DNA of 64,000 nucleotides from Candidatus Saccharimonadota bacterium. Its GTDB lineage: Bacteria; Patescibacteriota; Saccharimonadia; Saccharimonadales; UBA4665. The translations under genes and the position numbers were made by a program. Under the pieces are notes generated by a model. That model was given only the letters and a program-made list of their open reading frames with translations. It was not told where the DNA came from and ran no database searches. The stretch lies in NCBI GenBank assembly GCA_020427985.1, contig JAGQNR010000001.1:153784-217783 (forward strand). Reading direction: 5' to 3'. Of the stretch, positions 1-64,000 are shown one piece after another; within the stretch, counting starts at the first letter, position 1; every line of letters starts with the position of its first letter.

Positions 1-1
1 C

Positions 2-886
2 ACGGCGCACATGATTTATGCTCGCTTTGTAACGCGGTTTTTCCACAAACTCGGCCTGCTCGCTGAGCCAGAACCGTTCAAGAAATTCCTTTTTAACGGC
101 AAGGTTACGGCAAGTGACGGCACTATGTTTAGTAAGAGCAAGGGCAATGGAGTTGACCCGCTGGAAATCATTGGGCAGGGTTACGGTGCTGATGCCCTCC
201 GCACCTATCTAATGTTTGCAGCACCATTGGAACTCTGGATGCGGTGGGACGCTCAGGGCGTGCCGGGCACGTATCGGTTTCTTAACCGAGTGTGGAATCT
301 TACGCAAGAGTTTTGCGAATTCTTGCAGGGTCAAGATTCATCCTTCGTCGCCAAGGCTATGAAGGACAAGGAGAGCAGAGAGCAAGATGGGCTACAGGGC
401 GTAGAAGTGCTGCAGGCGGTACATCCGGTAATACGCAAGGTGACCAGTGACCTCGAGCAGCAAAAATACAATACTGCGATTGCCAGCATGATGGAACTAA
501 CCAATACACTCTATACGCTCAAAAAAAACGGGTTCACTAACATGTTCGCTTGGCAGTTTGCGCTGGAGTCGCTGGCAGCTATGATTGCGCCGTTCGCGCC
601 TCATACGGCCGATGAGCTCTGGCATGATTTGGGGCGTACAACAAGCGTACAGCGTGATAGCTGGCCGTTGTTTGACGAACAGTATTTGGCACGCGACACC
701 ATTACCTTGGCAGTGCAGGTCAATGGCAAGCTGCGCGGTACCATAGAGGTACCCGCGGATACTGACCAGCCAGCATCAGTCGAAGCTGCCAAGCAAAACG
801 ACAAAATCGTTGCCTATCTGGACGGTCATGAAATCATCAAAACCATATTTGTGCCAGGCAAGCTAATAAACTTCGTGGTGCGTTAA
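2..886 (+). CDS. leuS: leucyl-tRNA synthetase, C-terminal part (5' end outside window)
   Basis: Charges tRNA-Leu with leucine in the cytosol. The reading frame is open from the first bases, so the N-terminal catalytic half lies upstream. What remains starts with the end of the class I catalytic core. The signature MFSKSKGN is the KMSKS loop that stabilises the aminoacyl-adenylate. It is followed by the helical anticodon-binding domain (PFAPHTADELW) and the small C-terminal domain (VQVNGKLRG...), an order typical of LeuRS. The stop overlaps by a few bases the stop of the convergent lipoprotein gene. Identification is firm; only completeness is limited. Confidence 0.95.
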   Translation, partial: TAHMIYARFVTRFFHKLGLLAEPEPFKKFLFNGKVTASDGTMFSKSKGNGVDPLEIIGQGYGADALRTYLMFAAPLELWMRWDAQGVPGTYRFLNRVWNLTQEFCEFLQGQDSSFVAKAMKDKESREQDGLQGVEVLQAVHPVIRKVTSDLEQQKYNTAIASMMELTNTLYTLKKNGFTNMFAWQFALESLAAMIAPFAPHTADELWHDLGRTTSVQRDSWPLFDEQYLARDTITLAVQVNGKLRGTIEVPADTDQPASVEAAKQNDKIVAYLDGHEIIKTIFVPGKLINFVVR

Positions 887-1407
887 CGAGTCTTTGGATT
901 TAGATAGGTAATAACCTGGGCGGTTTTGCAGTCATATAAAACTGCCTTTGTACCAAGTGGATTGGCCTGTTCAGCATCGGCAGGAGAGTAAAAAGGACGC
1001 GTGCCTTCGGGAAAATGAGCTATAACGGGACCATCGTTCGGTTCTTGTTTGTTGTACGTTATTTTGATGCCTATTTGATCATATGCTCCGGGCAGGTCTG
1101 CTATGTGTCTAGGAATATCTCGTGCCTGATACTTGTTGTATAGCTCTTCCAAAGCACCGCCAGAGCCGACTTCGCTTTTTAGTGCCCTGCCAACACCCGT
1201 GCCAGAATCTAGGTTAGTAACTGGTGTGTAGTCAAGCACGCCCTGTGTAATGCCTTTGCGCGCAGTGCCATTATATCCATACAGGGGAATACTCATGCAC
1301 ATTTCTGTGCGTTCGGCCTTACTACAACCACCAAGCAGAGCTGATGTTCCAAGTACGGCTGCAGCGGCAATAGCAGGGTATGTAGGGGATTTTTCAAAAC
1401 GAAACAT
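883..1407 (-). CDS. small lipoprotein of unknown function
   Basis: Predicted 174-residue exported lipoprotein. The N-terminus has a short charged region, a hydrophobic stretch rich in Ala and a lipobox-like LLGGC, so Cys28 would be lipidated and the protein anchored outside the cytoplasmic membrane. The mature part has no domain I recognise. The start was chosen because the ATG at 1407 gives a normal signal peptide; an upstream ATG at 1428 would add seven residues. A TATTAT hexamer at 1417-1422 lies nine bases before this ATG and there is no Shine-Dalgarno site. Convergent with leuS, sharing the terminal bases. Confidence 0.7.
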   Translation of the reverse strand: MFRFEKSPTYPAIAAAAVLGTSALLGGCSKAERTEMCMSIPLYGYNGTARKGITQGVLDYTPVTNLDSGTGVGRALKSEVGSGGALEELYNKYQARDIPRHIADLPGAYDQIGIKITYNKQEPNDGPVIAHFPEGTRPFYSPADAEQANPLGTKAVLYDCKTAQVITYLNPKTR

Positions 1408-1463
1408 AATTATTTTATAATAGCACAAATATTACAAAAAGTAAAGTATATTTAAAAAAGATA

Positions 1464-1492
1464 TTGAGCAAACAGTGATTTTGCGGTATACT
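1464..1492 (+). promoter_or_regulatory. promoter of rpmF-nusB cluster
   Basis: TTGAGC (1464-1469), 17-base spacer, TATACT (1487-1492). A leader of about 40 bases with a good AAGGAG site precedes rpmF, so this is a conventional leadered transcript. Confidence 0.6.
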
Positions 1493-1536
1493 TGTACCAA
1501 ATAATAACCAAAACTCTAGAAGGAGTTAGTACATAT

Positions 1537-1698
1537 ATGGGTAAACCAAAGAAGCGAACGAGCCCACGCGCTACTGGCGCACGTCGCAGCCACTTGATTG
1601 TTAAGCTGGCACGAGCCGTCAACAAAAAGTCTCCCGTCAAGGCCTATACTACCCGCCGCGAAAGCGGTAAAACACTTGCCGCCAAGGCCGGCAAGTAG
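1537..1698 (+). CDS. rpmF: ribosomal protein bL32-like
   Basis: Very basic 53-residue protein beginning MGKPKKRTSPR, which resembles the start of bL32 of the large ribosomal subunit. The usual C-terminal zinc-ribbon cysteines are absent, so it would be a zinc-independent and rather divergent form. The ATG at 1537 is preceded by AGAAGGAG at good spacing; a more upstream in-frame ATG has no such site. It leads a cluster with nusB and, further on, rnc, and bL32 is often encoded near rnc. Length and basic composition fit a ribosomal protein; the exact family is less certain. Confidence 0.65.
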   Translation: MGKPKKRTSPRATGARRSHLIVKLARAVNKKSPVKAYTTRRESGKTLAAKAGK

Positions 1699-1726
1699 CC
1701 CTTCTTAACAGAGGAGCCTAAAGTCA

Positions 1727-2224
1727 ATGGCTAGTAATCGTCACCTTGGTCGTATTGTTGCACTACAAACGCTCTATGAACAAGACTTTCGCCTAGAATC
1801 AAATGACGAATCGTTTGATCTTGCCGAGGTCTTAAACCGAAATATTGCCCGTTACCAATCAACAGTCGATGACAAAGATTTCATTGTCAATCTTGTTAAT
1901 GGTGTGAGCGAGCGTATTAAACAGCTAGACGCCGAGCTAACCCCCTTGGCACCTGAATGGCCGCTTGACCAAATCGCCCGAATGGACCGCGTTGTACTAC
2001 GTATAGGGCTATATGAACTGCGCCACAACCAAGACGTTCCGCCTAAAGTGGTGATTAACGAAGCAGTCGAACTGGCCAAGGCATTTGGCGGTGACAACAG
2101 TAGCAAGTTTATTAATGGTGTGCTAGGCACTGCCCTAAATGGCAAACGTGCAGTAACCACAGATGATGCTACGATTAATCCAAACGATGAAACCGCTTTG
2201 AGCGACAAAGAAGAGAAAGCATAG
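1727..2224 (+). CDS. nusB: transcription antitermination factor NusB
   Basis: NusB binds boxA RNA with ribosomal protein S10 (NusE) and helps antitermination of rRNA operons. The 165-residue protein has the typical opening [17 protein letters not shown], the central [14 protein letters not shown] segment and the late [20 protein letters not shown] segment, all hallmarks of NusB. A short acidic tail follows. It lies 28 bases after rpmF with a GAGGAG site and is followed five bases later by a NUDIX gene, so the three are likely cotranscribed. Confidence 0.93.
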
Positions 2225-2229
2225 TACCT

Positions 2230-2775
2230 ATGAGCGAACACAAGCACGGGCAGCAATCGGCGCCGAGTAGCAAAGACGGTTTTATCAAAAAGCCGATTGA
2301 AGGGCTGCGTAAATTTGTGCAACGTAAGCCAGCCATCCAAGAAGTCGTGCACGAAACCACCTCGGGCGGCATAGTTTTTCGTCGCAACGACAAGGGTACG
2401 CTCGAAATATTACTCATAAAAGACGCCAAGAACCGCTGGACTATCCCCAAAGGGCACGTAGAAGAAGGCGAAGAGCCAAAAGACACTGCTGAACGTGAAA
2501 TTCGCGAAGAAACTGGCCTACAAGAAATGAAGGTTATGAACTGGTTAGGCAAGGTGAATTTTCGCTATCGTCGTACGCATACGCTGGTGCTCATGACCAT
2601 GCACATATATTTGGTAGAAGGTCTGGGTAACACCAATCGACTGCACCCAGAAGATTGGCTGAGTGACATTCAGTGGCTACCGGCTCATGAGGCGGTCGAT
2701 GCAATAGCCTACGAAGACATTGGTAAACTGATGCTGGTTGGCATGAAGAAAATAAGAGAAGGAAAGGCAAAATAG
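2230..2775 (+). CDS. NUDIX hydrolase
   Basis: Hydrolase of a nucleoside diphosphate linked to another moiety; the substrate cannot be told from sequence. The protein has a basic N-terminal extension of about 40 residues, then a NUDIX domain. The NUDIX box runs from Gly75 to Leu97 with the REIREET core, giving the metal-binding glutamates. It begins five bases after nusB and is probably translated from the same mRNA. The form resembles the diadenosine polyphosphate/decapping-like NUDIX proteins found in many small-genome bacteria, but that is only inference. Confidence 0.85.
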   Translation: MSEHKHGQQSAPSSKDGFIKKPIEGLRKFVQRKPAIQEVVHETTSGGIVFRRNDKGTLEILLIKDAKNRWTIPKGHVEEGEEPKDTAEREIREETGLQEMKVMNWLGKVNFRYRRTHTLVLMTMHIYLVEGLGNTNRLHPEDWLSDIQWLPAHEAVDAIAYEDIGKLMLVGMKKIREGKAK

Positions 2776-2850
2776 TTGGTAGTTTACAGTTTGTAGTTAT
2801 TAGTTACTTGTGACTAAAAACTATAAACTATCCCCTATAAACTAAGCAAT
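2776..2850. repeat. AT-rich intergenic segment with TAGTTTA/TAAACTA inverted repeats
   Basis: Copies of TAGTTTA-like words are followed by TAAACTA-like words, so the spacer between the NUDIX gene and rnc can fold into one or two AT-rich hairpins. A TATAAA (2836-2841) nine bases before the rnc ATG could be its -10 element. No Shine-Dalgarno site precedes rnc. Confidence 0.4.
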
Positions 2851-3543
2851 ATGGACACAACACTGTACCAAGACATAGCGGCTTCTAAACTTGGGGGCAA
2901 TTTTAGCAACCTAGAGCTGCTTATCACTGCATTTACGCACCGTTCGTACTTAAACGAGCACAAAAAATCGGCCAGCGAGCACAATGAACGGCTCGAATTT
3001 TTGGGCGATGCCGTGCTAGAACTGGTAGTAACCGAATATTTGTACACGCACTACAGTGAACCCGAAGGGATTTTAACTAACTGGCGGAGTAGTTTGGTAC
3101 GCACAGAAAGCATTGGTGCTGCGGCAACACGGCTCGGTTTTGAGCCACTGCTACGGCTGAGTCGAGGTGAAAAACGGGGCACCGAAAGGGCACGTGCGCA
3201 GATTCTTGCCAACTGCTTCGAGGCGGTGACAGGTGCGCTGTATCTAGAGCGTGGCTACGATGCTTGCAAAGATTTTATAACCGAAAACATTCTTTCGACC
3301 TTTGACGAAATTCTAAAGACCGGGTCATGGATGGATCCTAAGTCTCGATTGCAAGAAGTCACCCAAAGCCAGGTAGGCGTAACACCAAACTACCGCGTGC
3401 TTACCGAAGACGGCCCAGACCACGAAAAAACGTTCCGTGTTGGTGTTTTCCTGGACGACAAAAAAATAGGCGAAGGCACCGGCCCAAGCAAACAGGCCGC
3501 CCAAGTCGCCGCCGCCACCACTGCGTTGAAAAAGTACGTGTAG
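2851..3543 (+). CDS. rnc: ribonuclease III
   Basis: Double-strand-specific endoribonuclease for rRNA precursor and mRNA processing. The 230-residue protein has the RNase III signature NERLEFLGDAVL (about 45-56) carrying catalytic acidic residues, a second acidic site in the FEAVTGALYLERG segment, and a C-terminal double-stranded RNA-binding domain (about 160-230, ending in GTGPSKQAAQVAAATTALKK). Length is normal for the family. It follows rpmF, nusB and the NUDIX gene and probably has its own AT-rich promoter immediately upstream. Confidence 0.96.
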   Translation: MDTTLYQDIAASKLGGNFSNLELLITAFTHRSYLNEHKKSASEHNERLEFLGDAVLELVVTEYLYTHYSEPEGILTNWRSSLVRTESIGAAATRLGFEPLLRLSRGEKRGTERARAQILANCFEAVTGALYLERGYDACKDFITENILSTFDEILKTGSWMDPKSRLQEVTQSQVGVTPNYRVLTEDGPDHEKTFRVGVFLDDKKIGEGTGPSKQAAQVAAATTALKKYV

Positions 3544-4022
3544 CATAGAGACTTTGTTTTTGAGTGCGATATCTCAAAATATGTTGTAACTACTCTTCTT
3601 GATAAAAAACAAGTATACATTAGTCTTAATTTATAAGACGAGTTAGCATATGGAGTTAGAAAGTACTCTATTGCCAAATAGCATTCTTGAAAAATACATT
3701 TCATAGACGTTGGATCAGTGTGCGTAGCCGCAACAACGTATAATGTTTATGCAGGCTTGTTGAGTATGGAGACAAACGGAAATCTTTTAACGCAGGCACT
3801 CTATATCGGTGCTTTTGCACTTGACGGCACTCTAAGTGGACTATGTGCTAGCAGTATCGTTAGTCATCTCCGCCAACACGCGTAAGTACATAGTATTGCA
3901 TACGGCAAAGTAACTCAAACTCTTAAGATGCGACAACATCTCCAGTGAGCGCACGGTTTCTTAAATATGAAAAAAGCCGCAGAGTGAGTTTGAGAGAAAT
4001 GGTTAAAGCAAATAAACCGCTT
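3544..4022. other. 479-base spacer with possible small ORF
   Basis: No recognisable gene. A TATAAT at 3739-3744 is followed by an ORF of 39 codons (3766-3885, MET...) without a Shine-Dalgarno site. The remainder is AT-rich with only trivial open frames. It may hold the 3' regions of the two convergent genes, rnc and the TraB-like gene. Confidence 0.4.
3766..3885 (+). CDS. possible 39-residue hypothetical ORF
   Basis: Reads METNGNLLTQALYIGAF and so on, with a moderately hydrophobic middle. The only support is a TATAAT hexamer 21 bases upstream; there is no ribosome-binding site and no family I recognise. It may be chance. Confidence 0.15.
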   Translation: METNGNLLTQALYIGAFALDGTLSGLCASSIVSHLRQHA

Positions 4023-4730
4023 TTACGAAATATGTGTAGTTTCCTGAGGAACCCAAACACAGTTAGTAACGTTGTACCCGCGGTCCACCATTCCTTCTAC
4101 GAGGCCGGGAAGGTGATCTGCGCCCCAAAGAAGGGTAAGGTTGGTCGCGGGATTTTTGCCAAGCGTGTTATCTACTGCATTAAGCGCAAAATTTGTGCGT
4201 TCATCACGCAGTATACGCCAGCCTTTTGCGGCCATAATCAAGCCTGCCGCTGCAATCGCAGGGCTTTCATACACTTTGTATCCCCGGCTTGCTTCTTCGA
4301 CTGCTTTAGTTACAATTTCACTGCTAACTCGCCCAAATCTGAGGACAAGGTCGGCACGATTTAAGTCGTGGGGTTGCCAGGTGGCGCGGTACTGTATGCC
4401 TTCTTTGGAGCCCTGTTCAACATACCCGGTTGGCGTTTGGTTTATCGTAAATTTTGCAAGAGATTTGCGCAACCGATGCGTCCGATTTTGTACCCAATCC
4501 GGGTACGTCTTTAGGTTTTGTGGTGAGGGAAACGTACTGTTTTCGTACTGTATCTCAGCCCCTTTGGCGGTTCGTTCATCAAGATGTGATTGTAGAGTGG
4601 CGAAGTATTCTGGAGTGCCAACATGTATCGTGCCAACAATAGTCATATCTCTTGGTAATTTCGAATGGCATAACGTATAAATTGCGCTGTTATCGACAGA
4701 ACCAATACTTTTTGAACCAGGATATTGCAT
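4023..4730 (-). CDS. TraB/TIKI-like (GxxH) family protein
   Basis: 235-residue protein with the two hallmark segments of the TraB/PrgY/TIKI fold: an N-terminal VGTIHVGTPEYF and a C-terminal GADHLPGLVEGM (a GxxH motif). In TIKI proteins these supply metal-binding and catalytic residues of a protease-like domain; bacterial members have been linked to peptide pheromone shutdown, but most are uncharacterised. A hydrophobic stretch in the middle (AIAAAGLIMAAKGW) may touch the membrane. Start set at 4730 because a TATAAT lies seven bases upstream; an ATG at 4784 would put the promoter inside the gene. Divergent from rpsP. Confidence 0.65.
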   Translation of the reverse strand: MQYPGSKSIGSVDNSAIYTLCHSKLPRDMTIVGTIHVGTPEYFATLQSHLDERTAKGAEIQYENSTFPSPQNLKTYPDWVQNRTHRLRKSLAKFTINQTPTGYVEQGSKEGIQYRATWQPHDLNRADLVLRFGRVSSEIVTKAVEEASRGYKVYESPAIAAAGLIMAAKGWRILRDERTNFALNAVDNTLGKNPATNLTLLWGADHLPGLVEGMVDRGYNVTNCVWVPQETTHIS

Positions 4731-4737
4731 AAAATAG

Positions 4738-4743
4738 ATTATA
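4738..4743 (-). promoter_or_regulatory. -10 element, leaderless start of TraB-like gene
   Basis: TATAAT on the minus strand, seven bases before the ATG at 4730 and with no Shine-Dalgarno site, so transcription should begin at or next to the start codon. Confidence 0.6.
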
Positions 4744-4777
4744 ACACTAATGTATAAATAAATCAAGCTTGTTATAG

Positions 4778-4807
4778 TTGACAACAGGGGTGGTGGGCTG
4801 GTATAGT
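4778..4807 (+). promoter_or_regulatory. rpsP promoter
   Basis: Consensus TTGACA (4778-4783), 18-base spacer, TATAGT (4802-4807). A leader of roughly 30 bases with AAGGA precedes rpsP. Confidence 0.75.
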
Positions 4808-4845
4808 GGGGCGAGTTTATAAATTAATAGGGAAGGACTAACCAC

Positions 4846-5256
4846 ATGCTTGTTATTCGCATGCAGCGTACTGGCCGCAAAGGTCACGCACAATTCCGGG
4901 TTGTTGTTCAAGACAGCCGTCGGACCCCTACTAGTGGCAAGATTGTTGCCCAAGTAGGTACATATAACCCACACACCAAAATAGCTGCTCTCGACACCGA
5001 GCGAGCACAGCATTACCTAAACCATGGCGCTCAGCCGAGTGACCGAGTGGTAGCTTTGTTTAAAAAAGAGGGTGTAAAGCTGCCAAAATGGGTCGCCGAC
5101 CCAGCCCAAAAGACTGGCAAGCTCCGTAATCCAGAAAAGCTTCGCCGCAACCAGCCCAAAGAAGAGCCAGTCGCCGAAGAAGCCCCAGCTGAGGAAGCGG
5201 TCGAAAAACCCGCTGAAGCCGCAGAAACTGACACCGAAGCTACACCTGCAGAGTAA
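4846..5256 (+). CDS. rpsP: ribosomal protein bS16 with acidic C-terminal tail
   Basis: Small-subunit protein needed for 30S assembly. Residues 1-85 match bS16 (MLVIRMQRTGRKGHAQFRVV at the start, then VGTYNPHTK and PSDRVVALFKKEGV). The remaining 50 residues form a Glu/Ala/Pro-rich acidic tail (EEPVAEEAPAEEAVEKPAEA), longer than in most bacteria. It has its own strong promoter and ends at a rho-independent terminator. rimM, usually found between rpsP and trmD, is absent here; a KH-domain gene and then trmD follow. Confidence 0.95.
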   Translation: MLVIRMQRTGRKGHAQFRVVVQDSRRTPTSGKIVAQVGTYNPHTKIAALDTERAQHYLNHGAQPSDRVVALFKKEGVKLPKWVADPAQKTGKLRNPEKLRRNQPKEEPVAEEAPAEEAVEKPAEAAETDTEATPAE

Positions 5257-5272
5257 TATCACCAAAGGCAGC

Positions 5273-5302
5273 AAAAACCCGCTAATTTACAGCGGGTTTT
5301 TG
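5273..5302 (+). terminator. rho-independent terminator after rpsP
   Basis: Stem AAAACCCGCT / AGCGGGTTTT around AATTTAC, followed by T residues, 17 bases after the rpsP stop. Confidence 0.85.
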
Positions 5303-5359
5303 CGTTCGGAATCATGCCAACAGAAGTCCAGAAAAGCAGAGCGCAAAGATGGGCTATGG

Positions 5360-5365
5360 TATAAT
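5360..5365 (+). promoter_or_regulatory. -10 element of KH-protein gene
   Basis: TATAAT about 33 bases before the ATG at 5398; the leader carries TAAGGAGG, so this is a leadered, SD-dependent gene. Confidence 0.6.
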
Positions 5366-5397
5366 TAACAAAGTCAGTAACCCCTAAGGAGGCAGAT

Positions 5398-5859
5398 ATG
5401 TCCGTAACAATAGACCAGCAATTTGTAGAGTATGTCGTAAAGTCACTTGTCGAGCACCCTGATGCCGTCGTCGTCGACCGTCGGGTCGATGAAAAGGGCG
5501 TCTTGCTTGAACTTACCGTCCATGCCGAAGACCTTGGCCGAGTTATTGGTAAGCGCGGTGCAACTGCTCAAAGCATTCGTACGCTACTGCGTGCACTCGG
5601 TACCAAACAAGAGGCTCGATTTAACCTCAAAATTGTCGACGTTGACCGCCTCGACGAAAACGGCCAGCCTATGGAGCGCCCTCGTCGTGAAGAATCACCC
5701 ATGGGGCAAGACGCTCAGACAGGTAGCGATGACAGCAATCCGACTCCAGTGGCTGCGGCCGATGATGACACCGATGACACCAAAGACAGCTCGCGTAGCA
5801 GTGATGCTGTGGCTCGAACTCGTGCCGAGCTCGCCGACCTTGACGACCTAGACATCTAA
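5398..5859 (+). CDS. khpA: KH-domain RNA-binding protein (KhpA/YlqC-like) with acidic tail
   Basis: Small RNA-binding protein. Residues 1-85 form a single KH domain with the GXXG loop in GRVIGKRGATAQSIR, as in KhpA/YlqC, which sits beside rpsP in many Gram-positive bacteria and acts in RNA metabolism and cell division. The second half is low-complexity and very acidic (many Asp, Ser, Thr), ending DLDDLDI, and is unusual for the family, which is normally about 80 residues. Good AAGGAGG site. Flanked by terminators on both sides, so it is probably transcribed alone. Confidence 0.85.
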   Translation: MSVTIDQQFVEYVVKSLVEHPDAVVVDRRVDEKGVLLELTVHAEDLGRVIGKRGATAQSIRTLLRALGTKQEARFNLKIVDVDRLDENGQPMERPRREESPMGQDAQTGSDDSNPTPVAAADDDTDDTKDSSRSSDAVARTRAELADLDDLDI

Positions 5860-5890
5860 CCAATCCTAGCTCGATAGCAAGGCTCCTAAG

Positions 5891-5925
5891 CCCCAAGGAT
5901 TTTAATGCTCCTTGGGGTATTTCTC
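5891..5925 (+). terminator. rho-independent terminator after KH-protein gene
   Basis: Stem CCCCAAGGA / TCCTTGGGG followed by TATTTCTCT, about 30 bases after the stop. Confidence 0.8.
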
Positions 5926-5988
5926 TATCCAGATGCAACTATTTTAGCCTATCGACAAAAATAGCAGCATAGTATTTTGAGGGAGGGG

Positions 5989-6157
5989 TTGGCAAGACGC
6001 TTATGGTGTGGTAGGATTTAGTACAGTCGATTCATCGAAAACGAAAAGACTATTTAAAACAAAAACATGTACGCTCTTGCGAGCCATTCGAAGCCTGGTG
6101 CATAGAATGGGAGCTTTATGTGGCAAAAAGACCGCTTTATTATAGGGCGGTCTTTTT
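5989..6157 (+). ncRNA. candidate small non-coding RNA
   Basis: Promoter-like TTGGCA (5989-5994), 17 bases, TAGGAT (6012-6017), then about 135 bases with no credible ORF, ending in a perfect terminator. Family unknown; it does not show the conserved sequences of SRP RNA or tmRNA. It could instead be a leader for trmD ended by attenuation. Confidence 0.3.
6125..6157 (+). terminator. rho-independent terminator upstream of trmD
   Basis: AAAAGACCGC, short AT loop, GCGGTCTTTTT. No coding gene ends just before it, which suggests a non-coding transcript or an attenuator. Confidence 0.8.
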
Positions 6158-6200
6158 GATTATGTACTTACAGAATAAGACAAGATCACAGGAGTAAAGT

Positions 6201-6887
6201 TTGGTAGATGTAACTATATATGATAGCATAAAAGTAATGAAAATACAAGTAATCACACTTTTCCCCGATATGTTCAAGGGTGTGCTGGGTAGTAGTATGC
6301 TATGGAAGGCAGCCGAGAGCGGCATCGTCAATTATGAGATGATTGACCTGCGGCAGTTTGGCCTCGGCCCGCGTAAGCAGGTTGATGATACACCTTATGG
6401 TGGGGGTGATGGTATGTTGCTCAAACCTGAACCAGTGATAGCGGCGATTGAATATGCCAAAGAACGAATCACCAGCGTTCAGTCACGTGTGGTGGTGTTG
6501 CTTCCAACACCTCGTGGAAAAGTGTATAAACAGTCCGATGCCAAAAGGTTGGCTGCCGAAATCGACGACATTATCATTGTTTGTCCACGGTACGAAGGCT
6601 ATGATGAGCGGATCATTAAGTGGATTGACGAACAGTTTTGTGTTGGCAACTACGTGCTAACAGGCGGGGAACTGCCGGCGATGACCATTATAGATAGCGT
6701 AGTGCGCTTGCTGCCAGGCGTGCTCGGCGGTGAAACCAGCGCGGCGATAGAGTCGTTTCAAGATGATGATAGTAGTATCGAATACCCTCAATATACCCGG
6801 CCGGAGGTGTTTCGAGACATGAAAGTACCTAGCGTACTACTAAGTGGCAACCACGCCGCGATAGAAACCTGGCGCAACCAGCAATAA
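6201..6887 (+). CDS. trmD: tRNA (guanine37-N1)-methyltransferase
   Basis: Methylates G37 of tRNAs that read CUN, CCN and CGG codons using SAM, preventing frameshifting. The trefoil-knot SPOUT core is clear: VITLFPDMF at the N-terminus, VDDTPYGGGDGML, YEGYDERI, and the knot/SAM segment VLTGGELPAM, then SIEYPQYTRP. The TTG at 6201 has an AGGAG site six bases upstream and adds 12 residues; the ATG at 6237 gives the start usual for the family but has no Shine-Dalgarno site. I prefer TTG weakly. About 216-228 residues, slightly short. Confidence 0.93.
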   Translation: MVDVTIYDSIKVMKIQVITLFPDMFKGVLGSSMLWKAAESGIVNYEMIDLRQFGLGPRKQVDDTPYGGGDGMLLKPEPVIAAIEYAKERITSVQSRVVVLLPTPRGKVYKQSDAKRLAAEIDDIIIVCPRYEGYDERIIKWIDEQFCVGNYVLTGGELPAMTIIDSVVRLLPGVLGGETSAAIESFQDDDSSIEYPQYTRPEVFRDMKVPSVLLSGNHAAIETWRNQQ

Positions 6888-6893
6888 ACGGCG

Positions 6894-6899
6894 TATACT
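6894..6899 (+). promoter_or_regulatory. -10 element of sodN
   Basis: TATACT just after the trmD stop, followed by a short leader with GGGAGG before the sodN ATG. Confidence 0.55.
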
Positions 6900-6924
6900 A
6901 GGAGCATAAATAGGGAGGTTGCTT

Positions 6925-7308
6925 ATGAATTTCTTCACCATAAAGGCGGTCTATGCGCACTGTGATTTGCCTTGTGGGGTATACGACCCGGCTCAAGCCA
7001 TGATTGAAGCCAAGAGTATTTATGCTATGGCTACCAAGTACGATGGTCTTGATGAGCACAATAAATTGCGAGCAGTAATACTAGTAGAACAGCGAGCCGA
7101 GTTGGTCAAGCATCATCTATGGGTACTCTGGACGGATTACTTCAAGCCTGAACATCTAGAGAAGTTCCCCGACCTGCATGACAAGTTTTGGCAGGCAACC
7201 AAGCAGGCTGGCGAATGCAAACATCATCTTGACGTGGGTGCAGCACAGAAACTTATGGATATGATAAATGAAATCGCAACAATTTTTGCAGAAACCAAAA
7301 AAGCCTAA
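6925..7308 (+). CDS. sodN: nickel superoxide dismutase
   Basis: Converts superoxide to oxygen and hydrogen peroxide with a nickel centre. After an 11-residue leader the sequence is HCDLPCGVYDP, the nickel hook in which the new N-terminal His and the two Cys bind Ni once the leader is removed. The remaining 115 residues fit the four-helix subunit (EHLEKFPDLHDKFWQATKQAGECK). ATG at 6925 with GGGAGG six bases upstream. The leader is short compared with actinobacterial pro-SodN. The next gene, which overlaps it, encodes the dedicated leader peptidase, confirming the call. Confidence 0.92.
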   Translation: MNFFTIKAVYAHCDLPCGVYDPAQAMIEAKSIYAMATKYDGLDEHNKLRAVILVEQRAELVKHHLWVLWTDYFKPEHLEKFPDLHDKFWQATKQAGECKHHLDVGAAQKLMDMINEIATIFAETKKA

Positions 7309-7594
7309 TAGACACGAAAGACGTTTTTTGGTGCGACGAGTATGTGGAGATAGTATGTATCCTGCGCTTGAGGCCGGACAGCTCGTATTTGCACTCCATA
7401 CAAAACAAATTAGCCGGGGTGATGTAGTCGTGTTTAGACACGAGGGTATTGAAAAAATAAAACGTGTCGTGGGTATGGAAGGCGATTTTGTATATGTACT
7501 AGGTGATAATCCTCGTTTTAGTACCGATAGCCGTCAGTTTGGCTATATTAAACAATCAACTATTGCGGGTAGAGTGGTTTGGCCCAAAGTATAA
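7268..7594 (+). CDS. sodX: nickel SOD maturation peptidase (SodX-like S26 peptidase)
   Basis: Signal-peptidase-like protease expected to remove the SodN leader so that His1 can bind nickel. It shows the S26 serine motif GDSMYPAL and the lysine motif KIKRVVG, then GDNPRFSTDSRQFG. At 108 residues, with no membrane segment, it fits the soluble SodX type rather than LepB. The ATG at 7268 lies inside the end of sodN (41-base overlap), indicating translational coupling. No nickel transporter is in the window. Confidence 0.85.
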   Translation: MKSQQFLQKPKKPNRHERRFLVRRVCGDSMYPALEAGQLVFALHTKQISRGDVVVFRHEGIEKIKRVVGMEGDFVYVLGDNPRFSTDSRQFGYIKQSTIAGRVVWPKV

Positions 7595-7668
7595 CGCCAC
7601 GCATATTCCCCGAGGATTTATGCTTGGGCGCGTATATAAATTTGCGCTAATTTAAAGTAAGATTTCTC

Positions 7669-7698
7669 ATAGTAGCTCCGCTTCGTATCGACTACTAT
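7669..7698. promoter_or_regulatory. inverted repeat upstream of KGG-protein gene
   Basis: ATAGTAG and CTACTAT arms separated by 16 bases, 36 bases before the KGG-protein ATG. It could be an operator or an mRNA hairpin; no T-run follows, so it is not an obvious terminator. Confidence 0.3.
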
Positions 7699-7733
7699 AA
7701 GCGTACGGTTAACCACTGGAAAAGGAGAAGCCT

Positions 7734-7979
7734 ATGACAAAAGGCCAAGGTGTTGGCAAAGGATGGCATGGCGATTCCCAGGCTCATGCAGCCGCTGGCC
7801 AAAAGGGCGGTAAGGTAAGTTCTGGAAACTTTCGTCACAACCCAGCAAGAGCGGCAGCCGCCGGCAAGTTGGGAGGTAAAGTGAGCCCCGGTAACTTTCG
7901 TAATAATCCTGAACGAGCACGAGTTGCTGGCAAAAAAGGCGGCAGTAAAACGCATGCCGCAAAAGTGTCAAACGTATAA
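7734..7979 (+). CDS. con-10/KGG-repeat stress protein
   Basis: 81-residue very basic, Gly/Ala-rich protein with three KGG-type repeats: GQKGGKVSSGNFRHNP, GKLGGKVSPGNFRNNP and GKKGGS. This is the con-10/stress-induced family (general stress protein GsiB relatives), hydrophilic and probably disordered. Function is desiccation or stress protection by family analogy, not shown. Strong AAAAGGAG site. It lies between the nickel SOD pair and a GlsB/YeaQ membrane protein, making a stress-themed block. Confidence 0.8.
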   Translation: MTKGQGVGKGWHGDSQAHAAAGQKGGKVSSGNFRHNPARAAAAGKLGGKVSPGNFRNNPERARVAGKKGGSKTHAAKVSNV

Positions 7980-8024
7980 AAGTTTGTGTAAGAACTGAAT
8001 TAACAAAGTATCAAGGAGAAAAAG

Positions 8025-8282
8025 ATGAATATTATTCTATGGATTGTATTTGGTGCACTCGCTGGTTGGATTGCTTCAATGATTGCAGGTACTGATGCAC
8101 GTCAGGGTGCCGTTGCTAACATTGTTGTTGGTATTCTTGGTGCCTTCCTCGGCGGTTGGTTGATGCAACAGTTTGGCCAGAGCGATGCTAATCTCGGCAC
8201 CTTTGACCTTTATAGCCTTTTGGTCGCTATAGGTGGTGCAACTCTACTGCTCTTTATTTATCGCGCAGTCACCAAGCGCTAA
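8025..8282 (+). CDS. GlsB/YeaQ/YmgE family membrane stress protein
   Basis: 85-residue membrane protein with three hydrophobic segments and the family pattern GALAGWIASMIAG ... GAVANIVVGILGAFLGGW. Family members (transglycosylase-associated proteins) are induced by stress in many bacteria; biochemical role unknown. AAGGAG site before ATG and a strong terminator just after the gene. Confidence 0.88.
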   Translation: MNIILWIVFGALAGWIASMIAGTDARQGAVANIVVGILGAFLGGWLMQQFGQSDANLGTFDLYSLLVAIGGATLLLFIYRAVTKR

Positions 8283-8300
8283 GAGTTTGTTTCTTGTTAC

Positions 8301-8329
8301 AAAAAGACCTCTAGTGTAGAGGTCTTTTT
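8301..8329 (+). terminator. rho-independent terminator after GlsB-like gene
   Basis: AAAAAGACCTCT, five-base loop, AGAGGTCTTTTT. Symmetric enough to work in both directions. Confidence 0.88.
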
Positions 8330-8469
8330 GCTCTTTTGATTCAGCAGATTGATGCTTCACTTGGAATGTTTCTTGAATATGAGCAAACTGACACTCTGCG
8401 GTGACTTCGAGGGGATGAGTATTGGAGTTAGTTCGAATACAATGTGCAGGAGTAAGCCTTTCCTATTGA

Positions 8470-10839
8470 TTAGTGTTTCCACTCCCAATTACGAACTTCG
8501 GGCATATCAAGGCCATTGGCCTGGATGTAGTTGGTGTGTTCGACGAGTTTTTGCTGCATCAGGGTTTTGAGTGTAGTAGCTTGTTCTGACTGTAGCCCTG
8601 TGCGCTCAATAACATCAAGTACTAAATGGAAGCGGTCCATTTCGTTTTTTACTGTCATATCAAAGGCGGTGGTAATAGTGCCTTCTTCTTTGTAGCCGCG
8701 TACGTGCAGTCGTTGGTTAGTGCGTCGGTACACTAATCGGTGAATGAGCCATGGGTAGCCGTGAAAAGCAAATATAATCGGCTTGTCTATAGTGAATAGG
8801 CGATTATAGTCCATGTCGCTGAGACCGTGTGGGTGCTCGGTGTCGGGTTGAAGCTTCATGAGGTCTACAACATTCACTACCCGAATCTTGAGTTCAGGCA
8901 AATGCTCACGTAAGATTGATACGGCAGCCATACTTTCGAGCGTAGGGATATCCCCGGCTGCGGCCATCACGACATCTGGTTCGCCACTCTCGTCATTTGA
9001 AGCCCACTCCCACTTGCTCACACCGGCGCTGCAATGCTCAACAGCCTGTTCCATAGTGAGCCATTGCGGTGCTTCATGCTTACCACAAACAGTGAGGTTA
9101 ATATAGTTGCGGCTGCGCAAACAGTGGTCCATGACACTCAGTAAGGTATTGGCATCGGGTGGCAAATACACACGGGCCACTTCGGCCTTTTTGTTAACAA
9201 GATGATCAATGAACCCCGGGTCTTGATGAGTAAACCCGTTGTGGTCTTGGCGCCATACATGCGAAGTAAGTAGGAAGTTGAGCGACGAAATCGGTTCACG
9301 CCAAGCGAGCTCGTTACACATTTTTATCCACTTAGCATGCTGATTGACCATGCTGTCGACAATGCGGATAAAAGCTTCATAACTGTTAAGAATACCGTGT
9401 CGGCCGGTGAGTAAGTAGCCCTCAAGCCAGCCCTCTGCCTGATGTTCGCTTAGCTGAGAATCAAGTACAGCACCTTCGGTTGCCAAAAACTCATCAGTGT
9501 CTTTCGTGCGTGCATTCCATTGCCGATTAGTTGTTTCAAACAAGGCTTCAAGGCGGTTACTAACTGTTTCATCGGGACAAAATATACGGAAGTTTTTTTG
9601 CTGAGCGTTGAGCTTAATAACGTCGCGCAGCCATGGACCGAGGATGTGGGTATTGCCAGCATTGACAATGCTCGGGTATTTGACTTCGACAGCATATTCT
9701 CTAAAATCGGGCAGACGTAATTCGCGGAGCAGTTGACCACCATTGGCGTAAGGACTTGCGCCCATGCGTTTAACGCCCGTTGGAGCTAGTTGGGCAAGCT
9801 CGGAACGAAGCCGTCCATCTTGCTCAAACAGTTCCTCTGGCTTATAACTACGCAGCCAGTCTTCAAGTAGCTGCAGGTTTTCGGGGTGTTCGGCATCGAC
9901 AAGGAAGGGTACTTGATGCGAACGGAAGTTGTTTTCGTTGGCTTTGCCATCGACTACTTTTGGACCAGTCCAACCTTTGGGAGACCGCAGGATAATCATT
10001 GGCCAGCGCGGACGAGTTGTATCAGCGGCGTTGCGGGCATTGTTTTGAATGCGGGCAATTTCATCCATTACTTCATCCATGACAGCTGCCATGCGTTGGT
10101 GCATATGTTCGGGCTCGTCGCCCTCTACAAAGTAGGGTGTCCAGCCATAACCACGGAATAATTGCTCAAGCTCCTCATGTTCAATACGCGCAAGAAGAGT
10201 TGGGTTGCTAATTTTGTAGCCATTGAGGTGCAAAATAGGCAAAACAACCCCGTCAGTTTTAGCATTTAAGAACTTATTACTATGCCAGGCAGTGGCGAGT
10301 GGACCGGTTTCGGCCTCACCATCACCGACCACACAAGCTGCTATTAGATTTGGGTTATCAAACACTGCCCCAAATGCATGACTTAGGCTGTACCCCAGCT
10401 CGCCACCTTCGTGAATAGAGCCAGGAACTTGGGGCGATACATGGCTACTGAGTCCACCTGGCCAAGAGAACTGCTGAAACAAACGCCGCATACCGGCTTC
10501 GTTTTGAGGCATGTCAGGATAAACTTCGCTCCAGGTGCCTTCTAGATAGGTATGGCACATCAGCGAGGGGCCGCCGTGCCCGGGACCCGAGAGGTAAATC
10601 ATGTCGATGTCGCGCTGTTTGATGGCGCGGTTGAGGTGCGTGTAAATAAAGTTTTGGCCCGGTGAAGTCCCCCAGTGCCCGAGTAGCATGCTCTTAATAT
10701 CACCAAGCTCGAGGGGGCGCTTAAGTAAGGGGTTGTCCCGCAAATAGATTTGTCCGACCGATAGATAGTTGGACGCACGCCAATACGCATCGAGCTTTTG
10801 TAGTTCCTCGTGAGTAAGTGGCGTTTCTGTAGTTTGCAT
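8470..10839 (-). CDS. xfp: xylulose-5-phosphate/fructose-6-phosphate phosphoketolase
   Basis: Thiamine-diphosphate enzyme that splits xylulose 5-phosphate (or fructose 6-phosphate) with phosphate to acetyl phosphate and glyceraldehyde 3-phosphate (or erythrose 4-phosphate). The 789-residue protein is full length. Visible features are HWGTSPG (about 55-61), GPGHGGP (85-91) and the ThDP site GDGEAETGP (172-180); the C-terminal half holds [19 protein letters not shown] and [10 protein letters not shown]. It starts nine bases after ackA with an AGGAG site, so acetyl phosphate would be used directly by AckA to make ATP. Confidence 0.97.
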
Positions 10840-10848
10840 AGGGACTCC

Positions 10849-12024
10849 TTATGTTTTTGATTGTTTACAGATAAAATCGAAAGTTTTATGAGCGATGGTG
10901 TAGGCCTCGTTGGTGTGAATAACATGCACTCCGACGCTTGAATCATCGGCAGAGATGAGTCTATCGCCGGCAGAATTGCGCGCCGGGTCAATGATAACAC
11001 CTAAATACTGCAAATCTCGGCAAATACGCTCACGAATTTCGGCTGAGCGTTCTCCAATTCCACCGCTAAAAATAAGGCTGTTAATACCGCCAAGTGCGGC
11101 GCTTAGGCTTCCAATAGCTTTGCGAGCCTGATAACAAAACAGCTCTACTGCTTCAGCGGCACGTGGGTCGGAAGCTTGGTTTTGAAGTAGCCAGTGCATA
11201 TCGGCAGTGGTGCCTGAAACACCAAGTAGCCCCGACTGTTTGTTGACTATCTCTGAAAACTCGGGGATAGTTATTCCCTTAACCGCATGCAAAAACTCCA
11301 CTACTCCTGGGTCAATGTCGCCGCTACGAGTGCTCATCATTAGGCCTGATGTGGGACTAAGCCCCATTGTCATGTCAACAGCTTGTCCGTCTGTGGTAGC
11401 TGCAATACTGGCTCCGCTGCCCAAGTGGGCCATGATAACCTTGCCCCGCGCCGCCGCTTCACCCTCGTGCTGTGCAAAATTACGAAGCAAATAAGTGTAG
11501 GATAGGCCGTGAAAACCATAGCGTCGGAGTCCTTGTTCTCGAAAGATGCGTGGCAAGGCAATGGTTTGAGCTACAAGAGGAATATTGTGAAAAAAAGAGG
11601 TGTCAAAGCAAGCTATCTGTGGAATCCCAGTAAAAACTTGTTGAGAGAGCGTCATGCTATCAATGGCAGCGGGCAAGTGATTTGGGTCGATAGTTTTAAG
11701 CGTTTTGAGCTGGTCAAGCATAGTCACAGTAATTGCAGTTGGTTCAGTAAACATTTCGCCGCCATGCACCACCCGGTGTCCGACTGCTGCAATGGGGTGC
11801 TGGTGAATGATTGGCTCAAGACACTGTAAAATGGCTTTAAAGGCTTGCTGATGGCTTTGCGCATCGGTGGCGTCCCCCTTGGAAGTAAGTGAAGTGTAGA
11901 GCGTTGGGGAGGTTCCAATGTCTTCGATACTTGCAACAAATAGTTCTTGAAGGGGTTCTTCTGCACTAAAGAGTGCAGCTTTGATACTAGATGACCCCGC
12001 GTTAATAGTGAGAATGCTAGCCAT
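10849..12024 (-). CDS. ackA: acetate kinase
   Basis: Transfers phosphate from acetyl phosphate to ADP, making ATP and acetate. The 391-residue protein begins MASILTINAGSSSIKAAL, the conserved ASKHA phosphate-binding start, and contains GHRVVHGGE, CFDTSFFH and the late SGGIGERSAEIR. The ATG at 12024 is chosen because it gives exactly the family start; the frame stays open 63 bases further but that region overlaps a promoter. First gene of the ackA-xfp operon, the energy-yielding end of the phosphoketolase path. No phosphate acetyltransferase is nearby. Confidence 0.96.
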   Translation of the reverse strand: MASILTINAGSSSIKAALFSAEEPLQELFVASIEDIGTSPTLYTSLTSKGDATDAQSHQQAFKAILQCLEPIIHQHPIAAVGHRVVHGGEMFTEPTAITVTMLDQLKTLKTIDPNHLPAAIDSMTLSQQVFTGIPQIACFDTSFFHNIPLVAQTIALPRIFREQGLRRYGFHGLSYTYLLRNFAQHEGEAAARGKVIMAHLGSGASIAATTDGQAVDMTMGLSPTSGLMMSTRSGDIDPGVVEFLHAVKGITIPEFSEIVNKQSGLLGVSGTTADMHWLLQNQASDPRAAEAVELFCYQARKAIGSLSAALGGINSLIFSGGIGERSAEIRERICRDLQYLGVIIDPARNSAGDRLISADDSSVGVHVIHTNEAYTIAHKTFDFICKQSKT

Positions 12025-12056
12025 GTAGCTTCCCACCCAAGATACTAAGCATAACC

Positions 12057-12087
12057 ATAGTATGAGGCGGCGTACCTCAGTTGTCAA
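12057..12087 (-). promoter_or_regulatory. promoter of ackA-xfp operon
   Basis: Minus-strand TTGACA (12082-12087), 19-base spacer, TACTAT (12057-12062), with a leader of about 25 bases holding a weak GGGAAG site. The long spacer makes it a moderate match. Confidence 0.5.
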
Positions 12088-12170
12088 CAGCGGTCAAGAG
12101 TTTTCATTGTAGTGATGAAGCCCACACATTACGCGTGAGATATTTTACAGTTGCAGCTTTGCATAGTCGT

Positions 12171-12176
12171 TATACT
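12171..12176 (+). promoter_or_regulatory. -10 element of 40-residue ORF
   Basis: TATACT about 30 bases before the small ORF; the leader has AAAGGAG. No good -35 at standard spacing. Confidence 0.45.
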
Positions 12177-12205
12177 TAGAGTTAGTAAATCAAAGGAGAA
12201 TAAGT

Positions 12206-12328
12206 ATGGACAAAGTAGCACAGCAAAAGCTCGGCCTTACTGAGCGCTCAGATGACGAACTCCATTCTGTGGTTAACCGATTTCAGGCTAAGTGGAACGA
12301 CAAGGCAAGGCGACTTGGTATTCAGTAG
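12206..12328 (+). CDS. 40-residue hypothetical protein
   Basis: Small charged protein (MDKVAQQKLGLTERSDDEL...) with its own -10 element, an AAAGGAG ribosome-binding site at ideal spacing, and a strong terminator 27 bases after the stop, so it is a complete transcription unit. Predicted mostly helical. No family recognised. The well-formed signals make it more likely real than most short ORFs. Confidence 0.65.
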   Translation: MDKVAQQKLGLTERSDDELHSVVNRFQAKWNDKARRLGIQ

Positions 12329-12354
12329 TTTGTGTGCAAACACCCACGTCTTTT

Positions 12355-12386
12355 AAAGAGCCCTATTTGCGAGAGGGGCTCTTTTT
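12355..12386 (+). terminator. terminator of small ORF, opposite pyrD end
   Basis: AAAGAGCCC, short loop, GGGGCTCTTTTT; lies three bases from the pyrD stop and may serve both strands. Confidence 0.85.
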
Positions 12387-12388
12387 GA

Positions 12389-13528
12389 TTATTGCGCGGC
12401 GGCTTGAGCATCCAGTCCAATTGCTTCGCCAATGGAAGAAAGACCATCTTTTTGCAGCAAACTGACCAAGTCTCGGTTAATTTGCCCTATTAACTGCGGT
12501 CCTTCATAGATTAATCCAGTGATGAGTTCGACAAGGCTCGCTCCAAGACGAATCTTTTGATAAGCATCGTGGGCATTAAAAACGCCGCCGACGCCAATAA
12601 TAGTGAGCCGGTCATTGTAGTGCAGATACGTCTTGGCAATCAAGGCATTGCTGAGTGCCTGGGTAGGCCTGCCGCTCAGATTACCTTTTACCTGGGATGG
12701 CAATTCTCCAGATGGTATTTCACCTCGATTTTTATTTAGGTTACCAATAGTGACTGCTTGCACATTGTAGCGACAGGCTACTTCTAGCAGCGGCTGAAAC
12801 TCGTGCCAGGGCAGGTTAATGGGCATTTTTATCCAGAGTGGTTTGGTGCTATGAGTAGCCCGCAGGGCTGCTAACAGACGGCTCAGCTTTTCGGGCGTGG
12901 TAAAAGGCTCGCCGCCATATGTATTGGGACAAGAAATGTTGATTTCTAATGCCCGAACACCGGCAACTGCATTCAGGCGCTTAGCACTTATACAATAATC
13001 TAGAATAGCAGCTTCTTCGCTACAGGCTCTGGCCGAGTTTGTTCTAGCGATTGAGGCAACAATTGGGAAGGTAGCCGTGATGCCCAAAGATAGCTTGTCT
13101 AGTTGTGCACCAACACGGGCAGCACCATCATTAGGCAGTCCGGCGTTCACTACGAGCGCTTGAGATTTGGGGAGCCGATAAAACCATGGTTTTGGGTTGC
13201 CCGCACATGGCTCAGCCGAAATAGACCCAACTGTACTAAAACCAAACCCAATACGCTGGCAAATCGGCGGTAACTGAGCATTCTTATCGAGTCCGGCCGA
13301 AAGACCAATTGGATTGGCAAAACTAACTGAGCCAATTTTTTGCGCTAACACTGCAGGATTGTCGTATGCCCACATGAAATGCAGTATCCTAGATAGCCGC
13401 AATAACTCCCTATGCTGTGCATATTGAATCATAGTTTCATGAACGTAATCCGGCGGTTTTTTAAAGAGGGCAGGTTTGATTGCTTTTTTGTAAACAAGCT
13501 GCGAACATCGAGATAAAACATCTACCAT
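12389..13528 (-). CDS. pyrD: dihydroorotate dehydrogenase, class 2 (quinone-dependent)
   Basis: Oxidises dihydroorotate to orotate in pyrimidine synthesis, passing electrons to quinone at the membrane. The N-terminal 40-50 residues are a basic amphipathic helical extension as in class 2 enzymes, followed by the barrel: NPIGLSAGLDKNA (FMN), VNAGLPNDG, and EINISCPNTYGG. Catalytic base should be Ser in class 2. The ATG at 13528 is favoured because a TATACT lies nine bases upstream. No other pyr genes are in the window. A quinone-linked enzyme implies some respiratory chain, unusual for a CPR bacterium but known in some Saccharibacteria. Confidence 0.92.
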   Translation of the reverse strand: MVDVLSRCSQLVYKKAIKPALFKKPPDYVHETMIQYAQHRELLRLSRILHFMWAYDNPAVLAQKIGSVSFANPIGLSAGLDKNAQLPPICQRIGFGFSTVGSISAEPCAGNPKPWFYRLPKSQALVVNAGLPNDGAARVGAQLDKLSLGITATFPIVASIARTNSARACSEEAAILDYCISAKRLNAVAGVRALEINISCPNTYGGEPFTTPEKLSRLLAALRATHSTKPLWIKMPINLPWHEFQPLLEVACRYNVQAVTIGNLNKNRGEIPSGELPSQVKGNLSGRPTQALSNALIAKTYLHYNDRLTIIGVGGVFNAHDAYQKIRLGASLVELITGLIYEGPQLIGQINRDLVSLLQKDGLSSIGEAIGLDAQAAAQ

Positions 13529-13537
13529 ACAGCCAAT

Positions 13538-13543
13538 AGTATA
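13538..13543 (-). promoter_or_regulatory. -10 element near pyrD start
   Basis: TATACT nine bases before the pyrD ATG, no Shine-Dalgarno site; leaderless or nearly so. Confidence 0.5.
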
Positions 13544-13573
13544 CACTTATATAAAAGTTAAAAGTGGCAGAAA

Positions 13574-14080
13574 CTATTGGTGGTTGTCTTCGCCAAGTCT
13601 ATTGAGCATGTCACAAAGCTCTTTTGTTCTAAGTTGGCTAGTATCTATAGCTCGCTGCTTAGCAATGATGTAGCCGTGAATAATGCGTTTGGCCCGCTCG
13701 GCATCACTTCGCCAAAAAGGCCCGATGTTGATTTCTTGTTCTTTATTCATAATGCGACTAATAATCATCACGCCACCAAAAAATGGACCAACCGTGCATG
13801 AAGCACTCAAAATGTCTTCGATACGAAAACTTTGCGTCTCAGCCATTAAAAAGAAAAAACGCTTGGTTACCGTGACCTTAGTACGGTCTACGGTGAGCGT
13901 GTGAGGGAAGGGAGTAAAGGGGAACATTGTTGATTCACGAAATAGTATTTCTTCGGCATCGTGAATGGCGCGGTTGAGCTCGGCTTTTGATTCTTCTCGT
14001 GTGAGGGGCTTGATACCAACAGGGGGCTGTGCTACAGGAGAGTCCGGAGGATTGGCCTGAGAAAATGTGTCGTTTTGCAT
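13574..14080 (-). CDS. hypothetical protein with PH-like middle region
   Basis: 168-residue soluble protein. A Pro-rich, charged N-terminus (about 1-45) precedes a beta-rich block (HTLTVDRTKVTVTKRFFF ... FRIEDILSASC) and a C-terminal helix (RAKRIIHGYIIAKQRA). The pattern of strands followed by one helix, with the phrase on signal-dependent FRIEDI..., resembles bacterial PH-like domains, but this is weak. AAGGA site at proper spacing before ATG. No function can be assigned. Confidence 0.6.
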   Translation of the reverse strand: MQNDTFSQANPPDSPVAQPPVGIKPLTREESKAELNRAIHDAEEILFRESTMFPFTPFPHTLTVDRTKVTVTKRFFFLMAETQSFRIEDILSASCTVGPFFGGVMIISRIMNKEQEINIGPFWRSDAERAKRIIHGYIIAKQRAIDTSQLRTKELCDMLNRLGEDNHQ

Positions 14081-14207
14081 CGCTATTCCTTTTGCTTGTC
14101 AGCTAACAGTAGTATAGTACCCTTTAGGACGCGAAAGTATGCGAAATCTTACAGAAATTAGTGGCGCAGCGGACCAAAATAAGAAAAGTAATAAGTAAGG
14201 AGGGAGT

Positions 14208-14384
14208 ATGGCAAAGTTTGAGGTTTATGCTTCGGCAAAAGGCTGGCGTTGGCGACTTAAGGCTGGCAATGGTGAAGTCGTAGCAACGGGCGAAGAATAC
14301 ACTACCAAAGACGGTGCAATGCGTGGGTGCGAAGCAGTAGCCCGTGCAGCCGGTTCGGCCGATATTGTTGAGGTCGAAAGCTAG
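14208..14384 (+). CDS. DUF1508 (YegP-like) protein
   Basis: 58-residue protein MAKFEVYASAKGWRWRLKAG... with the DUF1508 pattern: two beta strands, WRW.LKAGNGEVVATGE, then YTTKDGAMRGCEAV. Family members are small alpha-beta proteins of unknown role, usually with one or two repeats; this has one. Very strong AAGGAGGGAG site. Its last bases overlap the stop of the convergent SulP gene. Confidence 0.85.
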   Translation: MAKFEVYASAKGWRWRLKAGNGEVVATGEEYTTKDGAMRGCEAVARAAGSADIVEVES

Positions 14385-16435
14385 ACTTTTTTAGTCTCAC
14401 GCTGGTGTTGACGGAGTAGTTTTAGGTCGTCCAGGTCTTTTTGGCGACCTATTTTTTGTTTAGCGGCAATGAGGTCGTCGACTGACATAAATCGAACCTC
14501 TTCTAGTATAAAACTTTTGGGCTTAAGGTCGCGCAGCGATTTGCCAACATAACGCAGCATAACCTGGTAGCCGTGATGTGAGAGTATTCGCTTGCCATCA
14601 TCCTGCACGTATTCGCGCCAGCCCTCTTTAACAAAATGTTTATACAGACTATCACTAACAACTAGGTCAACATCGTTTGTGTCGCGTAGCTTAAGTGCCT
14701 CAAGCACCCCGCCACCAATTACGACATAATTGTCAGAAGATATATCGAGCCGTTTTACCATATCAACGGTCGAGCGCTTGCTGGTTGGTAGATCAAAAAT
14801 TGCTTCTTCCAGACTGGCGTAAACATTGCCTTCGCCAACGATGTCGAGCAAGCCATACTGCTCTAAAACCGCACTAAGGGCGGGAGGCACATGGGCAAGT
14901 ATGAGGCGGATGTCGTCAGCGTAGAGTTTTTGGCAAAGGTGTTTGAGCATCTCGGCAGCGGTATAGTCAATGTCGTTAACGGCCCCTGCGTCAATTATAA
15001 GGGTCGAAACCGGTTCTTTAGATTTTTCGAGCGTGGTAATGACTCGTTTTTTAAAATAGTCAGCATTCTCAAAAAAAATCGAACCAGCAAATCGATACAC
15101 AACTGTGCCGTGAGGCGAGGAGCGATACTTGTGGTGTTTGGCGAGTCGTTCGTCGGCCCAGGGCGCTAGGGTACCATCCTGTAAGAGTACCGTATCGTCT
15201 GGTCGATACTGACGCCGCAGCCTATCGATAATAGACAGTGCCACCGCCAGCGCCACGCCATATTCAACTCCAAGGACCACTACCCCAAACATAGCAGTAA
15301 TAGCAATCCAAAATTCTGTACGCCGGGTAGTATAAATATGTTTGAGCTTTGAAACATCAAACAGATGAAGTCCAATCATAACAATAACCACCGCCAGCGC
15401 CGCCACGGGTAAATATTTGAGTGCTTCAGAAAACAACATTAACACCGCACCAATCAGAAGTGCCATAAACACATTAACCAACTGACTTCTACCGCCCGAC
15501 ATCTCTGCGGCAGTTGTACGAGGGGGGCTGCCATTTACCGCAAAGCCATGCGATAGCGCTGAGGTAATGTTGGCCAGCCCCAAAGCCGCCAGGTCGCGGT
15601 TGTCGTCAACGGGTTCGTCGTAGCGAGTTGCGGTGTTGCGGATGACACTAGTGCTCTGAGCTAAGATAACTGCAGCAATGGCAAGTGCAGTCGGGAACAG
15701 AGCAGAAAGTAACGCAATATCAAAATGAGGTATGGCAAGACCGGGTAGCCCGCTTGGTACATCGCCCACCATTTTAACACCTTGTACTTCGAGATGTAGA
15801 GCAGCAGCCAGAGCTATACCAACCACCAATACCAGCAGGCTGCCTGGGAGTTTGCGTCTATTAGCAACGCTAGCGACCCCAAACAGAACAACAGACAACA
15901 CAAGTGTGGTAAGGTGAGTTTCAAAAATATGACTGATGGTGCCCACTAACTTCACAAGTGTTGCTCCGTGCATTGATAGCCCCAGCAGTTCGGGGAGCTT
16001 GCCAAGCATAAGCTGCAAGCCAATACCCGCGAGCAGGCCAATAAACACCGGTTTTGAAATCAAATCTGCCAAAAATCCAAAACGCAGTCCCGCCATCGCC
16101 AAAAGCACCAAACCACTCAGTATTGTTAAAACAGCAATGGCGTTTGTGTAATCGGCCGAACCGGCAGCCGCAATCGAGGCAGCGCCCGACGCCACTAAAG
16201 CTGCCGTTGCAGAATCGGCGCCAATAACTAAGTGTTTTGACGAAGTGGTCAGTGCAAACACAATCGGGGCAATCAGTGCACAGTACAAACCTGTTTGGAT
16301 TGGCAAACCAACAATTGCAGCAAAACCGAGCGACTCTGGGATAGCAATTGCCGTCACAACAAGAGCTGCCATAAAATCAGCTCGCAACCGTTTTTTAGTA
16401 AAACCTTGTATATTTGTAAACTGAGCAAATGTCAT
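14381..16435 (-). CDS. SulP transporter with STAS and fused nucleotidyltransferase-like domain
   Basis: Anion transporter of the SLC26/SulP family (sulfate, bicarbonate or similar; substrate not told by sequence). Residues about 1-420 hold the membrane core, with the N-terminal AIPESLGFAAIVGLPIQTGLY. A STAS domain follows (about 440-550, TLIIDAGAVNDIDYTAAEML). Residues 559-684 form an extra domain with GGG at 574-576 and DVD at 588-590, matching the nucleotidyltransferase-fold hallmark hG[GS]...Dh[DE]h, then a helical end. Such a fusion is unusual; SulP proteins more often carry carbonic anhydrase or UspA domains. A TATACT lies 13 bases upstream of ATG. Confidence 0.9.
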   Translation of the reverse strand: MTFAQFTNIQGFTKKRLRADFMAALVVTAIAIPESLGFAAIVGLPIQTGLYCALIAPIVFALTTSSKHLVIGADSATAALVASGAASIAAAGSADYTNAIAVLTILSGLVLLAMAGLRFGFLADLISKPVFIGLLAGIGLQLMLGKLPELLGLSMHGATLVKLVGTISHIFETHLTTLVLSVVLFGVASVANRRKLPGSLLVLVVGIALAAALHLEVQGVKMVGDVPSGLPGLAIPHFDIALLSALFPTALAIAAVILAQSTSVIRNTATRYDEPVDDNRDLAALGLANITSALSHGFAVNGSPPRTTAAEMSGGRSQLVNVFMALLIGAVLMLFSEALKYLPVAALAVVIVMIGLHLFDVSKLKHIYTTRRTEFWIAITAMFGVVVLGVEYGVALAVALSIIDRLRRQYRPDDTVLLQDGTLAPWADERLAKHHKYRSSPHGTVVYRFAGSIFFENADYFKKRVITTLEKSKEPVSTLIIDAGAVNDIDYTAAEMLKHLCQKLYADDIRLILAHVPPALSAVLEQYGLLDIVGEGNVYASLEEAIFDLPTSKRSTVDMVKRLDISSDNYVVIGGGVLEALKLRDTNDVDLVVSDSLYKHFVKEGWREYVQDDGKRILSHHGYQVMLRYVGKSLRDLKPKSFILEEVRFMSVDDLIAAKQKIGRQKDLDDLKLLRQHQRETKKV

Positions 16436-16471
16436 ACTGCTTATAAATAGTATACGCGTCTTTAGCGCTGG

Positions 16472-16477
16472 TACAAT
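16472..16477 (+). promoter_or_regulatory. -10 element, leaderless start of cyclo-ligase gene
   Basis: TACAAT exactly six bases before the ATG at 16484; no Shine-Dalgarno site. Confidence 0.6.
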
Positions 16478-16483
16478 GTAGGT

Positions 16484-16954
16484 ATGAAGCCCAAGTCTCT
16501 AGCGCGTCAGTCACTCTTGCAAAAGCGTACTCAGTTGAGCCTACAGCAAGTGCGCTTGACGAGTCAGCAAATTACACAAAAGCTACTACAGACAATTGAT
16601 TTCGCTCAGTTTAGTCGTATTCACTTATATACCCCCTTAGCTGGTGGTAACGAAGTTGACACTACCATGCTACAGTACGAACTCACTATCCGGTATCCTG
16701 AACTACAGGTCATAATGGGCAGCCCACGACCACAAGCAGCTTTTCCCAAAGGAGATTTTGATGCGGTTTTTACCCCATGTGTGGGTTTTAACAGAGATGG
16801 ATTTCGTCTGGGATTTGGTAATGGCTGGTATGACCGATTTTTATTAGGCCAACCTCAAGCACTTAAAATTGGCTTAGCTTATGCCTGGTCAAAAGTCGAC
16901 TTTGCCCCCGAGCCTCACGACATTCCGCTAGATATGATACTCACTGATGGGTAG
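16484..16954 (+). CDS. 5-formyltetrahydrofolate cyclo-ligase, short form
   Basis: ATP-dependent conversion of 5-formyl-THF to 5,10-methenyl-THF. The C-terminal signature GFRLGFGNGWYDRFL, followed by LAYAWSKVDF and the ending EPHDIPLDMILTDG, is typical of MTHFS/YgfA. The N-terminal helix with LLQKRTQLSLQQ also fits. At 156 residues it is about 30 shorter than usual, lacking the middle segment that normally carries the GI-EP motif. It may be a compact functional form or reduced. It stands just outside the left edge of the copper block. Confidence 0.85.
   Translation: MKPKSLARQSLLQKRTQLSLQQVRLTSQQITQKLLQTIDFAQFSRIHLYTPLAGGNEVDTTMLQYELTIRYPELQVIMGSPRPQAAFPKGDFDAVFTPCVGFNRDGFRLGFGNGWYDRFLLGQPQALKIGLAYAWSKVDFAPEPHDIPLDMILTDG
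16739..16755. repeat. 17-base direct repeat, copy 1
   Basis: GCTTTTCCCAAAGGAGA, inside the cyclo-ligase gene. An identical copy lies at 16986-17002. Confidence 0.8.
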
Positions 16955-16985
16955 AATTATTTTCCTCAGATGAAGTAAATCTTGA

Positions 16986-17002
16986 GCTTTTCCCAAAGGA
17001 GA
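16986..17002. repeat. 17-base direct repeat, copy 2
   Basis: Identical to 16739-16755, located 32 bases after the cyclo-ligase stop. The flanks are not similar. Confidence 0.8.
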
Positions 17003-17225
17003 ATCGAAGTACAGTCGTTGCACCTGACAATTGCTAAGTCTGAGTACGTGTTATATGACTACTGGATTTTAATGGTATTTCCTCCATTTATGTGTAACTG
17101 ATACAAAGGAGACGCCGTATCTGGATTTGCCCCAACTGCATATACATACATCACGGCTGTATCCGTAGACACAGGTGTTGTCCTGCTGCCATCAGTCGCA
17201 ACGACCTTGAAAGGATTTTGGCATA

Positions 17226-17251
17226 AAAATAGCCCCTCTCTGGGGGCTTCT
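17226..17251 (-). terminator. terminator-like hairpin on minus strand
   Basis: AAGCCCCC / GGGGCT stem followed on the minus strand by ATTTTTA. No solid gene ends ahead of it, so it may be a relic. Confidence 0.45.
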
Positions 17252-17361
17252 GAATTTTGCAACCTCTTTTAAATTAACACATAACACAAAAGTTGTCAAT
17301 ATAAAGGTTGAAAAGTTCAAATGTTTCACTTAGCCTATCAACTTCTACAGATGTAAAATGA

Positions 17362-17379
17362 TTGGCTGGGCATAAGGGA
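17362..17379. other. candidate attachment site (left), copy of tRNA-Gln 3' end
   Basis: TTGGCTGGGCATAAGGGA matches 16 of 18 bases of 32420-32437, which is the 3' end of tRNA-Gln with its CCA. Same orientation. This is what an integrated element leaves at its far end. No integrase is seen, so it remains tentative. Confidence 0.4.
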
Positions 17380-17459
17380 CGATTATAGAACTCTAGTAGG
17401 ACTAGATAACCTGGGCGTTGTCGAAGTCGAAGACGATACCGAGTGTGGGGAGAATAGCG

Positions 17460-17933
17460 ATGTTTAAGCAACTATTCTCCAATAGCCTTGGCGCAACCGC
17501 GCTCTGCACTTCACGACTATTTGATAATGAAACATTTTACGGATCGTTCGTAAAAGATCTTGGGCATGCGAGTCACAGCATCTATATTGAGAGTCCGTTT
17601 ATAACAAGGAAGCGGATGGATATGATTTTGCCTATTTTCAAGCAAGCACGCCGAAGGGGTGTTCAGTTTACAGTGAATTCTCGGCCCCCAAGTGAACACG
17701 ATGGCAAATATATCAGTCAAGCGTACGAATCCGTACAAGATATGCAAAGCATCGGCATAACTGTGTTGTATACGGTTAGACACCATCGAAAGATCGCCAT
17801 CATTGACGATGAGATTCTGTGGGAAGGCAGTCTGAATATATTATCTCAAAGTGACAGTTGCGAATTAATGCGCCGATCGGTCTCGAGCTCACTTGTCCGC
17901 CAAATGAAGGAGTACATCAAATGTAATAATTAG
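17460..17933 (+). CDS. phospholipase D-like domain protein, single HKD motif
   Basis: 157-residue protein of the PLD/nuclease superfamily. It has a helical start, the strand-loop SIYIESPFITRKRM, and one HKD-type motif HHRKIAIIDDEILWEGSLN, in which His and Lys form the phosphohistidine active site. One motif per chain implies a homodimer, as in the Nuc/BfiI class, so a nuclease is more likely than a lipase. Start at ATG 17460 with GGGAGA seven bases upstream; an upstream TTG in frame is less likely. It stands alone just inside the left edge of the copper block. Confidence 0.7.
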   Translation: MFKQLFSNSLGATALCTSRLFDNETFYGSFVKDLGHASHSIYIESPFITRKRMDMILPIFKQARRRGVQFTVNSRPPSEHDGKYISQAYESVQDMQSIGITVLYTVRHHRKIAIIDDEILWEGSLNILSQSDSCELMRRSVSSSLVRQMKEYIKCNN

Positions 17934-17954
17934 CTAAATGCATCGTGGGTGTCG

Positions 17955-18595
17955 TTATAGAAATGATTTCTGTAACGCTTCCAAGGTACTTATTTCTGCT
18001 TTGTACTCTTTTTGAGATGCCTCGCGCAGCTTAACCAACTCACCGAAACCTATCTTTGCTCCTTCAAGTTTCACTAGATCGGTGGCTTTTTTATGATGCT
18101 CTATTAGCAGGGTGAGGAATGTAGTATCTACACTTTCGCCACTCGATAGCCGATATTTTCCAACATCAATATGGGGTAACATGCCGGAAAACGTTGGGTA
18201 GCCGTTGCATCCACCCGTTTCCGGGAAATCGGTAATATTCAGATAGCTTTCATTCCACGAGGTGAGCAGGGCCGCATAAACGTTTGCTCTTTCTGTCTCT
18301 TGGGAGCTTACTTGCTCGGCTAGTTGTCGTATTTCTGGCTTAGTTGCATCAGTTTTGCCTTGTCGGCAATCATGGCACCTAGCTGGTGGTGTATTAATTT
18401 CTTTTGGGCATAATCAACATCGCTAAAGTCATGGGTTCTAGGGTCTCTAGGCTCAGCTACTTTTGTCTGTGTCTTGATGGCTGCAACTTTGGCAGGTGGT
18501 TGCTTGTTGCTAGCGAGATCTTGAATTGTAGGGGCAAGAAAAGCAACTCCAGAAACTAGTACGAGTAAAGCACCACCCACCAGCACCTTGCGCAT
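17955..18595 (-). pseudogene. DUF305-like membrane-anchored protein, frameshifted
   Basis: Two abutting frames together encode a homologue of the intact gene at 29990-30628. The first (18595 to 18320) gives a signal anchor and HDFSDVDYAQKKLIHHQLGAMIADKAK; the second resumes with TKPEIRQLAEQVSS and NVYAALLTSWNESYLNITDF, then YPTFSGMLPHID, matching NQEVRNIALKNM... YIALLEKWKESYLNLADY... YPTFPGM of the paralogue. One extra A in the run at 18353-18356 (T on the plus strand) would restore a 213-residue protein, against 212 in the paralogue. It may be a real mutation, slippage or a sequencing error. It follows the tandem DUF305 gene by six bases. Confidence 0.75.
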
Positions 18596-18601
18596 ATGCC
18601 T

Positions 18602-19246
18602 TTAGTAGCCCCACTTCTGTTGCCAGCTTTTCATGTCGGCAATTTCTTTTTCTTGAGCAGTAATGACCGTTCGTGCTAAGTCTTTCACTTCTTGATGCTT
18701 GGCATTTGTATCTGCATACTTCGACATATCAACAGCTTGTTGATGATGAAGAATCATCTGTTTTAAAAATTCTTTGTCGTAGGCTTCGCCACTCAAACCG
18801 TTTAGCTTTGCCTCCATATTGGCCATATCATCACCCATGCTACCACTTGATTCCATCATATGGCCTGCATGCGGGTTACTGCTATCAGTTGCTGAATACT
18901 TCCATTCCTGTTGCCAGTCCATCATTTGTTGCACCTCGGTTGCTTGTGAGGAAAGAATAGAATCGGATAGGGTCCGGATTTCTGCTTTTGTTGCTAGTTC
19001 TCGGGCCTGGCTTGCCATGTTGAGAGCGCCTTGATGATGCGCAATCATATCGGTCAGGTATGCTTTGTCAAACTGGTCACCCGTCATGTTGGCATACATG
19101 CTGCTTGTCTGATTATCTGACTGAGAACTTTGACTCGTTTCAGTAGAAGAGTCCACCTTGTTTTGTGATTTATCGTTGAGCAGCAGTATTACAAATATTA
19201 GCAGTATAATTATCAAACCAAATGCTACGAATTGAGTTTTTTTCAT
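18602..19246 (-). CDS. membrane-anchored tandem DUF305 protein
   Basis: 214 residues: an N-terminal membrane anchor (FGLIIILLIFVILLL), a Ser/Gln-rich linker, and two DUF305 domains. Each has the His-rich helix motif (MIAHHQGALNMASQA and MILHHQQAVDMSKYA) and ends in W-Q--W-Y. DUF305 is a four-helix ferritin-like fold; CopM of Synechocystis, a DUF305 protein, binds copper outside the cytoplasm. The linker between domains is Met/His-rich (HAGHMMESSGSMGDDM). Second gene of the ArsR-YHS operon, with an AGGAGG-like site, so probably metal-controlled. Confidence 0.9.
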   Translation of the reverse strand: MKKTQFVAFGLIIILLIFVILLLNDKSQNKVDSSTETSQSSQSDNQTSSMYANMTGDQFDKAYLTDMIAHHQGALNMASQARELATKAEIRTLSDSILSSQATEVQQMMDWQQEWKYSATDSSNPHAGHMMESSGSMGDDMANMEAKLNGLSGEAYDKEFLKQMILHHQQAVDMSKYADTNAKHQEVKDLARTVITAQEKEIADMKSWQQKWGY

Positions 19247-19255
19247 GTTCTCCTC

Positions 19256-19750
19256 CTATGCGTGAACGGTTTGAGCAAAGTGCTCTTCGTTCGTTAGTTT
19301 TACACTAGCCTTAAAGGCAGACTCACAGCCACTCGCACAGAAATGATACAATTTACCGTTTTTATCAATGTGCGAAAATGCCTTTGAAGCGCTGAATCGC
19401 ATGCCGCAAACTGGATCAGTGACAATTGGGAATAAGGCATTACTATCAAAGGGTGTATCTATGCGGTGAGTTTTGCGAAGAAAATCATGAATAGATCGAA
19501 TCGCGACCGCAATACTATCATCGGCAAGGGTATAAAAAGATTCGCGCCCTTTCTTGCGTACTTCAACAAGATGCTGTGCACGGAGGAGGGTGAGGTGCTG
19601 TGATAGATTGGCTTGACGGAGGCCTAGCATGTCAGTCATTTCACCAACGTTTAGCTCACGGTGCTCTAGCAAAAGAAGTATCTCAAGTCGTTTTTGATTG
19701 CCAATTAGCTTAAAGATTTCTTCCTGGATAGATAAAATATCACTGCTCAT
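19256..19750 (-). CDS. ArsR-family regulator fused to a YHS domain
   Basis: 164-residue putative metal sensor. Residues 1-95 form an ArsR/SmtB winged helix (NQKRLEILLLLEHRELNVGEMTDMLGLRQANLSQHLTLLRAQ). The C-terminal 55 residues form a YHS domain with DPVCGM, LYHFCASGCESAF, a Cys-rich module found in copper ATPases and metal-binding proteins. The fusion suggests that the YHS part binds metal and the winged helix controls the divergent copper operon and its own DUF305 operon. ATG at 19750 chosen over one at 19786, which would overlap the putative operator. Confidence 0.88.
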   Translation of the reverse strand: MSSDILSIQEEIFKLIGNQKRLEILLLLEHRELNVGEMTDMLGLRQANLSQHLTLLRAQHLVEVRKKGRESFYTLADDSIAVAIRSIHDFLRKTHRIDTPFDSNALFPIVTDPVCGMRFSASKAFSHIDKNGKLYHFCASGCESAFKASVKLTNEEHFAQTVHA

Positions 19751-19761
19751 GCCACTGAGTA

Positions 19762-19800
19762 TAACATAATATACATATATGCGCACTATTGAATATGTTA
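19762..19800. promoter_or_regulatory. candidate operator between ArsR-YHS gene and divergent copper operon
   Basis: Inverted repeat TAACATA (19762-19768) and TATGTTA (19794-19800) flanking a CATATATG palindrome. AT-rich imperfect dyads of this type are usual ArsR-family sites. Position between divergent promoters fits autoregulation. Confidence 0.45.
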
Positions 19801-20196
19801 CTTGTTTGGAGTATATTTGTGAGTAGGATGCATACTTTGCTCAATAAACTACACATTAACCGACTTACTTTAGCCATCGTAGTTGCGATATCTATTATCT
19901 TACCTGCCGTTGCTGGCTCTCCGACGTTCGCAATGTCTTCAATGGACGATATGGGCCATTCGAATGTAGATATTGTCAGCTGCATGAATCAACACCAGGT
20001 TCCAACAGCTACTACTATAAAAGAACTTGATCAAGTTGATAACGAAGATGATGACCCACTTCCGCCAGAAAATACTTACTTCAATCCATCAGAATTAAGA
20101 TATGATCAACCGGCTAAACAGAAGACTGATCTTATACGCTCATCCTCATTTCGCCCACCCGACATTGTGATCCTGACGGCCAACCTTCGTATTTAG
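19795..20196 (+). CDS. small secreted protein heading the copper operon
   Basis: About 134 residues with an N-terminal hydrophobic segment (LTLAIVVAISIILPAVAGSPTFA) that looks like a signal peptide, then a Met/His/Cys patch (MSSMDDMGHSNVDIVSCMNQHQ), an acidic stretch (DQVDNEDDDPLPPE) and a basic end. The patch offers Met, His and Cys ligands for copper. Starts are uncertain: ATG 19795 or 19828; neither has a strong Shine-Dalgarno site. A protein of the same plan lies at the other end of the block (31929-32294). Function inferred from position only. Confidence 0.6.
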   Translation: MLLVWSIFVSRMHTLLNKLHINRLTLAIVVAISIILPAVAGSPTFAMSSMDDMGHSNVDIVSCMNQHQVPTATTIKELDQVDNEDDDPLPPENTYFNPSELRYDQPAKQKTDLIRSSSFRPPDIVILTANLRI

Positions 20197-20201
20197 GCCT
20201 A

Positions 20202-20237
20202 CCTTCTTTGATTAGATCTATCAGTCAACAAAGAAGG
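20202..20237 (+). promoter_or_regulatory. hairpin hiding the ribosome-binding site of the YHS gene
   Basis: CCTTCTTTG (20202-20210) pairs with CAAAGAAGG (20229-20237), and the right arm contains the AAGG of the Shine-Dalgarno site of the gene at 20245. Folding would reduce its translation. Confidence 0.45.
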
Positions 20238-20244
20238 AGTTTAT

Positions 20245-20445
20245 ATGGAATTTTTAGAAACGGATCATCAGCTCGACCACAACGGTAAGCATCTTAATAT
20301 AGATGTGGTATGTGGCATGGACGTGATCGAAGAAAAAAGTAAGCATCAGAGTATGTATCTGGGGGCGACATATTATTTTTGTTCAAATGCTTGCCAGAAG
20401 CACTTTGATAACTTCCCTGAACGATATGTAGGGGATAAGGCGTAA
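20245..20445 (+). CDS. small YHS-domain protein
   Basis: 66 residues: a short acidic/His N-terminus, then a YHS domain with VVCGMDV, YYFCSNACQKHFDNFPERY. Stand-alone YHS proteins are thought to bind soft metals through these cysteines. It lies in the copper operon between the small secreted protein and the HMA-SafE-cupredoxin gene, with AAGGAG before the ATG. A cytosolic metal-binding or chaperone role is inferred. Confidence 0.85.
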   Translation: MEFLETDHQLDHNGKHLNIDVVCGMDVIEEKSKHQSMYLGATYYFCSNACQKHFDNFPERYVGDKA

Positions 20446-20484
20446 GCAATGACAAAACATAAATCTTCACGAAGGAATAGACAC

Positions 20485-21876
20485 ATGAACCAACAAAATG
20501 ACAATTCGCCGCACCTGTTTAAACAAACGGTGCCGATTAAAGGCATGCACTGCGCCTCATGTGAGCTACTGATAGGTGAGGAATTAGAATCAATTCCGGG
20601 CGTTACTAAAGCGAGCGCCAGTCTCAAAACGAACTCAGCCACTATTACGAGTACAGACCGTATAGCCGATAGTGATATTGAGACCGCGGTACGTGCAGCG
20701 GGGTATGAAGTTGGAGTGGAGGATGGCGAAAAGCCATTCTTCACACACAACGAGCGAATTTGGAAAGATTTTGCCATAGGCGTCATCGTCGTGCTTGGAC
20801 TCTATGTCCTGTTTCAAGTTTTCGGTATTGATAAGTTGACTTCCTCCACTTCAAATAGTGGTAGCACTGGGACAATGGCACTGCTCGTCGGACTCACTGC
20901 CGGTTTTTCAACCTGCATGGCTCTCATCGGGGGGCTTGTCATTAGCGTTGCTTCAAAGTATGCCGAAAATCACCCCACAGAGACGGCGCTTCAAAAATTC
21001 CGTCCACATCTCTTTTTCAATGCTGGTCGAATAGTTTCCTTTATAGCATTCGGTGCAATCATCGGTGCGATTGGCTCGGCGTTTGCTCTCAAAGGCTCCC
21101 TGCTCGGGTTCTTAACAATTGCCGTGGGCATGGTCATGCTGATATTAGGATTACAGTTGACTGAAATATTCCCACGCATTACCCGAGGTCTCACATTACC
21201 AAGTGGTCTTGCCAGAAAACTCGGCATCAACAATCGCAAAGAACGGGAGTATAGCCATAAAAACGCCTTCTTAATGGGAGCCGCCACATTCTTTCTGCCC
21301 TGCGGCTTCACACAAGCCATGCAGTTACTTGCCGTGAGCACTGGGAACCCTTTGCAGGCAGCGGTAATCATGGGTGCATTCGCGATTGGTACAACTCCGG
21401 GACTATTAACCCTCGGCGGTCTTACGTCGGTTGTTAAAGGTGCATTCGCTCAACGGTTCTTCCGTATCGTCGGTGTCATAGTTGTCGCAATGGCACTGAT
21501 CAATTTCACAAACGGATACACCCTCGCTGGGCTCAATCGATTCCTGGATAGCTCGAAGCCGATGGTAAATACGGCCGTACAAAAGCAATCTTCCGAAGGC
21601 TCAGTAATCTTAAATACGACGTTTAAACTGAAGGAAGATATCATACCGAGTAAATTCACCGCCAAAGTAGGACAAAAAACTACTCTGGTTGTAGATGTGA
21701 AGGAAGATGGCCAGGGCTGCATGAGTACCATTATGATTATTGGTCTTGACGATAACCCGCAGTATTTGAAAAAGGGCAAGAAAATAGAATTAACATTTAC
21801 CGCCACGAAAGCAGGCACCTACACAATTGCTTGCGCAATGGGCATTCCACGCGGATCAATAACGGTAACGGAGTAA
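20485..21876 (+). CDS. HMA - SafE/TauE-like membrane - cupredoxin-like fusion protein
   Basis: 463 residues in three parts. Residues 10-80: heavy-metal-associated domain with MHCASC (21-26). Residues about 95-340: membrane region of the SafE/TauE/DsbD type (COG2836-like) with GLTAGFSTCMALIGGLV and a second GAATFFLPCGFTQAMQ, each with a conserved Cys in a helix. Residues about 375-463: a cupredoxin-like beta domain with GCMSTIMI and TIACAMGIPRG, possible copper ligands. The layout suggests passage of copper from cytosol to an outer cupredoxin. Start at 20485 has GAAGGA; an ATG at 20449 adds 12 basic residues. Confidence 0.85.
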   Translation: MNQQNDNSPHLFKQTVPIKGMHCASCELLIGEELESIPGVTKASASLKTNSATITSTDRIADSDIETAVRAAGYEVGVEDGEKPFFTHNERIWKDFAIGVIVVLGLYVLFQVFGIDKLTSSTSNSGSTGTMALLVGLTAGFSTCMALIGGLVISVASKYAENHPTETALQKFRPHLFFNAGRIVSFIAFGAIIGAIGSAFALKGSLLGFLTIAVGMVMLILGLQLTEIFPRITRGLTLPSGLARKLGINNRKEREYSHKNAFLMGAATFFLPCGFTQAMQLLAVSTGNPLQAAVIMGAFAIGTTPGLLTLGGLTSVVKGAFAQRFFRIVGVIVVAMALINFTNGYTLAGLNRFLDSSKPMVNTAVQKQSSEGSVILNTTFKLKEDIIPSKFTAKVGQKTTLVVDVKEDGQGCMSTIMIIGLDDNPQYLKKGKKIELTFTATKAGTYTIACAMGIPRGSITVTE

Positions 21877-21887
21877 GGAAACGAATT

Positions 21888-22097
21888 ATGACCGAACAAA
21901 CATTTACAATCAGCGGCATGACCTGTGAGGCATGCGCGAAACTGACGACAAAACGAATAAAAAACATTGCTGGCGTTCACGATGCAAGCGTAGATTTGGC
22001 TACTAAAACAGCGACCGTTCAGGCTGAGCGGTCTATCACTGCTGGCGAGCTTAATGCAGCCTTCGGTGACAGTAACTACCGAGCCGAGGATAAGTAG
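21888..22097 (+). CDS. copZ: copper chaperone CopZ-like HMA protein
   Basis: 69-residue single HMA domain with MTCEAC near the N-terminus, the Cu(I)-binding MxCxxC motif. It would carry copper to the HMA domains of the ATPase encoded immediately downstream (two-base gap). ATG at 21888 with TAAGGAA; an upstream frame extension overlaps the previous gene and is not needed. Confidence 0.88.
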
Positions 22098-22099
22098 GA

Positions 22100-25000
22100 A
22101 TGAAAACAATACAGCTATCAATCCCTAAGATGCACTGTGAATCGTGCGAAAAACTCATCACTTCGGAGCTAGAAGACTTACCGGGTATTCACCACTCCAC
22201 AATAACTACTGCGGATAAGGGTGGCGAAGTGATGTTTGACGAAGGAGTGGTGAGTGAAGAGGACATCCTTTCTGCAGTAAAAACGGCAGGGTATGACGCC
22301 ACTGTCGTCAGTGATCAATCCCTGTTAACGAGCCCATCAGCTCCAACTCCCGAGGAGACTACGGTCCCAGTGCCTGAGCATCCACAGCATGTGAAAGTTG
22401 AGCTACAGACCGTTGCCGATGGCACCGTTTCCCTTGATGCGAACGGTAAACCAGTATTTACCGGGAAAATGAGCGACACAAAATCGATTACTATTGATGG
22501 GAAAGAACAGGTAATCGATGAAAGCGCACCTTCGAAACAAGCGGTGGCCGCCACTAGCATCATGCAAGCCCTGTCGTCTATCTTTATGCCAAAAAATAAA
22601 GCTGATAGCACCCCACAGCCTTCCGCCCCTGCGCAATTGCCTCAACCAGTCTCCCAAGGATCTGCAACATCAAGACTAGCAATTTACGGCATGCATTGCT
22701 CCTCGTGTGCAGGAATTATCGAGAAGCAACTGTCTAAGGTCCCGGGTGTATCCAAGGCAAATGTCAATTTTGCTGCTGAAAAAGCCCTCGTAAACACCGA
22801 CGGTTCGGTACAGTCCCTAGCGCTTTTGGATGCAGTTAAAAAGGCTGGGTATCGAGCCGAGATGCTTGATAGTGAAGAGGCCGAAGCAAAAGAGAAAATG
22901 AACCGTGCGCACGCAATAACCAGCCTTCGCAATAAGTTTCTCGTCAGCATGGTCCTGAGCATACCCATGCTCTACTTCATGCTGCTCGACTTCTTTCCGT
23001 CCCTGCCTGGTGGCCAAACACTGCCGCCGTACTTCGCTATCGTATCGTTCATCTTGACATTTCCTATCCAGTTTATTATCGGTGCCGGGTTCTATAAAGG
23101 TATGTGGTCTGGCTTTAAGATGAAGACGTTTAACATGGATAGTCTTATTGCCATCGGTACTTCGACAGCATTTTTCTATAGCTTAATCTACTTCATGATC
23201 TATGCGGTGACGAACCAGTCACTGATTGGGTTAAATGGTGAAAAGATTCCCGAGCAGTACTTTGAAACCGCTGCATTTCTAATCACCTTCGTTATCTTGG
23301 GCAAGTGGCTTGAAGCCCGTGCTAAGAATAAAACATCAGACGCCATCAAAAAGTTGATGGGGATGCAGGCCAAGACTGCACGCGTAATCCGTGACGGTGT
23401 GACTACCGATATCCCTATCGACCGAGTAGTGAATGGCGATATTATCCTTGTTCGCCCGGGTGAAAAAGTTCCTGTTGACGGTGTTATTAGTAAAGGTTCA
23501 TCTGCTGTCGACGAATCGATGATCACTGGTGAAAGTTTGCCGGTTGAGAAGACCCTCGGGAATACAGTAGTCGGAGCAACGATCAATAAAACAGGGAGTT
23601 TCGAATTTACAGCAACCCGCGTAGGCAGTGAAACAACCCTATCTCGGATTATTCGCCTTATCGAAGATGCGCAGGGCTCTAAGGCTCCTATACAGGCCTT
23701 TGCTGACCGGATTTCGTCATGGTTTGTTCCAGCAGTCATCGGCATAGCGATTCTGACCTTCTTGGTGTGGTACTTCCTGCTCGGAGCGACGTTCGCCTAT
23801 GCAATCATGGCGTTTACGGCGGTAATCGTCATCGCCTGTCCATGTGCACTGGGGTTAGCAACACCAACCGCCCTGATGGTAGGCACGGGTAAGGCCGCCG
23901 AAAACGGTATCCTTATCAAAGGCGGAGAACCATTAGAAATCGCATGTAAAGTAAATGCGATCGTTTTCGACAAAACGGGCACCTTAACAAATGGCAAGCC
24001 AGAAGTAACAGATATCATCGCGCTCGGTGCATTTGACGACGATGACGTACTTCAGGTTGCCGCTAGCATCGAGAAAGCCAGTGAGCACCCACTCGCCGAA
24101 GCAATCTATCGTCACGCAGAGGAAGAGGACATAGCACTCATCGAAACGAATGGGTTCGAGGCGATACCTGGGCACGGTGTTAAGGCACAGCTCCATGACA
24201 AATGGTACTATTTCGGTAATCGCCGACTGGTGACTGACAAACTCGGACTTGCGCTGGAGCGACTAGAGAAGAAAATTGAACGACTTGAAACTGGCGGGAA
24301 GACTGCCATGATACTCGCCACAGAAACAGAAATTGTGGGCGTTATTGCTGTTGCAGATACAGTTAAAGAAACATCTAAAGACGCTATAGACGCTCTTCAT
24401 GCTCGAGGTATAGAGACTTGGATGATTACGGGAGACAATGAACGAACTGCCCAGGCTATTGCTGCCCAGGTAGGCATTACCAATGTTCTGGCAGAAGTGT
24501 TGCCGGAAGACAAAGCAGCAAACATAGTACGTATTCAGCAAAGCGGTAAAGTTGTTGCGATGGTAGGCGACGGTATTAACGATGCGCCTGCACTTGCTCA
24601 AGCTGATTTAGGCATAGCGATGGGGAATGGTACAGATGTCGCCATGGAAACTGGCGGCATTGTCATCATCAAAAATGACCTGCGTGATGTCGTGGAGGCA
24701 ATTCAAATCTCCAAGGCTACAGTCAGTAAAATTCGTCAGAATTTGTTCTTTGCCTTGTTTTACAATGTGGCCGGTATCCCAATAGCTGCACGCGTCTTTG
24801 CATTCGCGGGGCTAGTGCTGCGACCCGAGTTAGCCGGTCTGGCAATGGCACTGAGCTCAATTTCGGTCGTCACTAACTCATTGACGTTACGAACCTATCG
24901 CCCCGGCAAGCGAAACTGGGTCTCAGCCGTTGCGCCTATTGTCATGGCAATTCTATTCACTGGATTATTCATATCCTTTGCGAAGCTGAGTTCCCAAATG

Positions 25001-25699
25001 GATGTGCAGGCAGCAATGTCTTCCAGTGTTTCAACTGTTACGCTCGATAAACAAAAGGCCATCAATACCACGCTAGCCGGCGCGGAGAATGCTATTGCGT
25101 TTACTAAGGATGGAACACCGAAGCTCTTTGCATCACTGGCGTCATTGCCTGACGCAGAACTAGCGAGCACCACTACTGGGACATACGATAAAACCGTTGT
25201 CATTGGAAGTAGCGAAGCAAAAATGATGCAAGACGAAGGACTCTTTAGTGAAGTTGGTGATATCCTCCCAGACTTTTTTGGAGCAAAAAATGTAATGGTC
25301 CGTGGTATTTTGAAGCCGACTGGCACAGTTGCTGATTCATATCATTTCGTGTCCCCGAGTGCATTTGCAGAGATTAATGCAACGGCGTCGTTACAAATAG
25401 TTGCTGAAGACAATGGAAGTACTAAGTTGTTCTACGCAGTGGGTGATATGGTTCCCGAGAAGTTGAAGAAGGATATTACAGCTACCTATCCCGCCACTGT
25501 TGGTGATAAGACATACTACCCGGTCTTTGTCGGCTACGCCGAAGCAAAAATGATGCAAGACAAAAAACTATTTGTGAGCGATGGAGATACGATCCGTAAC
25601 TTCTTTGGCCATGACGTCATAGTGTACAGCTTGCCGGAGACTAAGACAACCCTCGATGATATGCACTTTGTCGATGCGAGCTTTGTTGTAACAGAGTAA
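22100..25699 (+). CDS. copA: copper-exporting P1B ATPase with duplicated C-terminal domain
   Basis: 1199 residues, far longer than the usual 750-850. HMA1 (MHCESC, 11-16), a 120-residue Pro/Thr-rich linker, HMA2 (GMHCSSC, about 197-203), then the ATPase core: TGES loop, CPC in the metal-binding helix (about 580), DKTGT (about 623, phosphorylated Asp), SEHP and GDGINDAP (about 822). After the last core helices one more membrane segment (about 942-962) leads to about 237 extra residues, probably outside the cell. This tail contains two repeats of about 100 residues, each with EAKMMQD. Pumps Cu(I) out. Confidence 0.93.
25213..25234. repeat. 22-base direct repeat in ATPase tail, copy 1
   Basis: A perfect 22-base repeat coding for EAKMMQD, in phase, marks the first of two duplicated tail domains. 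The second copy is 327 bases (109 codons) downstream. Confidence 0.85.
25540..25561. repeat. 22-base direct repeat in ATPase tail, copy 2
   Basis: Identical to 25213-25234 and in the same reading frame, in the second tail domain. Confidence 0.85.
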
Positions 25700-25703
25700 T
25701 CCT

Positions 25704-25741
25704 GTACCCAAACCACACCCGGGCTAGTGGTTTGGGTACAA
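25704..25741. terminator. strong hairpin after copA
   Basis: Stem of 14 bases, TGTACCCAAACCAC / GTGGTTTGGGTACA, around ACCCGGGCTA. No T-run follows, so it may protect the mRNA 3' end or terminate weakly. It shares CCAAACCAC with the hairpin beside tRNA-Gln. Confidence 0.6.
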
Positions 25742-25799
25742 CAATGCTAGCAGAACTCTTGGGGTCATCCTGCGGACTAGATATATGGCCATAAGCTAT

Positions 25800-25829
25800 T
25801 TGACGTAATACCCCCAGGGGGTATACAAT
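25800..25829 (+). promoter_or_regulatory. csoR promoter with CsoR operator in the spacer
   Basis: TTGACG (25800-25805), 18 bases, TACAAT (25824-25829). The spacer is nearly filled by the perfect 17-base palindrome ATACCCCCAGGGGGTAT (25808-25824), the typical G-tract site of CsoR proteins. The -10 ends six bases before the csoR ATG, so the mRNA should be leaderless. Binding here would block RNA polymerase. Confidence 0.85.
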
Positions 25830-25835
25830 AAACGT

Positions 25836-26120
25836 ATGAAACAAGACATTAAACGACGAGCATTACACCGATCTAAGATTCTCCAGGGCCAGCTGAAGGG
25901 TCTAGAGAAAATGATAGAGAATGAAGAATATTGCATGGACATCATCACGCAGTCGTTGGCTATTCAGAAGTCATTAAGCTCTCTTAATAAGCTAATTCTC
26001 GAGAATCACCTCAGGACGCATGTCATAGAAATCTTTGCTTCGTCGAGCGAGGATGAGCAAGAAGCGGCCATTAAAGAGCTGTTGGGCTTATATGAGTTAA
26101 CCAATGTACGGGGCAAGTAA
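25836..26120 (+). CDS. csoR: CsoR/RcnR-family metal-responsive repressor
   Basis: 94-residue all-helical repressor. The family pattern is clear: ILQGQLKGLEKMIENEEYCMDII, then ILENHLRTHVIE. Aligned with the family, the metal ligands are Cys33, His58 and His62; classic copper sensors have Cys-His-Cys, while RcnR has Cys-His-His plus an N-terminal His that is absent here. The operator upstream and the copper genes that follow nevertheless point to copper. First gene of an operon running to about 29.9 kb, presumably self-repressed and released by metal. Confidence 0.92.
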   Translation: MKQDIKRRALHRSKILQGQLKGLEKMIENEEYCMDIITQSLAIQKSLSSLNKLILENHLRTHVIEIFASSSEDEQEAAIKELLGLYELTNVRGK

Positions 26121-26145
26121 TACAAAGCCATAAAGGAGGGTTAAG

Positions 26146-26586
26146 ATGAAGAACGAATCAGTGTTATACGGAATCATAGGACTGCTCACCGGTATTATTC
26201 TAATGGGATTTGTTGCGACATACGCTGTCAACAATAACCATAGTGGCATGATGAATATGATGGGTATGCATGGCAGCACAAACAGTCAAGGCATGATGGA
26301 TGATGAGAGTATGAGCATGGGAGACATGACCGATATGCTTAAAAATAAAACGGGCGATGATTTTGACAAGGCATTCATTGAACAGATGATCATTCATCAT
26401 CAAGGGGCAATTGATATGGCTACCTTAGCGAAAGAGAATGCAAAGCACCAGGAAGTGAAAAATCTTGCCAATGATATTCTTTCGGCGCAGTCCAAGGAGA
26501 TAGATATGATGCAAACATGGCAAACGCAGTGGAATTACAAGACTACTCCAAGCACTGAATCTCATAGCATGATGAATGGTAATTAG
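26146..26586 (+). CDS. Met-rich DUF305 protein
   Basis: 146 residues: N-terminal membrane segment (IIGLLTGIILMGFVATYAV), a Met/His-rich stretch (SGMMNMMGMHG ... SMSMGDMTDM), one DUF305 domain with MIIHHQGAIDMATLA, and a Met/His tail (ESHSMMNGN). The methionines are typical of extracytoplasmic Cu(I) binding. Strong AAGGAGGG site; second gene of the CsoR operon. Confidence 0.9.
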   Translation: MKNESVLYGIIGLLTGIILMGFVATYAVNNNHSGMMNMMGMHGSTNSQGMMDDESMSMGDMTDMLKNKTGDDFDKAFIEQMIIHHQGAIDMATLAKENAKHQEVKNLANDILSAQSKEIDMMQTWQTQWNYKTTPSTESHSMMNGN

Positions 26587-26607
26587 CAGAATACGGAGGT
26601 ATATACG

Positions 26608-26781
26608 ATGAAAACGCACAACACAATATCGATAGTTCTTGTAGTATTGGCTGTTGCGCTGGTGGTGTTTGCACCGACGCTCAATGTGAGTAGAGGTTTT
26701 GGGCTATTGCTGCTCATCTGCCCCCTTATGATGCTCGGTATGATGGCAATGATGGACCACAACAAGGATAATCATAAGTAG
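26608..26781 (+). CDS. membrane microprotein, DUF2933-like
   Basis: 57 residues with two hydrophobic segments, the second reading LLLLICPLMMLGMMAMM and followed by DHNKDNHK. The CPLM element in a hydrophobic helix with a His tail is the DUF2933 pattern, common next to copper ATPases and multicopper proteins. ACGGAGG site before ATG. Likely membrane copper-linked peptide; function unknown. Confidence 0.7.
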   Translation: MKTHNTISIVLVVLAVALVVFAPTLNVSRGFGLLLLICPLMMLGMMAMMDHNKDNHK

Positions 26782-26784
26782 GCG

Positions 26785-26898
26785 ATGAACACTATGAAAG
26801 ACACACACCCGACGTACCAAAGAGTCCTTTACATAGCGTGCTGGATAATCCTCGCAGCGATACTTGTCGTAGCCTTAATTAGACTAATAGGAGGCTGA
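26785..26898 (+). CDS. 37-residue single-span membrane peptide
   Basis: MNTMKDTHPTYQRVLYIACW then a hydrophobic helix ending IRLIGG. It begins three bases after the previous stop and ends one base before the next ATG, so it fits exactly in the operon. Its end contains the AGGAGG site of the next gene. No family known. Confidence 0.5.
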   Translation: MNTMKDTHPTYQRVLYIACWIILAAILVVALIRLIGG

Positions 26899-26899
26899 G

Positions 26900-27094
26900 A
26901 TGAAACATTCAGGTGAATATACAAAAATGAAATATAACGAATGGCTGAGCTCGTTATTTGGGGCTTGCTTGATCGCATTCGCTTTAGGCGTTTGGTTAAA
27001 CAGTATCTTTGACAAGTTTGTGTGGTTAATTTTATTCATCGGCCTCCTGTTGCACTCTTGGGGGATGTATAAAACGTACCAGAGGAATCGATGA
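26900..27094 (+). CDS. 64-residue two-span membrane protein
   Basis: Two hydrophobic helices (SLFGACLIAFALGVWL and FVWLILFIGLLLHSWG) with a basic end (YKTYQRNR). Its stop overlaps the start of the ATPase gene at 27091, implying coupling. Small membrane proteins like this often sit beside CopB-type pumps, but no role is established. Confidence 0.65.
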   Translation: MKHSGEYTKMKYNEWLSSLFGACLIAFALGVWLNSIFDKFVWLILFIGLLLHSWGMYKTYQRNR

Positions 27095-29211
27095 TGGAAC
27101 ATCATCAGCACGGCACTGATCACGCCCAGCATGCTCATATGATGGATGCACAGCCTACGAGCGTTTGGGACAAGTTTAAGACGAGTATGACGATGACAAT
27201 GGGTATGGATCATACCGGATTGGCCGGTCGTGAAATGGCTAAGTTGATGGAAATAGATATTAGAAATAAGTTCTTTTTTGCTCTTCTGCTTTCGATACCG
27301 ATAGTCCTGTACTCGGCGCTTGGCGTAAAAATACTACACGTAAATTTACCGCAGCCAATCCCCGCCAACTGGATTATGCTGATACTCACAACCTTCGTAT
27401 TCTTCTATAGTGGCTGGATATTTCTTTATTCTGCGTACTGGTCGCTGAAAGAAAAAGTTCTGAATATGGCAGTTTTAATTGCTGTCGGTATTTCTGCCGC
27501 CTACTTTGCGAGTGTCTTTTTGACGTTCCAAGGCAGCGAGGAGTCATATTATGAAGCAGCAGCATTACTGATTACATTCGTTTTGTTTGGGCACTGGATG
27601 GAAATGAAATCACGGCGCGGCACCACTAATGCGCTGCAGGCATTATTTGATCTCGTCCCACCGAAAGCCCGGGTATTGAGAGATGGTGCGGAAATGATGA
27701 TCGCCACCAGCGACGTAAAGCTCGGCGATATTGTGGTATTAAAACCGGGCGATAAAGTACCCGTTGATGGTGAAATTACAGAAGGAGAAAGCGCGATTGA
27801 TGAGGCCCTTGTTACGGGTGAGTCATTACCAGTGAGCAAAGGAATTGGTGATGTGGTTATCGGTGGCTCAATTAATCAGTCGGGGACAGTCCGTTTTAAG
27901 GCCACAAAAGTCGGAACCGATACTGCCTTGGCGCAAATCGTGAAGCTCGTCGAGACGGCGCAGAATTCAAAAGCACCTGGACAGCGTATTGCCGATAAGT
28001 TTGCGGGCTATCTTGTAATTTTGGCGGTCTCAGCCGGGTTGCTTACCTTTGCAGCCTGGACACTATTCTCTGGAAACGGGTGGCTGTTTGCTCTAACATT
28101 TGCCATCTCAGCAGTTGTGATCGCTTGTCCCGATGCGCTCGGATTGGCTACGCCGACCGCCGTGGCGGTGGGTACTGGGCTTGGAGCGAAACATAACATT
28201 CTTATCAAAGATGCTTCTACCCTTGAACAGGCTTCGAAGATTCAAGCAATAGTGCTCGATAAAACTGGTACGCTGACCGAAGGAAAGCCCGTGGTGACCG
28301 ATATTATTGTGGCCGAAGGATTTACGAAAACGGAACTCATTGGGTTTGTTGCGGCGGCAGAAAGTGGCTCGAGCCATCCTCTGGCCCAGTCTGTCCTGAA
28401 CGAGGCAACGAAACAGCGAGCAGTAGTGCCTACTGCCACTAAGTTCGGTAACCTAGCTGGGCATGGAGTCGAAGCCGTGGTGAAGGGGCAAACAGTGCTT
28501 GTCGGTACCAGCAAATTGATGCGAGAGCGCAAAGTGTCGACACAGTCGCTGCAAGCAGACATTGAGCAATTGCTCAATGAGGGTAAGACACTCATGATCG
28601 CAGCCGTGAATGGGAAAGTAGCGGGAGTCTTAGCTGCTTCGGATCCAGCCAAAGCAACTGCCAAGCAAGCCATCCACGCAATGAAACAGATGGGGCTGGA
28701 GGTGGCAATGATTACAGGCGATAACCAAAAAACGGCAGACGCGGTAGCAGCACAACTCGGCATCGATAGAGTGTTCGCTGAGGTCCTCCCCGAAGACAAA
28801 GCCAGCTACGTCAAAAAACTGCAAGCAGAGGGCAAATTTACGGCAATGGTCGGAGACGGCGTAAACGATGCGCCCGCGTTAGCGCAGGCTGACATTGGTA
28901 TCGCAATTGGTGCTGGAACAGATGTGGCGATCGAGACGGCGAAGATAGTATTAATGAAATCCGACCCTGCAGATATACTGCGAGCTATTCGCTTAAGCAA
29001 GGCAACGGTTCGGAAGATGAAGCAGAACTTAGCATGGGCCAGTGTGTATAACATACTAGCCATTCCGATAGCTGCTGGCATATTTTATCCGGCGTACGGG
29101 ATATCACTGCGCCCTGAGTTTGCCGCGCTGTTGATGTCGGTATCTTCAATCTTCGTTGCCGTGAATGCGGTGCTCCTCAAGACAGCCGAGAAGGATCTGA
29201 TTGAAGTATAG
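27091..29211 (+). CDS. second P1B-type ATPase, His-rich N-terminus, CPD motif
   Basis: 706-residue metal pump without HMA domains. The N-terminus has His in short runs (EHHQHGTDHAQHAHMM), as in CopB-type pumps. The core has TGES, DKTGT (about 390) and GDGVNDAP. The membrane metal-binding motif is CPD (Cys346-Pro-Asp348) within [13 protein letters not shown], not the CPC of CopA or CPH of CopB. Metal choice is therefore uncertain; context suggests copper. Sixth gene of the CsoR operon. Confidence 0.9.
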   Translation: MMEHHQHGTDHAQHAHMMDAQPTSVWDKFKTSMTMTMGMDHTGLAGREMAKLMEIDIRNKFFFALLLSIPIVLYSALGVKILHVNLPQPIPANWIMLILTTFVFFYSGWIFLYSAYWSLKEKVLNMAVLIAVGISAAYFASVFLTFQGSEESYYEAAALLITFVLFGHWMEMKSRRGTTNALQALFDLVPPKARVLRDGAEMMIATSDVKLGDIVVLKPGDKVPVDGEITEGESAIDEALVTGESLPVSKGIGDVVIGGSINQSGTVRFKATKVGTDTALAQIVKLVETAQNSKAPGQRIADKFAGYLVILAVSAGLLTFAAWTLFSGNGWLFALTFAISAVVIACPDALGLATPTAVAVGTGLGAKHNILIKDASTLEQASKIQAIVLDKTGTLTEGKPVVTDIIVAEGFTKTELIGFVAAAESGSSHPLAQSVLNEATKQRAVVPTATKFGNLAGHGVEAVVKGQTVLVGTSKLMRERKVSTQSLQADIEQLLNEGKTLMIAAVNGKVAGVLAASDPAKATAKQAIHAMKQMGLEVAMITGDNQKTADAVAAQLGIDRVFAEVLPEDKASYVKKLQAEGKFTAMVGDGVNDAPALAQADIGIAIGAGTDVAIETAKIVLMKSDPADILRAIRLSKATVRKMKQNLAWASVYNILAIPIAAGIFYPAYGISLRPEFAALLMSVSSIFVAVNAVLLKTAEKDLIEV

Positions 29212-29247
29212 AATGTATTAAAGTAGTAAAAGTAAGGATATAGAGCC

Positions 29248-29889
29248 ATGGAACCAAAAAAACATCAAAAGTTGAGGAAGTCGATTGTCACTAAAAAAGT
29301 TGCTATTGCCGGTGTGGCGGGGCTACTCATTGGGATGCTCCTGGTTCTCGGTATCCGTTTTGTCACCTATAAGCCTGAAGTAGTCCATTACCACGCAAAC
29401 TTTGCGGTCTATGTTAACGGCGTCAAAGAGCAATTTAAGGCTTTGAAATACTACGAGGAAACGGAGGTTACGGCCTGCACACTAGAGCCGGTGGATTCGC
29501 CTAAAGAGCGAGCTCATATGCATGGAAATGTTAATGACGTCGTGCACGTCGAAGATCATCTCGTTACGTGGAGCCATTTTATGCAGAATTTAGGGTGGAG
29601 TCTTGGCGATGATTACCTGAAAACAGCAGATGCTATCTATCCTGTTAGCGAACAGAAAAAGCTCGTTTTCATTCTGAACGGTAAGCCAGTTGAAAATATT
29701 GCAGACCAAATTATCCAGGACAAGGATAAGTTACTCATTAGTTATGGCACTGCAACCAGTAGTCAGCTTCAAGAGCAGTATAAATCGATTCCGGCTACAG
29801 CAGGCACGTATGACACCTCTAAAGATCCAGCGGGCTGTGGTGCAGGGGGTGAGGTTAAGATGTCCGATCGGATTCGGAATCTATTTTAA
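29248..29889 (+). CDS. membrane-anchored His-rich extracytoplasmic protein
   Basis: 213 residues. A basic N-terminus and one membrane helix (VAGLLIGMLLVLGI) are followed by an outer domain with HYHANFAVYVNG, AHMHGNVNDVVHVEDH and WSHFMQNLGW, so many His and Met, and a later ubiquitin-like strand pattern (KLVFILNGKPVENI). Similar proteins occur in other CPR genomes without a known role. It is the last gene of the CsoR operon, suggesting outer-face copper binding. Two Cys near the end (ATACTLE earlier, AGCGAGG late) could pair. Confidence 0.65.
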   Translation: MEPKKHQKLRKSIVTKKVAIAGVAGLLIGMLLVLGIRFVTYKPEVVHYHANFAVYVNGVKEQFKALKYYEETEVTACTLEPVDSPKERAHMHGNVNDVVHVEDHLVTWSHFMQNLGWSLGDDYLKTADAIYPVSEQKKLVFILNGKPVENIADQIIQDKDKLLISYGTATSSQLQEQYKSIPATAGTYDTSKDPAGCGAGGEVKMSDRIRNLF

Positions 29890-29989
29890 CTTATCTGTTC
29901 TCCTTGCCCAGAAAAAATATGTAACTTCGAAAACCAAAAATTACGTTATTACAGATAGTTATGACGGAAGTAGTACGATGCTAGCAGCT

Positions 29990-30628
29990 CTACTGCTTGT
30001 TGAATATGTTATGTTCCAGCCGACGTAGCTCCTGTATTGTTGATTTTTGCCTGCCAACAGCTGCATTTTTGATTTTATTTATTGCTGTATTCTCCGAGCC
30101 CACGCCTACAGTATCTGCCATCTCTAGAACTCCCTCTGCGTGTCCAATAGCTAGCGTGAGATAGAGTTTATCTACGACTTCTCCCGTATTTGTTTGAATA
30201 TTTTTTAGTTCCGTCAAATCTGCCATTCCTGGAAAAGTAGGATACAAATCATGTCCTTCAATCTCTGGGTAGTCTGCTAGGTTCAAATATGACTCTTTCC
30301 ACTTTTCGAGTAGTGCTATGTAAGCGTTGACATCAGATTTTTGTTGCTGCATATTTTTAAGAGCTATATTTCGTACTTCTTGATTAGCTGCAGAGCGGTA
30401 TGCTGCTTCAGATATAAGGATCCCTTGCTGGCCTTGAACAATCATTTGTTGGGCAAAATTAACGTCGTTGTAACTATGGGCAGACGTATTCTTGGGTTGC
30501 ATCTTTGGCTTCGATGATCTGACCGTGGTTTCCGGTGTGCCACTACCCATAAACTGGTATGCGATGTAACTTCCCGTAACGAGGACGAGCAATACTAAAC
30601 CTATGAAAACTTTAACTCTTATTTTCAT
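29990..30628 (-). CDS. DUF305-like membrane-anchored protein
   Basis: 212 residues: signal anchor (FIGLVLLVLVTGSYIAY), then helices NDVNFAQQMIVQGQQGILISEAAYRS ... YPTFPGMADLTELKNI ... LAIGHAEGVLEMADTVG. The pattern is that of DUF305 but the paired His of the first motif is lost (QGQQG), so it is a divergent relative. Intact paralogue of the frameshifted gene at 17955-18595 and in the same order after a tandem DUF305 gene. Confidence 0.75.
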   Translation of the reverse strand: MKIRVKVFIGLVLLVLVTGSYIAYQFMGSGTPETTVRSSKPKMQPKNTSAHSYNDVNFAQQMIVQGQQGILISEAAYRSAANQEVRNIALKNMQQQKSDVNAYIALLEKWKESYLNLADYPEIEGHDLYPTFPGMADLTELKNIQTNTGEVVDKLYLTLAIGHAEGVLEMADTVGVGSENTAINKIKNAAVGRQKSTIQELRRLEHNIFNKQ

Positions 30629-30632
30629 ACGC

Positions 30633-31283
30633 CTAATACCCCCAGTCTTTCTTCCATTCCTTCATTTGCTGGACCTCATTTGATTGAGTAGTGACTATAG
30701 ATTGAGCTAAATCTTTGACTTCTTGGTGTAATGCGTTATTTGGCCCAGGCAGAGACATGTCTATTGCGTCCTGATGGTGTTTGATCATAAGGTCTATGAA
30801 TGTTGCATCGAACTCATCCCCGGTCTTCGTTTTAAGTTCGTCATTTGCAATTGTCATCATATTCATCATGCCCATTGCGGAATGATCTTGCATATTGGCG
30901 CCACTAGTTGAAGGGTATCCCCATGCTTTCTGCCAGTTTAGCATTTGATCTACCTCAGTTTTTTGAGACGCAATGATTTTTGAGGCAAGAGTCTTTAGCT
31001 CAGCATGCTTGGCATTTGACTGTGCAATCTGAGCCATCTCGATCGCGCCTTCGTGATGTGCAATCATATTTCCAATATAATTTTTATCATACTGCTCATC
31101 AGAAATAGAGCTCCAAATTTTAAAAGTCTCTTCGTCTGTTGGGGTGATACTTGTACTGACTTCTTCTATGTTTGCCGACCCTTGCTGCTTGGGCGCAGAG
31201 CTATTTTTTGGCAGCACAAAATACCACATAACACCTAGGCATATCAACAAGACAGAAACTATAATTCCAAACAATATCTTCAT
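30633..31283 (-). CDS. membrane-anchored tandem DUF305 protein
   Basis: 216 residues: membrane anchor, linker, two DUF305 domains with MIAHHEGAIEMAQIA and MIKHHQDAIDMS, each ending W--WGY. The inter-domain linker is Met-rich (HSAMGMMNMM). Paralogue of 18602-19246. ATG 31283 with AGGAG; a start eight codons upstream is less likely. Overlaps nothing; it follows the cupredoxin gene by 13 bases and precedes the DUF305-like gene by four. Confidence 0.9.
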   Translation of the reverse strand: MKILFGIIVSVLLICLGVMWYFVLPKNSSAPKQQGSANIEEVSTSITPTDEETFKIWSSISDEQYDKNYIGNMIAHHEGAIEMAQIAQSNAKHAELKTLASKIIASQKTEVDQMLNWQKAWGYPSTSGANMQDHSAMGMMNMMTIANDELKTKTGDEFDATFIDLMIKHHQDAIDMSLPGPNNALHQEVKDLAQSIVTTQSNEVQQMKEWKKDWGY

Positions 31284-31296
31284 GGGACTTCTCCTG

Positions 31297-31752
31297 TTAT
31301 TGAACAACTATAAGCCCTGGGTGCACGCCAACATTACCGACATCCGAAGATGCAGTATGGTTGTGATAAGCCCATGTGCCTACTTTATTAAATGTAAAAC
31401 TGAAACTCTCTCCTACTTTGGGCATTTGTCCGCCCTTACTTCTTGCAACATCAAATTCTGGGTAATCTGTATGTTCTGGGTGGGGGTCGGAGGCAACCCA
31501 GAGTGGGGTGTCAGAGTTATTAACGAAAGTGACTGTATCTCCCTTTTGCACTGTTATCTCGCTCGGTTCAAAACCTGTCTGAGTGTACGTCACTATATGG
31601 TGCAATGGCTTCAAATTTGTGCGAGGCTGGTTATCAACTTCTGCAGAATTTGTGGAGCTGGTAATCGCTGCTCTTTGAGAAGACAACACCTTTAGCTGCA
31701 CAAGTACGGCAACCAATAAAACAAATAATGCTGCTATAGCGTACTTCTTCAT
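31297..31752 (-). CDS. cupredoxin-like secreted protein
   Basis: 151 residues with N-terminal signal anchor (AIAALFVLLVAVLVQLKVL) and a cupredoxin fold: YTQTGFEPSEITVQKGDTVTFVNNSD, then WVASDPHPEHT and GTWAYHNHTASS. The His residues could bind copper; the usual Cys ligand of type 1 sites between Tyr and His is missing, so it may be a storage or transfer protein rather than an electron carrier. First gene of the minus-strand operon with two DUF305 genes; GGGGAAT site before ATG. Confidence 0.8.
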   Translation of the reverse strand: MKKYAIAALFVLLVAVLVQLKVLSSQRAAITSSTNSAEVDNQPRTNLKPLHHIVTYTQTGFEPSEITVQKGDTVTFVNNSDTPLWVASDPHPEHTDYPEFDVARSKGGQMPKVGESFSFTFNKVGTWAYHNHTASSDVGNVGVHPGLIVVQ

Positions 31753-31928
31753 ATATATTCCCCGTCTGCGCCTTATGTTTGGCGCTAACAATTAATTGCT
31801 GTGTTTGGATCTGGAGCCTTAGGGTGACAAAATATTTCAGCTGCCATCATAGCCTATGAAAATTTTGGTATTCCGTGCTTTAATTCAGTGCCTGGAATGA
31901 GATATTTCAGAAACTAAGTCACGAAGCA

Positions 31929-32294
31929 CTATAGCCGCATAAGACCGATGCGTATATACATGGGCACTTTATTTTCTGCATTGTAATGAAAGCTATCGAC
32001 ACTCTTAGATTTCAGCGGCAATAACGAGTAACTATCAGATGAAGTTGCTTTTGGTGTTGGCTCTGGTGCTACGTCTTTTTCAATTTCTGGAAGATCCTCC
32101 TCTTCTTTGAGTACAACCGATTGCGGACACGGAGTAGAGCAATCTAAGGAGTGATCTGAGTGGGTTGTGGCTGCCATGGCGAAAGGGGAAATCATTATTA
32201 ATATGTTAAAGCCCAGCAGGAACATTGTAGCCGTAGCTAGAATGCTAAACTTCTTGATAATTGTGGTGGCCATTGTCATAGCATCTAAACGCAT
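31929..32294 (-). CDS. small secreted protein at right edge of copper block
   Basis: 121 residues: signal peptide (MFLLGFNILIMISPFAMA), a short His/Cys patch (THSDHSLDCSTPCPQS), an acidic Glu/Pro linker (EEEDLPEIEKDVAPEPTP) and a basic end. Same plan as the protein at 19795-20196, including FAM at the cleavage site. The ATG at 32294 is favoured because TATAAT lies six bases upstream. Copper link inferred from place and composition. Confidence 0.6.
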   Translation of the reverse strand: MRLDAMTMATTIIKKFSILATATMFLLGFNILIMISPFAMAATTHSDHSLDCSTPCPQSVVLKEEEDLPEIEKDVAPEPTPKATSSDSYSLLPLKSKSVDSFHYNAENKVPMYIRIGLMRL

Positions 32295-32300
32295 TGCTAC

Positions 32301-32306
32301 ATTATA
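32301..32306 (-). promoter_or_regulatory. -10 element, leaderless start of small secreted protein
   Basis: Consensus TATAAT on the minus strand, six bases before the ATG at 32294. Confidence 0.6.
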
Positions 32307-32365
32307 CCCTAATATAGTTGACAGGTTTAGGAGGCCAAATAGAACGTAACCAAACTCTTCGTGAC

Positions 32366-32404
32366 ATAAAACCAAACCACGACAGGGGTCGTGGTTTGGT
32401 TAAA
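32366..32404 (-). terminator. terminator of tRNA-Gln
   Basis: Stem AACCAAACCACGAC / GTCGTGGTTTGGTT around a GGGG loop. On the minus strand it is followed by TTATG, about 20 bases past the tRNA 3' end. Confidence 0.75.
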
Positions 32405-32419
32405 ATAGTTAAAACTAAT

Positions 32420-32437
32420 TTGGCTGGGGATGAGGGA
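32420..32437. other. candidate attachment site (right), tRNA-Gln 3' end
   Basis: TTGGCTGGGGATGAGGGA, the reverse complement of the tRNA 3' end. Direct-orientation near-copy at 17362-17379, 16 of 18 bases alike. The copper block lies exactly between the two. Confidence 0.4.
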
Positions 32438-32494
32438 TTCGAACCCCCGATCACGGGACCAGAACCCGTTGCCTTACCACTTGGCCAATCCCCA
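32421..32494 (-). tRNA. tRNA-Gln (anticodon CTG)
   Basis: 74 bases with encoded CCA. Acceptor arm TGGGGAT pairs with ATCCCCA, with the U1-A72 pair usual in tRNA-Gln. Anticodon stem ACGGG/CCCGT encloses loop TTCTGGT with anticodon CTG (reads CAG). The T arm has GGGTTCGAATCCC. Discriminator G then CCA. Confidence 0.97.
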
Positions 32495-32504
32495 CCAGCT
32501 ATAA

Positions 32505-32534
32505 ATTATAGGAAAGTACCACTTTGAAATTCAA
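32505..32534 (-). promoter_or_regulatory. tRNA-Gln promoter
   Basis: Minus-strand TTGAAT, 18-base spacer, TATAAT, ending 10 bases before the tRNA 5' end. Confidence 0.65.
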
Positions 32535-32580
32535 AATCCAACAAAATCGAGTATAGCATACATTGTATAAGGCTAACAGG

Positions 32581-32829
32581 CTACAGAGATTTTCTTGAGG
32601 GGTTTGCTAGAGTCGCTTTAACTTCAGCGTATTCATCTAGTACACGGGCTCTTGTATAGACATCAAGGCTATCCATTGCAACACAGGCCAAATATTGGCA
32701 ACGTCGTTCGGCTGCTTTTTGCTTTGCCAAAACATCACGCCGACTACCCGGAATAACGATTGAGTCAGGTTGCCTGGTGCCACGAAATAATTTATTAAAC
32801 ATGTAGGTTTTGATTCTAGCAAACATCAT
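32581..32829 (-). CDS. 82-residue hypothetical protein
   Basis: Basic, mostly helical (RRDVLAKQKAAERRCQYLA, RARVLDEYAEVKATLA). No membrane segment or known domain. Weak GAG site before ATG. It follows the ABC transporter genes at 30 bases and may share their transcript. Length and composition make it plausible, but there is no family support. Confidence 0.45.
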   Translation of the reverse strand: MMFARIKTYMFNKLFRGTRQPDSIVIPGSRRDVLAKQKAAERRCQYLACVAMDSLDVYTRARVLDEYAEVKATLANPSRKSL

Positions 32830-32859
32830 CTCGTTTGCAAAATAATTGCAAAAAGCTCG

Positions 32860-33666
32860 CTACTCAATGTCACGATGGCGAAAGCCCGCCACAGCAACGA
32901 GCGTGCCAATAATAAACACTAATATCAGGTATACCATTAGCCCATGGGGCAAGTGGCCTTGTAGCACGGTAAGTGGACTAAAGTAGTGCCAAGGCGAAAA
33001 CTTTGCAGGTACCTCTAGCCAATCAGTAAGGCTGCTAAGGCTGGCGAGGATGTATCCTCCAAAACCAAGCGCAACAGCCGCCACAGTTGCAGCGCGTTTG
33101 GTCATAGCGCTAGCAGCCTGCAATGCAAAAGCAATATAACCAAATGAAAGCGAAAACAGTGCAGTGTATATGGTTGCAAGCGCTAGAGTGCCGGTGGCCA
33201 CATGTAAGTCAAAAAGTGGCGCCAAGCAAAGAAGCAATACGAGCGTAATGCCACTAACAACACAAAACTCTAGCAGCAGCGCCAGTGCCTTGGCAGTGAG
33301 TAAGCGAGTGCGCGAAACAGGCCGCGCCAACAGTAGCTCGAGAGTTCGAGTTTGCTCCTCGCGTCCCAAAATATTGCTGCCACGGGTAATTGCCAAAATA
33401 ACCCATATCATTGACATAGTTGCATAAAGGAGTTGCGAATTAAGAAATTCTAGCGGGTTGCCCACATCGACGGTGCCCGAGCCACCAGTTTTGAGTCCGC
33501 GCAGTTCAGGCGGTAACTGGTTAATAACTTGATTCATCTGGGCGGCTTGGTCACGAATGGAAGGGTAGAGGGCAATAATAGTCACCATCATTACAATGCT
33601 GCCGATTGTCCACCATACTAGCGCAGTGCGCCGACGCTTAAGCTCCCATAAAACAATAGTGTTCAT
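32860..33666 (-). CDS. ABC-2 type transporter permease
   Basis: 268-residue membrane protein with about six helices and the ABC-2 pattern: WWTIGSIVMMVTIIALYPSI at the start, ARPVSRTRLLTAKALALLLEF in the middle. It overlaps the ATPase gene by four bases (ATGA), so the two form one exporter. Substrate unknown; drug, lipid or antibiotic export is possible. Confidence 0.88.
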   Translation of the reverse strand: MNTIVLWELKRRRTALVWWTIGSIVMMVTIIALYPSIRDQAAQMNQVINQLPPELRGLKTGGSGTVDVGNPLEFLNSQLLYATMSMIWVILAITRGSNILGREEQTRTLELLLARPVSRTRLLTAKALALLLEFCVVSGITLVLLLCLAPLFDLHVATGTLALATIYTALFSLSFGYIAFALQAASAMTKRAATVAAVALGFGGYILASLSSLTDWLEVPAKFSPWHYFSPLTVLQGHLPHGLMVYLILVFIIGTLVAVAGFRHRDIE

Positions 33667-34559
33667 GCGCCATCTCCATAATACTCAAGAAATTCGTCTT
33701 CTAGGGCAAGCTGCTGGGTAGAGATACCCGTGACGGGGTAGGTGCCTAGGGCAGCCAGGGCTTGGGCGAGCGATTTTTTGGGCTGAACAACCACTGTGGT
33801 GCCCTTGCGTGATATAAACTTGAAGTGCGTGTCTTTAGCCAACGTATCACCGTCTTGGCTATTGGAAAGGGTGACCCGAAAGGTGGTAAGTCTGAGGCTT
33901 TGGTCGGATTTAATAGCCTGTTCGTGAATAAGCCGTCCGTGCTTAATAATCCCCACTCGGTCGCACATACGCTGTGCCTCGGCGAGATTATGGCTACTAA
34001 CAAACACAGCAGTGCCGCGGGCCGATGCCTCGCGAATGGTGTCGTAAAACACTTCTTGCATAAGTGGATCAAGGCCGCTGGTTGGCTCGTCGAGTATCAG
34101 CACATCAGGTTGGTGCATGAGCGCCTGAATAATACCGATTTTTTGCCGGTTACCCTTACTCAGCTCGTCGATAGGCTTATCGGGCTCGGCCTGAAACCGT
34201 TCGATGAGTTCGGACAAATAGTCGTTTTTCACCTGGGATTGCAGTTTCATAAGATATGTGAACAGCTCGTTTCCGGTTACCTTGGGCCATAAGACAATTT
34301 CTCCAGAGAGGTAGCCAATGTGTTTTTTGACCTCTACGCTATCTTGCACCATGTCGAACCCCATTATTTTCGCGCTGCCCCTCGTTGGTTGAATAAAGTT
34401 CATAAGCAATCGTATGGCAGTAGATTTGCCAGCTCCATTCGCCCCCAAAAATCCATATACCTCACCTGGTTTTACAGTGAGTGTAAGTTTGTCGAGGGCA
34501 GGTGTTTTTGTGCCAGCGTAGGTTTTGGACAAAGAATGAATTGCAATCGAATTTGCCAT
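33663..34559 (-). CDS. ABC transporter ATP-binding protein
   Basis: 298 residues with Walker A GANGAGKST (39-47), signature LSKGNRQK (133-140), Walker B and D loop LILDEPTSGLDP (154-165) and a C-terminal extension of about 80 residues, as in ABC-2 exporters of the DrrA/CcmA type. Works with the permease gene that overlaps it. A TATACT lies seven bases before the ATG. Confidence 0.93.
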   Translation of the reverse strand: MANSIAIHSLSKTYAGTKTPALDKLTLTVKPGEVYGFLGANGAGKSTAIRLLMNFIQPTRGSAKIMGFDMVQDSVEVKKHIGYLSGEIVLWPKVTGNELFTYLMKLQSQVKNDYLSELIERFQAEPDKPIDELSKGNRQKIGIIQALMHQPDVLILDEPTSGLDPLMQEVFYDTIREASARGTAVFVSSHNLAEAQRMCDRVGIIKHGRLIHEQAIKSDQSLRLTTFRVTLSNSQDGDTLAKDTHFKFISRKGTTVVVQPKKSLAQALAALGTYPVTGISTQQLALEDEFLEYYGDGA

Positions 34560-34564
34560 AGTAG

Positions 34565-35068
34565 TTAGTATACTCCTGCCTTACCGGCACTAATTGTCTG
34601 ACGCAGCTTTTGCCAAAACTCATCAGGAAACAGACTTGCCCAGGCACTGTGAAGCGGTTGCGGCAGATGGTCTAAGTCAAACCATCCGCTGTCCTCAAAC
34701 ATAGCTGGTTCCATAATTTTTACTTCTCTGGGTTTGACCCTTACGGCAAAGGGAAGCGCCAGCCAGTGTGTTGCCAGGCCATCTGGATTGGTGCGAAATA
34801 TATCGTAGTAACCAAGTGGAGTCACTTGCAGTAAGGTGTGGACATTGTATTCCTCGGTAAGTTCACGGCGAAGGGCTTGTTCGACGCTCTCGCCAACTTT
34901 AAGCCCACCACCGCCACAGTCCCAGCGTCCGTGCTCATCACGCGTTTGAGAGCTGCGTTTTGCAAAAAACACTTTTCCCTGGTTGTTGTAGCAAACAAAC
35001 GACACCGATACGCCCACAAAGCTAATGCCTTTGTGGGCGCGGATAAGTTCTTCGGGCAGCTGATTCAT
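34565..35068 (-). CDS. NUDIX hydrolase
   Basis: 167 residues. NUDIX box reads GGLKVGE, then RRELTEEYNV, with the last Gly replaced by Asn. Substrate unknown. Its stop lies just upstream of the ABC gene start, but the ABC gene has its own promoter inside the tail of this gene. TATACT eight bases before ATG. Divergent from maf. Confidence 0.85.
   Translation of the reverse strand: MNQLPEELIRAHKGISFVGVSVSFVCYNNQGKVFFAKRSSQTRDEHGRWDCGGGGLKVGESVEQALRRELTEEYNVHTLLQVTPLGYYDIFRTNPDGLATHWLALPFAVRVKPREVKIMEPAMFEDSGWFDLDHLPQPLHSAWASLFPDEFWQKLRQTISAGKAGVY
34567..34572 (-). promoter_or_regulatory. -10 element, leaderless start of ABC ATPase gene
   Basis: TATACT on the minus strand, seven bases before the ATG; no Shine-Dalgarno site. 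Confidence 0.6.
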
Positions 35069-35076
35069 TAGCTCAT

Positions 35077-35082
35077 AGTATA
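35077..35082 (-). promoter_or_regulatory. -10 element of NUDIX gene
   Basis: TATACT on the minus strand, eight bases before ATG 35068; back to back with the maf -10 element. Confidence 0.55.
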
Positions 35083-35095
35083 CACTTCTTGGTGC

Positions 35096-35101
35096 TACAA
35101 T
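35096..35101 (+). promoter_or_regulatory. -10 element, leaderless start of maf
   Basis: TACAAT exactly six bases before the ATG at 35108. Confidence 0.6.
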
Positions 35102-35107
35102 GAGCTT

Positions 35108-35662
35108 ATGAAAAGCGAAGTTATATTGGCCAGCGGCTCACCGCGGCGCAAGGAACTGTTGCAGAAACTCGGTCTACAGTTTACTGTGGTGCCAAGCCAA
35201 TACGACGAGCAGCTCGACGATTCTCGTTCGTCCGAAGCAGTAGCTATTGAGCTAGGACTCGGAAAGACTATGGAAGTAGCCCAGCGTTTCCCCGAAGCAA
35301 TTGTTATAGGCGGTGACACCATCGTAACGATAGATGGTAAGCAACTCGGCAAGGCTGCCAACATTGACGAGGCAGTAGCAATGTGGCGCTTGCTTGCCGG
35401 CAGAGCCAATACCGTAACAACATCAGTCGTAGTAGTGTGTCTGGCGAAAAAATACGAGTTTGTAGTTGCCGACAACACGCTCGTATATATGAAGCCATTT
35501 GACGAAGATGCCATCATGGCGTATCTACAACAGGGCACCTACCTCGACAAAGCCGGTGCTTATGCGATACAGGACGTCCCGCACCTGATCGAGCGTATCG
35601 AGGGTGACCCCGAAACTGTCCTCGGCCTTCCCACAAGGTTGATTAGGTTGCCTACATATTGA
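35108..35662 (+). CDS. maf: Maf/YhdE nucleoside triphosphate pyrophosphatase
   Basis: 184 residues. Begins with the Maf loop ILASGSPRRKELLQKLG, followed by GGDTIV (catalytic Asp) and YLDKAGAYAIQD near the end. Maf hydrolyses dTTP, UTP and modified nucleotides and can block septation in other bacteria. Complete and normal in length. Confidence 0.94.
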   Translation: MKSEVILASGSPRRKELLQKLGLQFTVVPSQYDEQLDDSRSSEAVAIELGLGKTMEVAQRFPEAIVIGGDTIVTIDGKQLGKAANIDEAVAMWRLLAGRANTVTTSVVVVCLAKKYEFVVADNTLVYMKPFDEDAIMAYLQQGTYLDKAGAYAIQDVPHLIERIEGDPETVLGLPTRLIRLPTY

Positions 35663-35711
35663 CAAAATAACAAATTAATTATAAAATTATAATAAGCGAA
35701 TCATTCTCCGG

Positions 35712-35717
35712 TATTAT
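35712..35717 (+). promoter_or_regulatory. -10 element, leaderless start of TIGR02391 gene
   Basis: TATTAT seven bases before ATG 35725; no Shine-Dalgarno site. Confidence 0.5.
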
Positions 35718-35724
35718 TGACCAA

Positions 35725-36369
35725 ATGTTTACAGATATGAGTATCGAAAAACGCAATTTGGAAGTTTTGAACGCTGCTGCGAGCATGTTTGACCAGTGTC
35801 AGACAAAGAAGACAGCGCCAAACACGCCGCACGGACAGTTATTTACGTGTGGCAAATACGATAAACTTAAACGGCCGATAAATGATAGTGTTTTAGAGAA
35901 CCCAAAGGCAAGGGCGTTATTTGCTCAGAAGCTTGGCTGTAATGCCTGTGAGTTTGCTAAACCACAGCAAGCTGAAGATGAAAAGAGCCTTCTAAATCGC
36001 TCTTTGCACCCAAGAATATTTGAAGTCGGCAGTGAGTTGTATCTCGGTGAGTACTATTCACAGGCAGTTTTTGAAAGCTACAAGGCAGTCAAAGAACAGA
36101 TGCGAGGTATCACTGGCTTTGAAACAACAACCGAAGCGGTAGGCAAAGGCGGTTTATATTTTTTGGGTGCCGCATCTCCAAGTTTTGACCTGATGTACCA
36201 GCAAGGCGCAAAGTTTACACTTATGGCAATAGATAGCTTCCGTAACGAAGCCGGACACTCAATGCTAGATATACCAAAAAATACAACCGGAAAGCAGTTT
36301 GCATTTTCACGGCTCGTACTGGCTTCTGTCGGTATGGGTTTTCTTGATAACTCTGAAATTCGAGCTTAA
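35725..36369 (+). CDS. TIGR02391 (Ymh) family protein with CxxC motif
   Basis: 214 residues. The C-terminal half has LHPRIFEVGSELYLGEYYSQAVFESYKAVKEQ and DSFRNEAGH, the pattern of the TIGR02391 family (usual FRNP..H), which is often found near restriction or phage genes; biochemical role unknown. The N-terminal half has CGKYDKLKRP and GCNACEF, a possible metal-binding pair. Its stop overlaps the convergent rarA gene end by four bases. Confidence 0.7.
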   Translation: MFTDMSIEKRNLEVLNAAASMFDQCQTKKTAPNTPHGQLFTCGKYDKLKRPINDSVLENPKARALFAQKLGCNACEFAKPQQAEDEKSLLNRSLHPRIFEVGSELYLGEYYSQAVFESYKAVKEQMRGITGFETTTEAVGKGGLYFLGAASPSFDLMYQQGAKFTLMAIDSFRNEAGHSMLDIPKNTTGKQFAFSRLVLASVGMGFLDNSEIRA

Positions 36370-37547
36370 CCTTGGTTATTGCTTTGAACTTCTGAGGGAA
36401 GGAAGCCGTCGGGGTGAATGAAGCCCGCCGTCCATTTGGTGCCTTTACTATAACCCAGGTCCTTCATTAGTTTGGTAGGTGCATTGCGCAAGTGGAGTGG
36501 CACGGGTGCGTCAGGATGCTCACGTGCCAATTGTTTGGCATGGTTCATAGCGTCGGTGACGGCGCGGGATTTTGGTGCCTTGGCTAGCACGGTTGCACAA
36601 TGGTAGAGGTTGTATTCACACTCAGGCAAACCAATGCGTTCAACAGCAAGAAATGTAGACACGGCAATATTGACCGCGGCGGGTGCCGCCATGCCAATGT
36701 CTTCGCTCGCAAAAATCACCATTCGTCGTACAATGAATTTGGGGTCTTCGCCGGCTTGGAGCATGCGCGCCAGCCAATAGAGGGCGGCACCATCGTCACT
36801 CCCTCGCATACTTTTTATAAAGGCACTGATTATATTGTAGTGCTGCTCACCGGCTTTGTCGTAGCCAGGTAAACGGGTTTGAGCAGCAGTTTCGACAATT
36901 TTGTGGGTAATAGGCTTACCAAGCGCTAGTTTTTGAGCCAGCTCTAGGTTGCCCAGGGCCACGCGAGCATCGCCGCCACTAAGGTCGGCCAAAAGTTCGA
37001 CAGAGGCTTTGGGCAGGTCGCGGGTATTTAACTTCATTTTTTTGGCCGCTCTCTGTAAAATAGCAATTATTTCACTTCGTTCCAGTTTTTCGAGTACTAA
37101 AACACGCGATCGACTAAGCAACGGATTAATGATTTCGAAGCTGGGGTTTTCAGTGGTGGCACCGATAAGAATAATAGTACCGGCCTCAACATGTGGCAAA
37201 AACGCATCTTGTTGAGCTTTGTTAAAACGGTGGATTTCGTCGACAAATAGTATGGTACGCATGCCGAGCCGCTGGTTTTGCTCGGCATGAGCGATGACTT
37301 TGGTAACATCGGCTTTGCCACTAGTGACAGCGCTGAGTTCGACAAATTCGGCACCGGTTTCGCGGGCGATAATACGTGCCAGTGTGGTCTTGCCAGTGCC
37401 CGGTGGCCCCCACAGTATGAGGCTGGTTGGCTCGCGGCTGTCGATGATTTTACGAATAATCTTGTGGGCGCCCACAAGATGTGTCTGCCCAACAACTTCG
37501 TCGAGCGACTCAGGCCTCATTCTCTCTGCAAGCGGTCGTGCGTCCAT
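36366..37547 (-). CDS. rarA: replication-associated recombination protein A (RarA/MgsA)
   Basis: 393-residue AAA+ ATPase. Starts RPESLDEVVGQTHLVG, Walker A GPPGTGKTT (about 47-55), Walker B FVDEIHRFNK, sensor GATTENPSFE, then the C-terminal tetramerisation region (MRGSDDGAALYWLARML, LRNAPTKLMKDLGY). Acts at stalled replication forks with SSB and RecA. TATACT seven bases before ATG. Confidence 0.95.
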   Translation of the reverse strand: MDARPLAERMRPESLDEVVGQTHLVGAHKIIRKIIDSREPTSLILWGPPGTGKTTLARIIARETGAEFVELSAVTSGKADVTKVIAHAEQNQRLGMRTILFVDEIHRFNKAQQDAFLPHVEAGTIILIGATTENPSFEIINPLLSRSRVLVLEKLERSEIIAILQRAAKKMKLNTRDLPKASVELLADLSGGDARVALGNLELAQKLALGKPITHKIVETAAQTRLPGYDKAGEQHYNIISAFIKSMRGSDDGAALYWLARMLQAGEDPKFIVRRMVIFASEDIGMAAPAAVNIAVSTFLAVERIGLPECEYNLYHCATVLAKAPKSRAVTDAMNHAKQLAREHPDAPVPLHLRNAPTKLMKDLGYSKGTKWTAGFIHPDGFLPSEVQSNNQG

Positions 37548-37554
37548 AGTAGGC

Positions 37555-37560
37555 AGTATA
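37555..37560 (-). promoter_or_regulatory. -10 element, leaderless start of rarA
   Basis: TATACT seven bases before the rarA ATG. The -35 region falls inside a tandem repeat (37568-37614). Confidence 0.6.
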
Positions 37561-37567
37561 CTGCCTT

Positions 37568-37614
37568 AAGAGTTAAGAGTTAAGAGTTAAGAGTTAAGAG
37601 TTAAGAGTTAAGAG
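37568..37614. repeat. 7-base tandem repeat, 6.7 copies
   Basis: AAGAGTT repeated six times plus AAGAG. It lies eight bases upstream of the rarA -10 element and in the spacer to the divergent gene at 37673. Copy number can change by slippage and would move or alter the -35 region. Confidence 0.95.
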
Positions 37615-37672
37615 CGCTTACATAATTGGAAGGGCTTGGGTAGAGTAGGGTCATTATCTAAGGGAATGCGCT

Positions 37673-38245
37673 ATGCAACAAGCGAGATTTGGCCTTAGCC
37701 AAAACGATTTGGCAGGTGGCGGAGTTGAGGTGTATCAGTTTGCTCCCTATGTCAGCTATTGTTCTGCTCCTGCGCCAGGAAATGTACGGTGTGCAATGGA
37801 ACTTGTTGCATCGCGTACAGTTACACAAACTGCTCTTTCAATTTTGCGAGAACCAACTCCTGACGTAGGAGTTCGCTTACGTTTTGTGGCCGGCATCAAG
37901 CACGATAATGATGCTGACAAGATTATAAGTCGTGAAGGGGCAATACTTCATACGGTTGTGCGCCAGCCAGGAGCGAGGCATCCATTTATGCTCTACACAC
38001 GGGACTACGAGCAGGGCGGGTTTGGCCATGCGTCTGACTCTATTAAGCTCGAACCACAGCTAAAGAAAGATGTCATTGAAAAACTTAGAGCTAACCATAC
38101 GCTATATGATTCTTTGCTGTTGCAGACAAACGCGGTTGCGCTTCTGGCTGGCAGTAGGGCAGAGATAGCTCGTCTAAAAGCCGAATCCGATCGCAAACGG
38201 ACAGTCTTTACACTTGGAAAATTCTCTTTGGTAAGGCAGGTTTAG
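37673..38245 (+). CDS. hypothetical protein, 190 residues
   Basis: Soluble protein with a mixed N-terminal part (GVEVYQFAPYVSYCSAPAPG, a central RLRFVAGIKHDNDADKI) and a helical C-terminus (LLLQTNAVALLAGSRAEIARLKAES). AAGGGA site before ATG. No domain recognised. Divergent from rarA across the tandem repeat. The frame and start signals look genuine. Confidence 0.55.
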   Translation: MQQARFGLSQNDLAGGGVEVYQFAPYVSYCSAPAPGNVRCAMELVASRTVTQTALSILREPTPDVGVRLRFVAGIKHDNDADKIISREGAILHTVVRQPGARHPFMLYTRDYEQGGFGHASDSIKLEPQLKKDVIEKLRANHTLYDSLLLQTNAVALLAGSRAEIARLKAESDRKRTVFTLGKFSLVRQV

Positions 38246-38276
38246 CCGTGTCACACAAAATTTAATTTTCCACTGC

Positions 38277-38417
38277 ATGACACAGGTATCGCGTTTGGTA
38301 CTATACTTGAATCATATAATTAATGACGGCGATATTGACCTAGACGATATGTTAGCACTATTATCCTCTGCGGTGTTGCCAAGCCTGCCAACTCCACCCG
38401 GCGAAGAATCAACCTAA
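38277..38417 (+). CDS. possible 46-residue ORF
   Basis: Reads MTQVSRLVLYLNHIIN then an acidic part (DGDIDLDDMLALL) and a Pro-rich end. No Shine-Dalgarno site. A terminator 37 bases after the stop is compatible with a transcript. Weak support. Confidence 0.3.
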   Translation: MTQVSRLVLYLNHIINDGDIDLDDMLALLSSAVLPSLPTPPGEEST

Positions 38418-38453
38418 ATGCAAAACCATAGTAATCACTAAGCTTGCAAGTAA

Positions 38454-38485
38454 AATAACGGCTACAAAATATAGCCGTTATTCTT
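38454..38485. terminator. bidirectional terminator
   Basis: AATAACGGCTA / TAGCCGTTATT stem with T-rich flanks on both strands; would end the LysM gene on the minus strand and the small ORF on the plus. Confidence 0.75.
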
Positions 38486-38520
38486 GACTCATACCTTTTA
38501 ACACTTAACTCTAATTTGCC

Positions 38521-39189
38521 TTACCACCAATGATTGGCTTGCCAGAAGGCGTAGGCACCTTCCCAGCTGCCATAGCGGCGCTGAGCGTAGGCATCGAAGT
38601 AAGCGTCTTGGCAGGCATAGTCTGCGCCACACTGCGAACGTAGTACACCGTTACAGTCCTGACCAATGCCGTAGCAACCCGCTGGATTGGTAGCAGTTGG
38701 GTTGTTACCACTCTCGCGGCTATATATGTATGCTTTGGCCGCATTGGCGCTCACTGGGTAGCTGGTTGCAGTGGGTGCAGCAGCACGATAACTCGTCGTC
38801 CGAGCAGGTGCGCTGTAGCTGCTGGTAACTGGCGCCGCAACCACAACGGGCTGTGGGAGCGGACGGTCCGCAAGCTGCTCGTCGACAGTTGGCACACGGA
38901 GTTGTTGGCCCGGATTGATGACGTCTGGGTTCTGAATTGACTCGTTGGCATTGTACAAACGTACCCAGGTAGACTGGTACTTTTCTGCAATGCTGCTGAG
39001 GCTATCGCCTTCGGTCACCGTCACCATGATTGGCTTGGGTGCTTCAGGCTTTTTAACTTCTTCTGCTTTGGTTTCGGTTGCCTGGGCAACTTTGGTTTCT
39101 TTTGTTGGGGCAGCCTGAGCTGCGATAGGCGAAACGAGTGTCGTGACCACGACAGCAGCGCTCACCATGAGTAATGCGGTAATACGCAT
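38521..39189 (-). CDS. secreted LysM protein with transglycosylase-like end
   Basis: 222 residues. Signal peptide (MRITALLMVSAAVVVTTLVSPIAAQA), Lys/Glu/Pro-rich stretch, LysM domain (VTEGDSLSSIAEKYQ ... VINPGQQLRVP) for peptidoglycan binding, a Ser/Thr/Pro linker, and a C-terminal module AKAYIYSRESGNNPTATNPAG ... YGSWEGAYAFWQANHWW. The Glu in SRESGNNP is placed like the catalytic Glu of lysozyme-like transglycosylases, with the same ending as Rpf/phage-type enzymes. Likely cell-wall remodelling. GGGAGG site. Confidence 0.88.
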   Translation of the reverse strand: MRITALLMVSAAVVVTTLVSPIAAQAAPTKETKVAQATETKAEEVKKPEAPKPIMVTVTEGDSLSSIAEKYQSTWVRLYNANESIQNPDVINPGQQLRVPTVDEQLADRPLPQPVVVAAPVTSSYSAPARTTSYRAAAPTATSYPVSANAAKAYIYSRESGNNPTATNPAGCYGIGQDCNGVLRSQCGADYACQDAYFDAYAQRRYGSWEGAYAFWQANHWW

Positions 39190-39450
39190 AAATTGTATCC
39201 TCCCACGACCTGCCTGTTGTACTTCTAGAGCGTTTAATTAGTATGTAAAAACAAATTAAGTGCTAGTTAAGTGCTTTTCGTTGCCTAGACAAACAAAGTC
39301 GTATGTGTCAAAACTCCACTAAAAGTTTTAAACACGCAAGCTCAAGGCTACTAAACCCTGTAGATAGTGTCAACCATAAAGCCATAAACGCTATATGTAG
39401 CTATACTGTTTGCCCAGTGGTCAAAAAAAGTGCTATAAAATATACAACGT

Positions 39451-40437
39451 TTAATGTTTTGCGATACGGATTTTGCGGTCTGTTTCGTCTTCTATTTCGT
39501 GACCAAGAATTTCCTCGAGCAAGTCTTCAATCGTCACAATGCCTACAATTTCATCATCTTTCTCGACCGGCATTAAGTGGGTCTTGGCGGCGATAAACTT
39601 GCGAAACATAGTGTCTAGGGCTGTCATACTGCCAACAGCTTGAGTAGGGTGAAGCTGTAGCTCGTCGACGCGGGGTGGTGACTCGTCAAAGTCAATATCG
39701 AGCAGCTCTTTGACTAAAAGTACCCCAAAACAAATCGTCTTGGTACGGTTAAATACCGGTATACGGCTGCGGCCTGAAGCCTTGATTTCGTCGATTCGTT
39801 TCGCATTTATAACATCGCCGGGGAGCAGCCAATACACATGGCTAATAGGAGTCATAATAGTGCCAAGGCGTTTTTCGCTCAGCTGCAGTGCGCCCTTAAT
39901 GATTTCCACTTCGTCTTCGTCGAGTTCGCTATTTTTGGCGTTGGTATGCTCGGCAATAAGGAGCCCAAGTTCGTGTCTCGTGTGCAGTTCAGTTCGGTTG
40001 CGACCAAACAGCTTGTCTAGCATGGCCTGAATAGGTCGTGAAATAGGGTAGGTTATAAATATCATAGTTTTAAGTAGCCAAGCCAGACGACCGCAAATCG
40101 GAATAGCATTGCGGGCAAACAGCGCCTGGGGCATAATTTCGGCAAAAATCGTGAGGGCAAGAGTGCTAATAACCACCGCCCACAGCCCACTTAAGTGCGC
40201 GTCAATGACCAGTGGGGTAAGCGAAGCTGCGGCCACGTTGGTAAGAAGAATGGCAGCAAGGGTCAAATGGGCATTACGGCGTAGTGGCACCAGACGCTTG
40301 GCATAAACGTTGCCTAGCTTGGCTTTGCGCCGCAAGTCGGACATATTTATCGACATAAAGGCAACATTGAGCCCCGAACAAACGGCGGCAATTCCTACCA
40401 ATGCAACAATTTCTAGAAGAAGTGTAATTTGTTCCAC
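39451..40437 (-). CDS. CNNM (DUF21) - CBS domain membrane protein
   Basis: 328 residues: about four membrane helices of the CNNM/DUF21 domain (SGLNVAFMSINMSDLRRKA ... IFAEIMPQALFARN), then a CBS pair (about 190-310; MTPISHVYWL ... EIVGIVTIEDLLEEILG) and a short end. The family (CorC, YfjD, HlyC-like) works in Mg2+ or Co2+ homeostasis. The GTG at 40437 is chosen as it gives the normal N-terminus and follows a TATACT by 10 bases; the frame stays open 336 bases further but that would run into the divergent gene. Confidence 0.88.
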   Translation of the reverse strand: MEQITLLLEIVALVGIAAVCSGLNVAFMSINMSDLRRKAKLGNVYAKRLVPLRRNAHLTLAAILLTNVAAASLTPLVIDAHLSGLWAVVISTLALTIFAEIMPQALFARNAIPICGRLAWLLKTMIFITYPISRPIQAMLDKLFGRNRTELHTRHELGLLIAEHTNAKNSELDEDEVEIIKGALQLSEKRLGTIMTPISHVYWLLPGDVINAKRIDEIKASGRSRIPVFNRTKTICFGVLLVKELLDIDFDESPPRVDELQLHPTQAVGSMTALDTMFRKFIAAKTHLMPVEKDDEIVGIVTIEDLLEEILGHEIEDETDRKIRIAKH

Positions 40438-40447
40438 GTTTGGCAAA

Positions 40448-40453
40448 AGTATA
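40448..40453 (-). promoter_or_regulatory. -10 element of CNNM-CBS gene
   Basis: TATACT on the minus strand, 10 bases before the GTG start. Confidence 0.5.
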
Positions 40454-40507
40454 GCGTAAACGGGGGAGAAGCACAAGCAAAACATTGACTTTAAACAACC
40501 AAAGTGA

Positions 40508-40513
40508 TATAAT
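40508..40513 (+). promoter_or_regulatory. -10 element, leaderless start of gene at 40520
   Basis: Consensus TATAAT exactly six bases before the ATG; no Shine-Dalgarno site. Confidence 0.65.
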
Positions 40514-40519
40514 GTAAAA

Positions 40520-41170
40520 ATGATTAAGCGCTCGCTTTCGTCAATTGAGGCATGGCAACGTCGGCATGAGGACAGAAAATACCCTCCAGCTGCAACCGGC
40601 GAGGTGTTTCTAGAAGAGTGGAAAAAGGCAAATGCGTTTGCCCACCGCAACCCGGCAAATTTTCTAAAAGAGCAGGCTGCCTTTCCTGGCGAGGTTGAAA
40701 AAATTAGAGAAAAATATATTGGTGCACGTATTGTAGTCATTGTTGCACCCGAACTAAGAGGCCAGGAGCGCAAAGATACCCTGTTTCAAACTGGTCGCTA
40801 TACCCGGGTGTGTGGCAAATTAGGGTTACTGCGTGAAACGGCATATCCTTTGTTTGGTGACTATGATGATATGGTGATACCGAAAGCCGATGTTGGCAAA
40901 ATCCAACACTGGAACACCACAGTTGAACGCACCGATAATACTGGCTGGATTTTAAGAAAGACACCGTATGCAAGTGGCGTGATTGAAGGGCTGAGTGTAT
41001 GGCGGAATACCATGCTGATAAGTGATGCAGCTACCTCACGGGGCTATATTTTGCCAGTACTTCGTGGCGGGTGCGAGCCAGATGCCACTCAAACACCAGC
41101 AATCCGTATATCTGAGCTTACATTACCACCTCACCAGCTGTACCTAAGTGATTATCTTGCCGAGCTCTAA
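40520..41170 (+). CDS. hypothetical protein, 216 residues
   Basis: Soluble, charged protein without a recognised domain. A helical N-terminus (SSIEAWQRRHEDRKYPP ... FLEEWKKANAFAHR) is followed by strands with IVVIVAPELRG and a C-terminal part GGCEPDATQTPAIRISELTLPP. Divergent from the CNNM gene. The consensus -10 at leaderless spacing supports the start. Confidence 0.55.
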   Translation: MIKRSLSSIEAWQRRHEDRKYPPAATGEVFLEEWKKANAFAHRNPANFLKEQAAFPGEVEKIREKYIGARIVVIVAPELRGQERKDTLFQTGRYTRVCGKLGLLRETAYPLFGDYDDMVIPKADVGKIQHWNTTVERTDNTGWILRKTPYASGVIEGLSVWRNTMLISDAATSRGYILPVLRGGCEPDATQTPAIRISELTLPPHQLYLSDYLAEL

Positions 41171-41232
41171 CCAAGAGTCGACGTCACAGCCCCCGTTAGC
41201 CTAAGAGCAGGTACTGTTGATTGCTAAGGACA

Positions 41233-41280
41233 GACTATGCGGACTGTAGGAAGACTCCGAAAACATAGTCAAACAAGTTA
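41233..41280 (+). promoter_or_regulatory. inverted repeat upstream of typA
   Basis: GACTATG and CATAGTC arms with a near-complementary inner pair (GGACT / GACTCC), making a long imperfect hairpin about 50 bases before the typA -10. Role unknown. Confidence 0.3.
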
Positions 41281-41327
41281 TATGAGTAAAACACAAATAC
41301 ATACTATCGTAGTTATGTGGCATATGA

Positions 41328-41333
41328 TATACT
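41328..41333 (+). promoter_or_regulatory. -10 element of typA
   Basis: TATACT 47 bases before the typA ATG. Unlike most genes here, typA has a real leader, though without a Shine-Dalgarno site. Confidence 0.5.
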
Positions 41334-41347
41334 TATAAACGAAGGAA

Positions 41348-41371
41348 AAGCGCACGACTACCGGCGCTTTA
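41348..41371 (+). promoter_or_regulatory. hairpin in typA leader
   Basis: AAAGCGC / GCGCTTT stem followed by ATTTTA, ending about 10 bases before the ATG. It could attenuate transcription or guide ribosome entry. Confidence 0.4.
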
Positions 41372-41380
41372 TTTTATGCT

Positions 41381-43201
41381 ATGACCCAGGACCCCGCCAA
41401 GATTCGTAACATTGCTATCATTGCTCATGTGGACCATGGCAAAACGACACTTGTTGATGGCTTGCTCAAACAAAGCCATACCTTTCGCGACAACCAAGCC
41501 GAAATGAGCCAAGAGCTTATTATGGACAGTGGTGACCAAGAGCGCGAACGAGGTATTACCATTACGGCCAAAGTCACTGCCGTACAGCACGGTGACTACC
41601 GCATCAACATTATTGATACACCAGGACACGCCGACTTTAGCGGTGAGGTGGAGCGTACGCTTAATATGGCCGATGGTTGTTTGCTGATTGTCGATGCGCA
41701 AGAGGGCCCAATGCCGCAGACCAAATTTGTGCTTGAGCGTGCACTTGAAGCCGAACTAACGCCAATCGTCATTATCAACAAAATTGACAAACCCGGTGCG
41801 CGCATCGCCGAGGTTGAGGACGAACTCGCCGATTTATTTCTTGAGCTAGCTGTGCACGAAGACCAATTGCATTATCCGGTCTACTACGCCATTGGACGCG
41901 AAGGCAAAGCCTGGACAGTAGCTCCTGCAAATGCCGAAGACGCTGCGGACTTATCACCCGTTTTTGACGCTATTATCGACAAGATTCCGGCTCCTCAGGT
42001 TAAAATGGATAAACCATTCCAGATGCTTGTTACTGCTTTAGCCTGGGACAATTACAAAGGAAAATATGCGATTGGCCGTATTACTCGGGGACATATTACA
42101 GCTGGTACACAGGTAGCGCTTTGCAAAAAAGATGGTTCGATTGCCAAAGCCAAAGTTGAGCTGGTATTTATGAGCCAGGGGGTGAGCAAATATGAAGTTG
42201 ATGAGGGCGTAGCAGGTGATATTGTACAGCTGACTGGTGTGGGTGAGGCTCAGATTGGCGAAACCATTGCCGATGCAGCTAATCCCGAGGCCTTGCCTAC
42301 TATTGAGGTCGAAGCGCCAACATTGCGCATTTACCTCGGTCCAAACACCAGCCCATTTAAGGGGCGTGAAGGCGAATTTAACACGTCACGACAAATTAGC
42401 CAACGTTTGCAAAAAGAACTCGAAACCAATGTTGGTCTTCAGGTAGAGGACAATGGTATTGGCTTTACTGTCGCTGGTCGCGGCGAGCTACATCTAGGCG
42501 TGCTTATCGAAACGATGCGCCGCGAAGGCTATGAGTTTGAAGTTGGCCGACCACAGGTTGTAACGCATATCGAAAATAGTGTCGAAGTTGAGCCGGTCGA
42601 GGAAGTCATTGTTGAAGTACCAGCTGAGCATGTTGGCACAGTCCAAATGGAATTTGGTCAGCGCAAAGCCACACTCAAAGAACAGTTTGCGAGTCCCAAA
42701 GGGGTTACCAAGCTGGTGTACGAAATGCCAACTCGTGCTATGTTAGGCATGCGCAATATTTTGCTAACCAACACCAAAGGCACAATTGTTATGAACAGCT
42801 TAGTTCGTGGTTATGCACCGCTTGGGCAGGCACTTGAACAGCTGCGCAACGGCGTGCTTATTGCCTACGAAACGGGCACAACGATGCCCTATAGTCTCGA
42901 AAGTGCCGAGGACCGAGGAACTTTGTTTGTTGGCCCGGCGGTCGAGGTATATGCTGGGCAAATTATTGGTCTTAATACCCGCCGTGAGGACATGGAAATA
43001 AATGTTTGCAAAGCCAAACATCTTACTAACATGCGCAGTAAATCGTCTGATGGGGTAGTGCAACTAACGCCAGCGACCGTGTTTAGCTTAGAGCAGTGCC
43101 TCGATTTTATCGAAAATGATGAGCTTCTAGAAGTTACTCCCAAAAACCTACGCTTACGTAAGCGTGAACTTGACCCAAATAAGCGCAAACGTAAAAATTA
43201 G
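41381..43201 (+). CDS. typA: ribosome-associated GTPase TypA/BipA
   Basis: 606-residue translational GTPase. G1 AHVDHGKTT (about 15-23), G3 DTPGHAD, G4 NKID, EF-G-like domains III and V ([20 protein letters not shown]) and the TypA-specific C-terminal domain ([21 protein letters not shown] ... [20 protein letters not shown]). Binds the 70S A site under stress and helps 50S assembly. Full length. Confidence 0.96.
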
Positions 43202-43212
43202 AGTCAAGCAGC

Positions 43213-43479
43213 ATGACGCAAGAAACAAACGAACACACGCCAACAGTAGGGAGTGAGCTGCAGGTAATCACCAATAAGTATTTACAGCAGAAACAGACAT
43301 GCTCAGTGCTATACCAAACACTACAGGAATTATTACCTGAGTTGTCTCGTTATGAGCTGAACCAAAACCCTGAACTTATAGCCGCCAATGCCCTACGGCG
43401 GTCACTGCGGGCAGACATGAACACTCAGGCGCAAATGATAGTACCGAGGGGTGTGCCGTTCGTTCGGCCACAAATCTAA
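43213..43479 (+). CDS. 88-residue hypothetical protein
   Basis: Hydrophilic, helical in the middle (LQVITNKYLQQKQTCSVLYQTLQELLPELSRYEL), no known domain. It starts 12 bases after typA stop without a clear Shine-Dalgarno site and may be cotranscribed. Confidence 0.45.
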   Translation: MTQETNEHTPTVGSELQVITNKYLQQKQTCSVLYQTLQELLPELSRYELNQNPELIAANALRRSLRADMNTQAQMIVPRGVPFVRPQI

Positions 43480-43489
43480 CGCACAAACC

Positions 43490-44314
43490 TTAGAGTATGG
43501 CACCTTGTGCAGCACCATGGTCGGTCTGAATGTCGTAAAGCTGGTTGTTGCTATTCAATAAATGTACATAGCTATCGGTGATAATGGTTGCCTGTGCCGC
43601 AAAATTGGAGCATGGTGCCTGCAAGCTTTGGAGTGCCAGCAATAGCTCGTTGGCATAACGTAGGTCGCGTTCTACATGACCGTTCTCATGAGCGACTAAG
43701 TTCCGGTGATAGTTTGCCCATATGGTCTGCGCGGCTGTACTGGCCGTTGCATCAAGCCCCGGAGCTGGCAGGTACTGGCTAATTGCAATAGCTACCTTCA
43801 CCCGACTTGCAGAGCAGGCACCATTGTTTGCGATGGTGGCATAGGACCATGATAAGCTATATGCAGTGGTGGCGTGGTAACGACCTGTAACCTGCTGGCG
43901 CGCATTACAGCGGCGTATATTTTGGCGAATCTCGGCAATAGTGTTGCCATGTACTGTATATAAAACGGGCTTGGCGATCACTGTGGTAAGTCCATTCGAA
44001 AGTTGGTCAGCCGCCATTGTTTGGGGCTGTTTGTAGAGCCCGCTGGTACATGATGGCGTGCTTGGGCTGCCGGCATTTACACTTGATTGCTCGGTTTGAG
44101 CTACAGCACCCGTCTGGGTGTCTTGAGTTGTTGTGGCGGCAAGACTGTTCTGAGCCGCCAGTACATGAGCAGTTGAACTGACTTGTTGATTGGTTAAAAG
44201 TACACCTATTAACCAAATAAGCAGTAAGCCAGCAGTAATTGACACCAACAATAGTAGTAAACGAAAGAGTGGTCGCCAAGAATGACGCTGATGATATGCT
44301 GGTGAACTATACAT
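43490..44314 (-). CDS. membrane-anchored DUF922-like zinc metalloprotease
   Basis: 274 residues: cytosolic start, one membrane helix (LLLLLVSITAGLLLIWLIGVLL), Ser/Thr/Gln linker, and an outer domain with HENGHVERDL. HExxH with a following acidic residue is a zincin active site, and the motif with the surrounding YHRNLVAHENGH fits DUF922, predicted secreted Zn-dependent proteases. Cys residues (CTSGLY, RRCNA, ACSAS, APCSN) may pair outside. AAAGG site before ATG. Confidence 0.78.
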   Translation of the reverse strand: MYSSPAYHQRHSWRPLFRLLLLLVSITAGLLLIWLIGVLLTNQQVSSTAHVLAAQNSLAATTTQDTQTGAVAQTEQSSVNAGSPSTPSCTSGLYKQPQTMAADQLSNGLTTVIAKPVLYTVHGNTIAEIRQNIRRCNARQQVTGRYHATTAYSLSWSYATIANNGACSASRVKVAIAISQYLPAPGLDATASTAAQTIWANYHRNLVAHENGHVERDLRYANELLLALQSLQAPCSNFAAQATIITDSYVHLLNSNNQLYDIQTDHGAAQGAIL

Positions 44315-44425
44315 AACCAGGCCGCACCTTTCTGCTACTCGTACAATCTTTATATTATAACAAAATAAGTACAGTTTGTCAATATTATTTCATAAATTCA
44401 TCTCTTGACCAAAGAAAAACTCCTG

Positions 44426-44431
44426 TATACT
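44426..44431 (+). promoter_or_regulatory. -10 element, leaderless start of corA
   Basis: TATACT exactly six bases before ATG 44438, with TTGACC about 15 bases further upstream. Confidence 0.65.
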
Positions 44432-44437
44432 GGGGTT

Positions 44438-45364
44438 ATGATTACCATGTATTACAGCCGGGCCCGCGAAAGAGCCTTACAGCAGATTGACAGCGCACGT
44501 CCTGGTGCCTGGATTGTTGCCAGCGAGCCAACAACCGAAGAACTCACCACCTTGGCTCAAAATTTTGGCCTTGACCGTGACATCTTAGACGACGCCATTG
44601 ATATTTATGAAGCTCCCCGCGTCGATAGTGACAATGGCGTGGTGTATATATTTACCCGCTACTGTTTTCCGGAGGGCAAAGAAATCGCCACCGAACCGTT
44701 ACTGCTCGCCTATACGCCAGATTATTTGTTTACCATTGCTCGCAAAGATACTAAAATCCTCGACAATCTTACTCATGACCGGGTAGATTTTATAACTACC
44801 CAAAAGACCAAAACCGTACTACAGATTTTGGTAGGTATTAACAGTTCATATGAGCATGAGCTGACCAGAGTATCACGACGTATCCTGCAGCTTCGTGCCA
44901 AAATGCGCCAGGGACAGCTTACTACCCGTGAGTTCTTGGGCATTATTGAGCTCGAAGAAGATTTGAACGAGTTCTTGTCGGCCCTGCAGCCACAGGCGCT
45001 GCTCTTTAACTCTTTACTTAGTGGCAAATATCTTCGCTTGTACGAGGAAGACCGCGACATGATAGAAGACATTGAACGCAGTACCGACGAGCTTATAACG
45101 CAAACCCAAGGACGACTGCGTACGCTGGTTAATATGCGTCAAGCTTACGACGCCATTGCTACGACTAATCTTAATAACACCTTCAAACGACTTACCTCTA
45201 TTGCTATATTCTTGACCATCCCGACCATACTTGGTGGACTATGGGGCATGAACGTAGCGGTGCCTTTTGCTCATAATACCCACGCATTTTTAATAGTTTT
45301 AGCGATAATTATCGTGCTGATGAGCGTAGTGATTGCGTTTTTCCACAAAAAAAAGTGGCTGTAA
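44438..45364 (+). CDS. corA: CorA family magnesium/divalent cation channel
   Basis: 308 residues. Large N-terminal cytosolic domain (alpha-beta, then long helices), two C-terminal membrane helices, and the pore motif GMN in GLWGMNVAVPF between them. Ends in KKKW, the basic cytosolic tail. The ATG at 44438 is supported by the -10 at six bases; an in-frame start at 44405 would lie upstream of the promoter. Confidence 0.92.
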   Translation: MITMYYSRARERALQQIDSARPGAWIVASEPTTEELTTLAQNFGLDRDILDDAIDIYEAPRVDSDNGVVYIFTRYCFPEGKEIATEPLLLAYTPDYLFTIARKDTKILDNLTHDRVDFITTQKTKTVLQILVGINSSYEHELTRVSRRILQLRAKMRQGQLTTREFLGIIELEEDLNEFLSALQPQALLFNSLLSGKYLRLYEEDRDMIEDIERSTDELITQTQGRLRTLVNMRQAYDAIATTNLNNTFKRLTSIAIFLTIPTILGGLWGMNVAVPFAHNTHAFLIVLAIIIVLMSVVIAFFHKKKWL

Positions 45365-45407
45365 GCAAGTATGCTCGGCAAAAATTTGGAATTAAGAGCA
45401 GAAAAGG

Positions 45408-45413
45408 TATACT
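45408..45413 (+). promoter_or_regulatory. -10 element of DUF475 gene
   Basis: TATACT nine bases before ATG 45423; no Shine-Dalgarno site. Confidence 0.5.
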
Positions 45414-45422
45414 AGTACGGAT

Positions 45423-46487
45423 ATGAAAAATCTGTTCCATGCTCATTCACCGCTGCGTATTTTTGCCGTTTCTGGGCTGGTGACAATTGCTACGTTGGTG
45501 GGGATTGCACTTGGCATGGGAGCGCACGCGCTGTGGATAGTATTTATTTTAATGATTGTCGAGATAACCTTTAGCTTTGACAATGCCATCATTAACGCCA
45601 AAGTACTTGAGCGACTAAGCCCATTTTGGCAAAAGCTCTTTCTAACCGTCGGTATCGTGATTGCAATTTTTGGTATGCGTGTTGTTTTTCCGATACTGAT
45701 TGTTTCGCTTACTTCGGGACTGAGCTGGGGGCAGGTGATTGACCTAGCACTCAATCACCCAAAGGAGTATGGCCACCATCTAGAAGAGGCTCATCCAATG
45801 ATTTCAGCCTTTGGTGGGGCCTTTTTGCTCATGCTAGCGTTTCAGTTCTTTTTTGATGACGAACGACACACGCTATGGATTAAGCATATAGAGTCAAGGC
45901 TTCAGCGTCTGAGTCACTGGATGTGGGCTCCCACAGTCACGACTATTATTATGTTATGCGTGGCAATGTTGCCGATGAACACCCATGCCCGACAAACTAT
46001 AATTGCCGGCGCACTAGGGACCGCTACGTATGTGGCTATCCAACTGCTCGTACATTGGATGGATAAGCTTCAAGCTAAGGCAGGCGGCAGTTCTAAGAAA
46101 AAACAAGTCGGCATGGCCGCTTTTATGACATTTATGTACCTGCAGATTCTTGATGCCAGTTTTAGCTTTGATGGGGTGATTGGTGCATTTGCTATTTCGA
46201 GTGATATTGTGCTAATTGCGGCGGGGCTGGGAATAGGGGCTATTTGGGTGCGTTCTATGACGGTCTACATGGTGCGACGTGGTACGCTTAACAACTTTGT
46301 TTATCTAGAGCATGGCGCCCATTATACAGTGTTTGTGCTAGCTATTGTTATGCTAGCTAGTGCGCTCCTAGAAATACCTGAAGTTGTACCAGGGTTGACT
46401 GGACTGGGAATTATACTTGCCTCAATCATCGCCTCTGTACGTGTTCGTCAAAAAATCGCCAGTGGCGAGCTTAAAGAACTATCGTAA
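45423..46487 (+). CDS. DUF475 (TerC-superfamily) membrane protein
   Basis: 354 residues, many membrane helices. Two TerC-like motifs: VEITFSFDNAIINAKVL near the N-terminus and LDASFSFDGVIGAFA later; the acidic residues in these helices suggest metal ion transport (Mn2+ or similar in TerC relatives). It follows corA closely and precedes a queuosine precursor transporter by six bases. Confidence 0.85.
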   Translation: MKNLFHAHSPLRIFAVSGLVTIATLVGIALGMGAHALWIVFILMIVEITFSFDNAIINAKVLERLSPFWQKLFLTVGIVIAIFGMRVVFPILIVSLTSGLSWGQVIDLALNHPKEYGHHLEEAHPMISAFGGAFLLMLAFQFFFDDERHTLWIKHIESRLQRLSHWMWAPTVTTIIMLCVAMLPMNTHARQTIIAGALGTATYVAIQLLVHWMDKLQAKAGGSSKKKQVGMAAFMTFMYLQILDASFSFDGVIGAFAISSDIVLIAAGLGIGAIWVRSMTVYMVRRGTLNNFVYLEHGAHYTVFVLAIVMLASALLEIPEVVPGLTGLGIILASIIASVRVRQKIASGELKELS

Positions 46488-46493
46488 CGCAGT

Positions 46494-47156
46494 ATGATTA
46501 AAGTTTGGTTTGCTCGATTAGTTTCATCACGAACCCGAGCGCTGATGGTACTAACCGGCGTTTCGGTTATGCTGCTTATCGTGAGTAATCTGGCGAGTGT
46601 CAAAATTACTAAAATAGGACCGGCCGTGTTTGACACTGGCACACTTATTTTTCCACTTGTCTACATCATTACAAGCATTATTAGCGAAATATATGGCTCC
46701 AAAACAGCGCGCACCATGGTATGGATAGGCTTTGGCTGCCTAGTATTTATGTCGCTGTTTTTGCTGTTGGTGCAGTACCTGCCGGCCGACATTGATGCTC
46801 ACCGCCAGCAGGCCTACGGGCAAATACTAGGGTTTGTACCTCGACTTGTTATAGCCAGTCTTATTGCCTATTTGCTGGGGGAGTTTCTGAATATTTGGGT
46901 AGTCGATAGATTGCGACACCGTCTTGGTGCTCGAGACCTATGGTCGAGATTGGTGAGTTCGAGCGGTATTGGTGAGCTGCTCGACACCGTAACGTTTTCA
47001 GTGATTGCCTTTGTTGGTACCATGCCCGGCAAGACATTATTGCAGCTTATTGCGACAGTGTACATTATTAAGCTTGTGGTTGATGTATTGTTGTCGCCAC
47101 TGAGCATTCGGCTTACCCATTGGCTACGAGCCCTTAAAGATGAGGCTGTTATCTGA
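46494..47156 (+). CDS. queuosine precursor transporter (YhhQ/VUT family)
   Basis: 220 residues, about six helices, with the family pattern FPLVYIITSIISEIYG and the late SSGIGELLDTVTFSVIAFVGT. YhhQ-type proteins import preQ0/preQ1. The gene stands end to end with tgt and queA, which use preQ1, so the assignment is supported by context. Starts six bases after DUF475. Confidence 0.9.
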   Translation: MIKVWFARLVSSRTRALMVLTGVSVMLLIVSNLASVKITKIGPAVFDTGTLIFPLVYIITSIISEIYGSKTARTMVWIGFGCLVFMSLFLLLVQYLPADIDAHRQQAYGQILGFVPRLVIASLIAYLLGEFLNIWVVDRLRHRLGARDLWSRLVSSSGIGELLDTVTFSVIAFVGTMPGKTLLQLIATVYIIKLVVDVLLSPLSIRLTHWLRALKDEAVI

Positions 47157-47158
47157 GC

Positions 47159-48409
47159 CTACAGACTAAGCAGTGCTAAAAACTTGGGTTGACTAGCGTA
47201 GTATCGTGTCAAAAAGTCTTTTTTAAGCTCAAAGAAGCTACTGTCTTTGATTGAGCCGCGAATACGGTCTACGGTGCTCACAATAAAGTATTCATTGTGG
47301 ATGCTGGCAAGGGTAGAGGCCAGGATTTCGTCGGCGTGGAACAGATGGTTTAAGTAGGCTCGGGTAAAATGTTGGCAGGTATAACAGGGACACTCATTAT
47401 CAATTGGGGTAAAATCTTTGCGGTACTGCTGCTTTTTGATGTTCATGCGGCCATCGTAGGTAAACAGTGCGCCGTTACGGGCTTGACGCGTTGGTGCTAC
47501 ACAATCAAAGGTGTCGACGCCGTATTCAACCCCAAGGAACAGGTCCATTGGCTGAGCACCCATGCCCAAGAGGTGCTTGGGCTTGCTCTCGGGCAGCGTT
47601 TGGTTGGTCCATTTTACAACGGTCGGAATTTCACCCGATTCAAACACGCCGCCGATGCCGTAGCCATCAAACTCTCGTGCTCCCAAAAACTCAGCTGAGC
47701 GTTTTCGTAGCTCCTCGTGGCGAGCACCCTGCACAATACCAAAGAGTGCTTGCCGCGGTTGCCCTTCGGCGTCGTGCTCGGCGTTAAGGTCCTGGTGTTT
47801 CGTAAGGCAGCGTTCGGCCCAGGTATGCGTGCGGCTTAAACTCTCGACAATGTAGGAATATGGTGCAAGCGGAGCGGGGCATTCGTCAAACGCCATATGT
47901 ATATCGGCGCCAATTTTGTGTTGTAACTCCATACTACTTTCGGGTGTCATGAAGAGTTTTTGGCCATCGAAGTGTGAGCGGAAGTGGACACCTTTGTCGG
48001 TAATTTTGACGAGTTGTTCAGCGCTAGCACTGGCTTTTTGGGCATCACCCTTTTCGGTATGTGCCACGGCATCGATACCCTTTTTGTAGGCAACGCCGAG
48101 GCTAAACACCTGAAACCCACCACTGTCGGTAAAGGTTGGGCCGTCAAAATGCATGAATGTGCTGAGTCCACCGGCCTGGGCGACGATGTCTGCGCCTGGT
48201 CGCAGCATTAGGTGATAGGTATTAGCTAGGACTGATTGCCCACCAAAGTCACGAATCATTTCTGGAGTGAGCGACTTGACGGTGGCATTAGTACCACCAA
48301 CAATAAATGCCGGCGTCTGGATGTCACCGTGCGGCGTACGTATCACTCCTGCGCGCGCGAGTGTGCCCGGTAGTCTATGTGTAATCTCAAATTTGAGAGG
48401 TTTTTGCAT
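47159..48409 (-). CDS. tgt: queuine/preQ1 tRNA-ribosyltransferase
   Basis: Exchanges G34 for preQ1 in tRNAs with GUN anticodons. 416 residues. FTDSGGFQVFSLG with the active-site Asp, GIGGVFESGE, DLFLGVEYGVDTFDCVAPTRQARNG with the second catalytic Asp, and zinc site CPCYTCQHFT ... H. A small insertion after GVAYKKGIDAVAHTEKGD lengthens it slightly. Located two bases after queA; same operon. Confidence 0.95.
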   Translation of the reverse strand: MQKPLKFEITHRLPGTLARAGVIRTPHGDIQTPAFIVGGTNATVKSLTPEMIRDFGGQSVLANTYHLMLRPGADIVAQAGGLSTFMHFDGPTFTDSGGFQVFSLGVAYKKGIDAVAHTEKGDAQKASASAEQLVKITDKGVHFRSHFDGQKLFMTPESSMELQHKIGADIHMAFDECPAPLAPYSYIVESLSRTHTWAERCLTKHQDLNAEHDAEGQPRQALFGIVQGARHEELRKRSAEFLGAREFDGYGIGGVFESGEIPTVVKWTNQTLPESKPKHLLGMGAQPMDLFLGVEYGVDTFDCVAPTRQARNGALFTYDGRMNIKKQQYRKDFTPIDNECPCYTCQHFTRAYLNHLFHADEILASTLASIHNEYFIVSTVDRIRGSIKDSSFFELKKDFLTRYYASQPKFLALLSL

Positions 48410-48411
48410 GT

Positions 48412-49443
48412 CTATAAGATTACCATACTGTCACCGTAGGAGAAAAAGTTATAGCGCTTGGCGACGGCGTGCTCGTATGCGGGACGTAGCTTATCCCACC
48501 CCGCAAAGGCAGCTGTCAGCATCAGTACGGTACTTTCTGGCATGTGGAAATTGGTAATCAGTCCCTGAATGGTCTTAAACTGGTAGCCGGGGTAAATAAA
48601 AATATCGGCCTCGCCGCATAGGTCGCGGATATCGCCCTCAAAAATGTCGTCATGCGCATATTCGAGGGTGCGAGTGATGGTAGTGCCGAGGGCAACAATG
48701 CGATTGCCTCTTACCTGGGATTCACGTAACAATCTGACGGTTTCACTTGGGATTTCGTAATACTCTTGATGCATTTTATGCAGAGTAACATCTTTGACTC
48801 GTATAGGTAAGAAGGTGCCAAGCCCTACATGCAGTGTGGCATAGGCGATTTTGACGCCTTTTTGACGTAGTTTTTGCAAGGTAGCTTCGGTCATGTTTAA
48901 ACTGGCTGTGGGCGCTGCTACCGAACCAGCTTCGCGCGCAAAGACGGTCTGGTAGCGCTCTGAGTCTGTCGCGGTAGCCTCGCGCTGCATGTAAGGGGGG
49001 AGCGGTACAGAACCGTGCTCTTCAGCGATGGCTAACAGGTCACGCTCGGCCCGCACGACCGCGATGCCATCGCTCAATATTTCTTCGACATTTATGGTAT
49101 TATTGCCTATCTTTAGCTCATCACCGGCCTTGAGCCGACGACGATAAATGACGCGGTGACGATGCCAATCATCGGCTGGGCCATGTTTTTCGACAAGGAC
49201 GAGTTCTCGCACACCTCCTCCATTACTCTTGTGAGTAATGAGTCGCGCCTTGATAACTTTGGTATCGTTGATAACCAGCACATCGCCTGACTGTAAGTAA
49301 TCAACAATGTCGCCATAAGTCCGGTCGGCTATTTTGCCTGTAGCGCGGTCGAGCGCCAATAGGCGTGCTTCGCCGCGCTCAGCCGGTGGCTGGCTCGCAA
49401 TGAGTTCTTGGGGTATATTGTAGTGGAAATCTGATAGTTGCAT
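48412..49443 (-). CDS. queA: S-adenosylmethionine:tRNA ribosyltransferase-isomerase
   Basis: Adds the epoxycyclopentane ring from SAM to preQ1-tRNA. 343 residues with the family start YNIPQELIASQPPAERGEAR, then HVGLGTFLPI, YEIPSETVRLL and LITNFHMPEST. Complete. Upstream gene of the queA-tgt operon. Final reduction to queuosine (QueG or QueH) is not in the window. Confidence 0.96.
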   Translation of the reverse strand: MQLSDFHYNIPQELIASQPPAERGEARLLALDRATGKIADRTYGDIVDYLQSGDVLVINDTKVIKARLITHKSNGGGVRELVLVEKHGPADDWHRHRVIYRRRLKAGDELKIGNNTINVEEILSDGIAVVRAERDLLAIAEEHGSVPLPPYMQREATATDSERYQTVFAREAGSVAAPTASLNMTEATLQKLRQKGVKIAYATLHVGLGTFLPIRVKDVTLHKMHQEYYEIPSETVRLLRESQVRGNRIVALGTTITRTLEYAHDDIFEGDIRDLCGEADIFIYPGYQFKTIQGLITNFHMPESTVLMLTAAFAGWDKLRPAYEHAVAKRYNFFSYGDSMVIL

Positions 49444-49451
49444 CGCTAGCT

Positions 49452-49457
49452 AGTATA
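49452..49457 (-). promoter_or_regulatory. -10 element of queA-tgt operon
   Basis: TATACT on the minus strand, eight bases before the queA ATG; no Shine-Dalgarno site. Confidence 0.55.
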
Positions 49458-49511
49458 CAGGCCGAGCAAGCAAGTAGATAGCTGATTTTCATCAAGAGGA
49501 GCAAGCCCCTC

Positions 49512-51191
49512 CTAAACAATAGCGGCTTTACCAAGAGTGATGATATGCTTACGACGATATTGTTCAAATGCTTCTTTGTTGCTACCATTTTTGCGAATAA
49601 ATGCACTCATCTTTTCACTACCAATAAAATGCGGAAGCATTACGTACGCTGCGCCGTGTTCATATAAACTTGCAGCAGTGTCGTAATCGGTAGTATGACA
49701 AATAAAAATGCCCTTGGGGTTCTTGTGTAGATAGAACTTAAGTAGCTCTCGGTTAGTGGTGAACCCTGGCACTAGGCTTACTACCATCTCGGCTTTTTCG
49801 ATACCAATTTCGTCGAGTAGCTCATAGTCGGTGGCATCGCCATAAATGTGATGGATATGCTGTCGCTCGAGGGTTTCTATGACCTCGGGATTATAATCAA
49901 CGACAATATAGCGCTTCTTCATTTCGCGGAAGGTAGAAACAAATTCATGCCCGCCCTTATGGTAACCAAAAAGCATTAATTTGTTTTCGGGAGTTTTTGC
50001 TAGCTCAGAACGAGTTTCTTTACGCTCAAAGAATACAAGAAAACGCTGTAGTTGTTTGTATAGCTCGTCGTCATAATTCATGAGGTAGGTTGACACGGCT
50101 ATGGTGATAAGAGCAGTAAGGGTGAGTATGTTAATAATATTTTCCCCAATCAACCCATTCTTATGAGCGAGCACTGCAAGAATAACCGAAAACTCACTAA
50201 TATTTGAAAGATGTATAGCAGTTTTGAAGCCAGTTTGTTTGGTATAGCGCAGTAGGCTCATGCCAATCTGCGTGGAGAGCGGTTTAAGTAGTATAGCAAT
50301 GACAGAAAATGCTAAGGCGGGCAAAATAGCCGACTGAATGCTCGTTAGATTGAGTTTCTCGCCAAGCGTAACAAAAAACAGTACCAAAAAGAAATCACGA
50401 AGTGGCTTCAAGCGTGTGCTTATTTCTGAAGCGTAGGTTATGCTAGCGAGTGAAACACCAGCGAACAACGCTCCCACCTCGGCCGAAAAGCCTGCGACAT
50501 GGAACAAGCTGGCAATGCCAAAGGCCCAGGCTAGCGCAAAAGTAAACAGCAGCTCTTGCGAGCGAGCAAAAAACTTCGTGGTCTTCGGCAGCAGGTAACC
50601 ACCAACAAGTACGAGTAGCATTGCTAGACCAACGCCCTTAATGGCTAGCAGAGCCAGTTCGCCGCTTCCCGTTCCCCCCGATTTACTCGCTGCTACCAAC
50701 AGCAGGGCGATAGTTGCCATGACGTCATCTAGGATAATTACTCCTACTGCTATTTGGCCGTACAAGCGATGCTGTTCGCGTTTGTCATTAAGTGATTTAA
50801 TAATGACGATAGTACTACTGAAAAATAAGCCGAGACCAATAATAAGCCCTTCAATAAAGCTAAACCCTAGCAGTTCGGCGGCGCCGAAGCCACTCAAGAC
50901 CATAAAGAGTAGATTTACCGCAAAGACTAGCAGCACTGGCTTGCCGGTAGCACGTATGACCCCAAGATTGAGCCCGAGCCCAACGATAAAGAGCAATAGC
51001 ATAATCCCAATTTCGCTAAATGAATCAAATGCTTCATGGCTATGAATCAAATCAAGAGCAGTGGGTCCAACTAAAATGCCTGTTAAAATGTAACCTACGA
51101 TGAGTGGCTGTCTGAAAAGCCGCATGACAATTGATACGCCAGCCCCTATGGCTAGCACCGATGCAAGCTGCAAGAATATTGAAGATTCCAT
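49512..51191 (-). CDS. CPA2 cation/proton antiporter with TrkA-N domain (KefB-like)
   Basis: 559 residues. About 12 membrane helices (residues 1-380; RQPLIVGYILTGILVGP, ILDDVMATIALLLVA with the transport Asp pair region) and a cytosolic RCK/TrkA-N domain (about 405-530; KLMLFGYHKGGHEF ... YIVVDYNPEV ... HIYGDATDYELL) that binds NAD(H) in relatives. Likely Na+ or K+/H+ exchange. Start at 51191 without Shine-Dalgarno site. Confidence 0.9.
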   Translation of the reverse strand: MESSIFLQLASVLAIGAGVSIVMRLFRQPLIVGYILTGILVGPTALDLIHSHEAFDSFSEIGIMLLLFIVGLGLNLGVIRATGKPVLLVFAVNLLFMVLSGFGAAELLGFSFIEGLIIGLGLFFSSTIVIIKSLNDKREQHRLYGQIAVGVIILDDVMATIALLLVAASKSGGTGSGELALLAIKGVGLAMLLVLVGGYLLPKTTKFFARSQELLFTFALAWAFGIASLFHVAGFSAEVGALFAGVSLASITYASEISTRLKPLRDFFLVLFFVTLGEKLNLTSIQSAILPALAFSVIAILLKPLSTQIGMSLLRYTKQTGFKTAIHLSNISEFSVILAVLAHKNGLIGENIINILTLTALITIAVSTYLMNYDDELYKQLQRFLVFFERKETRSELAKTPENKLMLFGYHKGGHEFVSTFREMKKRYIVVDYNPEVIETLERQHIHHIYGDATDYELLDEIGIEKAEMVVSLVPGFTTNRELLKFYLHKNPKGIFICHTTDYDTAASLYEHGAAYVMLPHFIGSEKMSAFIRKNGSNKEAFEQYRRKHIITLGKAAIV

Positions 51192-51275
51192 TAGCTATAT
51201 AATGACATGCTGCTTATGATTTTTCTAGTCAAGCACTACAAGCAAAAGGCTATTTCCGTGTAGCCCACCTAAACG

Positions 51276-51281
51276 TATACT
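51276..51281 (+). promoter_or_regulatory. -10 element, leaderless start of gene at 51288
   Basis: TATACT exactly six bases before the ATG. Confidence 0.6.
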
Positions 51282-51287
51282 AATAAT

Positions 51288-52322
51288 ATGACCAAAGAGC
51301 GCTTCTTTATTCGCAACAATGCCGCCCGGGAATATCTGGACTTGTTTTTGGTGGCGGGGGCAACTAGCATATTATTGCTACGGCTCGGCTTGCATCTTGC
51401 TGGCTACCCCAGCATCGGCGGCGCTCGTTATCACGTAGCACATATGTTGTGGGGTGGGCTGGCCATGATGGTGGCGGTTATTATGAATTTTGCATTTTTA
51501 GGCAGACAAGTGCAAAAACTGGTTGCAATACTATCGGGCATAGGCTTTGGGGTGTTTATTGACGAGGTGGGGAAGTTCATTACCCGCGACAACAACTACT
51601 TTTTTCAACCGGCTGTAGGGATAATCTACGCTATATTTGTAGCGCTCTACTTGCTTATTACCTACCTTACTAGAGCACAAAAGCTAACCAGTCAAGAGTA
51701 TCAAGTTAACGCGCTGCGTCAGTTTGAAGAGGCAGTTCGACTAGAAATGGATATACATGAACGAGCCGCAACCAGGCGATTGCTTGCCAATGCGACACAA
51801 GACGATATTACAAAAAAACTGCATGATTTGCTGTACGAGTTGCCGATTGTGCCCCCGAGCAAACAAGGAGCGTTGCGGCAGGTGCGCACAGCAATAGCTC
51901 GGGGGTACGAAAGGTTGTGGCAGGTACGAGAAACACGCAAGCTAGTGCGAGCGTTTTTTATTTTCGAGATTCTCGTATTAACGGTGGCAGTTGTGGCAAC
52001 GCTGTATACCAACATCGATGATGTTACGAAGTTTTTTTCGGGCGCGGCCGATTATGGACATAGTTTAGTGGTAGGACAGTTGGCTTCGACTATGGTGGCA
52101 GGAAGCTGTGTATTAGTGGGGCTACGTTGGCTACGAAGCTCACGCGTGCGTGCGCTGGAATGGTTCAGGCGCGCGACACTTATCAACCTGCTACTGACAG
52201 AGTTCTTCCTCTTTAGCCGCATCCAGCTTGGTGCGGTACCAAGCTTTTTGCTTAACTTACTTTTATTTGCGATACTTGATAGCGTTGCTTCTTATGAACG
52301 ACGCTCTACAGAAGAAGTATGA
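51288..52322 (+). CDS. polytopic membrane protein of unknown function
   Basis: 344 residues. Four helices in the first 130 residues (LDLFLVAGATSILLLRLGL ... GIGFGVFIDEVGKFITRDN), a cytosolic helical middle (about 130-225; QFEEAVRLEMDIHERAATRR), and about four helices at the end. FIDEVGKF in a membrane region is notable. No family recognised. Its end overlaps the convergent hydrolase gene by 31 bases. Confidence 0.65.
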   Translation: MTKERFFIRNNAAREYLDLFLVAGATSILLLRLGLHLAGYPSIGGARYHVAHMLWGGLAMMVAVIMNFAFLGRQVQKLVAILSGIGFGVFIDEVGKFITRDNNYFFQPAVGIIYAIFVALYLLITYLTRAQKLTSQEYQVNALRQFEEAVRLEMDIHERAATRRLLANATQDDITKKLHDLLYELPIVPPSKQGALRQVRTAIARGYERLWQVRETRKLVRAFFIFEILVLTVAVVATLYTNIDDVTKFFSGAADYGHSLVVGQLASTMVAGSCVLVGLRWLRSSRVRALEWFRRATLINLLLTEFFLFSRIQLGAVPSFLLNLLLFAILDSVASYERRSTEEV

Positions 52323-53122
52323 GTAGTCTGCTGTGTAAGGATTTTAGCAACCAGCTTACCATAGCGCTTTGTGAGTTCGTGTGTACCAATAAAATTATGC
52401 AGTCTGGTGTTTGGGTTTGTGCCGAGTAGCTCTACATTAGCATTTATAACAACTTGGTCTAGACTGCCATAAAACACTTCGGTTGGAACGGTAATGGTGG
52501 CAATATCTTCAAGAATTGTTTGTTGCTCGATACAGTGTTGCAGGGTGAGCATAAACGGTACCCAAGTGTCTGGATGCGTAATAACGCGTTTTGGCAGCGG
52601 AAGAATACGGCTCAGTCGTTTGAAAGTTGCGGGTGTCATACGGTCGTTACGCAGTAACTTGTAAACGGTAAGAAGTAGCCCCGTCAACCGTCGGGTGGTG
52701 GGCTTCTTGATGGTATCGAGCTGAGGATATACCGGTGGACTAAGCAAAAACAGGCGAGTAAGATTAGCTTGATGTTCATGGGCGTACCTAGCGGCTAAAA
52801 AGCTACCAAGCGAGTGTCCCATAAGTATAAAATCTTGATTGAGAGTTAGCTTGTTGATGGTATGAAATAGTGAGCTAGTATGTTCTTGCATGGTGTATTC
52901 GCACCACGTGGGCTTAGGGGAGTCGCCAAATCCGAGTAAATCAATTGTTATACAGTAATAATCCTGCTCAAAACTAGGGATGAATGTACTCCAATCATCT
53001 CCACTTGCGGCAATACCATGAATAAAGACTATCGCCGGACGAGTTGGATCGCCATGAAATTCGGTATGAAGGCGGTAAGGACGCTTAAGCGTTTTGTGCC
53101 AAAATGTCTGTAAATCAATCAC
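52292..53122 (-). CDS. alpha/beta-fold hydrolase
   Basis: 276 residues. Oxyanion-hole motif FIHGIAAS, nucleophile elbow GHSLGS, acid in the FYGSLDQVV region and late His in GTHELT complete a catalytic triad. Substrate unknown (esterase or similar). GTG start at 53122 chosen because a TATACT lies seven bases upstream and no ATG is near. Confidence 0.85.
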   Translation of the reverse strand: MIDLQTFWHKTLKRPYRLHTEFHGDPTRPAIVFIHGIAASGDDWSTFIPSFEQDYYCITIDLLGFGDSPKPTWCEYTMQEHTSSLFHTINKLTLNQDFILMGHSLGSFLAARYAHEHQANLTRLFLLSPPVYPQLDTIKKPTTRRLTGLLLTVYKLLRNDRMTPATFKRLSRILPLPKRVITHPDTWVPFMLTLQHCIEQQTILEDIATITVPTEVFYGSLDQVVINANVELLGTNPNTRLHNFIGTHELTKRYGKLVAKILTQQTTHTSSVERRS

Positions 53123-53129
53123 GCAGTTT

Positions 53130-53135
53130 AGTATA
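53130..53135 (-). promoter_or_regulatory. -10 element, leaderless GTG start of hydrolase
   Basis: TATACT on the minus strand, seven bases before GTG 53122. Confidence 0.6.
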
Positions 53136-53195
53136 CACGCTCGTGACTAAATTGTGAGACGTAGCATCTATCTTTGCAAATAAAGATTTCTTAGG

Positions 53196-53318
53196 CTAGC
53201 GTAGCTCGCTCCACTGTGCCTGGCCTTCGTCATCCATTGCACTGAATTCGCGGTCAGCAACTTGGCTCCAATAATCGCTTGAGAGCGTATTGTTTTTGCG
53301 ACTGTTAAATATCCACAT
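53196..53318 (-). CDS. 40-residue hypothetical protein
   Basis: MWIFNSRKNNTLSSDYW then QVADREFSAMDDEGQAQWSELR. Excellent AAGGAGGG site eight bases before ATG, acidic, no membrane segment, no family. The ribosome-binding site makes it credible. Upstream to 53480 there is nothing clear. Confidence 0.6.
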   Translation of the reverse strand: MWIFNSRKNNTLSSDYWSQVADREFSAMDDEGQAQWSELR

Positions 53319-53496
53319 ATGCACCCTCCTTAGTTACGCTTTATAGAATAGATGGGTATTGTTGTTGGGGCTATAAAATACTTCACAAATAGGTGCACGT
53401 GAGTAAAACAACAGTGTCAATAAATGCACAGTGATAATGATTACAGACAAAGGCTGCTAGGCGTTGTATGCTAAAAGCGGAAAGATGATTTTCCAC

Positions 53497-53524
53497 CAAA
53501 AGGGCGATATTACCGCCCTTTTAT
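53497..53524. terminator. terminator beyond Fur-family gene
   Basis: AAAAGGGCG / CGCCCTTTT stem; T-run best on the plus strand but usable on the minus, about 35 bases after the Fur-family stop. Confidence 0.65.
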
Positions 53525-53557
53525 GTTACTGTTTTATATTTTTCTGCGAAAGCACCA

Positions 53558-53974
53558 TTAGTTATTTTGACAATTTTGGCACTGGCCATGTAGCTCAATT
53601 TGATGCGATGTAAGCCGAAAGTGACGTCTGCTGGCTAGTTCTTGCAGTCGGTCCTCGAGGGTACTGTCCTCTGGCAGGGCAATGCTTGCACCACATGTGT
53701 CGCAGGTAGCATGATGATGATGCTCGTGAAATGCTTCCCCAAGCTCTAAGCGATACTTCCAGCCGTGGGGAATGCGTACTATGATGCCCAGCTGTTCAAA
53801 CAGTTTTACACTTCGATAGACACTTGCTCTGTCTACGTTAGAGCAGCGCCTTGTGAGTTCGCGCATTGAAAGGTTGGCATGGTGAGCAAGAGCATCAAAC
53901 ACCTGCTGACGTGTTCTGGTATGACTTTGATGATGTTTAGCAAGCGTGTGTTCAAATGTTTTTTGGGCGTTCAT
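53558..53974 (-). CDS. Fur-family metalloregulator (Zur/Fur type)
   Basis: 138 residues. Winged helix (RTRQQVFDALAHHANLSMREL ... VDRASVYRSVKLFEQLGII), then the metal region HEHHHHATCDTCG and a final CQNCQNN, giving two Cys pairs for the structural zinc. It stands divergent to a ZIP metal transporter, so Zur-like control of zinc uptake is the simplest reading; Fur or Mur remain possible. Confidence 0.9.
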   Translation of the reverse strand: MNAQKTFEHTLAKHHQSHTRTRQQVFDALAHHANLSMRELTRRCSNVDRASVYRSVKLFEQLGIIVRIPHGWKYRLELGEAFHEHHHHATCDTCGASIALPEDSTLEDRLQELASRRHFRLTSHQIELHGQCQNCQNN

Positions 53975-53980
53975 GTGGCA

Positions 53981-53986
53981 ATTTTA
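53981..53986 (-). promoter_or_regulatory. -10 element, leaderless start of Fur-family gene
   Basis: TAAAAT six bases before ATG 53974, with TTGCAA 18 bases upstream as -35 on the minus strand. Confidence 0.5.
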
Positions 53987-53992
53987 TGTCAA

Positions 53993-54010
53993 TTTGCGAC
54001 ACATTTGCAA
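53993..54010. promoter_or_regulatory. candidate Fur/Zur operator
   Basis: Imperfect palindrome TTTGCGACACATTTGCAA between the divergent Fur-family and ZIP genes, overlapping the regulator -35 element. Confidence 0.45.
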
Positions 54011-54071
54011 TAGTGGTCTTGGGCCGACATAATCTGTCTCTAGCTCCTTATAACTCACAGAAAGGATATGT

Positions 54072-54794
54072 ATGATACCGATTGTACTGGCACTAAGTGC
54101 ATTTGCTGCGGCAATGATTGGTGGTGTTATTGCTCTAAAAAATCAAAAAAGTTTACATCGACTGCTGGGGCTCACTGCTGGAATCGTTATGGGAGTTGTT
54201 GTGTTTGGGTTACTTCCTGAGATTTCCGAGCTAAGCCAGGACACATACCATATTAGAACAGCTATGATAGCGCTGATGGCGGGATTCTTGCTGTTTCATA
54301 TTATCGAAAAATCAATCTTAATTTCTCACCGTGACGAAAAGCAATATGGCGAACATCATCACCCGCATGTCGGTAGGGTCAGCGCCTTGGCTCTAGCCGG
54401 TCATAGTATGCTTGACGGTCTGGGTATCGGTCTGGCGTTTCAAACAAACACGGTCGTTGGTGTGGCCGTTGCTATAGCAGTCATAGCCCATAGTTTTTCG
54501 GACGGCATGAACACAGTCAACCTCATGCTTGCTCACAAAAACGAACGAAAAAAGGCTATTCGTATGTTGTTTATCGACGCGGTGGCACCGTTAACAGGTG
54601 TGCTGCTGAGCTTTTTGTTAAGGCCGAGCAGCGGCTTTACACTCCTGTACCTTTCATTCTTTGCAGGATTTTTGCTCTACATTGCGGCGTCGGATATCCT
54701 TCCCGAAGCTCACAGCAAGCACTCCTCGTACCGCACAATTGCTTTGACTATTGTGGGAGTTGTAATAATGTATTTCGTCACACAACTTGCCTAA
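54072..54794 (+). CDS. ZIP family metal transporter
   Basis: 240 residues, about eight helices, His-rich loop (GEHHHPHVG) and the ZIP metal-site helices GHSMLDGLGIGLAF and IAHSFSDGMNTVNL. Imports Zn2+ or other divalent metal. AAAGGAT site. Probably repressed by the adjacent Fur-family protein. Confidence 0.9.
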   Translation: MIPIVLALSAFAAAMIGGVIALKNQKSLHRLLGLTAGIVMGVVVFGLLPEISELSQDTYHIRTAMIALMAGFLLFHIIEKSILISHRDEKQYGEHHHPHVGRVSALALAGHSMLDGLGIGLAFQTNTVVGVAVAIAVIAHSFSDGMNTVNLMLAHKNERKKAIRMLFIDAVAPLTGVLLSFLLRPSSGFTLLYLSFFAGFLLYIAASDILPEAHSKHSSYRTIALTIVGVVIMYFVTQLA

Positions 54795-54801
54795 AAACTG
54801 A

Positions 54802-54807
54802 TACACT
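54802..54807 (+). promoter_or_regulatory. -10 element, leaderless start of rmuC
   Basis: TACACT exactly six bases before ATG 54814; no Shine-Dalgarno site. Confidence 0.55.
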
Positions 54808-54813
54808 AGCGGT

Positions 54814-55890
54814 ATGGAGATGACAAGTGGACTACTAGGAGTATTAGTGGTGTTGGTAATTGGTCTTATAGTACTGGTGCTTCGCAAACCAAAACCAAGT
54901 AACGAGAGTGCGCTATTGCTCAAGGAAGATTTGCGGGGGCTCAGTGAAGATATTACCCGCCTTAAAGACCACATGCAGGCACAGGTAGCCGATCGTCTCG
55001 ACAAGTCACAGTCCCTCATGATGGGGAGCCTGCAAAAGCAATCGAGCGAAACCAACAAAATTATCACCGAAATCACGCGTAACCTCACTGAGCTTAAAGA
55101 CAGTAATAAGCGAGTGGTCGATGTGGCTGATGAACTTAAAACGTTACAGAACGTTCTTCAAAACCCTAAGCAGCGTGGCGGCCTGGGCGAATACTACCTC
55201 GACACCGTGCTTGGCAATGTACTACCGCCCCACATTTACGAGACACAGTACAAATTTAAAGATGGCGAAATAGTCGACGCCATCATAAAGCTTGACAAGG
55301 GACGCATCCTCCCCATAGACAGCAAATTTAGTCTAGAAAACTACAACCGGCTTGTTGAAGAGAAGGACAAAACGCAGCGTGAAGTGCTGGTCAAGCTTTT
55401 TAAGTCAGACCTCAAAAACCGCATTGACGAAACCAGTAAATACATTCGCCCCCGCGAAAACACCTTAGATTATGCTTTTATGTTTATCCCGAGCGAAGCT
55501 ATATACTACGATTTGCTCGTGAATAACGTGGGCGCCACAGGTACAAACGCTCGCGACCTCATAGAGTATGCTTTTATTGATAAAAAGGTCATCATTGTGA
55601 GTCCGACGACCATGCTGGCCTACCTACAGACCGTGATGCAGGGGCTCAAGAGTCTGCAGATAGAGGAGCAAGCCAAAGACATTCAAAAACGCGTCGGTGA
55701 CCTTGGCAAGCACATCCAGGCACATGAAACCTACATGCAAAAACTTGGCAATGCGCTTGGTACTACTGTTAACCACTATAATGCCGCACATAAAAACCTC
55801 GGCCGTATTGACAAAGACATTGTACGTATCGCCGACACCACAGCCAGCGTTGAACCTCTCTTGCTCGATAAGCCCACCCCCGACGAATAA
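54814..55890 (+). CDS. rmuC: DNA recombination protein RmuC
   Basis: 358 residues: N-terminal membrane helix (LLGVLVVLVIGLIVLVL), coiled coil (about 35-110), and the RmuC nuclease-like domain (RGGLGEYYLDTVLGNVLP ... PIDSKFSLENYNRL ... YAFMFIPSEAIYYDLL), of PD-(D/E)XK type. Limits inversion at short inverted repeats in E. coli. Confidence 0.93.
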   Translation: MEMTSGLLGVLVVLVIGLIVLVLRKPKPSNESALLLKEDLRGLSEDITRLKDHMQAQVADRLDKSQSLMMGSLQKQSSETNKIITEITRNLTELKDSNKRVVDVADELKTLQNVLQNPKQRGGLGEYYLDTVLGNVLPPHIYETQYKFKDGEIVDAIIKLDKGRILPIDSKFSLENYNRLVEEKDKTQREVLVKLFKSDLKNRIDETSKYIRPRENTLDYAFMFIPSEAIYYDLLVNNVGATGTNARDLIEYAFIDKKVIIVSPTTMLAYLQTVMQGLKSLQIEEQAKDIQKRVGDLGKHIQAHETYMQKLGNALGTTVNHYNAAHKNLGRIDKDIVRIADTTASVEPLLLDKPTPDE

Positions 55891-55907
55891 CCTTAGCTCA
55901 TTGGACG

Positions 55908-56432
55908 CTATTTGCACGCTATATCTAAAATAGCGTCAACTACTTTGGCTGGCGTTTGAGTGCTGGTGTCTAGCACCGGTTCGGCAGGAATATAAAAAGT
56001 GGAGTTCCAATATGTCCTTACCATGGCTTCATCAATTTCGTACTGGATGCCAGGCACCTGTCGTTCTTTTGCTCGGTCAAGGCAGGTTTGTAATGGTGCC
56101 CAGAGTAGAACGCTTTTAAGTGGGTAGGCGTATTCGCTTGCAAGCGACGCAAGCTGCTGGTAGTGTTCAGCGTGAGCAGAATGAAGCTCAACAATAATAG
56201 TGCGATGAAGCTGGAGCAGTTGCTTGGTCAAAAATAAAGCAGTCTTAAATGCCACTTCGCGTCGCCATTTAGATGACTCAGTAGTATCAATCTGCTTTTT
56301 ATAGACATCAGGCTCAACGATACTGGCAGGTTGCAAGCGTTCTCGCAAAGCATGTACGGTCGTAGATTTGCCAACACCAATCGGTCCACGCACCAAATAA
56401 AGGGTAGCAGTGTCTTTGGTAGTACATTCCAT
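55908..56432 (-). CDS. P-loop kinase-like protein
   Basis: 174 residues. Walker A GPIGVGKST near residue 16, then EPDVYKKQID, later LLWAPLQTCLDRAKER (lid-like arginine). Plan fits small nucleotide or sugar kinases and zeta-toxin-like kinases. Substrate unknown. Starts five bases after the previous gene on the minus strand; likely cotranscribed. Confidence 0.75.
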   Translation of the reverse strand: MECTTKDTATLYLVRGPIGVGKSTTVHALRERLQPASIVEPDVYKKQIDTTESSKWRREVAFKTALFLTKQLLQLHRTIIVELHSAHAEHYQQLASLASEYAYPLKSVLLWAPLQTCLDRAKERQVPGIQYEIDEAMVRTYWNSTFYIPAEPVLDTSTQTPAKVVDAILDIACK

Positions 56433-56437
56433 GGTTG

Positions 56438-56956
56438 CTAAAACGTTTGGCCCCAGGCGTAAATGACTTCGTCGCGTGAATATGCTTTAGGTGTTGTGTC
56501 ACGGCTGTCAACAAAAAAATGTTTTCTTAGACCCTGGTCGTCTACTGCGGCGAGAGAACTAAGGCAAAGTCCGAGTGGCTGCAGATCCTCATCCCGGAGC
56601 GGTGGCTCTATGAGTAGGTGAGAAGCCGAAACAGTGTCATCGGGTAGTGGAATTCCAGGAGCTGTAAAGTAGCCCGCGTTTGGCACTGCCCGGTTGACAT
56701 CGAGCGAGCTTGGCCTGATGTCAGGAACTCCTATGGTTTGCAATATGCACCTGGTAACCGTATCGCCTATTTTTGGTAGCATAGTATGCTCAGCTTTTTG
56801 TGCGTCACTTTCCTCGGTAACTGTATAGCCACGGCCATTAAGCCAATCGTGTAGGAATGGGTCATAGGCTGCTTCTGTGAGGCTAAGACTAAAACCCAGA
56901 ATTGAGCCAGGACTTGTTTGTTCGGGCGTGTTATAAAGTCGTATGTATCGTGCCAT
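56438..56956 (-). CDS. hypothetical protein, 172 residues
   Basis: Soluble; mixed alpha-beta pattern (RYIRLYNTPEQTSPGSILGF at the start, AAYDPFLHDWLNGRGYTV). No motif recognised. TAGGAG site before ATG. Upstream partner of the P-loop kinase-like gene. Confidence 0.6.
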   Translation of the reverse strand: MARYIRLYNTPEQTSPGSILGFSLSLTEAAYDPFLHDWLNGRGYTVTEESDAQKAEHTMLPKIGDTVTRCILQTIGVPDIRPSSLDVNRAVPNAGYFTAPGIPLPDDTVSASHLLIEPPLRDEDLQPLGLCLSSLAAVDDQGLRKHFFVDSRDTTPKAYSRDEVIYAWGQTF

Positions 56957-57058
56957 AAATTCTCCTAGGTAGGTTTCTAGTAGGTGAAATTGTAGCTAGC
57001 GAAATGGGTAAGCACCAGCGCATATGGCTGATAATCTTTGACGCCAGCCATATACGGC

Positions 57059-57325
57059 TTACACTGAGACACTGACTGCAGCTTCTCGTCTTTCACAACT
57101 ATGAGAGAGGGTTATCGGGGTACAAAAAAACATGGCGAGATCTGGGTAGGGGGTGGTGTTGCCCCGATAGCGTACGGCACACCCACCGAGCGCAGTAATT
57201 ACAGTGTCATTGAGGTGGTTTTCGGAGGAAGGACGCAGCACGACAACCTCTACCGTACGATCGTAAGCGGGTTGTGCGAAATAGTCTAGCCAATCTTGGT
57301 CTGTAAGCTCGTTGGGGTTGCCCAT
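57059..57325 (-). CDS. 88-residue hypothetical protein
   Basis: MGNPNELTDQDWLDYFAQPA then VEVVVLRPSSENHLNDTVIT and a Cys/Gly-containing end. Three bases after the uppP stop on the same strand, so it is probably in the uppP transcript. No family known. Confidence 0.5.
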   Translation of the reverse strand: MGNPNELTDQDWLDYFAQPAYDRTVEVVVLRPSSENHLNDTVITALGGCAVRYRGNTTPYPDLAMFFCTPITLSHSCERREAAVSVSV

Positions 57326-57328
57326 GGC

Positions 57329-58141
57329 CTACAACCACCCAACTGACAAGAGGAGCAAAATAATCATTCCGACCGCAATGCGATAATACGCAAATGGCTT
57401 AAAATTGTGGCGAGCAATATAGCGCAGTAGCCAACTGACTGCCAGGAGAGCTGTTACAAAGGCAGCACCCAGCCCAACGACAATACTCATGTAGCCACCA
57501 GTGATATGAGGTATTTCGGAGCTGTACTTAGCGAGTTTGTAAGCGCTTGCCATTACGAGTACCGGTATGCTCAAATAAAACGAAAATGCGGTGGCGGTTG
57601 GGCGGTTAAGTTTGACGGCAAGCCCACTTACAATGGTCGCGCCACTACGGGATACCCCGGGAATCATAGCGACACACTGACCCAGGCCAATCAGCAGCGC
57701 TTGCCGGTTAGTGATATGCTCTAATGCGACTGCCTCTTGTGCTCTGGCCACTGGTTTGTTGTCAACCGCCCAAAGTATAACCCCACCAATAATGAGCGCC
57801 AGCGCTACCACTAAAGGGGTTGTGATTGCTTCAGATGCTTTGTCAAACAACAGCCCAATTATGCCAGCGGGTATAGTGCCGATGGCTAAAATTTTCCAAA
57901 AATTTACAGCGGCTTTCTCTAGGCGTAATACTCCGACGATTTTTTGCCAAAGATCATGGCGGTAGTACCACACAACAGCCGCAATAGCACCAACTTGAAT
58001 AACTACCGTAAACAAATCGTGTTGATCTTTAAAACCTAGTAACTTTTGTGTGACTATTAAGTGACCAGTACTTGATATGGGTAGGAATTCCGAAATACCT
58101 TCAACAATTCCAAGAATAAGCGCTTGTAACAAATCTATCAT
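57329..58141 (-). CDS. uppP: undecaprenyl-diphosphatase
   Basis: Recycles undecaprenyl pyrophosphate for cell-wall synthesis. 270-residue membrane protein with both active-site motifs: GIVEGISEFLPISSTGHL near the N-terminus and IPGVSRSGATIVSGL in the middle. Complete. A TATACT lies six bases before ATG. Confidence 0.96.
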   Translation of the reverse strand: MIDLLQALILGIVEGISEFLPISSTGHLIVTQKLLGFKDQHDLFTVVIQVGAIAAVVWYYRHDLWQKIVGVLRLEKAAVNFWKILAIGTIPAGIIGLLFDKASEAITTPLVVALALIIGGVILWAVDNKPVARAQEAVALEHITNRQALLIGLGQCVAMIPGVSRSGATIVSGLAVKLNRPTATAFSFYLSIPVLVMASAYKLAKYSSEIPHITGGYMSIVVGLGAAFVTALLAVSWLLRYIARHNFKPFAYYRIAVGMIILLLLSVGWL

Positions 58142-58147
58142 ATGACT

Positions 58148-58153
58148 AGTATA
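58148..58153 (-). promoter_or_regulatory. -10 element, leaderless start of uppP
   Basis: TATACT on the minus strand, exactly six bases before the ATG at 58141. Confidence 0.65.
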
Positions 58154-58187
58154 GCGGATATATATTGACCTTATTCAGGCGAAGAGG

Positions 58188-59555
58188 CTATTTTTGCAAT
58201 AAATCAAGCACGAGTGCTGCTGTCCAGGAGAAGTTATGTGCGCCAAGCGGCTCACCTGTAATAGGGTCAAAATACTCTGCAAAACCACTGAGTCGCACCA
58301 TATCAAGCGTAGTGTCGGTAAGAGCGGCGGCATGGTCTTTGTAGCCGTAGCGCTTTAGCCCATCAATAATCAGCCAGTTGGTATTAACCCAGCTTGGCCC
58401 CTGCCAGTAGCGGTCGGGGTCAAACTGAGAACTACTGAGCGGCACGCTTGGCACGGGAAAGTTGCTGCCAAAACCATGTTCGTTTTCGAGTAATTTAACG
58501 AGTTCGGCTGCACGCTCTTTGGGAATGCAACCGGTGTAAAGTGGCATGAGGGTGGCGATACTCGGTTGTTTGAGTAGGCGATGGGTAATAAAATCTCGCG
58601 ACCAATATTTGCGAGCATAGGGGTCCCAAAGTTGCTCTAAGGCAGTTTCGGTCTTCTGCATGTTGCTGAGCAGCAGCTTGGGGAGCTCAAATCGGGCAGA
58701 TTTGGCTATCTCGCATAGGCGCTGGTTGGCTCGAATGAATAGGCAGTTATAAGTGAGGTCTTCGATGCTAAATAACCCTCGATTGAGAATTTTGGTGGTG
58801 TCATAGGCTTTGCGGCGCAGACGTCTTTGGGCATCAAATAGGCTTAGCACCTCGAGAGTAGAAAACCGCTGGCCTGGTGGTATATAGTGTCGGTCGCGAC
58901 GAAAAGCGCCTATTACTCCATCGAGACGCAGTGTCTGGATGGCGCGTATCCAGCCCGGCATCGAATGCTCGTGCAGTTCGTTCATCCAGGGTGGGGTGTT
59001 GTCGAGTCCGGTTTCCCAGGGGTGTATAAGTAGTACTAGTCCCTCACCATGAGGGTCGCGGTCTTTGTATAACCATTCGTGGTAAGCAATAATCGGTGGG
59101 AGCATTTCTTTGTACCATGTGCGACGCTCGGTGACAGAGAGTTTTTGGCCAATTTGCCAAACTGCTTCTGCAAGCATAGGTGGCTGGGTAATCCCGCTCG
59201 TTGCAACGCCATCAGGTGAGTAAGGGCTTATCCAGCTGCGCCAAAAGGTCCGGTCTCGGTGATACTGGGGGCTACTACTAAATACCATATTTGGAAGCAT
59301 GCCGTTCGACCACTGTCCCTTTATGAGGCTACGCAGCTCGGTTTGAGCTCTGTCGGTATTCATATGACGCAGACCGATAGCAATAAAGCAACTATCCCAT
59401 AACCACTGGTGCGGATAAAGGTTTTCGGCTGGGACAGTATATTCACCTCTGTCGTTTTCACCTAGGATGGCCTTGGCTTCTGCTGCCAAGTCTATAGGGG
59501 TATCTACTGCAGGCTGCTCTGTCGGGGCAGTATCAGTAGCAGTGTGGTAGCTCAT
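58188..59555 (-). CDS. GH63-like (alpha/alpha)6 glycosidase
   Basis: 455 residues. Conserved blocks of the family: YPHQWLWDSCFIAIGL, GQWSNGMLPNMVF, HPWETGLDNTPPW (Asp candidate acid), YWQGPSWVNTNWLI and EYFDPITGEPLGAHNFSWTA (Glu candidate base). Closest by eye to glucosyl- or mannosylglycerate hydrolases and related GH63 enzymes. No signal peptide, so cytosolic; may use compatible solutes. ATG 59555 follows TATACT by nine bases. Confidence 0.82.
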   Translation of the reverse strand: MSYHTATDTAPTEQPAVDTPIDLAAEAKAILGENDRGEYTVPAENLYPHQWLWDSCFIAIGLRHMNTDRAQTELRSLIKGQWSNGMLPNMVFSSSPQYHRDRTFWRSWISPYSPDGVATSGITQPPMLAEAVWQIGQKLSVTERRTWYKEMLPPIIAYHEWLYKDRDPHGEGLVLLIHPWETGLDNTPPWMNELHEHSMPGWIRAIQTLRLDGVIGAFRRDRHYIPPGQRFSTLEVLSLFDAQRRLRRKAYDTTKILNRGLFSIEDLTYNCLFIRANQRLCEIAKSARFELPKLLLSNMQKTETALEQLWDPYARKYWSRDFITHRLLKQPSIATLMPLYTGCIPKERAAELVKLLENEHGFGSNFPVPSVPLSSSQFDPDRYWQGPSWVNTNWLIIDGLKRYGYKDHAAALTDTTLDMVRLSGFAEYFDPITGEPLGAHNFSWTAALVLDLLQK

Positions 59556-59564
59556 ATATGTACT

Positions 59565-59570
59565 AGTATA
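59565..59570 (-). promoter_or_regulatory. -10 element of GH63-like gene
   Basis: TATACT on the minus strand, nine bases before the ATG. Confidence 0.5.
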
Positions 59571-59589
59571 ATCGAAACCGGCCAAACGG

Positions 59590-60250
59590 CTAGAGCTTAT
59601 ACCCCAAATCAAAAAACGGTGCTGCAATACCATCGAGCACCTGAAACAAGTCCTCCATGCTTGGGATAAGTGACAACGATACTATTTCGCTACGACGATA
59701 CCACTCTAGGGTAGTGTAGGAACTTTGGGGCTGGAGCCCTTCTTGCACATCTGAGCTGTAGAGCAGCGTGGTATGTACAAGGCTGGCATACTCGTCGCTC
59801 TTATTGATGGTGATGTAACCACTGCCTTTTGTGGTGAACGTCGCTTCGAGGCCTGTCTTGTCAAGCAAGCGTGCTTGCGCGGCAGATTGTAGATCCTGGT
59901 TTCAGACTGGTTCCCCATGCAAGAAACCTGTCAGCCCGAGTTGAGGTTGTACATTGCGGGTAGCAAGCAGCCATTGTTCGCCACGCTGCACAGCGAGGAT
60001 AAAAAGCATGTGCCTGAATGGCGTAGTCTTTGGGATGGAGATGGCTGGTGATAAATTCGCCGGTGCCCTTGCTCGTCAGGGTGTAAGTGCCATCAGTATT
60101 TTTACTGACAAGCCCCCATGCGACCAGTTGGCGCAAATGATACTGAAAGGCATTGTTTTCGAGACCCTCAGGCCGAATATCGGTGAATCGAGCCTGCTCG
60201 TGAGTGCCAAGAAGTCGGAGAATTTGCCGCTGGATGTGATGCTCAATCAT
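59590..60250 (-). pseudogene. winged-helix/NUDIX-like gene, disrupted
   Basis: The first frame (from ATG 60250) gives a winged helix (HIQRQILRLLGTHEQARFTD ... QYHLRQLVAWGLVSKN ... LTSKGTGEF). Near 60013-60014 the coherent frame shifts by +1 to MLFILAVQRGEQWLLATRNV, continues to FLHGEPV, meets an in-frame TGA, and then runs on as NQDLQSAAQARLLDKTGLEATF and YITINKSDEYASLVHTTLLY to the end at 59590. The combined product resembles a regulator with a degenerate NUDIX box. One indel plus one nonsense codon indicate decay or sequence errors. -10 TACACT six bases before ATG. Confidence 0.65.
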
Positions 60251-60256
60251 ACGAGT

Positions 60257-60262
60257 AGTGTA
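60257..60262 (-). promoter_or_regulatory. -10 element of disrupted winged-helix gene
   Basis: TACACT on the minus strand, six bases before ATG 60250. Confidence 0.4.
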
Positions 60263-60343
60263 GGTTAGGCAAAAAGTCTTGCCTAGAATAACGTGCTACC
60301 AGCCCCTATGCTGAACATATGAATTACGAAATCAATACCTTTT

Positions 60344-60490
60344 ATGACTATCAATTATCAGCAAGAACAATTGATTGCGGAGTTTGCAGCCAAGCTGGTG
60401 CTTGCGAAATCAGTTGGCGATATATTTCCGCAGCCAGATTACACAAGCGGAGCCATAGGTCTGATGGTTGCAATCAAGGTACAAGCCTAA
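60344..60490 (+). CDS. possible 48-residue ORF
   Basis: MTINYQQEQLIAEFAAKLVL then KSVGDIFPQPDYTSG and a hydrophobic end. Protein-like composition. A TATGCT lies six bases before an ATG at 60319, but that ATG opens a different, Cys-rich frame (to 60495), so either the promoter serves a frameshifted gene or this is chance. Confidence 0.35.
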   Translation: MTINYQQEQLIAEFAAKLVLAKSVGDIFPQPDYTSGAIGLMVAIKVQA

Positions 60491-60517
60491 GATAACAAGG
60501 AGGACAAGCCGTCATCT

Positions 60518-61104
60518 ATGAAAAAGAGTATTCACCAGAGCAACTACGCGAGGTAACAACTGAAGCTATACAGCAGGCGTCGTTCCAAGTTACGGCCATA
60601 CGTAAAGTGTTAGTGATGACCAGGCATCAGTGGGGAGAGTATGGCGAAGAACAAGGTATGACCGTCTGGCAGCTTGTCGAGAAGCACTCACAGGATTGGA
60701 ATCGTCAGCCTGAGCTTGCCTATGTACGATGTCTCGAGTTGTCGCAAGCACTTCCTAAGCAAGGGTGCGCAGTACCTGAAGCGAGGCGATATGTGCTCTC
60801 CCCTCCGGTGATACATTTAGAGACCTCAGGAGTTGTCCAGAACATTGACGCACTCAGATGCTACGCGCGAGAAGGTATGGTTGCTGTGGGATTGTATGAA
60901 AGGGAAGGGGAGGTGTCGCAGATGCCAGTAGGTATCGCTGCCTTGTATCACTTTGCACGGGCTAACATCGCGGTGGCAACTGACCGCGAGATGTGGGCCA
61001 GGCAAGACGACTTCCGCCCCGACATGTATCAGGTGCTCCGCACCACCGCTATCGTCGAGCGGCATCGTACTCAGCTGCTCCCAGCAGAGAGCGTGACTAT
61101 CTAA
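60518..61104 (+). pseudogene. hypothetical gene with apparent frameshift at its start
   Basis: A strong AAGGAGG (60497-60503) precedes ATG 60518, whose frame stops after 12 codons. One extra A in the run at 60521-60525 would join it to a long frame: MKKEYSPEQLREVTTEA, then VLVMTRHQWGEYGEEQG and so on, about 195 residues to 61104. As read, translation could only begin at GTG 60607 (165 residues). The protein is soluble, with no domain recognised. Either a sequence error, phase-variable slippage or decay. Confidence 0.5.
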
Positions 61105-61111
61105 TAACTGG

Positions 61112-61609
61112 TTAACGGTAGTTGGTGAAGCTGAGTGGAAAGTCGAGGTCGTCGCGTAATTTGAGAAGCTGCATCACTGCCTGGAGGTCATCTTTACTGC
61201 TACTCATCACGCGTACGGCATCGCCCTGGATTTGGGTTTTAACTTTGGGATAGGTGTCGCGTATAAGCTTGGTAAGCGTCTTGGACTTGTCCTGGTCAAG
61301 GCCGGCCTTAAACAAAACGTCTTTAACGGTCTTTAGGTTGGATTCAATTGCTTCTTTTGAGGTATCGAGTACTTTTTGGCTGATGCCTCTGGTCGAGAGC
61401 TTTTTGCGGTATATATCAAGGATAGCGTCAATCTGCCACTCACCGCTACCAGTTACTTTGATGCCTTTTTTGTCGTCGAGCCAATCAAGCGCTGCGGGGG
61501 TGCCCTTAAAATCATAACGATTGTCGATTTCGCGCTGCGACTGATCAAAAACATTGTTCATTTCGGCTTTGTCGTATTCGGAAACAATATCAAAACTAAA
61601 GTTTGCCAT
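61112..61609 (-). CDS. yajQ: YajQ family nucleotide-binding protein
   Basis: 165 residues, starts MANFSFDIVSEYDKAEMNNV, then YDFKGTPAALDW, LDILDIYR-like central part and the ending IQGDAVRVMSSSKDDLQAVM. Two RNP-like domains; binds nucleotides or c-di-GMP in some species. The ATG at 61609 is supported by the family start and a TATACT seven bases upstream; the upstream in-frame extension is not coding. Confidence 0.93.
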   Translation of the reverse strand: MANFSFDIVSEYDKAEMNNVFDQSQREIDNRYDFKGTPAALDWLDDKKGIKVTGSGEWQIDAILDIYRKKLSTRGISQKVLDTSKEAIESNLKTVKDVLFKAGLDQDKSKTLTKLIRDTYPKVKTQIQGDAVRVMSSSKDDLQAVMQLLKLRDDLDFPLSFTNYR

Positions 61610-61616
61610 AGTACCC

Positions 61617-61622
61617 AGTATA
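61617..61622 (-). promoter_or_regulatory. -10 element, leaderless start of yajQ
   Basis: TATACT on the minus strand, seven bases before the ATG. Confidence 0.6.
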
Positions 61623-61836
61623 ACCCTGTTGTCTAAATGAGTGAAGTGAACAAGGTGATAACCGAGCTTTAGGGGGTTCACTTTGGGGTGCGTTTGCCTC
61701 CTTTTACTACATACATACTAAGGCTAAACTACTGTAGTATTACCCAAAAAATCATTTTCTACCATAAGTATTAAAAAAAGTAAGGTGGATTACATTTTCA
61801 AATACAAATCGTTGGTATATTAGTCCACTAGAAGCT

Positions 61837-62484
61837 ATGAAGATACAAATTGCGCAAAACTTTGCACTCGTTCGGGCCTCAGTAGTGGTGACGGTCTTGT
61901 TGATTGGTGTATGCAGTGCAGTAACACCGGTGCGCGCTGCAGCCGTCGCCCCCCCAGCACAAGACAAGGCTGCCGCCCGTGCTCTCGAAAGAAGTAACAT
62001 ACGTAGCACTCAACAAGCAACTCAAAACACTCGCACCGTCGTGCCTAGTAATCCACGGGCCAACTCAGCTGTAGATGAAGCTCAAGACAAGCAACTCTGC
62101 GTTAATCGTGAGCGTACTCTTAGAAACAAAGTTTCGGCCTACGGCAAAGCTGCCGAAATCCGTCAGAAACAACTCGATGCGAAGCTACAGCGTATTATTG
62201 CCCTAAGCGATAAATACAATCTTAATACGCCAGATATTGATAATCTTATTATTGCAGCCCGACTTGTGAGTAGCCGTGAACTACAGCCGGCTATCGCCAA
62301 TATTCAAAAACTACCCGAAACCGCCCCCATTGACTGCAGCTCGCCATCGGTTGCGACTTCGCTTTCTGCTATTAAAGTTACCACCAACGAGACAAAAGAC
62401 GCACTCAACGAATATCGCCAATCAATTAAGGCAATTGCCCTTGCTCTACAGAATAAAATTAGTCAGCAGGCAAGCCAGCGCTAA
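61837..62484 (+). CDS. secreted coiled-coil protein
   Basis: 215 residues: signal peptide (VVVTVLLIGVCSAVTPVRAA), Ala/Gln/Thr-rich linker, then long helices (RERTLRNKVSAYGKAAEIRQKQLDAKLQRI ... NETKDALNEYRQSIKAIALAL). Two Cys (QLCVNRE, IDCSSP) may pair. No enzyme motif. Followed two bases later by a small membrane protein; likely partners. Confidence 0.65.
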   Translation: MKIQIAQNFALVRASVVVTVLLIGVCSAVTPVRAAAVAPPAQDKAAARALERSNIRSTQQATQNTRTVVPSNPRANSAVDEAQDKQLCVNRERTLRNKVSAYGKAAEIRQKQLDAKLQRIIALSDKYNLNTPDIDNLIIAARLVSSRELQPAIANIQKLPETAPIDCSSPSVATSLSAIKVTTNETKDALNEYRQSIKAIALALQNKISQQASQR

Positions 62485-62486
62485 GC

Positions 62487-62768
62487 ATGATTAAAAAAAC
62501 TACAAAAAGTACAACTCAGCAAAAATCTATAGAACGCACTATTGGGGTAGCACTGTGGCTCTTCGGAGCGGTGCTGCTTGTAGCAGTTATAGCGACTATC
62601 TTGGGTATTTCAAAATCCAATCGTAACGCTGCTATGACTCCGGCTCAAATGCAAGAAAGCCGTGCAACTATCGAATCAGAAGCTCACGCACTTGATGCTG
62701 AGGGTGCAGAGATTGATAAAACACTCAATACCACAGAATTTGATGTTAGCGCCGACATGCTCCAGTAA
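62487..62768 (+). CDS. small single-span membrane protein
   Basis: 93 residues: basic start, one helix (GVALWLFGAVLLVAVIATILG), then an acidic outer helix (MQESRATIESEAHALDAEGAEIDK). No domain recognised. Directly after the secreted coiled-coil gene. Confidence 0.6.
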   Translation: MIKKTTKSTTQQKSIERTIGVALWLFGAVLLVAVIATILGISKSNRNAAMTPAQMQESRATIESEAHALDAEGAEIDKTLNTTEFDVSADMLQ

Positions 62769-62807
62769 ATAGCATTTGGCAGGGTATGACACCAGAGTGC
62801 GAAATGG

Positions 62808-62813
62808 TATACT
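62808..62813 (+). promoter_or_regulatory. -10 element of pheS
   Basis: TATACT 10 bases before ATG 62824; no Shine-Dalgarno site. Confidence 0.5.
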
Positions 62814-62823
62814 TTTTAGTAGT

Positions 62824-63876
62824 ATGACTTATCAAAATCCCGCCATTGCCGAAGCCGCAACAGTGCTCCGTGAACGCTTAGCATCACTCCAAGACAAACA
62901 ATCGATCTTGCGGGCCCCCGAACTCGCCGTTTTATATCAAACAATTCGTACATTAGAGTCCGGACAGCGGAGAGCCTTTGGCAAGGAGCTTAATAGTCTC
63001 AAATCTGAGCTGCAAGCGCTGATTGATGCCCAGTCAGTGGTCACCGACAATCGAATACCGATAGATGTTACCTCTCCGATTGACAGCAACGCGGAGTTTG
63101 CAAAATTACTTCCAGCAAATCAAGGAAGTACCCACCCTATTACGAGCGAAATTAACCGTATTATTGCCATTTTTGAACGGATGGGGTTCAGTGCCGAGGA
63201 ATCGCGTGAAATCGATGACCAATACAATATGTTTGAGTCACTCAATTTCCCCAAAGGCCACCCCGCACGGGACGAATATGACACCTTTATGACGGTCGAA
63301 ACCGATACAAACGGTGACCAGTTTATTGCGCCGGCTCATACCAGTACCATGCAAAATCGGACTCTCCGTCGCTATAAAGCTTCGTTGGAGCAGGGCGACC
63401 CAATCGCTGTCATAGTGCCAGACAGGGTATTTAGGAACGAAGACCTCGACGCTCGTCATGAACACACGTTTTACCAGCTCGAGGGAGTATATGTGTCCAA
63501 GGGCGTCCATGCTGGTATGCTCATTGCTACGCTGCAAAAGTTTCTTGAGGAATACTACGGTAAACAACTGCAAGTGCAAGTAAACCCCTATTACTTTCCG
63601 TTTACTGAACCAAGTTTTGAATTTGCATTGAGTTGTCCGTTTTGTGAGCAAAATGACCCAGCCTGCAAAGTTTGTAGCGGCGAGGGGTGGATAGAACTAC
63701 TTGGCTGTGGCATGATTCACCCAAATGTGCTGAATGCGGCCGGTATTGACCCCAGTGTGTATACCGGGTTTGCGTTTGGCTGTGGCATTGACCGCTTAGT
63801 AATGATGAAATACGGCATCGAAGACGTTCGGCATTTTGAGTCGGCAAAGTTAGATTTTTTGAGGCAATTTTCATGA
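62824..63876 (+). CDS. pheS: phenylalanyl-tRNA synthetase alpha subunit
   Basis: 350 residues: N-terminal coiled coil (about 1-75), class II motif 2 region and the ending GFAFGCGIDRLVMMKYGI (motif 3). Contains ARDEYDTF, FYQLEGVYVSKGVH, FPFTEPSFEF and a CxxC...CxxC insert before GWIELLGCGMIHP, also present in many bacterial PheS. ATG 62824 gives the family start. The stop overlaps the next gene by four bases. pheT is not the next gene. Confidence 0.95.
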   Translation: MTYQNPAIAEAATVLRERLASLQDKQSILRAPELAVLYQTIRTLESGQRRAFGKELNSLKSELQALIDAQSVVTDNRIPIDVTSPIDSNAEFAKLLPANQGSTHPITSEINRIIAIFERMGFSAEESREIDDQYNMFESLNFPKGHPARDEYDTFMTVETDTNGDQFIAPAHTSTMQNRTLRRYKASLEQGDPIAVIVPDRVFRNEDLDARHEHTFYQLEGVYVSKGVHAGMLIATLQKFLEEYYGKQLQVQVNPYYFPFTEPSFEFALSCPFCEQNDPACKVCSGEGWIELLGCGMIHPNVLNAAGIDPSVYTGFAFGCGIDRLVMMKYGIEDVRHFESAKLDFLRQFS

Positions 63877-64000
63877 GTGATGTAACAGACTTACAAAAGC
63901 GCGCCATGTTGCTGCGCGAGCGTTACAACGAAATAAACGACCGTAATGGCTACGCCAGATGGAACGGCCAAGACTATACGTCTGGTTTGGTTGGCGATGT
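63873..64000 (+). CDS. MazG-like nucleotide pyrophosphohydrolase, N-terminal part
   Basis: Truncated by the window end after 42 codons. MSDVTDLQKRAMLLRERYNE then GYARWNGQDYTSGLVGDV resembles the opening of MazG-like/all-alpha NTP pyrophosphohydrolases. ATGA overlap with pheS implies translational coupling. The metal-binding EExxE motif would lie beyond the window, so the call is tentative. Confidence 0.55.
   Translation, partial: MSDVTDLQKRAMLLRERYNEINDRNGYARWNGQDYTSGLVGD

Follow-up and report, generated by a model that had tools for sequence, protein, structure and literature searches.

What does a TATACT-like hexamer do when it recurs at a restricted distance before the start codons of a bacterium with a tiny genome? 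The question is raised by a 64,000-nucleotide stretch of DNA (the window) from a 978-kb Saccharibacteria (Patescibacteria) MAG that is 97.6% complete. The original prediction had described many genes in this window that lack a Shine-Dalgarno (SD) site and carry such a box just upstream of the start. Here, the phasing of the box, its promoter-like features, the absence of SD sites, its gene context and its conservation are documented at the level of sequence. The preferred reading, at a probability of roughly 0.9, is that the box is the -10 element of housekeeping sigma-70 promoters whose transcription would begin on the start codon or no more than about 5 nt away from it, giving leaderless mRNAs beside SD-led genes.

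Phasing was measured in 464 kb of the MAG, using a set of five box variants (TATACT, TATAAT, TACACT, TACAAT and TATTAT) and start codons chosen by coding potential alone. At gaps of 6-11 bases, 84 boxes occur against 8.1 expected (Poisson p = 1.5e-54), in 83 of 394 genes, while gaps 0-5 of the same genes hold only 5. Within the window, 19 of 59 genes are boxed at gaps 6-11 compared with 1.7 expected from gaps 14-45, and one box falls at gaps 0-5; among the 335 genes outside it, which had no part in the original prediction, 65 boxes stand against an expected 6.4 (p = 4.5e-42). The phased box is thereby confirmed both in the window and beyond it. In the gap histogram for the 464 kb, boxes set in abruptly at gap 6, which is also the mode. 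A cruder start rule, the first ATG of ORFs of at least 250 aa (n = 199), returns 16, 14, 11, 6, 4 and 4 boxes at gaps 6 to 11 and 1, 0, 0, 0, 0 and 0 at gaps 0 to 5. When upstream hexamers were ranked without seeding, AAGGAG came first and TATACT second, followed mostly by variants of these two or hexamers overlapping with them.

Chance or AT-rich composition has a vanishingly small probability as the source of this pattern. Upstream regions are indeed AT-rich, and outgroups show a slight excess too, but outgroup loci lack a comparable peak, four permuted hexamers have a flat positional profile upstream of starts, and the Poisson values above speak against it. Internal in-frame ATGs are likewise unphased, with 0 boxes at gap 6 and 1 at gap 7 (n = 2,033). 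The fraction fitted by an EM mixture was dropped as an estimate of the leaderless share: shuffled upstream regions also gave 0.32-0.50, with boxes diffuse in position and of much lower likelihood. EM fractions alone are therefore no evidence, and the estimate was taken from strict counts set against a background expectation.

Of the 23 genes named at the outset, 22 carry the box at the gap originally given. On the forward strand, gap 6 precedes a 5-formyltetrahydrofolate cyclo-ligase gene (TACAAT at 16472..16477; gene 16484..16954), a csoR-like gene (TACAAT, 25824..25829; 25836..26120), maf (TACAAT, 35096..35101; 35108..35662), corA (TATACT, 44426..44431; 44438..45364), rmuC (TACACT, 54802..54807; 54814..55890) and two genes without a Pfam match at 1e-5 (TATAAT, 40508..40513; 40520..41170, and TATACT, 51276..51281; 51288..52322). 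On the reverse strand, it precedes uppP/bacA (TATACT, 58148..58153; 58141..57329), a putative 121-aa ORF starting at 32294 (TATAAT, 32301..32306) and a putative fur-like gene, so labelled originally (53974..53558), with a weak box of 5.0 bits (TAAAAT, 53981..53986). The csoR-like box also adjoins and partly overlaps an inverted repeat, ATACCCCCAGGGGGTAT, read directly from the sequence.

Gap 7 is seen on the reverse strand at an ABC ATPase gene (TATACT, 34567..34572; 34559..33663), rarA (TATACT, 37555..37560; 37547..36366), where the phase is kept in orthologues, an alpha/beta hydrolase gene with a GTG start (TATACT, 53130..53135; 53122..52292) and yajQ/DUF520 (TATACT, 61617..61622; 61609..61112), and on the forward strand at the Hypoth_ymh gene (PF09509; TATTAT, 35712..35717; 35725..36369), previously called TIGR02391. 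Wider gaps precede a NUDIX gene (gap 8, TATACT, 35077..35082, reverse; 35068..34565), divergent from maf with 39 bp between their start codons, and queA (gap 8, TATACT, 49452..49457, reverse; 49443..48412). At gap 9 stand a DUF475/TerC gene (TATACT, 45408..45413, forward; 45423..46487), an MGH1/GH63-like glycosidase gene (TATACT, 59565..59570, reverse; 59555..58188) and pyrD (TATACT, 13538..13543, reverse; start 13528), and at gap 10 a CNNM gene with a GTG start (TATACT, 40448..40453, reverse; 40437..39451) and pheS (TATACT, 62808..62813, forward; 62824..63876). Boxes also precede an ArsR/YHS gene (TATACT, gap 7, 19758..19763, reverse; 19750..19256), a reverse-strand gene without a Pfam match at 0.001 (TATTAT, gap 9, 1417..1422; 1407..883) and, in a weaker form, the RNase III gene (TAAACT, gap 7, 2838..2843, forward; 2851..3543). 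The sole named case left unplaced, a 'TraB-like' gene with gap 7, has a candidate in the reverse-strand gene 4730..4023 (TATAAT, gap 7, 4738..4743), which matches no Pfam family at E 0.001 and has a posterior of only 0.69. The proposal that the box corrects gene starts fits an automatic caller that sets pyrD at a different start and omits csoR and the ORF at 32294. For pyrD, the EM model chose 13375 with a weak box instead.

The box resembles the -10 element of sigma-70 promoters. In 133 aligned genes it takes the extended form TGG-TATACT-A, with TGG at offsets -3 to -1 (53-58% each); upstream, T at offset -23 reaches 54%, and a weak TTGACA peak (at most 1 mismatch) lies at spacer 17 in only 8 of 133 genes, the class labels behind these features, and behind the pyrimidine, SD and gene-context counts below, coming from a model that itself used the motif. 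Use of an alternative sigma factor seems unlikely here, as a search for sigma-70 region 2 returned one match in a MAG of such completeness. Gaps 6-8 fit a zero-nt leader, and gaps 9-11 fit a leader of zero to a few nt. An initiation mode that uses very short leaders of 1-5 nt, rather than none, seems rather unlikely. Among the 116 strong boxes (at least 6 bits) at gaps 6-11 of model-chosen starts, 21 fall at gaps 9-11, and the distance from a -10 box to +1 is variable, since +1 can lie 6-9 nt after it. However, the most frequent gap, 6, has no room for a leader, and at gaps 6-7 a pyrimidine-purine step falls at the start codon: a pyrimidine precedes it in 67 of 83 such genes compared with 107 of 176 SD-class genes (p = 0.0017). 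Genes with gaps 8-11 (27 of 38) are indistinguishable from those with gaps 6-7 in this respect (p = 0.25).

Leaderless starts would exist side by side with SD-led ones. The original prediction of two-mode initiation fits what is seen: the de novo ranking is headed by two motifs, each with a gap distribution and a gene context of its own, although the accompanying rules hold statistically and not without exception. That boxed genes lack SD sites is true of all but 3 of 135 (SD 4-mers), compared with 122 of 176 SD-class genes carrying them, where the AAGGAG-like site lies mostly at gaps 5-8. Operon-internal genes were said to have strong SD sites. With neighbour orientation and closeness standing in for operon position, the box leads 60 of the 106 genes that lie behind a divergent neighbour, compared with 11 of 93 close same-strand genes (p = 2e-11); those 11 are exceptions, and so are the SD-led genes, 42 in number, among the 106. 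Loss of the anti-SD as the cause of the box mode was rejected: of 12 16S loci from relatives, 11 retain an intact CCTCC and one is cut at a contig end; the organism's own 16S gene is absent from the MAG.

Conservation extends the phasing beyond this genome. Of 21 rarA sites, 19 have TAnnnT at gaps 6-11 (17 of them exact TATAMT), compared with 2-4 of 21 in five control windows, and of 30 tsaD sites 28 have it (12 exact), compared with 4-9 of 30. A lack of positional enrichment across the genome had been named as refuting the original prediction; the enrichment is present in the 464 kb and in the nearest named relatives, and simple counts of the pattern show it in most of 192 Patescibacteria genomes. 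Counts at gaps 6-7 exceed those at gaps 2-3 in 185 of the 192, with a median ratio of 2.4; the excess is not significant at p < 0.01 in 49, and 7 show none. The pooled ratio is 3.95 in six nearest-relative genomes and 1.31 in 16 genomes of other phyla (single genomes 0.89-3.0), the outgroups being not wholly flat. In a distant genome (G090; 127 genes), EM did not converge on the box, and the histogram holds 2, 1 and 3 boxes at gaps 2-4 compared with 7 at gap 6; the G223 sample comprised only 7 kb of sequence. The phase persists in most of these phylum genomes, more weakly than at the rarA and tsaD sites.

Start codons here are predictions, and the boxes might belong to ordinary promoters whose true start codons lie further downstream. 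This is very improbable. In several box-led proteins, Pfam domains begin early (AA_kinase at residue 3, the D-Ala ligase N domain at 4, DUF520 at 5), and SD sites are rare in box-led genes. For most genomes, the tsaD proteins can be aligned from residue 1 or 2 onwards, and the rarA starts are no more than a few codons apart.

Some pairs of divergent genes, their start codons separated by 14-23 bp, have one symmetric -10 in common (AnTATAnT, mostly AGTATACT). These shared elements are putative bidirectional, doubly leaderless promoters, and the pairs are new beyond the original finding. Symmetric sites number 105 in 83 of 294 genomes, compared with 28 reversed-pattern sites in 26 genomes, and ORFs of at least 80 aa run in both directions at 16 of 30 symmetric sites examined. 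Divergent ORFs of at least 150 aa were rejected as a control because many shadow ORFs passed the filter, so only the symmetric-core count is informative: 7 of 74 divergent pairs compared with 0 of 599 outgroup pairs. In the tightest case, a single symmetric -10 separates two divergent genes, both apparently in leaderless phase, which would place the -35 region of each promoter inside the coding sequence of the other gene. On balance, we favour the view that leaderless initiation is an old, phylum-wide mode in Patescibacteria. Its extreme form would be a bidirectional, doubly leaderless promoter in which a symmetric -10 of about 8 bp is the entire intergenic signal (pairs tsaD/Mur ligase, TilS-like/Ham1-like, rarA/ddl and yajQ/PAP2), both -35 regions lie in coding sequence and expression is coupled through competition for one RNA polymerase site.

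This double use also bears on whether the box acts in translation, as an AU-rich S1 site or an enhancer, and not as a promoter. The genome encodes a short S1-like protein that scores below the rpsA model cut-off, and an AU-rich bias before starts, possibly representing S1 sites, is among the matters discussed for some phyla (PMC5397173). The idea is nonetheless scarcely credible, as a promoter better suits the extended -10 and -35 features, the way the box varies with gene context, its symmetric double use by divergent genes and the sharp edge at gap 6.

Under the preferred reading of the box as a -10 element, an ordinary sigma-70 promoter would be placed so that +1 falls at or near the start codon, leaving the mRNA leaderless. 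Ribosomes would presumably engage the 5'-terminal AUG or GUG directly. Perhaps a fifth to a third of genes, mostly heads of transcription units, would be expressed in this way, and operon-internal genes would mostly rely on ordinary SD pairing with an intact anti-SD. Patescibacteria form a very large phylum, for the most part uncultured, in which software assigns the gene starts; with a leaderless share of this size, many annotated starts would need the box, not the SD, to be correct, and the box would also have to guide the design of expression constructs for the few Saccharibacteria in culture. The box mode would show how compact gene control can become in a tiny-genome bacterium. Doubly leaderless shared promoters, if real, would be near the lower size limit of a two-gene control region and would allow the coexistence of leaderless starts, competition for RNA polymerase and coding constraint to be tested directly.

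Among the titles and abstracts listed, a scope outside which the GeneMarkS-2 paper and Warman 2021 fall, no published description of a leaderless mode in Saccharibacteria, Patescibacteria or CPR was found. In the passages concerned, PMC7441243 merely cites GeneMarkS-2, 'leaderless' refers to protein secretion (PMC6851277), and an article about how ribosomes are made in the candidate phyla radiation mentions other work in which YchF, which is broadly conserved, promotes the translation of leaderless mRNAs (PMC12641178).

Judged from sequence, the box mode is a known bacterial leaderless mode and not unique to this organism: the genes have a TANNNT-type box at a fixed distance before the start, rarely an SD and a context suggestive of unit heads. 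TA-led leaderless genes, described as exceeding 20% of the genes in Actinobacteria and Deinococcus-Thermus, have a -10-like TANNNT box located about 12 bp before the start codon and are mixed with SD-led genes, as here (Zheng et al. 2011, PMC3160421). The present case differs from that description in its phylum, its TATACT consensus with an extended TGG, and its ultra-small genome with one sigma-70 match found. The shared promoters resemble the csoR-cueA divergon of Bradyrhizobium liaoningense, reported with partly overlapping -10s and a leaderless csoR whose TSS was mapped to the start codon; that divergon differs in being a single regulated case with the cueA TSS 42 nt upstream of the start (PMC5057107). 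They also resemble the bidirectional promoters of Warman, Grainger and colleagues, in which overlapping symmetric -10 elements serve two divergent starts, most commonly 18 bp apart, with 10 and 23 bp also common (PMC12825309). In contrast to the promoters described there, both presumed TSSs here are start codons, their first bases 15-24 bp apart, so that neither transcript would have a 5'UTR.

The window (C11:153784–217783) lies in a MAG of 978,274 bases (45 contigs, completeness 97.6%), which is treated here as Saccharibacteria (TM7, Patescibacteria) because a record titled Candidatus Saccharibacteria matches its RarA at 77% identity and because of the titles of the nearest rarA loci, given below. 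In an own-genome sample consisting of the window and 20 stretches of 20 kb (464 kb in total), 394 genes were called from dicodon coding potential alone, ignoring upstream signals. With these starts, TATACT/TATAAT occurred 1, 0, 0, 0, 0, 0, 16, 13, 10, 4, 6, 3 and 1 times at gaps of 0–12 bases ahead of the start codon, whereas four permuted control hexamers occurred 0–2 times per gap throughout. For five -10 variants, gaps 6–11 held 84 boxes against 8.1 expected. The original prediction that such a hexamer stands at a fixed distance from the start codon was borne out beyond the window (65 boxes against 6.4 expected) as well as inside it (19 against 1.7). The phase was absent at in-frame ATGs within genes of the sample.

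Unseeded ranking of every upstream hexamer placed AAGGAG, which resembles a Shine-Dalgarno (SD) site, first and TATACT second; the next-ranked hexamers were mostly overlaps or variants of either, and a few (e.g., GGTACA and TGCTAT) extend into an extended -10. A mixture model (EM), which picks gene starts and start class from upstream motifs, reached the same box, offset by one to three bases, in four runs from unrelated seed hexamers. Applied to three sets of shuffled upstream regions, it gave box fractions of 0.32–0.50 with little positional focus and a much lower likelihood (34,161–34,177 vs. 34,591 for the real regions). Because shuffled regions also reach such fractions, counts are used here and EM fractions are not relied on.

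Genes aligned on the box (n = 133) show TGG ahead of it, as in an extended -10, A behind it, and T where a -35 would begin; when one mismatch is allowed, TTGACA is commonest at spacer 17, though in just 8 of the 133. By eye, about 8 of 19 tRNA genes appear to have a similar box within 50 bases upstream. Sigma-70 region 2 has one match in the MAG. Box-led genes had been expected to lack SD sites, and an SD 4-mer precedes 3 of 135 of them, compared with 122 of 176 SD-class genes, starts and classes in this and the following comparison being assigned by the motif-based EM. Boxes precede 60 of 106 genes behind a divergent neighbor, compared with 11 of 93 genes that have a same-strand gene no more than 15 bp away, a contrast that is the more independent evidence because the EM classes and starts used the motifs. 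As for the SD-led mode, the anti-SD CCTCC was found in the 16S loci of 11 of 12 relatives, the twelfth locus ending at a contig edge; no 16S was found in the 978,274-base assembly of the MAG itself. Its S1 is short, aligning to positions 14–346 of the 516-position rpsA model and scoring below the model cut-off.

In the established geometry of promoters, the last base of a -10 hexamer is -7, and with a gap of 6 the start codon begins exactly at +1. The sharp edge at gap 6 is as expected if start codons cannot precede +1. With model-chosen starts, strong boxes number 46, 33, 16, 8, 7 and 6 at gaps 6–11 and fall to background (1, 1, 0, 2, 2, 2, 0, 0) at gaps 12–19, from which leaders would seem to be either about 0–5 nt or clearly longer. 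Immediately ahead of the start codon, 67 of 83 genes with gaps of 6–7 have a pyrimidine, compared with 107 of 176 SD-class genes, which gives the pyrimidine–purine step typical of start sites. Statements on transcription starts and ribosomes, here and below, are what we infer from sequence.

The original prediction had proposed looking for the phase in relatives, where it recurs. The 20 nearest rarA loci are titled Saccharibacteria/Saccharimonadales (14), "bacterium" (5), and Chloroflexi (1). With a single in-frame start picked per site, TAnnnT lies at gaps 6–11 in 19 of 21 rarA sites (the window plus these loci), 17 of them exact TATAMT, compared with 2–4 of 21 (exact, 0–1) in five control windows farther upstream; it was not found at these gaps in loci L027 and L033. 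For tsaD, 28 of 30 loci carry TAnnnT, 12 exactly (controls, 4–9 of 30; exact, 0–1), and it was not found in L167 and L189. When an ORF of at least 100 aa was required, the 20 rarA loci held 26 boxes at gap 6 and 16 at gap 7; the counts were 5 and 2 in Bacillota-type outgroup loci, and 3 and 5 in loci of other phyla. The contig titled Chloroflexi bacterium has a rarA 68% identical to that of our genome, with identical box phase, and may be a Saccharibacteria contig. In the window, seven perfect copies of the 7-bp tandem repeat TTAAGAG (37566–37614) lie directly upstream of the rarA -10 box, spanning the expected -35 position.

Across genomes, TATAMT followed by ATG was counted at gaps 6–7 and 2–3, regardless of genes. 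Gaps 6–7 prevailed in 185 of 192 Patescibacteria genomes, with a median ratio of 2.4 and with p < 0.01 for 143 genomes taken singly; the ratio was not above 1.5 in 21 of 96 families. The pooled ratio was 3.95 for the six genomes from which near rarA loci came (five with Saccharibacteria or Saccharimonadales in the title and one called "bacterium") and 1.31 for 16 genomes of other phyla (individually 0.89–3.0, the highest coming from 3 sites at gaps 6–7 and 1 at gaps 2–3). In a Shapirobacteria genome, which belongs to Patescibacteria and was left out of both pools, the corresponding counts were 32 and 1. Box phasing in distant Patescibacteria is mixed. In G092, TATAAT was recovered with its maximum at gap 6; in G090, gap 6 holds 7 boxes, but gaps 2–4 hold 2, 1 and 3 as well, and EM did not converge on the box there; 47 kb of G223 and G205 hold 1, 1, 2, 0 and 3 at gaps 6–10 and none at gaps 0–5.

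Some divergent box-led pairs have start codons 14–22 bp apart and overlapping -10 boxes (L008 in our genome; L037, L038, and L039). A PP-loop gene, presumably TilS-like, and a Ham1-like gene (C32:80095/80119, our genome) are separated by 23 bp between start codons and share one AGTATACT, the region reading CAT GTCTGTTCT AGTATACT AATTTT ATG. A search of 294 genomes belonging to the order found CATN6-7 AKTATAMT N6-7 ATG at 105 sites in 83 genomes, and a reversed-pattern control at 28 sites in 26. The locus around one site was retrieved from each of 30 of these 83 genomes; ORFs of at least 80 aa open both ways at 16 sites, and the other 14 may be chance. Recurrent pairs among the 16 are tsaD/Mur ligase (4, of which 2 are Pfam-named), yajQ/PAP2 (3, 2 Pfam-named), and rarA/ddl (2, 1 Pfam-named), the others of these pairs being linked by BLAST. 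A Mur ligase is divergent from tsaD in 24 of the 30 tsaD loci: six share a symmetric core with starts 22–31 bp apart (five by a tighter cut; three of the six come from genomes already in the 30-genome set), ten are spaced at 54–220 bp, and eight at 585–1,084 bp. The four tsaD/Mur sites among the 16 read CAT N7 AGTATACT N7 ATG, 23 bp from start to start. The NUDIX/maf pair of the window (35068–35108) has two separate outward -10 boxes and start codons 39 bp apart, an arrangement in which the -35 of either gene would overlap the promoter of its neighbor.

Leaderless genes whose TANNNT box lies about 12 bp ahead of the start are described for bacteria (PMC3160421). Among the open-access literature matches listed, no description of this mode was found for Saccharibacteria or Patescibacteria, for which a single-gene leaderless mode would be new as far as the literature found extends. 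The window's csoR, predicted to be in leaderless phase, has an inverted CsoR-box-like repeat, ATACCCCCAGGGGGTAT (25810–25835), that adjoins and partly overlaps its -10, and resembles the leaderless csoR of Bradyrhizobium (PMC5057107). The 23-bp start spacing of the tsaD/Mur pairs is among the common TSS distances of bidirectional promoters (18, also 10 and 23) given in PMC12825309. The putative doubly leaderless shared promoter, if real, would be a new form of the leaderless mode. The closest parallel found was Bradyrhizobium csoR-cueA, whose -10s partly overlap and whose csoR is leaderless (PMC5057107).

Follow-up and report, generated by a model that had tools for sequence, protein, structure and literature searches.

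A SulP transporter of Saccharimonadia with a nucleotidyltransferase-superfamily domain fused behind its STAS domain

The locus studied here raises the question of why a SulP transporter should carry a domain of the nucleotidyltransferase (NTase) superfamily at its C-terminus, and whether such a domain would act there as an enzyme or in some other capacity. The gene is located on the minus strand of the window, the whole stretch of 64,000 nucleotides that was analysed, where it spans positions 14381–16435 and encodes 684 amino acids from an ATG start in a single reading frame. The SulP transmembrane domain (residues 17–380; 15296–16387, minus strand) matches Sulfate_transp (PF00916, E 2.6e-71) at full length, over model positions 1–379 of 380, and its sequence relatives in the PDB are prestin, SULTR4;1 and SLC26A9. 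The STAS domain (residues 442–545; 14801–15112, minus strand; PF01740, E 3.3e-19) is followed by a linker of ~12 residues and then by the NTase-like domain (residues 558–680; 14396–14764, minus strand), which is supported by a family model of 56 copies and by hhalign. The last 139 residues of the protein fall outside both Pfam domains. The analysis confirms what the first-pass annotation had read as SulP, STAS and an additional C-terminal domain in one open reading frame, for which it had given no strand.

The membrane and STAS domains, and their order, are the same as in SulP/SLC26 transporters that bear STAS at their C-terminus, such as BicA, DauA/YchM, SLC26A9 and SULTR4;1; however, the window protein has a further ~125 NTase-like residues after the STAS domain. 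Against TIGR00815 it scores 328.8, under the cut-off of 380.45, and it receives no BicA or DauA equivalog assignment. Other SulP proteins carry carbonic anhydrase, rhodanese or cyclic-nucleotide-binding domains, which likewise place a soluble domain on the cytoplasmic side, whereas the domain appended here belongs to the nucleotidyltransferase superfamily. A search of one literature collection found no report of a SulP protein with an appended domain of this superfamily.

No Pfam family matches the C-terminal domain (residues ~558–680) above its curated cut-off, the window tail reaching 18.1 of the 20.3 bits required for DUF2204 (PF09970) and 14.8 of 23.6 for DUF6036 (PF19502). Relatives of the tail are present at E ≤ 1e-3 in 53 of the 393 genomes that we sampled from the class Saccharimonadia, and an iterated HMM search over loci from the class yielded the 56 distinct domain copies of the family model. 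The leading Pfam hits of family members are all to nucleotidyltransferase families, namely DUF6036 (10 copies), NTP_transf_5 (8), DUF2204 (5) and NTP_transf_2 (3). When set against a profile built from eight proteins of the DUF6036/DUF2204 type encoded by other Patescibacteria, the family aligns over 121 columns with an hhalign probability of 97.5% (E 7.3e-12); the columns pair glycine loop with glycine loop and DxD with DxD, and the K..KDxxDI segments fall on a common C-terminal helix. Used by themselves, the twelve closest SulP-fused copies score 96.9% against this profile, while the STAS domains of the same proteins, used as a negative control, score 0.3%. A chance motif match is ruled out by the 53 genomes with relatives, the hhalign result and the STAS control. 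The C-terminal domain is thus homologous, as judged by a family call that is solid at the sequence level, to the Pol-beta-type nucleotidyltransferases, and the profile-profile comparison bears out the relationship proposed in the first-pass annotation.

Structure-based comparison was less informative, with a search of the PDB using the sequence profile of the domain returning no NTase hit. An AlphaFold model of the domain built from two sequences, those of the window and of a named relative from a Candidatus Saccharibacteria MAG (L038), has a pLDDT of 49, reflecting too few sequences, and Foldseek returned zero hits for it at E ≤ 0.001. For the whole protein, also with two sequences, the pLDDT is 37, and it is near 30 even for the SulP part, the fold of which is known, so that these low values say nothing about the domain.

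Residues that are near-invariant throughout the family comprise a GS/GG loop, Arg584, the pair Asp588-x-Asp590, Glu or Asp at position 624, Lys659 and Lys666-Asp667-x-x-Asp670. In the window protein, the family alignment assigns Gly574-Gly575 to motif I, hG[G/S] (14711–14716, minus strand as for all motifs here), and Asp588-Val-Asp590 to motif II (14666–14674). The GGG at 574–576 and the DVD at 588–590 are found exactly where they had been claimed, and the sequence fits the pattern hG[GS]x9-13DhD as IGG (573–575), 12 residues and DVD; judged by Asp588, this pattern is complete in 11 of the 15 SulP fusions. Further along lie Lys659 (14459–14461), in a position like that of the motif III lysine of AbiEii (PMC3985639), and the +DxxD pentad, KDLDD at 666–670 (14426–14440). 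The hG[G/S] loop, the late lysine and the pentad are shared with AbiEii/MenT (DUF1814), as is an arginine four residues before the DxD, Arg584 and Asp588 here corresponding to Arg63 and Asp67 in AbiEii (PMC3985639). The domain differs from AbiEii/MenT in that it is ~125 residues long, has a shorter spacing between motifs III and IV, is fused to a transporter and has lost the third acid; the window protein has no match to PF08843 (AbiEii/DUF1814) at E ≤ 1. No antitoxin domain is seen, the adjoining genes encoding a 168-residue protein, dihydroorotate dehydrogenase and 5-FTHF cyclo-ligase, and a PADLOC scan for defence systems gave nothing credible. With DUF6036, DUF2204 and NTP_transf_5 the family shares the GG/GS loop, the DxD, the late lysine and the KDxxD, but the window tail falls below all Pfam cut-offs, and the SulP-fused clade is without the third acid.

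Full-length SulP proteins (PF00916) number 19 among the 393 genomes, and 15 of these carry the tail. An assembly or frameshift artefact is rejected because the same architecture is found in 15 separate genomes, including the single-contig assemblies G125, G130, G207 and G373. Outside the class, a sample of 380 genomes of the phylum has relatives of the domain only in open frames of up to 309 residues, and hence no fusion to SulP; no relatives were found in viral contigs, phages or plasmids. In a tree of the SulP-STAS part, the 15 fused proteins form one clade (support 100/100) within which a single unfused protein, that of G342, is nested, while the remaining unfused SulPs fall outside. The nested protein is best read from this placement as a secondary domain loss, one later event within the clade. 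The tree leaves out G236 owing to its very long branch; its SulP-like protein (locus L092, open reading frame at 1484–3133, plus strand) is unfused and has an odd amino-acid composition.

In the tree of the domain itself, once five long or divergent rows are omitted, a single branch (100/99) separates the 15 fused copies from the rest. Upon inclusion of these rows, a 509-residue protein with a branch length of 2.3 (L054) falls within the fused group, which is likely a long-branch effect. One ancient fusion event is the simplest reading of both trees. Since then the fusion has persisted in two families of Saccharimonadales. The mean pairwise identity is 0.483 in the domain, 0.490 in STAS and 0.521 in the membrane part, compared with 0.24 in the linker. 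The domain has a dN/dS of ~0.11, as estimated from the single close pair G207/G373 (19 synonymous and 8 nonsynonymous changes), which indicates purifying selection. That a neighbouring gene became joined in frame by chance and has since been carried along neutrally would fit the gene-dense, reduced genomes and the loss of the domain in G342; we nevertheless consider it highly improbable, given a single old fusion across two families, conservation like that of STAS and the low dN/dS. The SulP-nucleotidyltransferase fusion indicated by the first-pass annotation is therefore real and conserved.

In Pol-beta-type enzymes, the metals are held by three carboxylates, the third of which, in active members, belongs to an h[DE]h motif on the neighbouring strand. 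Column 624 of the family alignment (which aligns to known NTases only to within a few residues here), where this third acid is expected, holds Glu or Asp in 39 of the 41 copies that are not fused to SulP but in none of the 15 SulP fusions. These have Asn, Gln, Lys, Arg, Thr, Ile or Gly instead, with Gln624 (14564–14566) in the window protein. The contrast of 15/15 with 2/41 corresponds to a Fisher p of 8e-12 when kinship is ignored, and the loss probably happened only once, in the common ancestor of the SulP-fused clade. Asp588 is kept in 11 of the 15 fusions, and is replaced by Asn in G006, Ala in G220, Ser in G004 and Thr in G290, which amount to four separate changes on both the domain and the SulP-STAS trees. 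Rather than being lost in all homologues, the acidic pair thus retains Asp590 in every fusion and Asp588 in most. Invariant with Asp590 across the 15 fusions are Arg584, Lys659, Arg664 and the KDxxD, and Gly574 is also kept; Lys659 is in addition present in nearly all non-SulP copies. Three further residues are invariant specifically within the fused clade, namely Gly575, which is Ser in 35 of the 41 other copies, Lys615, mostly Asp or Glu elsewhere, and Met626, two places past the lost acid.

If the domain were still an active nucleotidyltransferase, it could modify the STAS domain, another protein or RNA via Asp588 and Asp590. The DxD is intact in the window protein and in 10 other fusions, Arg584, Lys659 and the KDxxD are invariant, and a site with two carboxylates can in principle hold a metal; however, the third acid is absent from all fusions, Asp588 has been lost repeatedly where the rest of the domain is kept, and in AbiEii even a conservative Asp to Glu change in the DxD abolishes activity (PMC3985639). 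We therefore regard an active enzyme as a minor contender. Catalysis by the SulP-fused domain appears unlikely from this pattern, although the two carboxylates left in 11 fusions would leave room for weak or altered catalysis. The first-pass annotation had offered nucleotide modification and sensing as possible roles; the former is not supported by the third-acid and Asp588 losses, and sensing appears the better of the two.

The reading that we favour, to which we would give an even chance, is that the tail is a pseudo-nucleotidyltransferase that was gained once, has lost catalysis, binds a nucleotide or a partner and acts through STAS on transport. In an ancestor within the Saccharimonadales, the STAS domain of a SulP/SLC26-type transporter would have acquired, once, a C-terminal nucleotidyltransferase domain from a small stand-alone family that is common in Patescibacteria. 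Within the transporter, catalysis would have been given up, the third metal carboxylate disappearing and the first Asp becoming dispensable, while the glycine loop, Arg584, Asp590, Lys659 and KDxxD were retained and Gly575, Lys615 and Met626 became newly invariant. The tail would then bind a nucleotide, or a partner via the old active-site cleft, and STAS would relay the state of this site to the transporting part of the protein. From a pocket that is kept and a metal ligand that is lost, we infer a pseudo-enzyme with a binding role.

There is precedent for such a role in MiD51, a catalytically silent NTase-fold protein that binds nucleotide. Similarly, MAB21L1 adopts the NTase fold and has been observed with nucleotides bound, whereas transfer was not detected (PMC4897736). 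Both use the NTase fold for ligand binding or signalling, but they are animal cGAS-like proteins and serve as an analogy only. Closer to the family discussed here, mutation of the motif I glycine, the DxD or the motif IV (+DxxD) Asp residues of AbiEii reduces GTP binding and abolishes toxicity, for which the Arg four residues before the DxD and the late Lys are also required (PMC3985639). Nearly all of these residues are retained in the SulP-fused domain, which thus fits nucleotide binding. Since the double DxD mutant of AbiEii binds GTP poorly (PMC3985639), the lineages without Asp588 may bind nucleotide differently.

The STAS domain is regulatory in this transporter class, and SulP proteins function as dimers whose interface includes STAS (PMC6497670). 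The dimeric arrangement is also consistent with a docking or dimer-stabilising module that has no small-molecule ligand, the conserved residues then serving a protein interface or folding. Lys615 and Met626, as fused-clade-specific invariants outside the classic motifs, and the joining of the same domain to many unrelated proteins point in the same direction. However, the best-kept residues (Gly574, Arg584, Asp590, Lys659 and KDxxD) line the nucleotide site in relatives, and a scaffold need not keep them, such that we consider a docking module a possible but doubtful account. The pseudo-nucleotidyltransferase reading, in turn, has against it that G342 kept its transporter after losing the domain; the domain is thus not needed for transport as such.

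Bacteria with such reduced genomes are thought to depend on a host for nucleotides and metabolites. Provided that the domain does bind nucleotides, a SulP/SLC26-type transporter of these organisms would possess a nucleotide-responsive switch, and the domain would clearly exemplify how an enzyme can be recruited as a sensor. More tentatively, the Patescibacteria may possess a new class of nucleotide-gated SulPs, in which the pseudo-NTase senses an NTP, NDP or dinucleotide and the same mobile domain regulates unrelated enzymes (UppS, NUDIX, IleRS, YbaK and methyltransferase). The presence of active stand-alone and silent fused copies within one family, if true, would allow a direct comparison.

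Downstream of the transporter gene in the window lie genes for phosphoketolase, acetate kinase and dihydroorotate dehydrogenase (8470–13546, minus strand). Parts of this set also occur close to the fused SulP gene in some other genomes; as its composition varies between genera, we claim no pathway. The 168-residue protein encoded next to the transporter gene (13574–14080, minus strand) has no Pfam match at E ≤ 0.001.

The domain, ~130 residues in length, is widespread in Patescibacteria, mostly as a stand-alone protein (31 of the 56 copies in the class set). It is absent from Pfam and NCBIfam as a curated family and is itself worth describing. Ten copies are fused to proteins other than SulP, and in eight of these every motif is retained, so that the missing third acid marks the transporter branch and not fusion generally. 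All motif residues are kept in two proteins with a YbaK-type aminoacyl-tRNA editing domain (L059, 486–1391, and L083, 384–1310, both minus strand), and the motifs are also intact in a UppS with an N-terminal nucleotidyltransferase domain (L056, 3689–4771, plus strand). Further fusions are to NUDIX (L089, 2699–3538), a methyltransferase (L086, 2299–3495) and an HD domain (L068, 1337–2437), all on the minus strand. The 509-residue protein of the long branch (L054, 7462–8991, plus strand) has a very divergent, motif-poor copy at residues 48–170 and no Pfam match anywhere. In two IleRS-like proteins, of 1477 residues (L057, 4711–9144, minus strand) and 1104 residues (L058, 6479–9793, plus strand), the NTase domain is inserted in the class I core, and the former contains additional insertions of a NUDIX (residues 252–383) and a histidine-phosphatase domain (844–1003).
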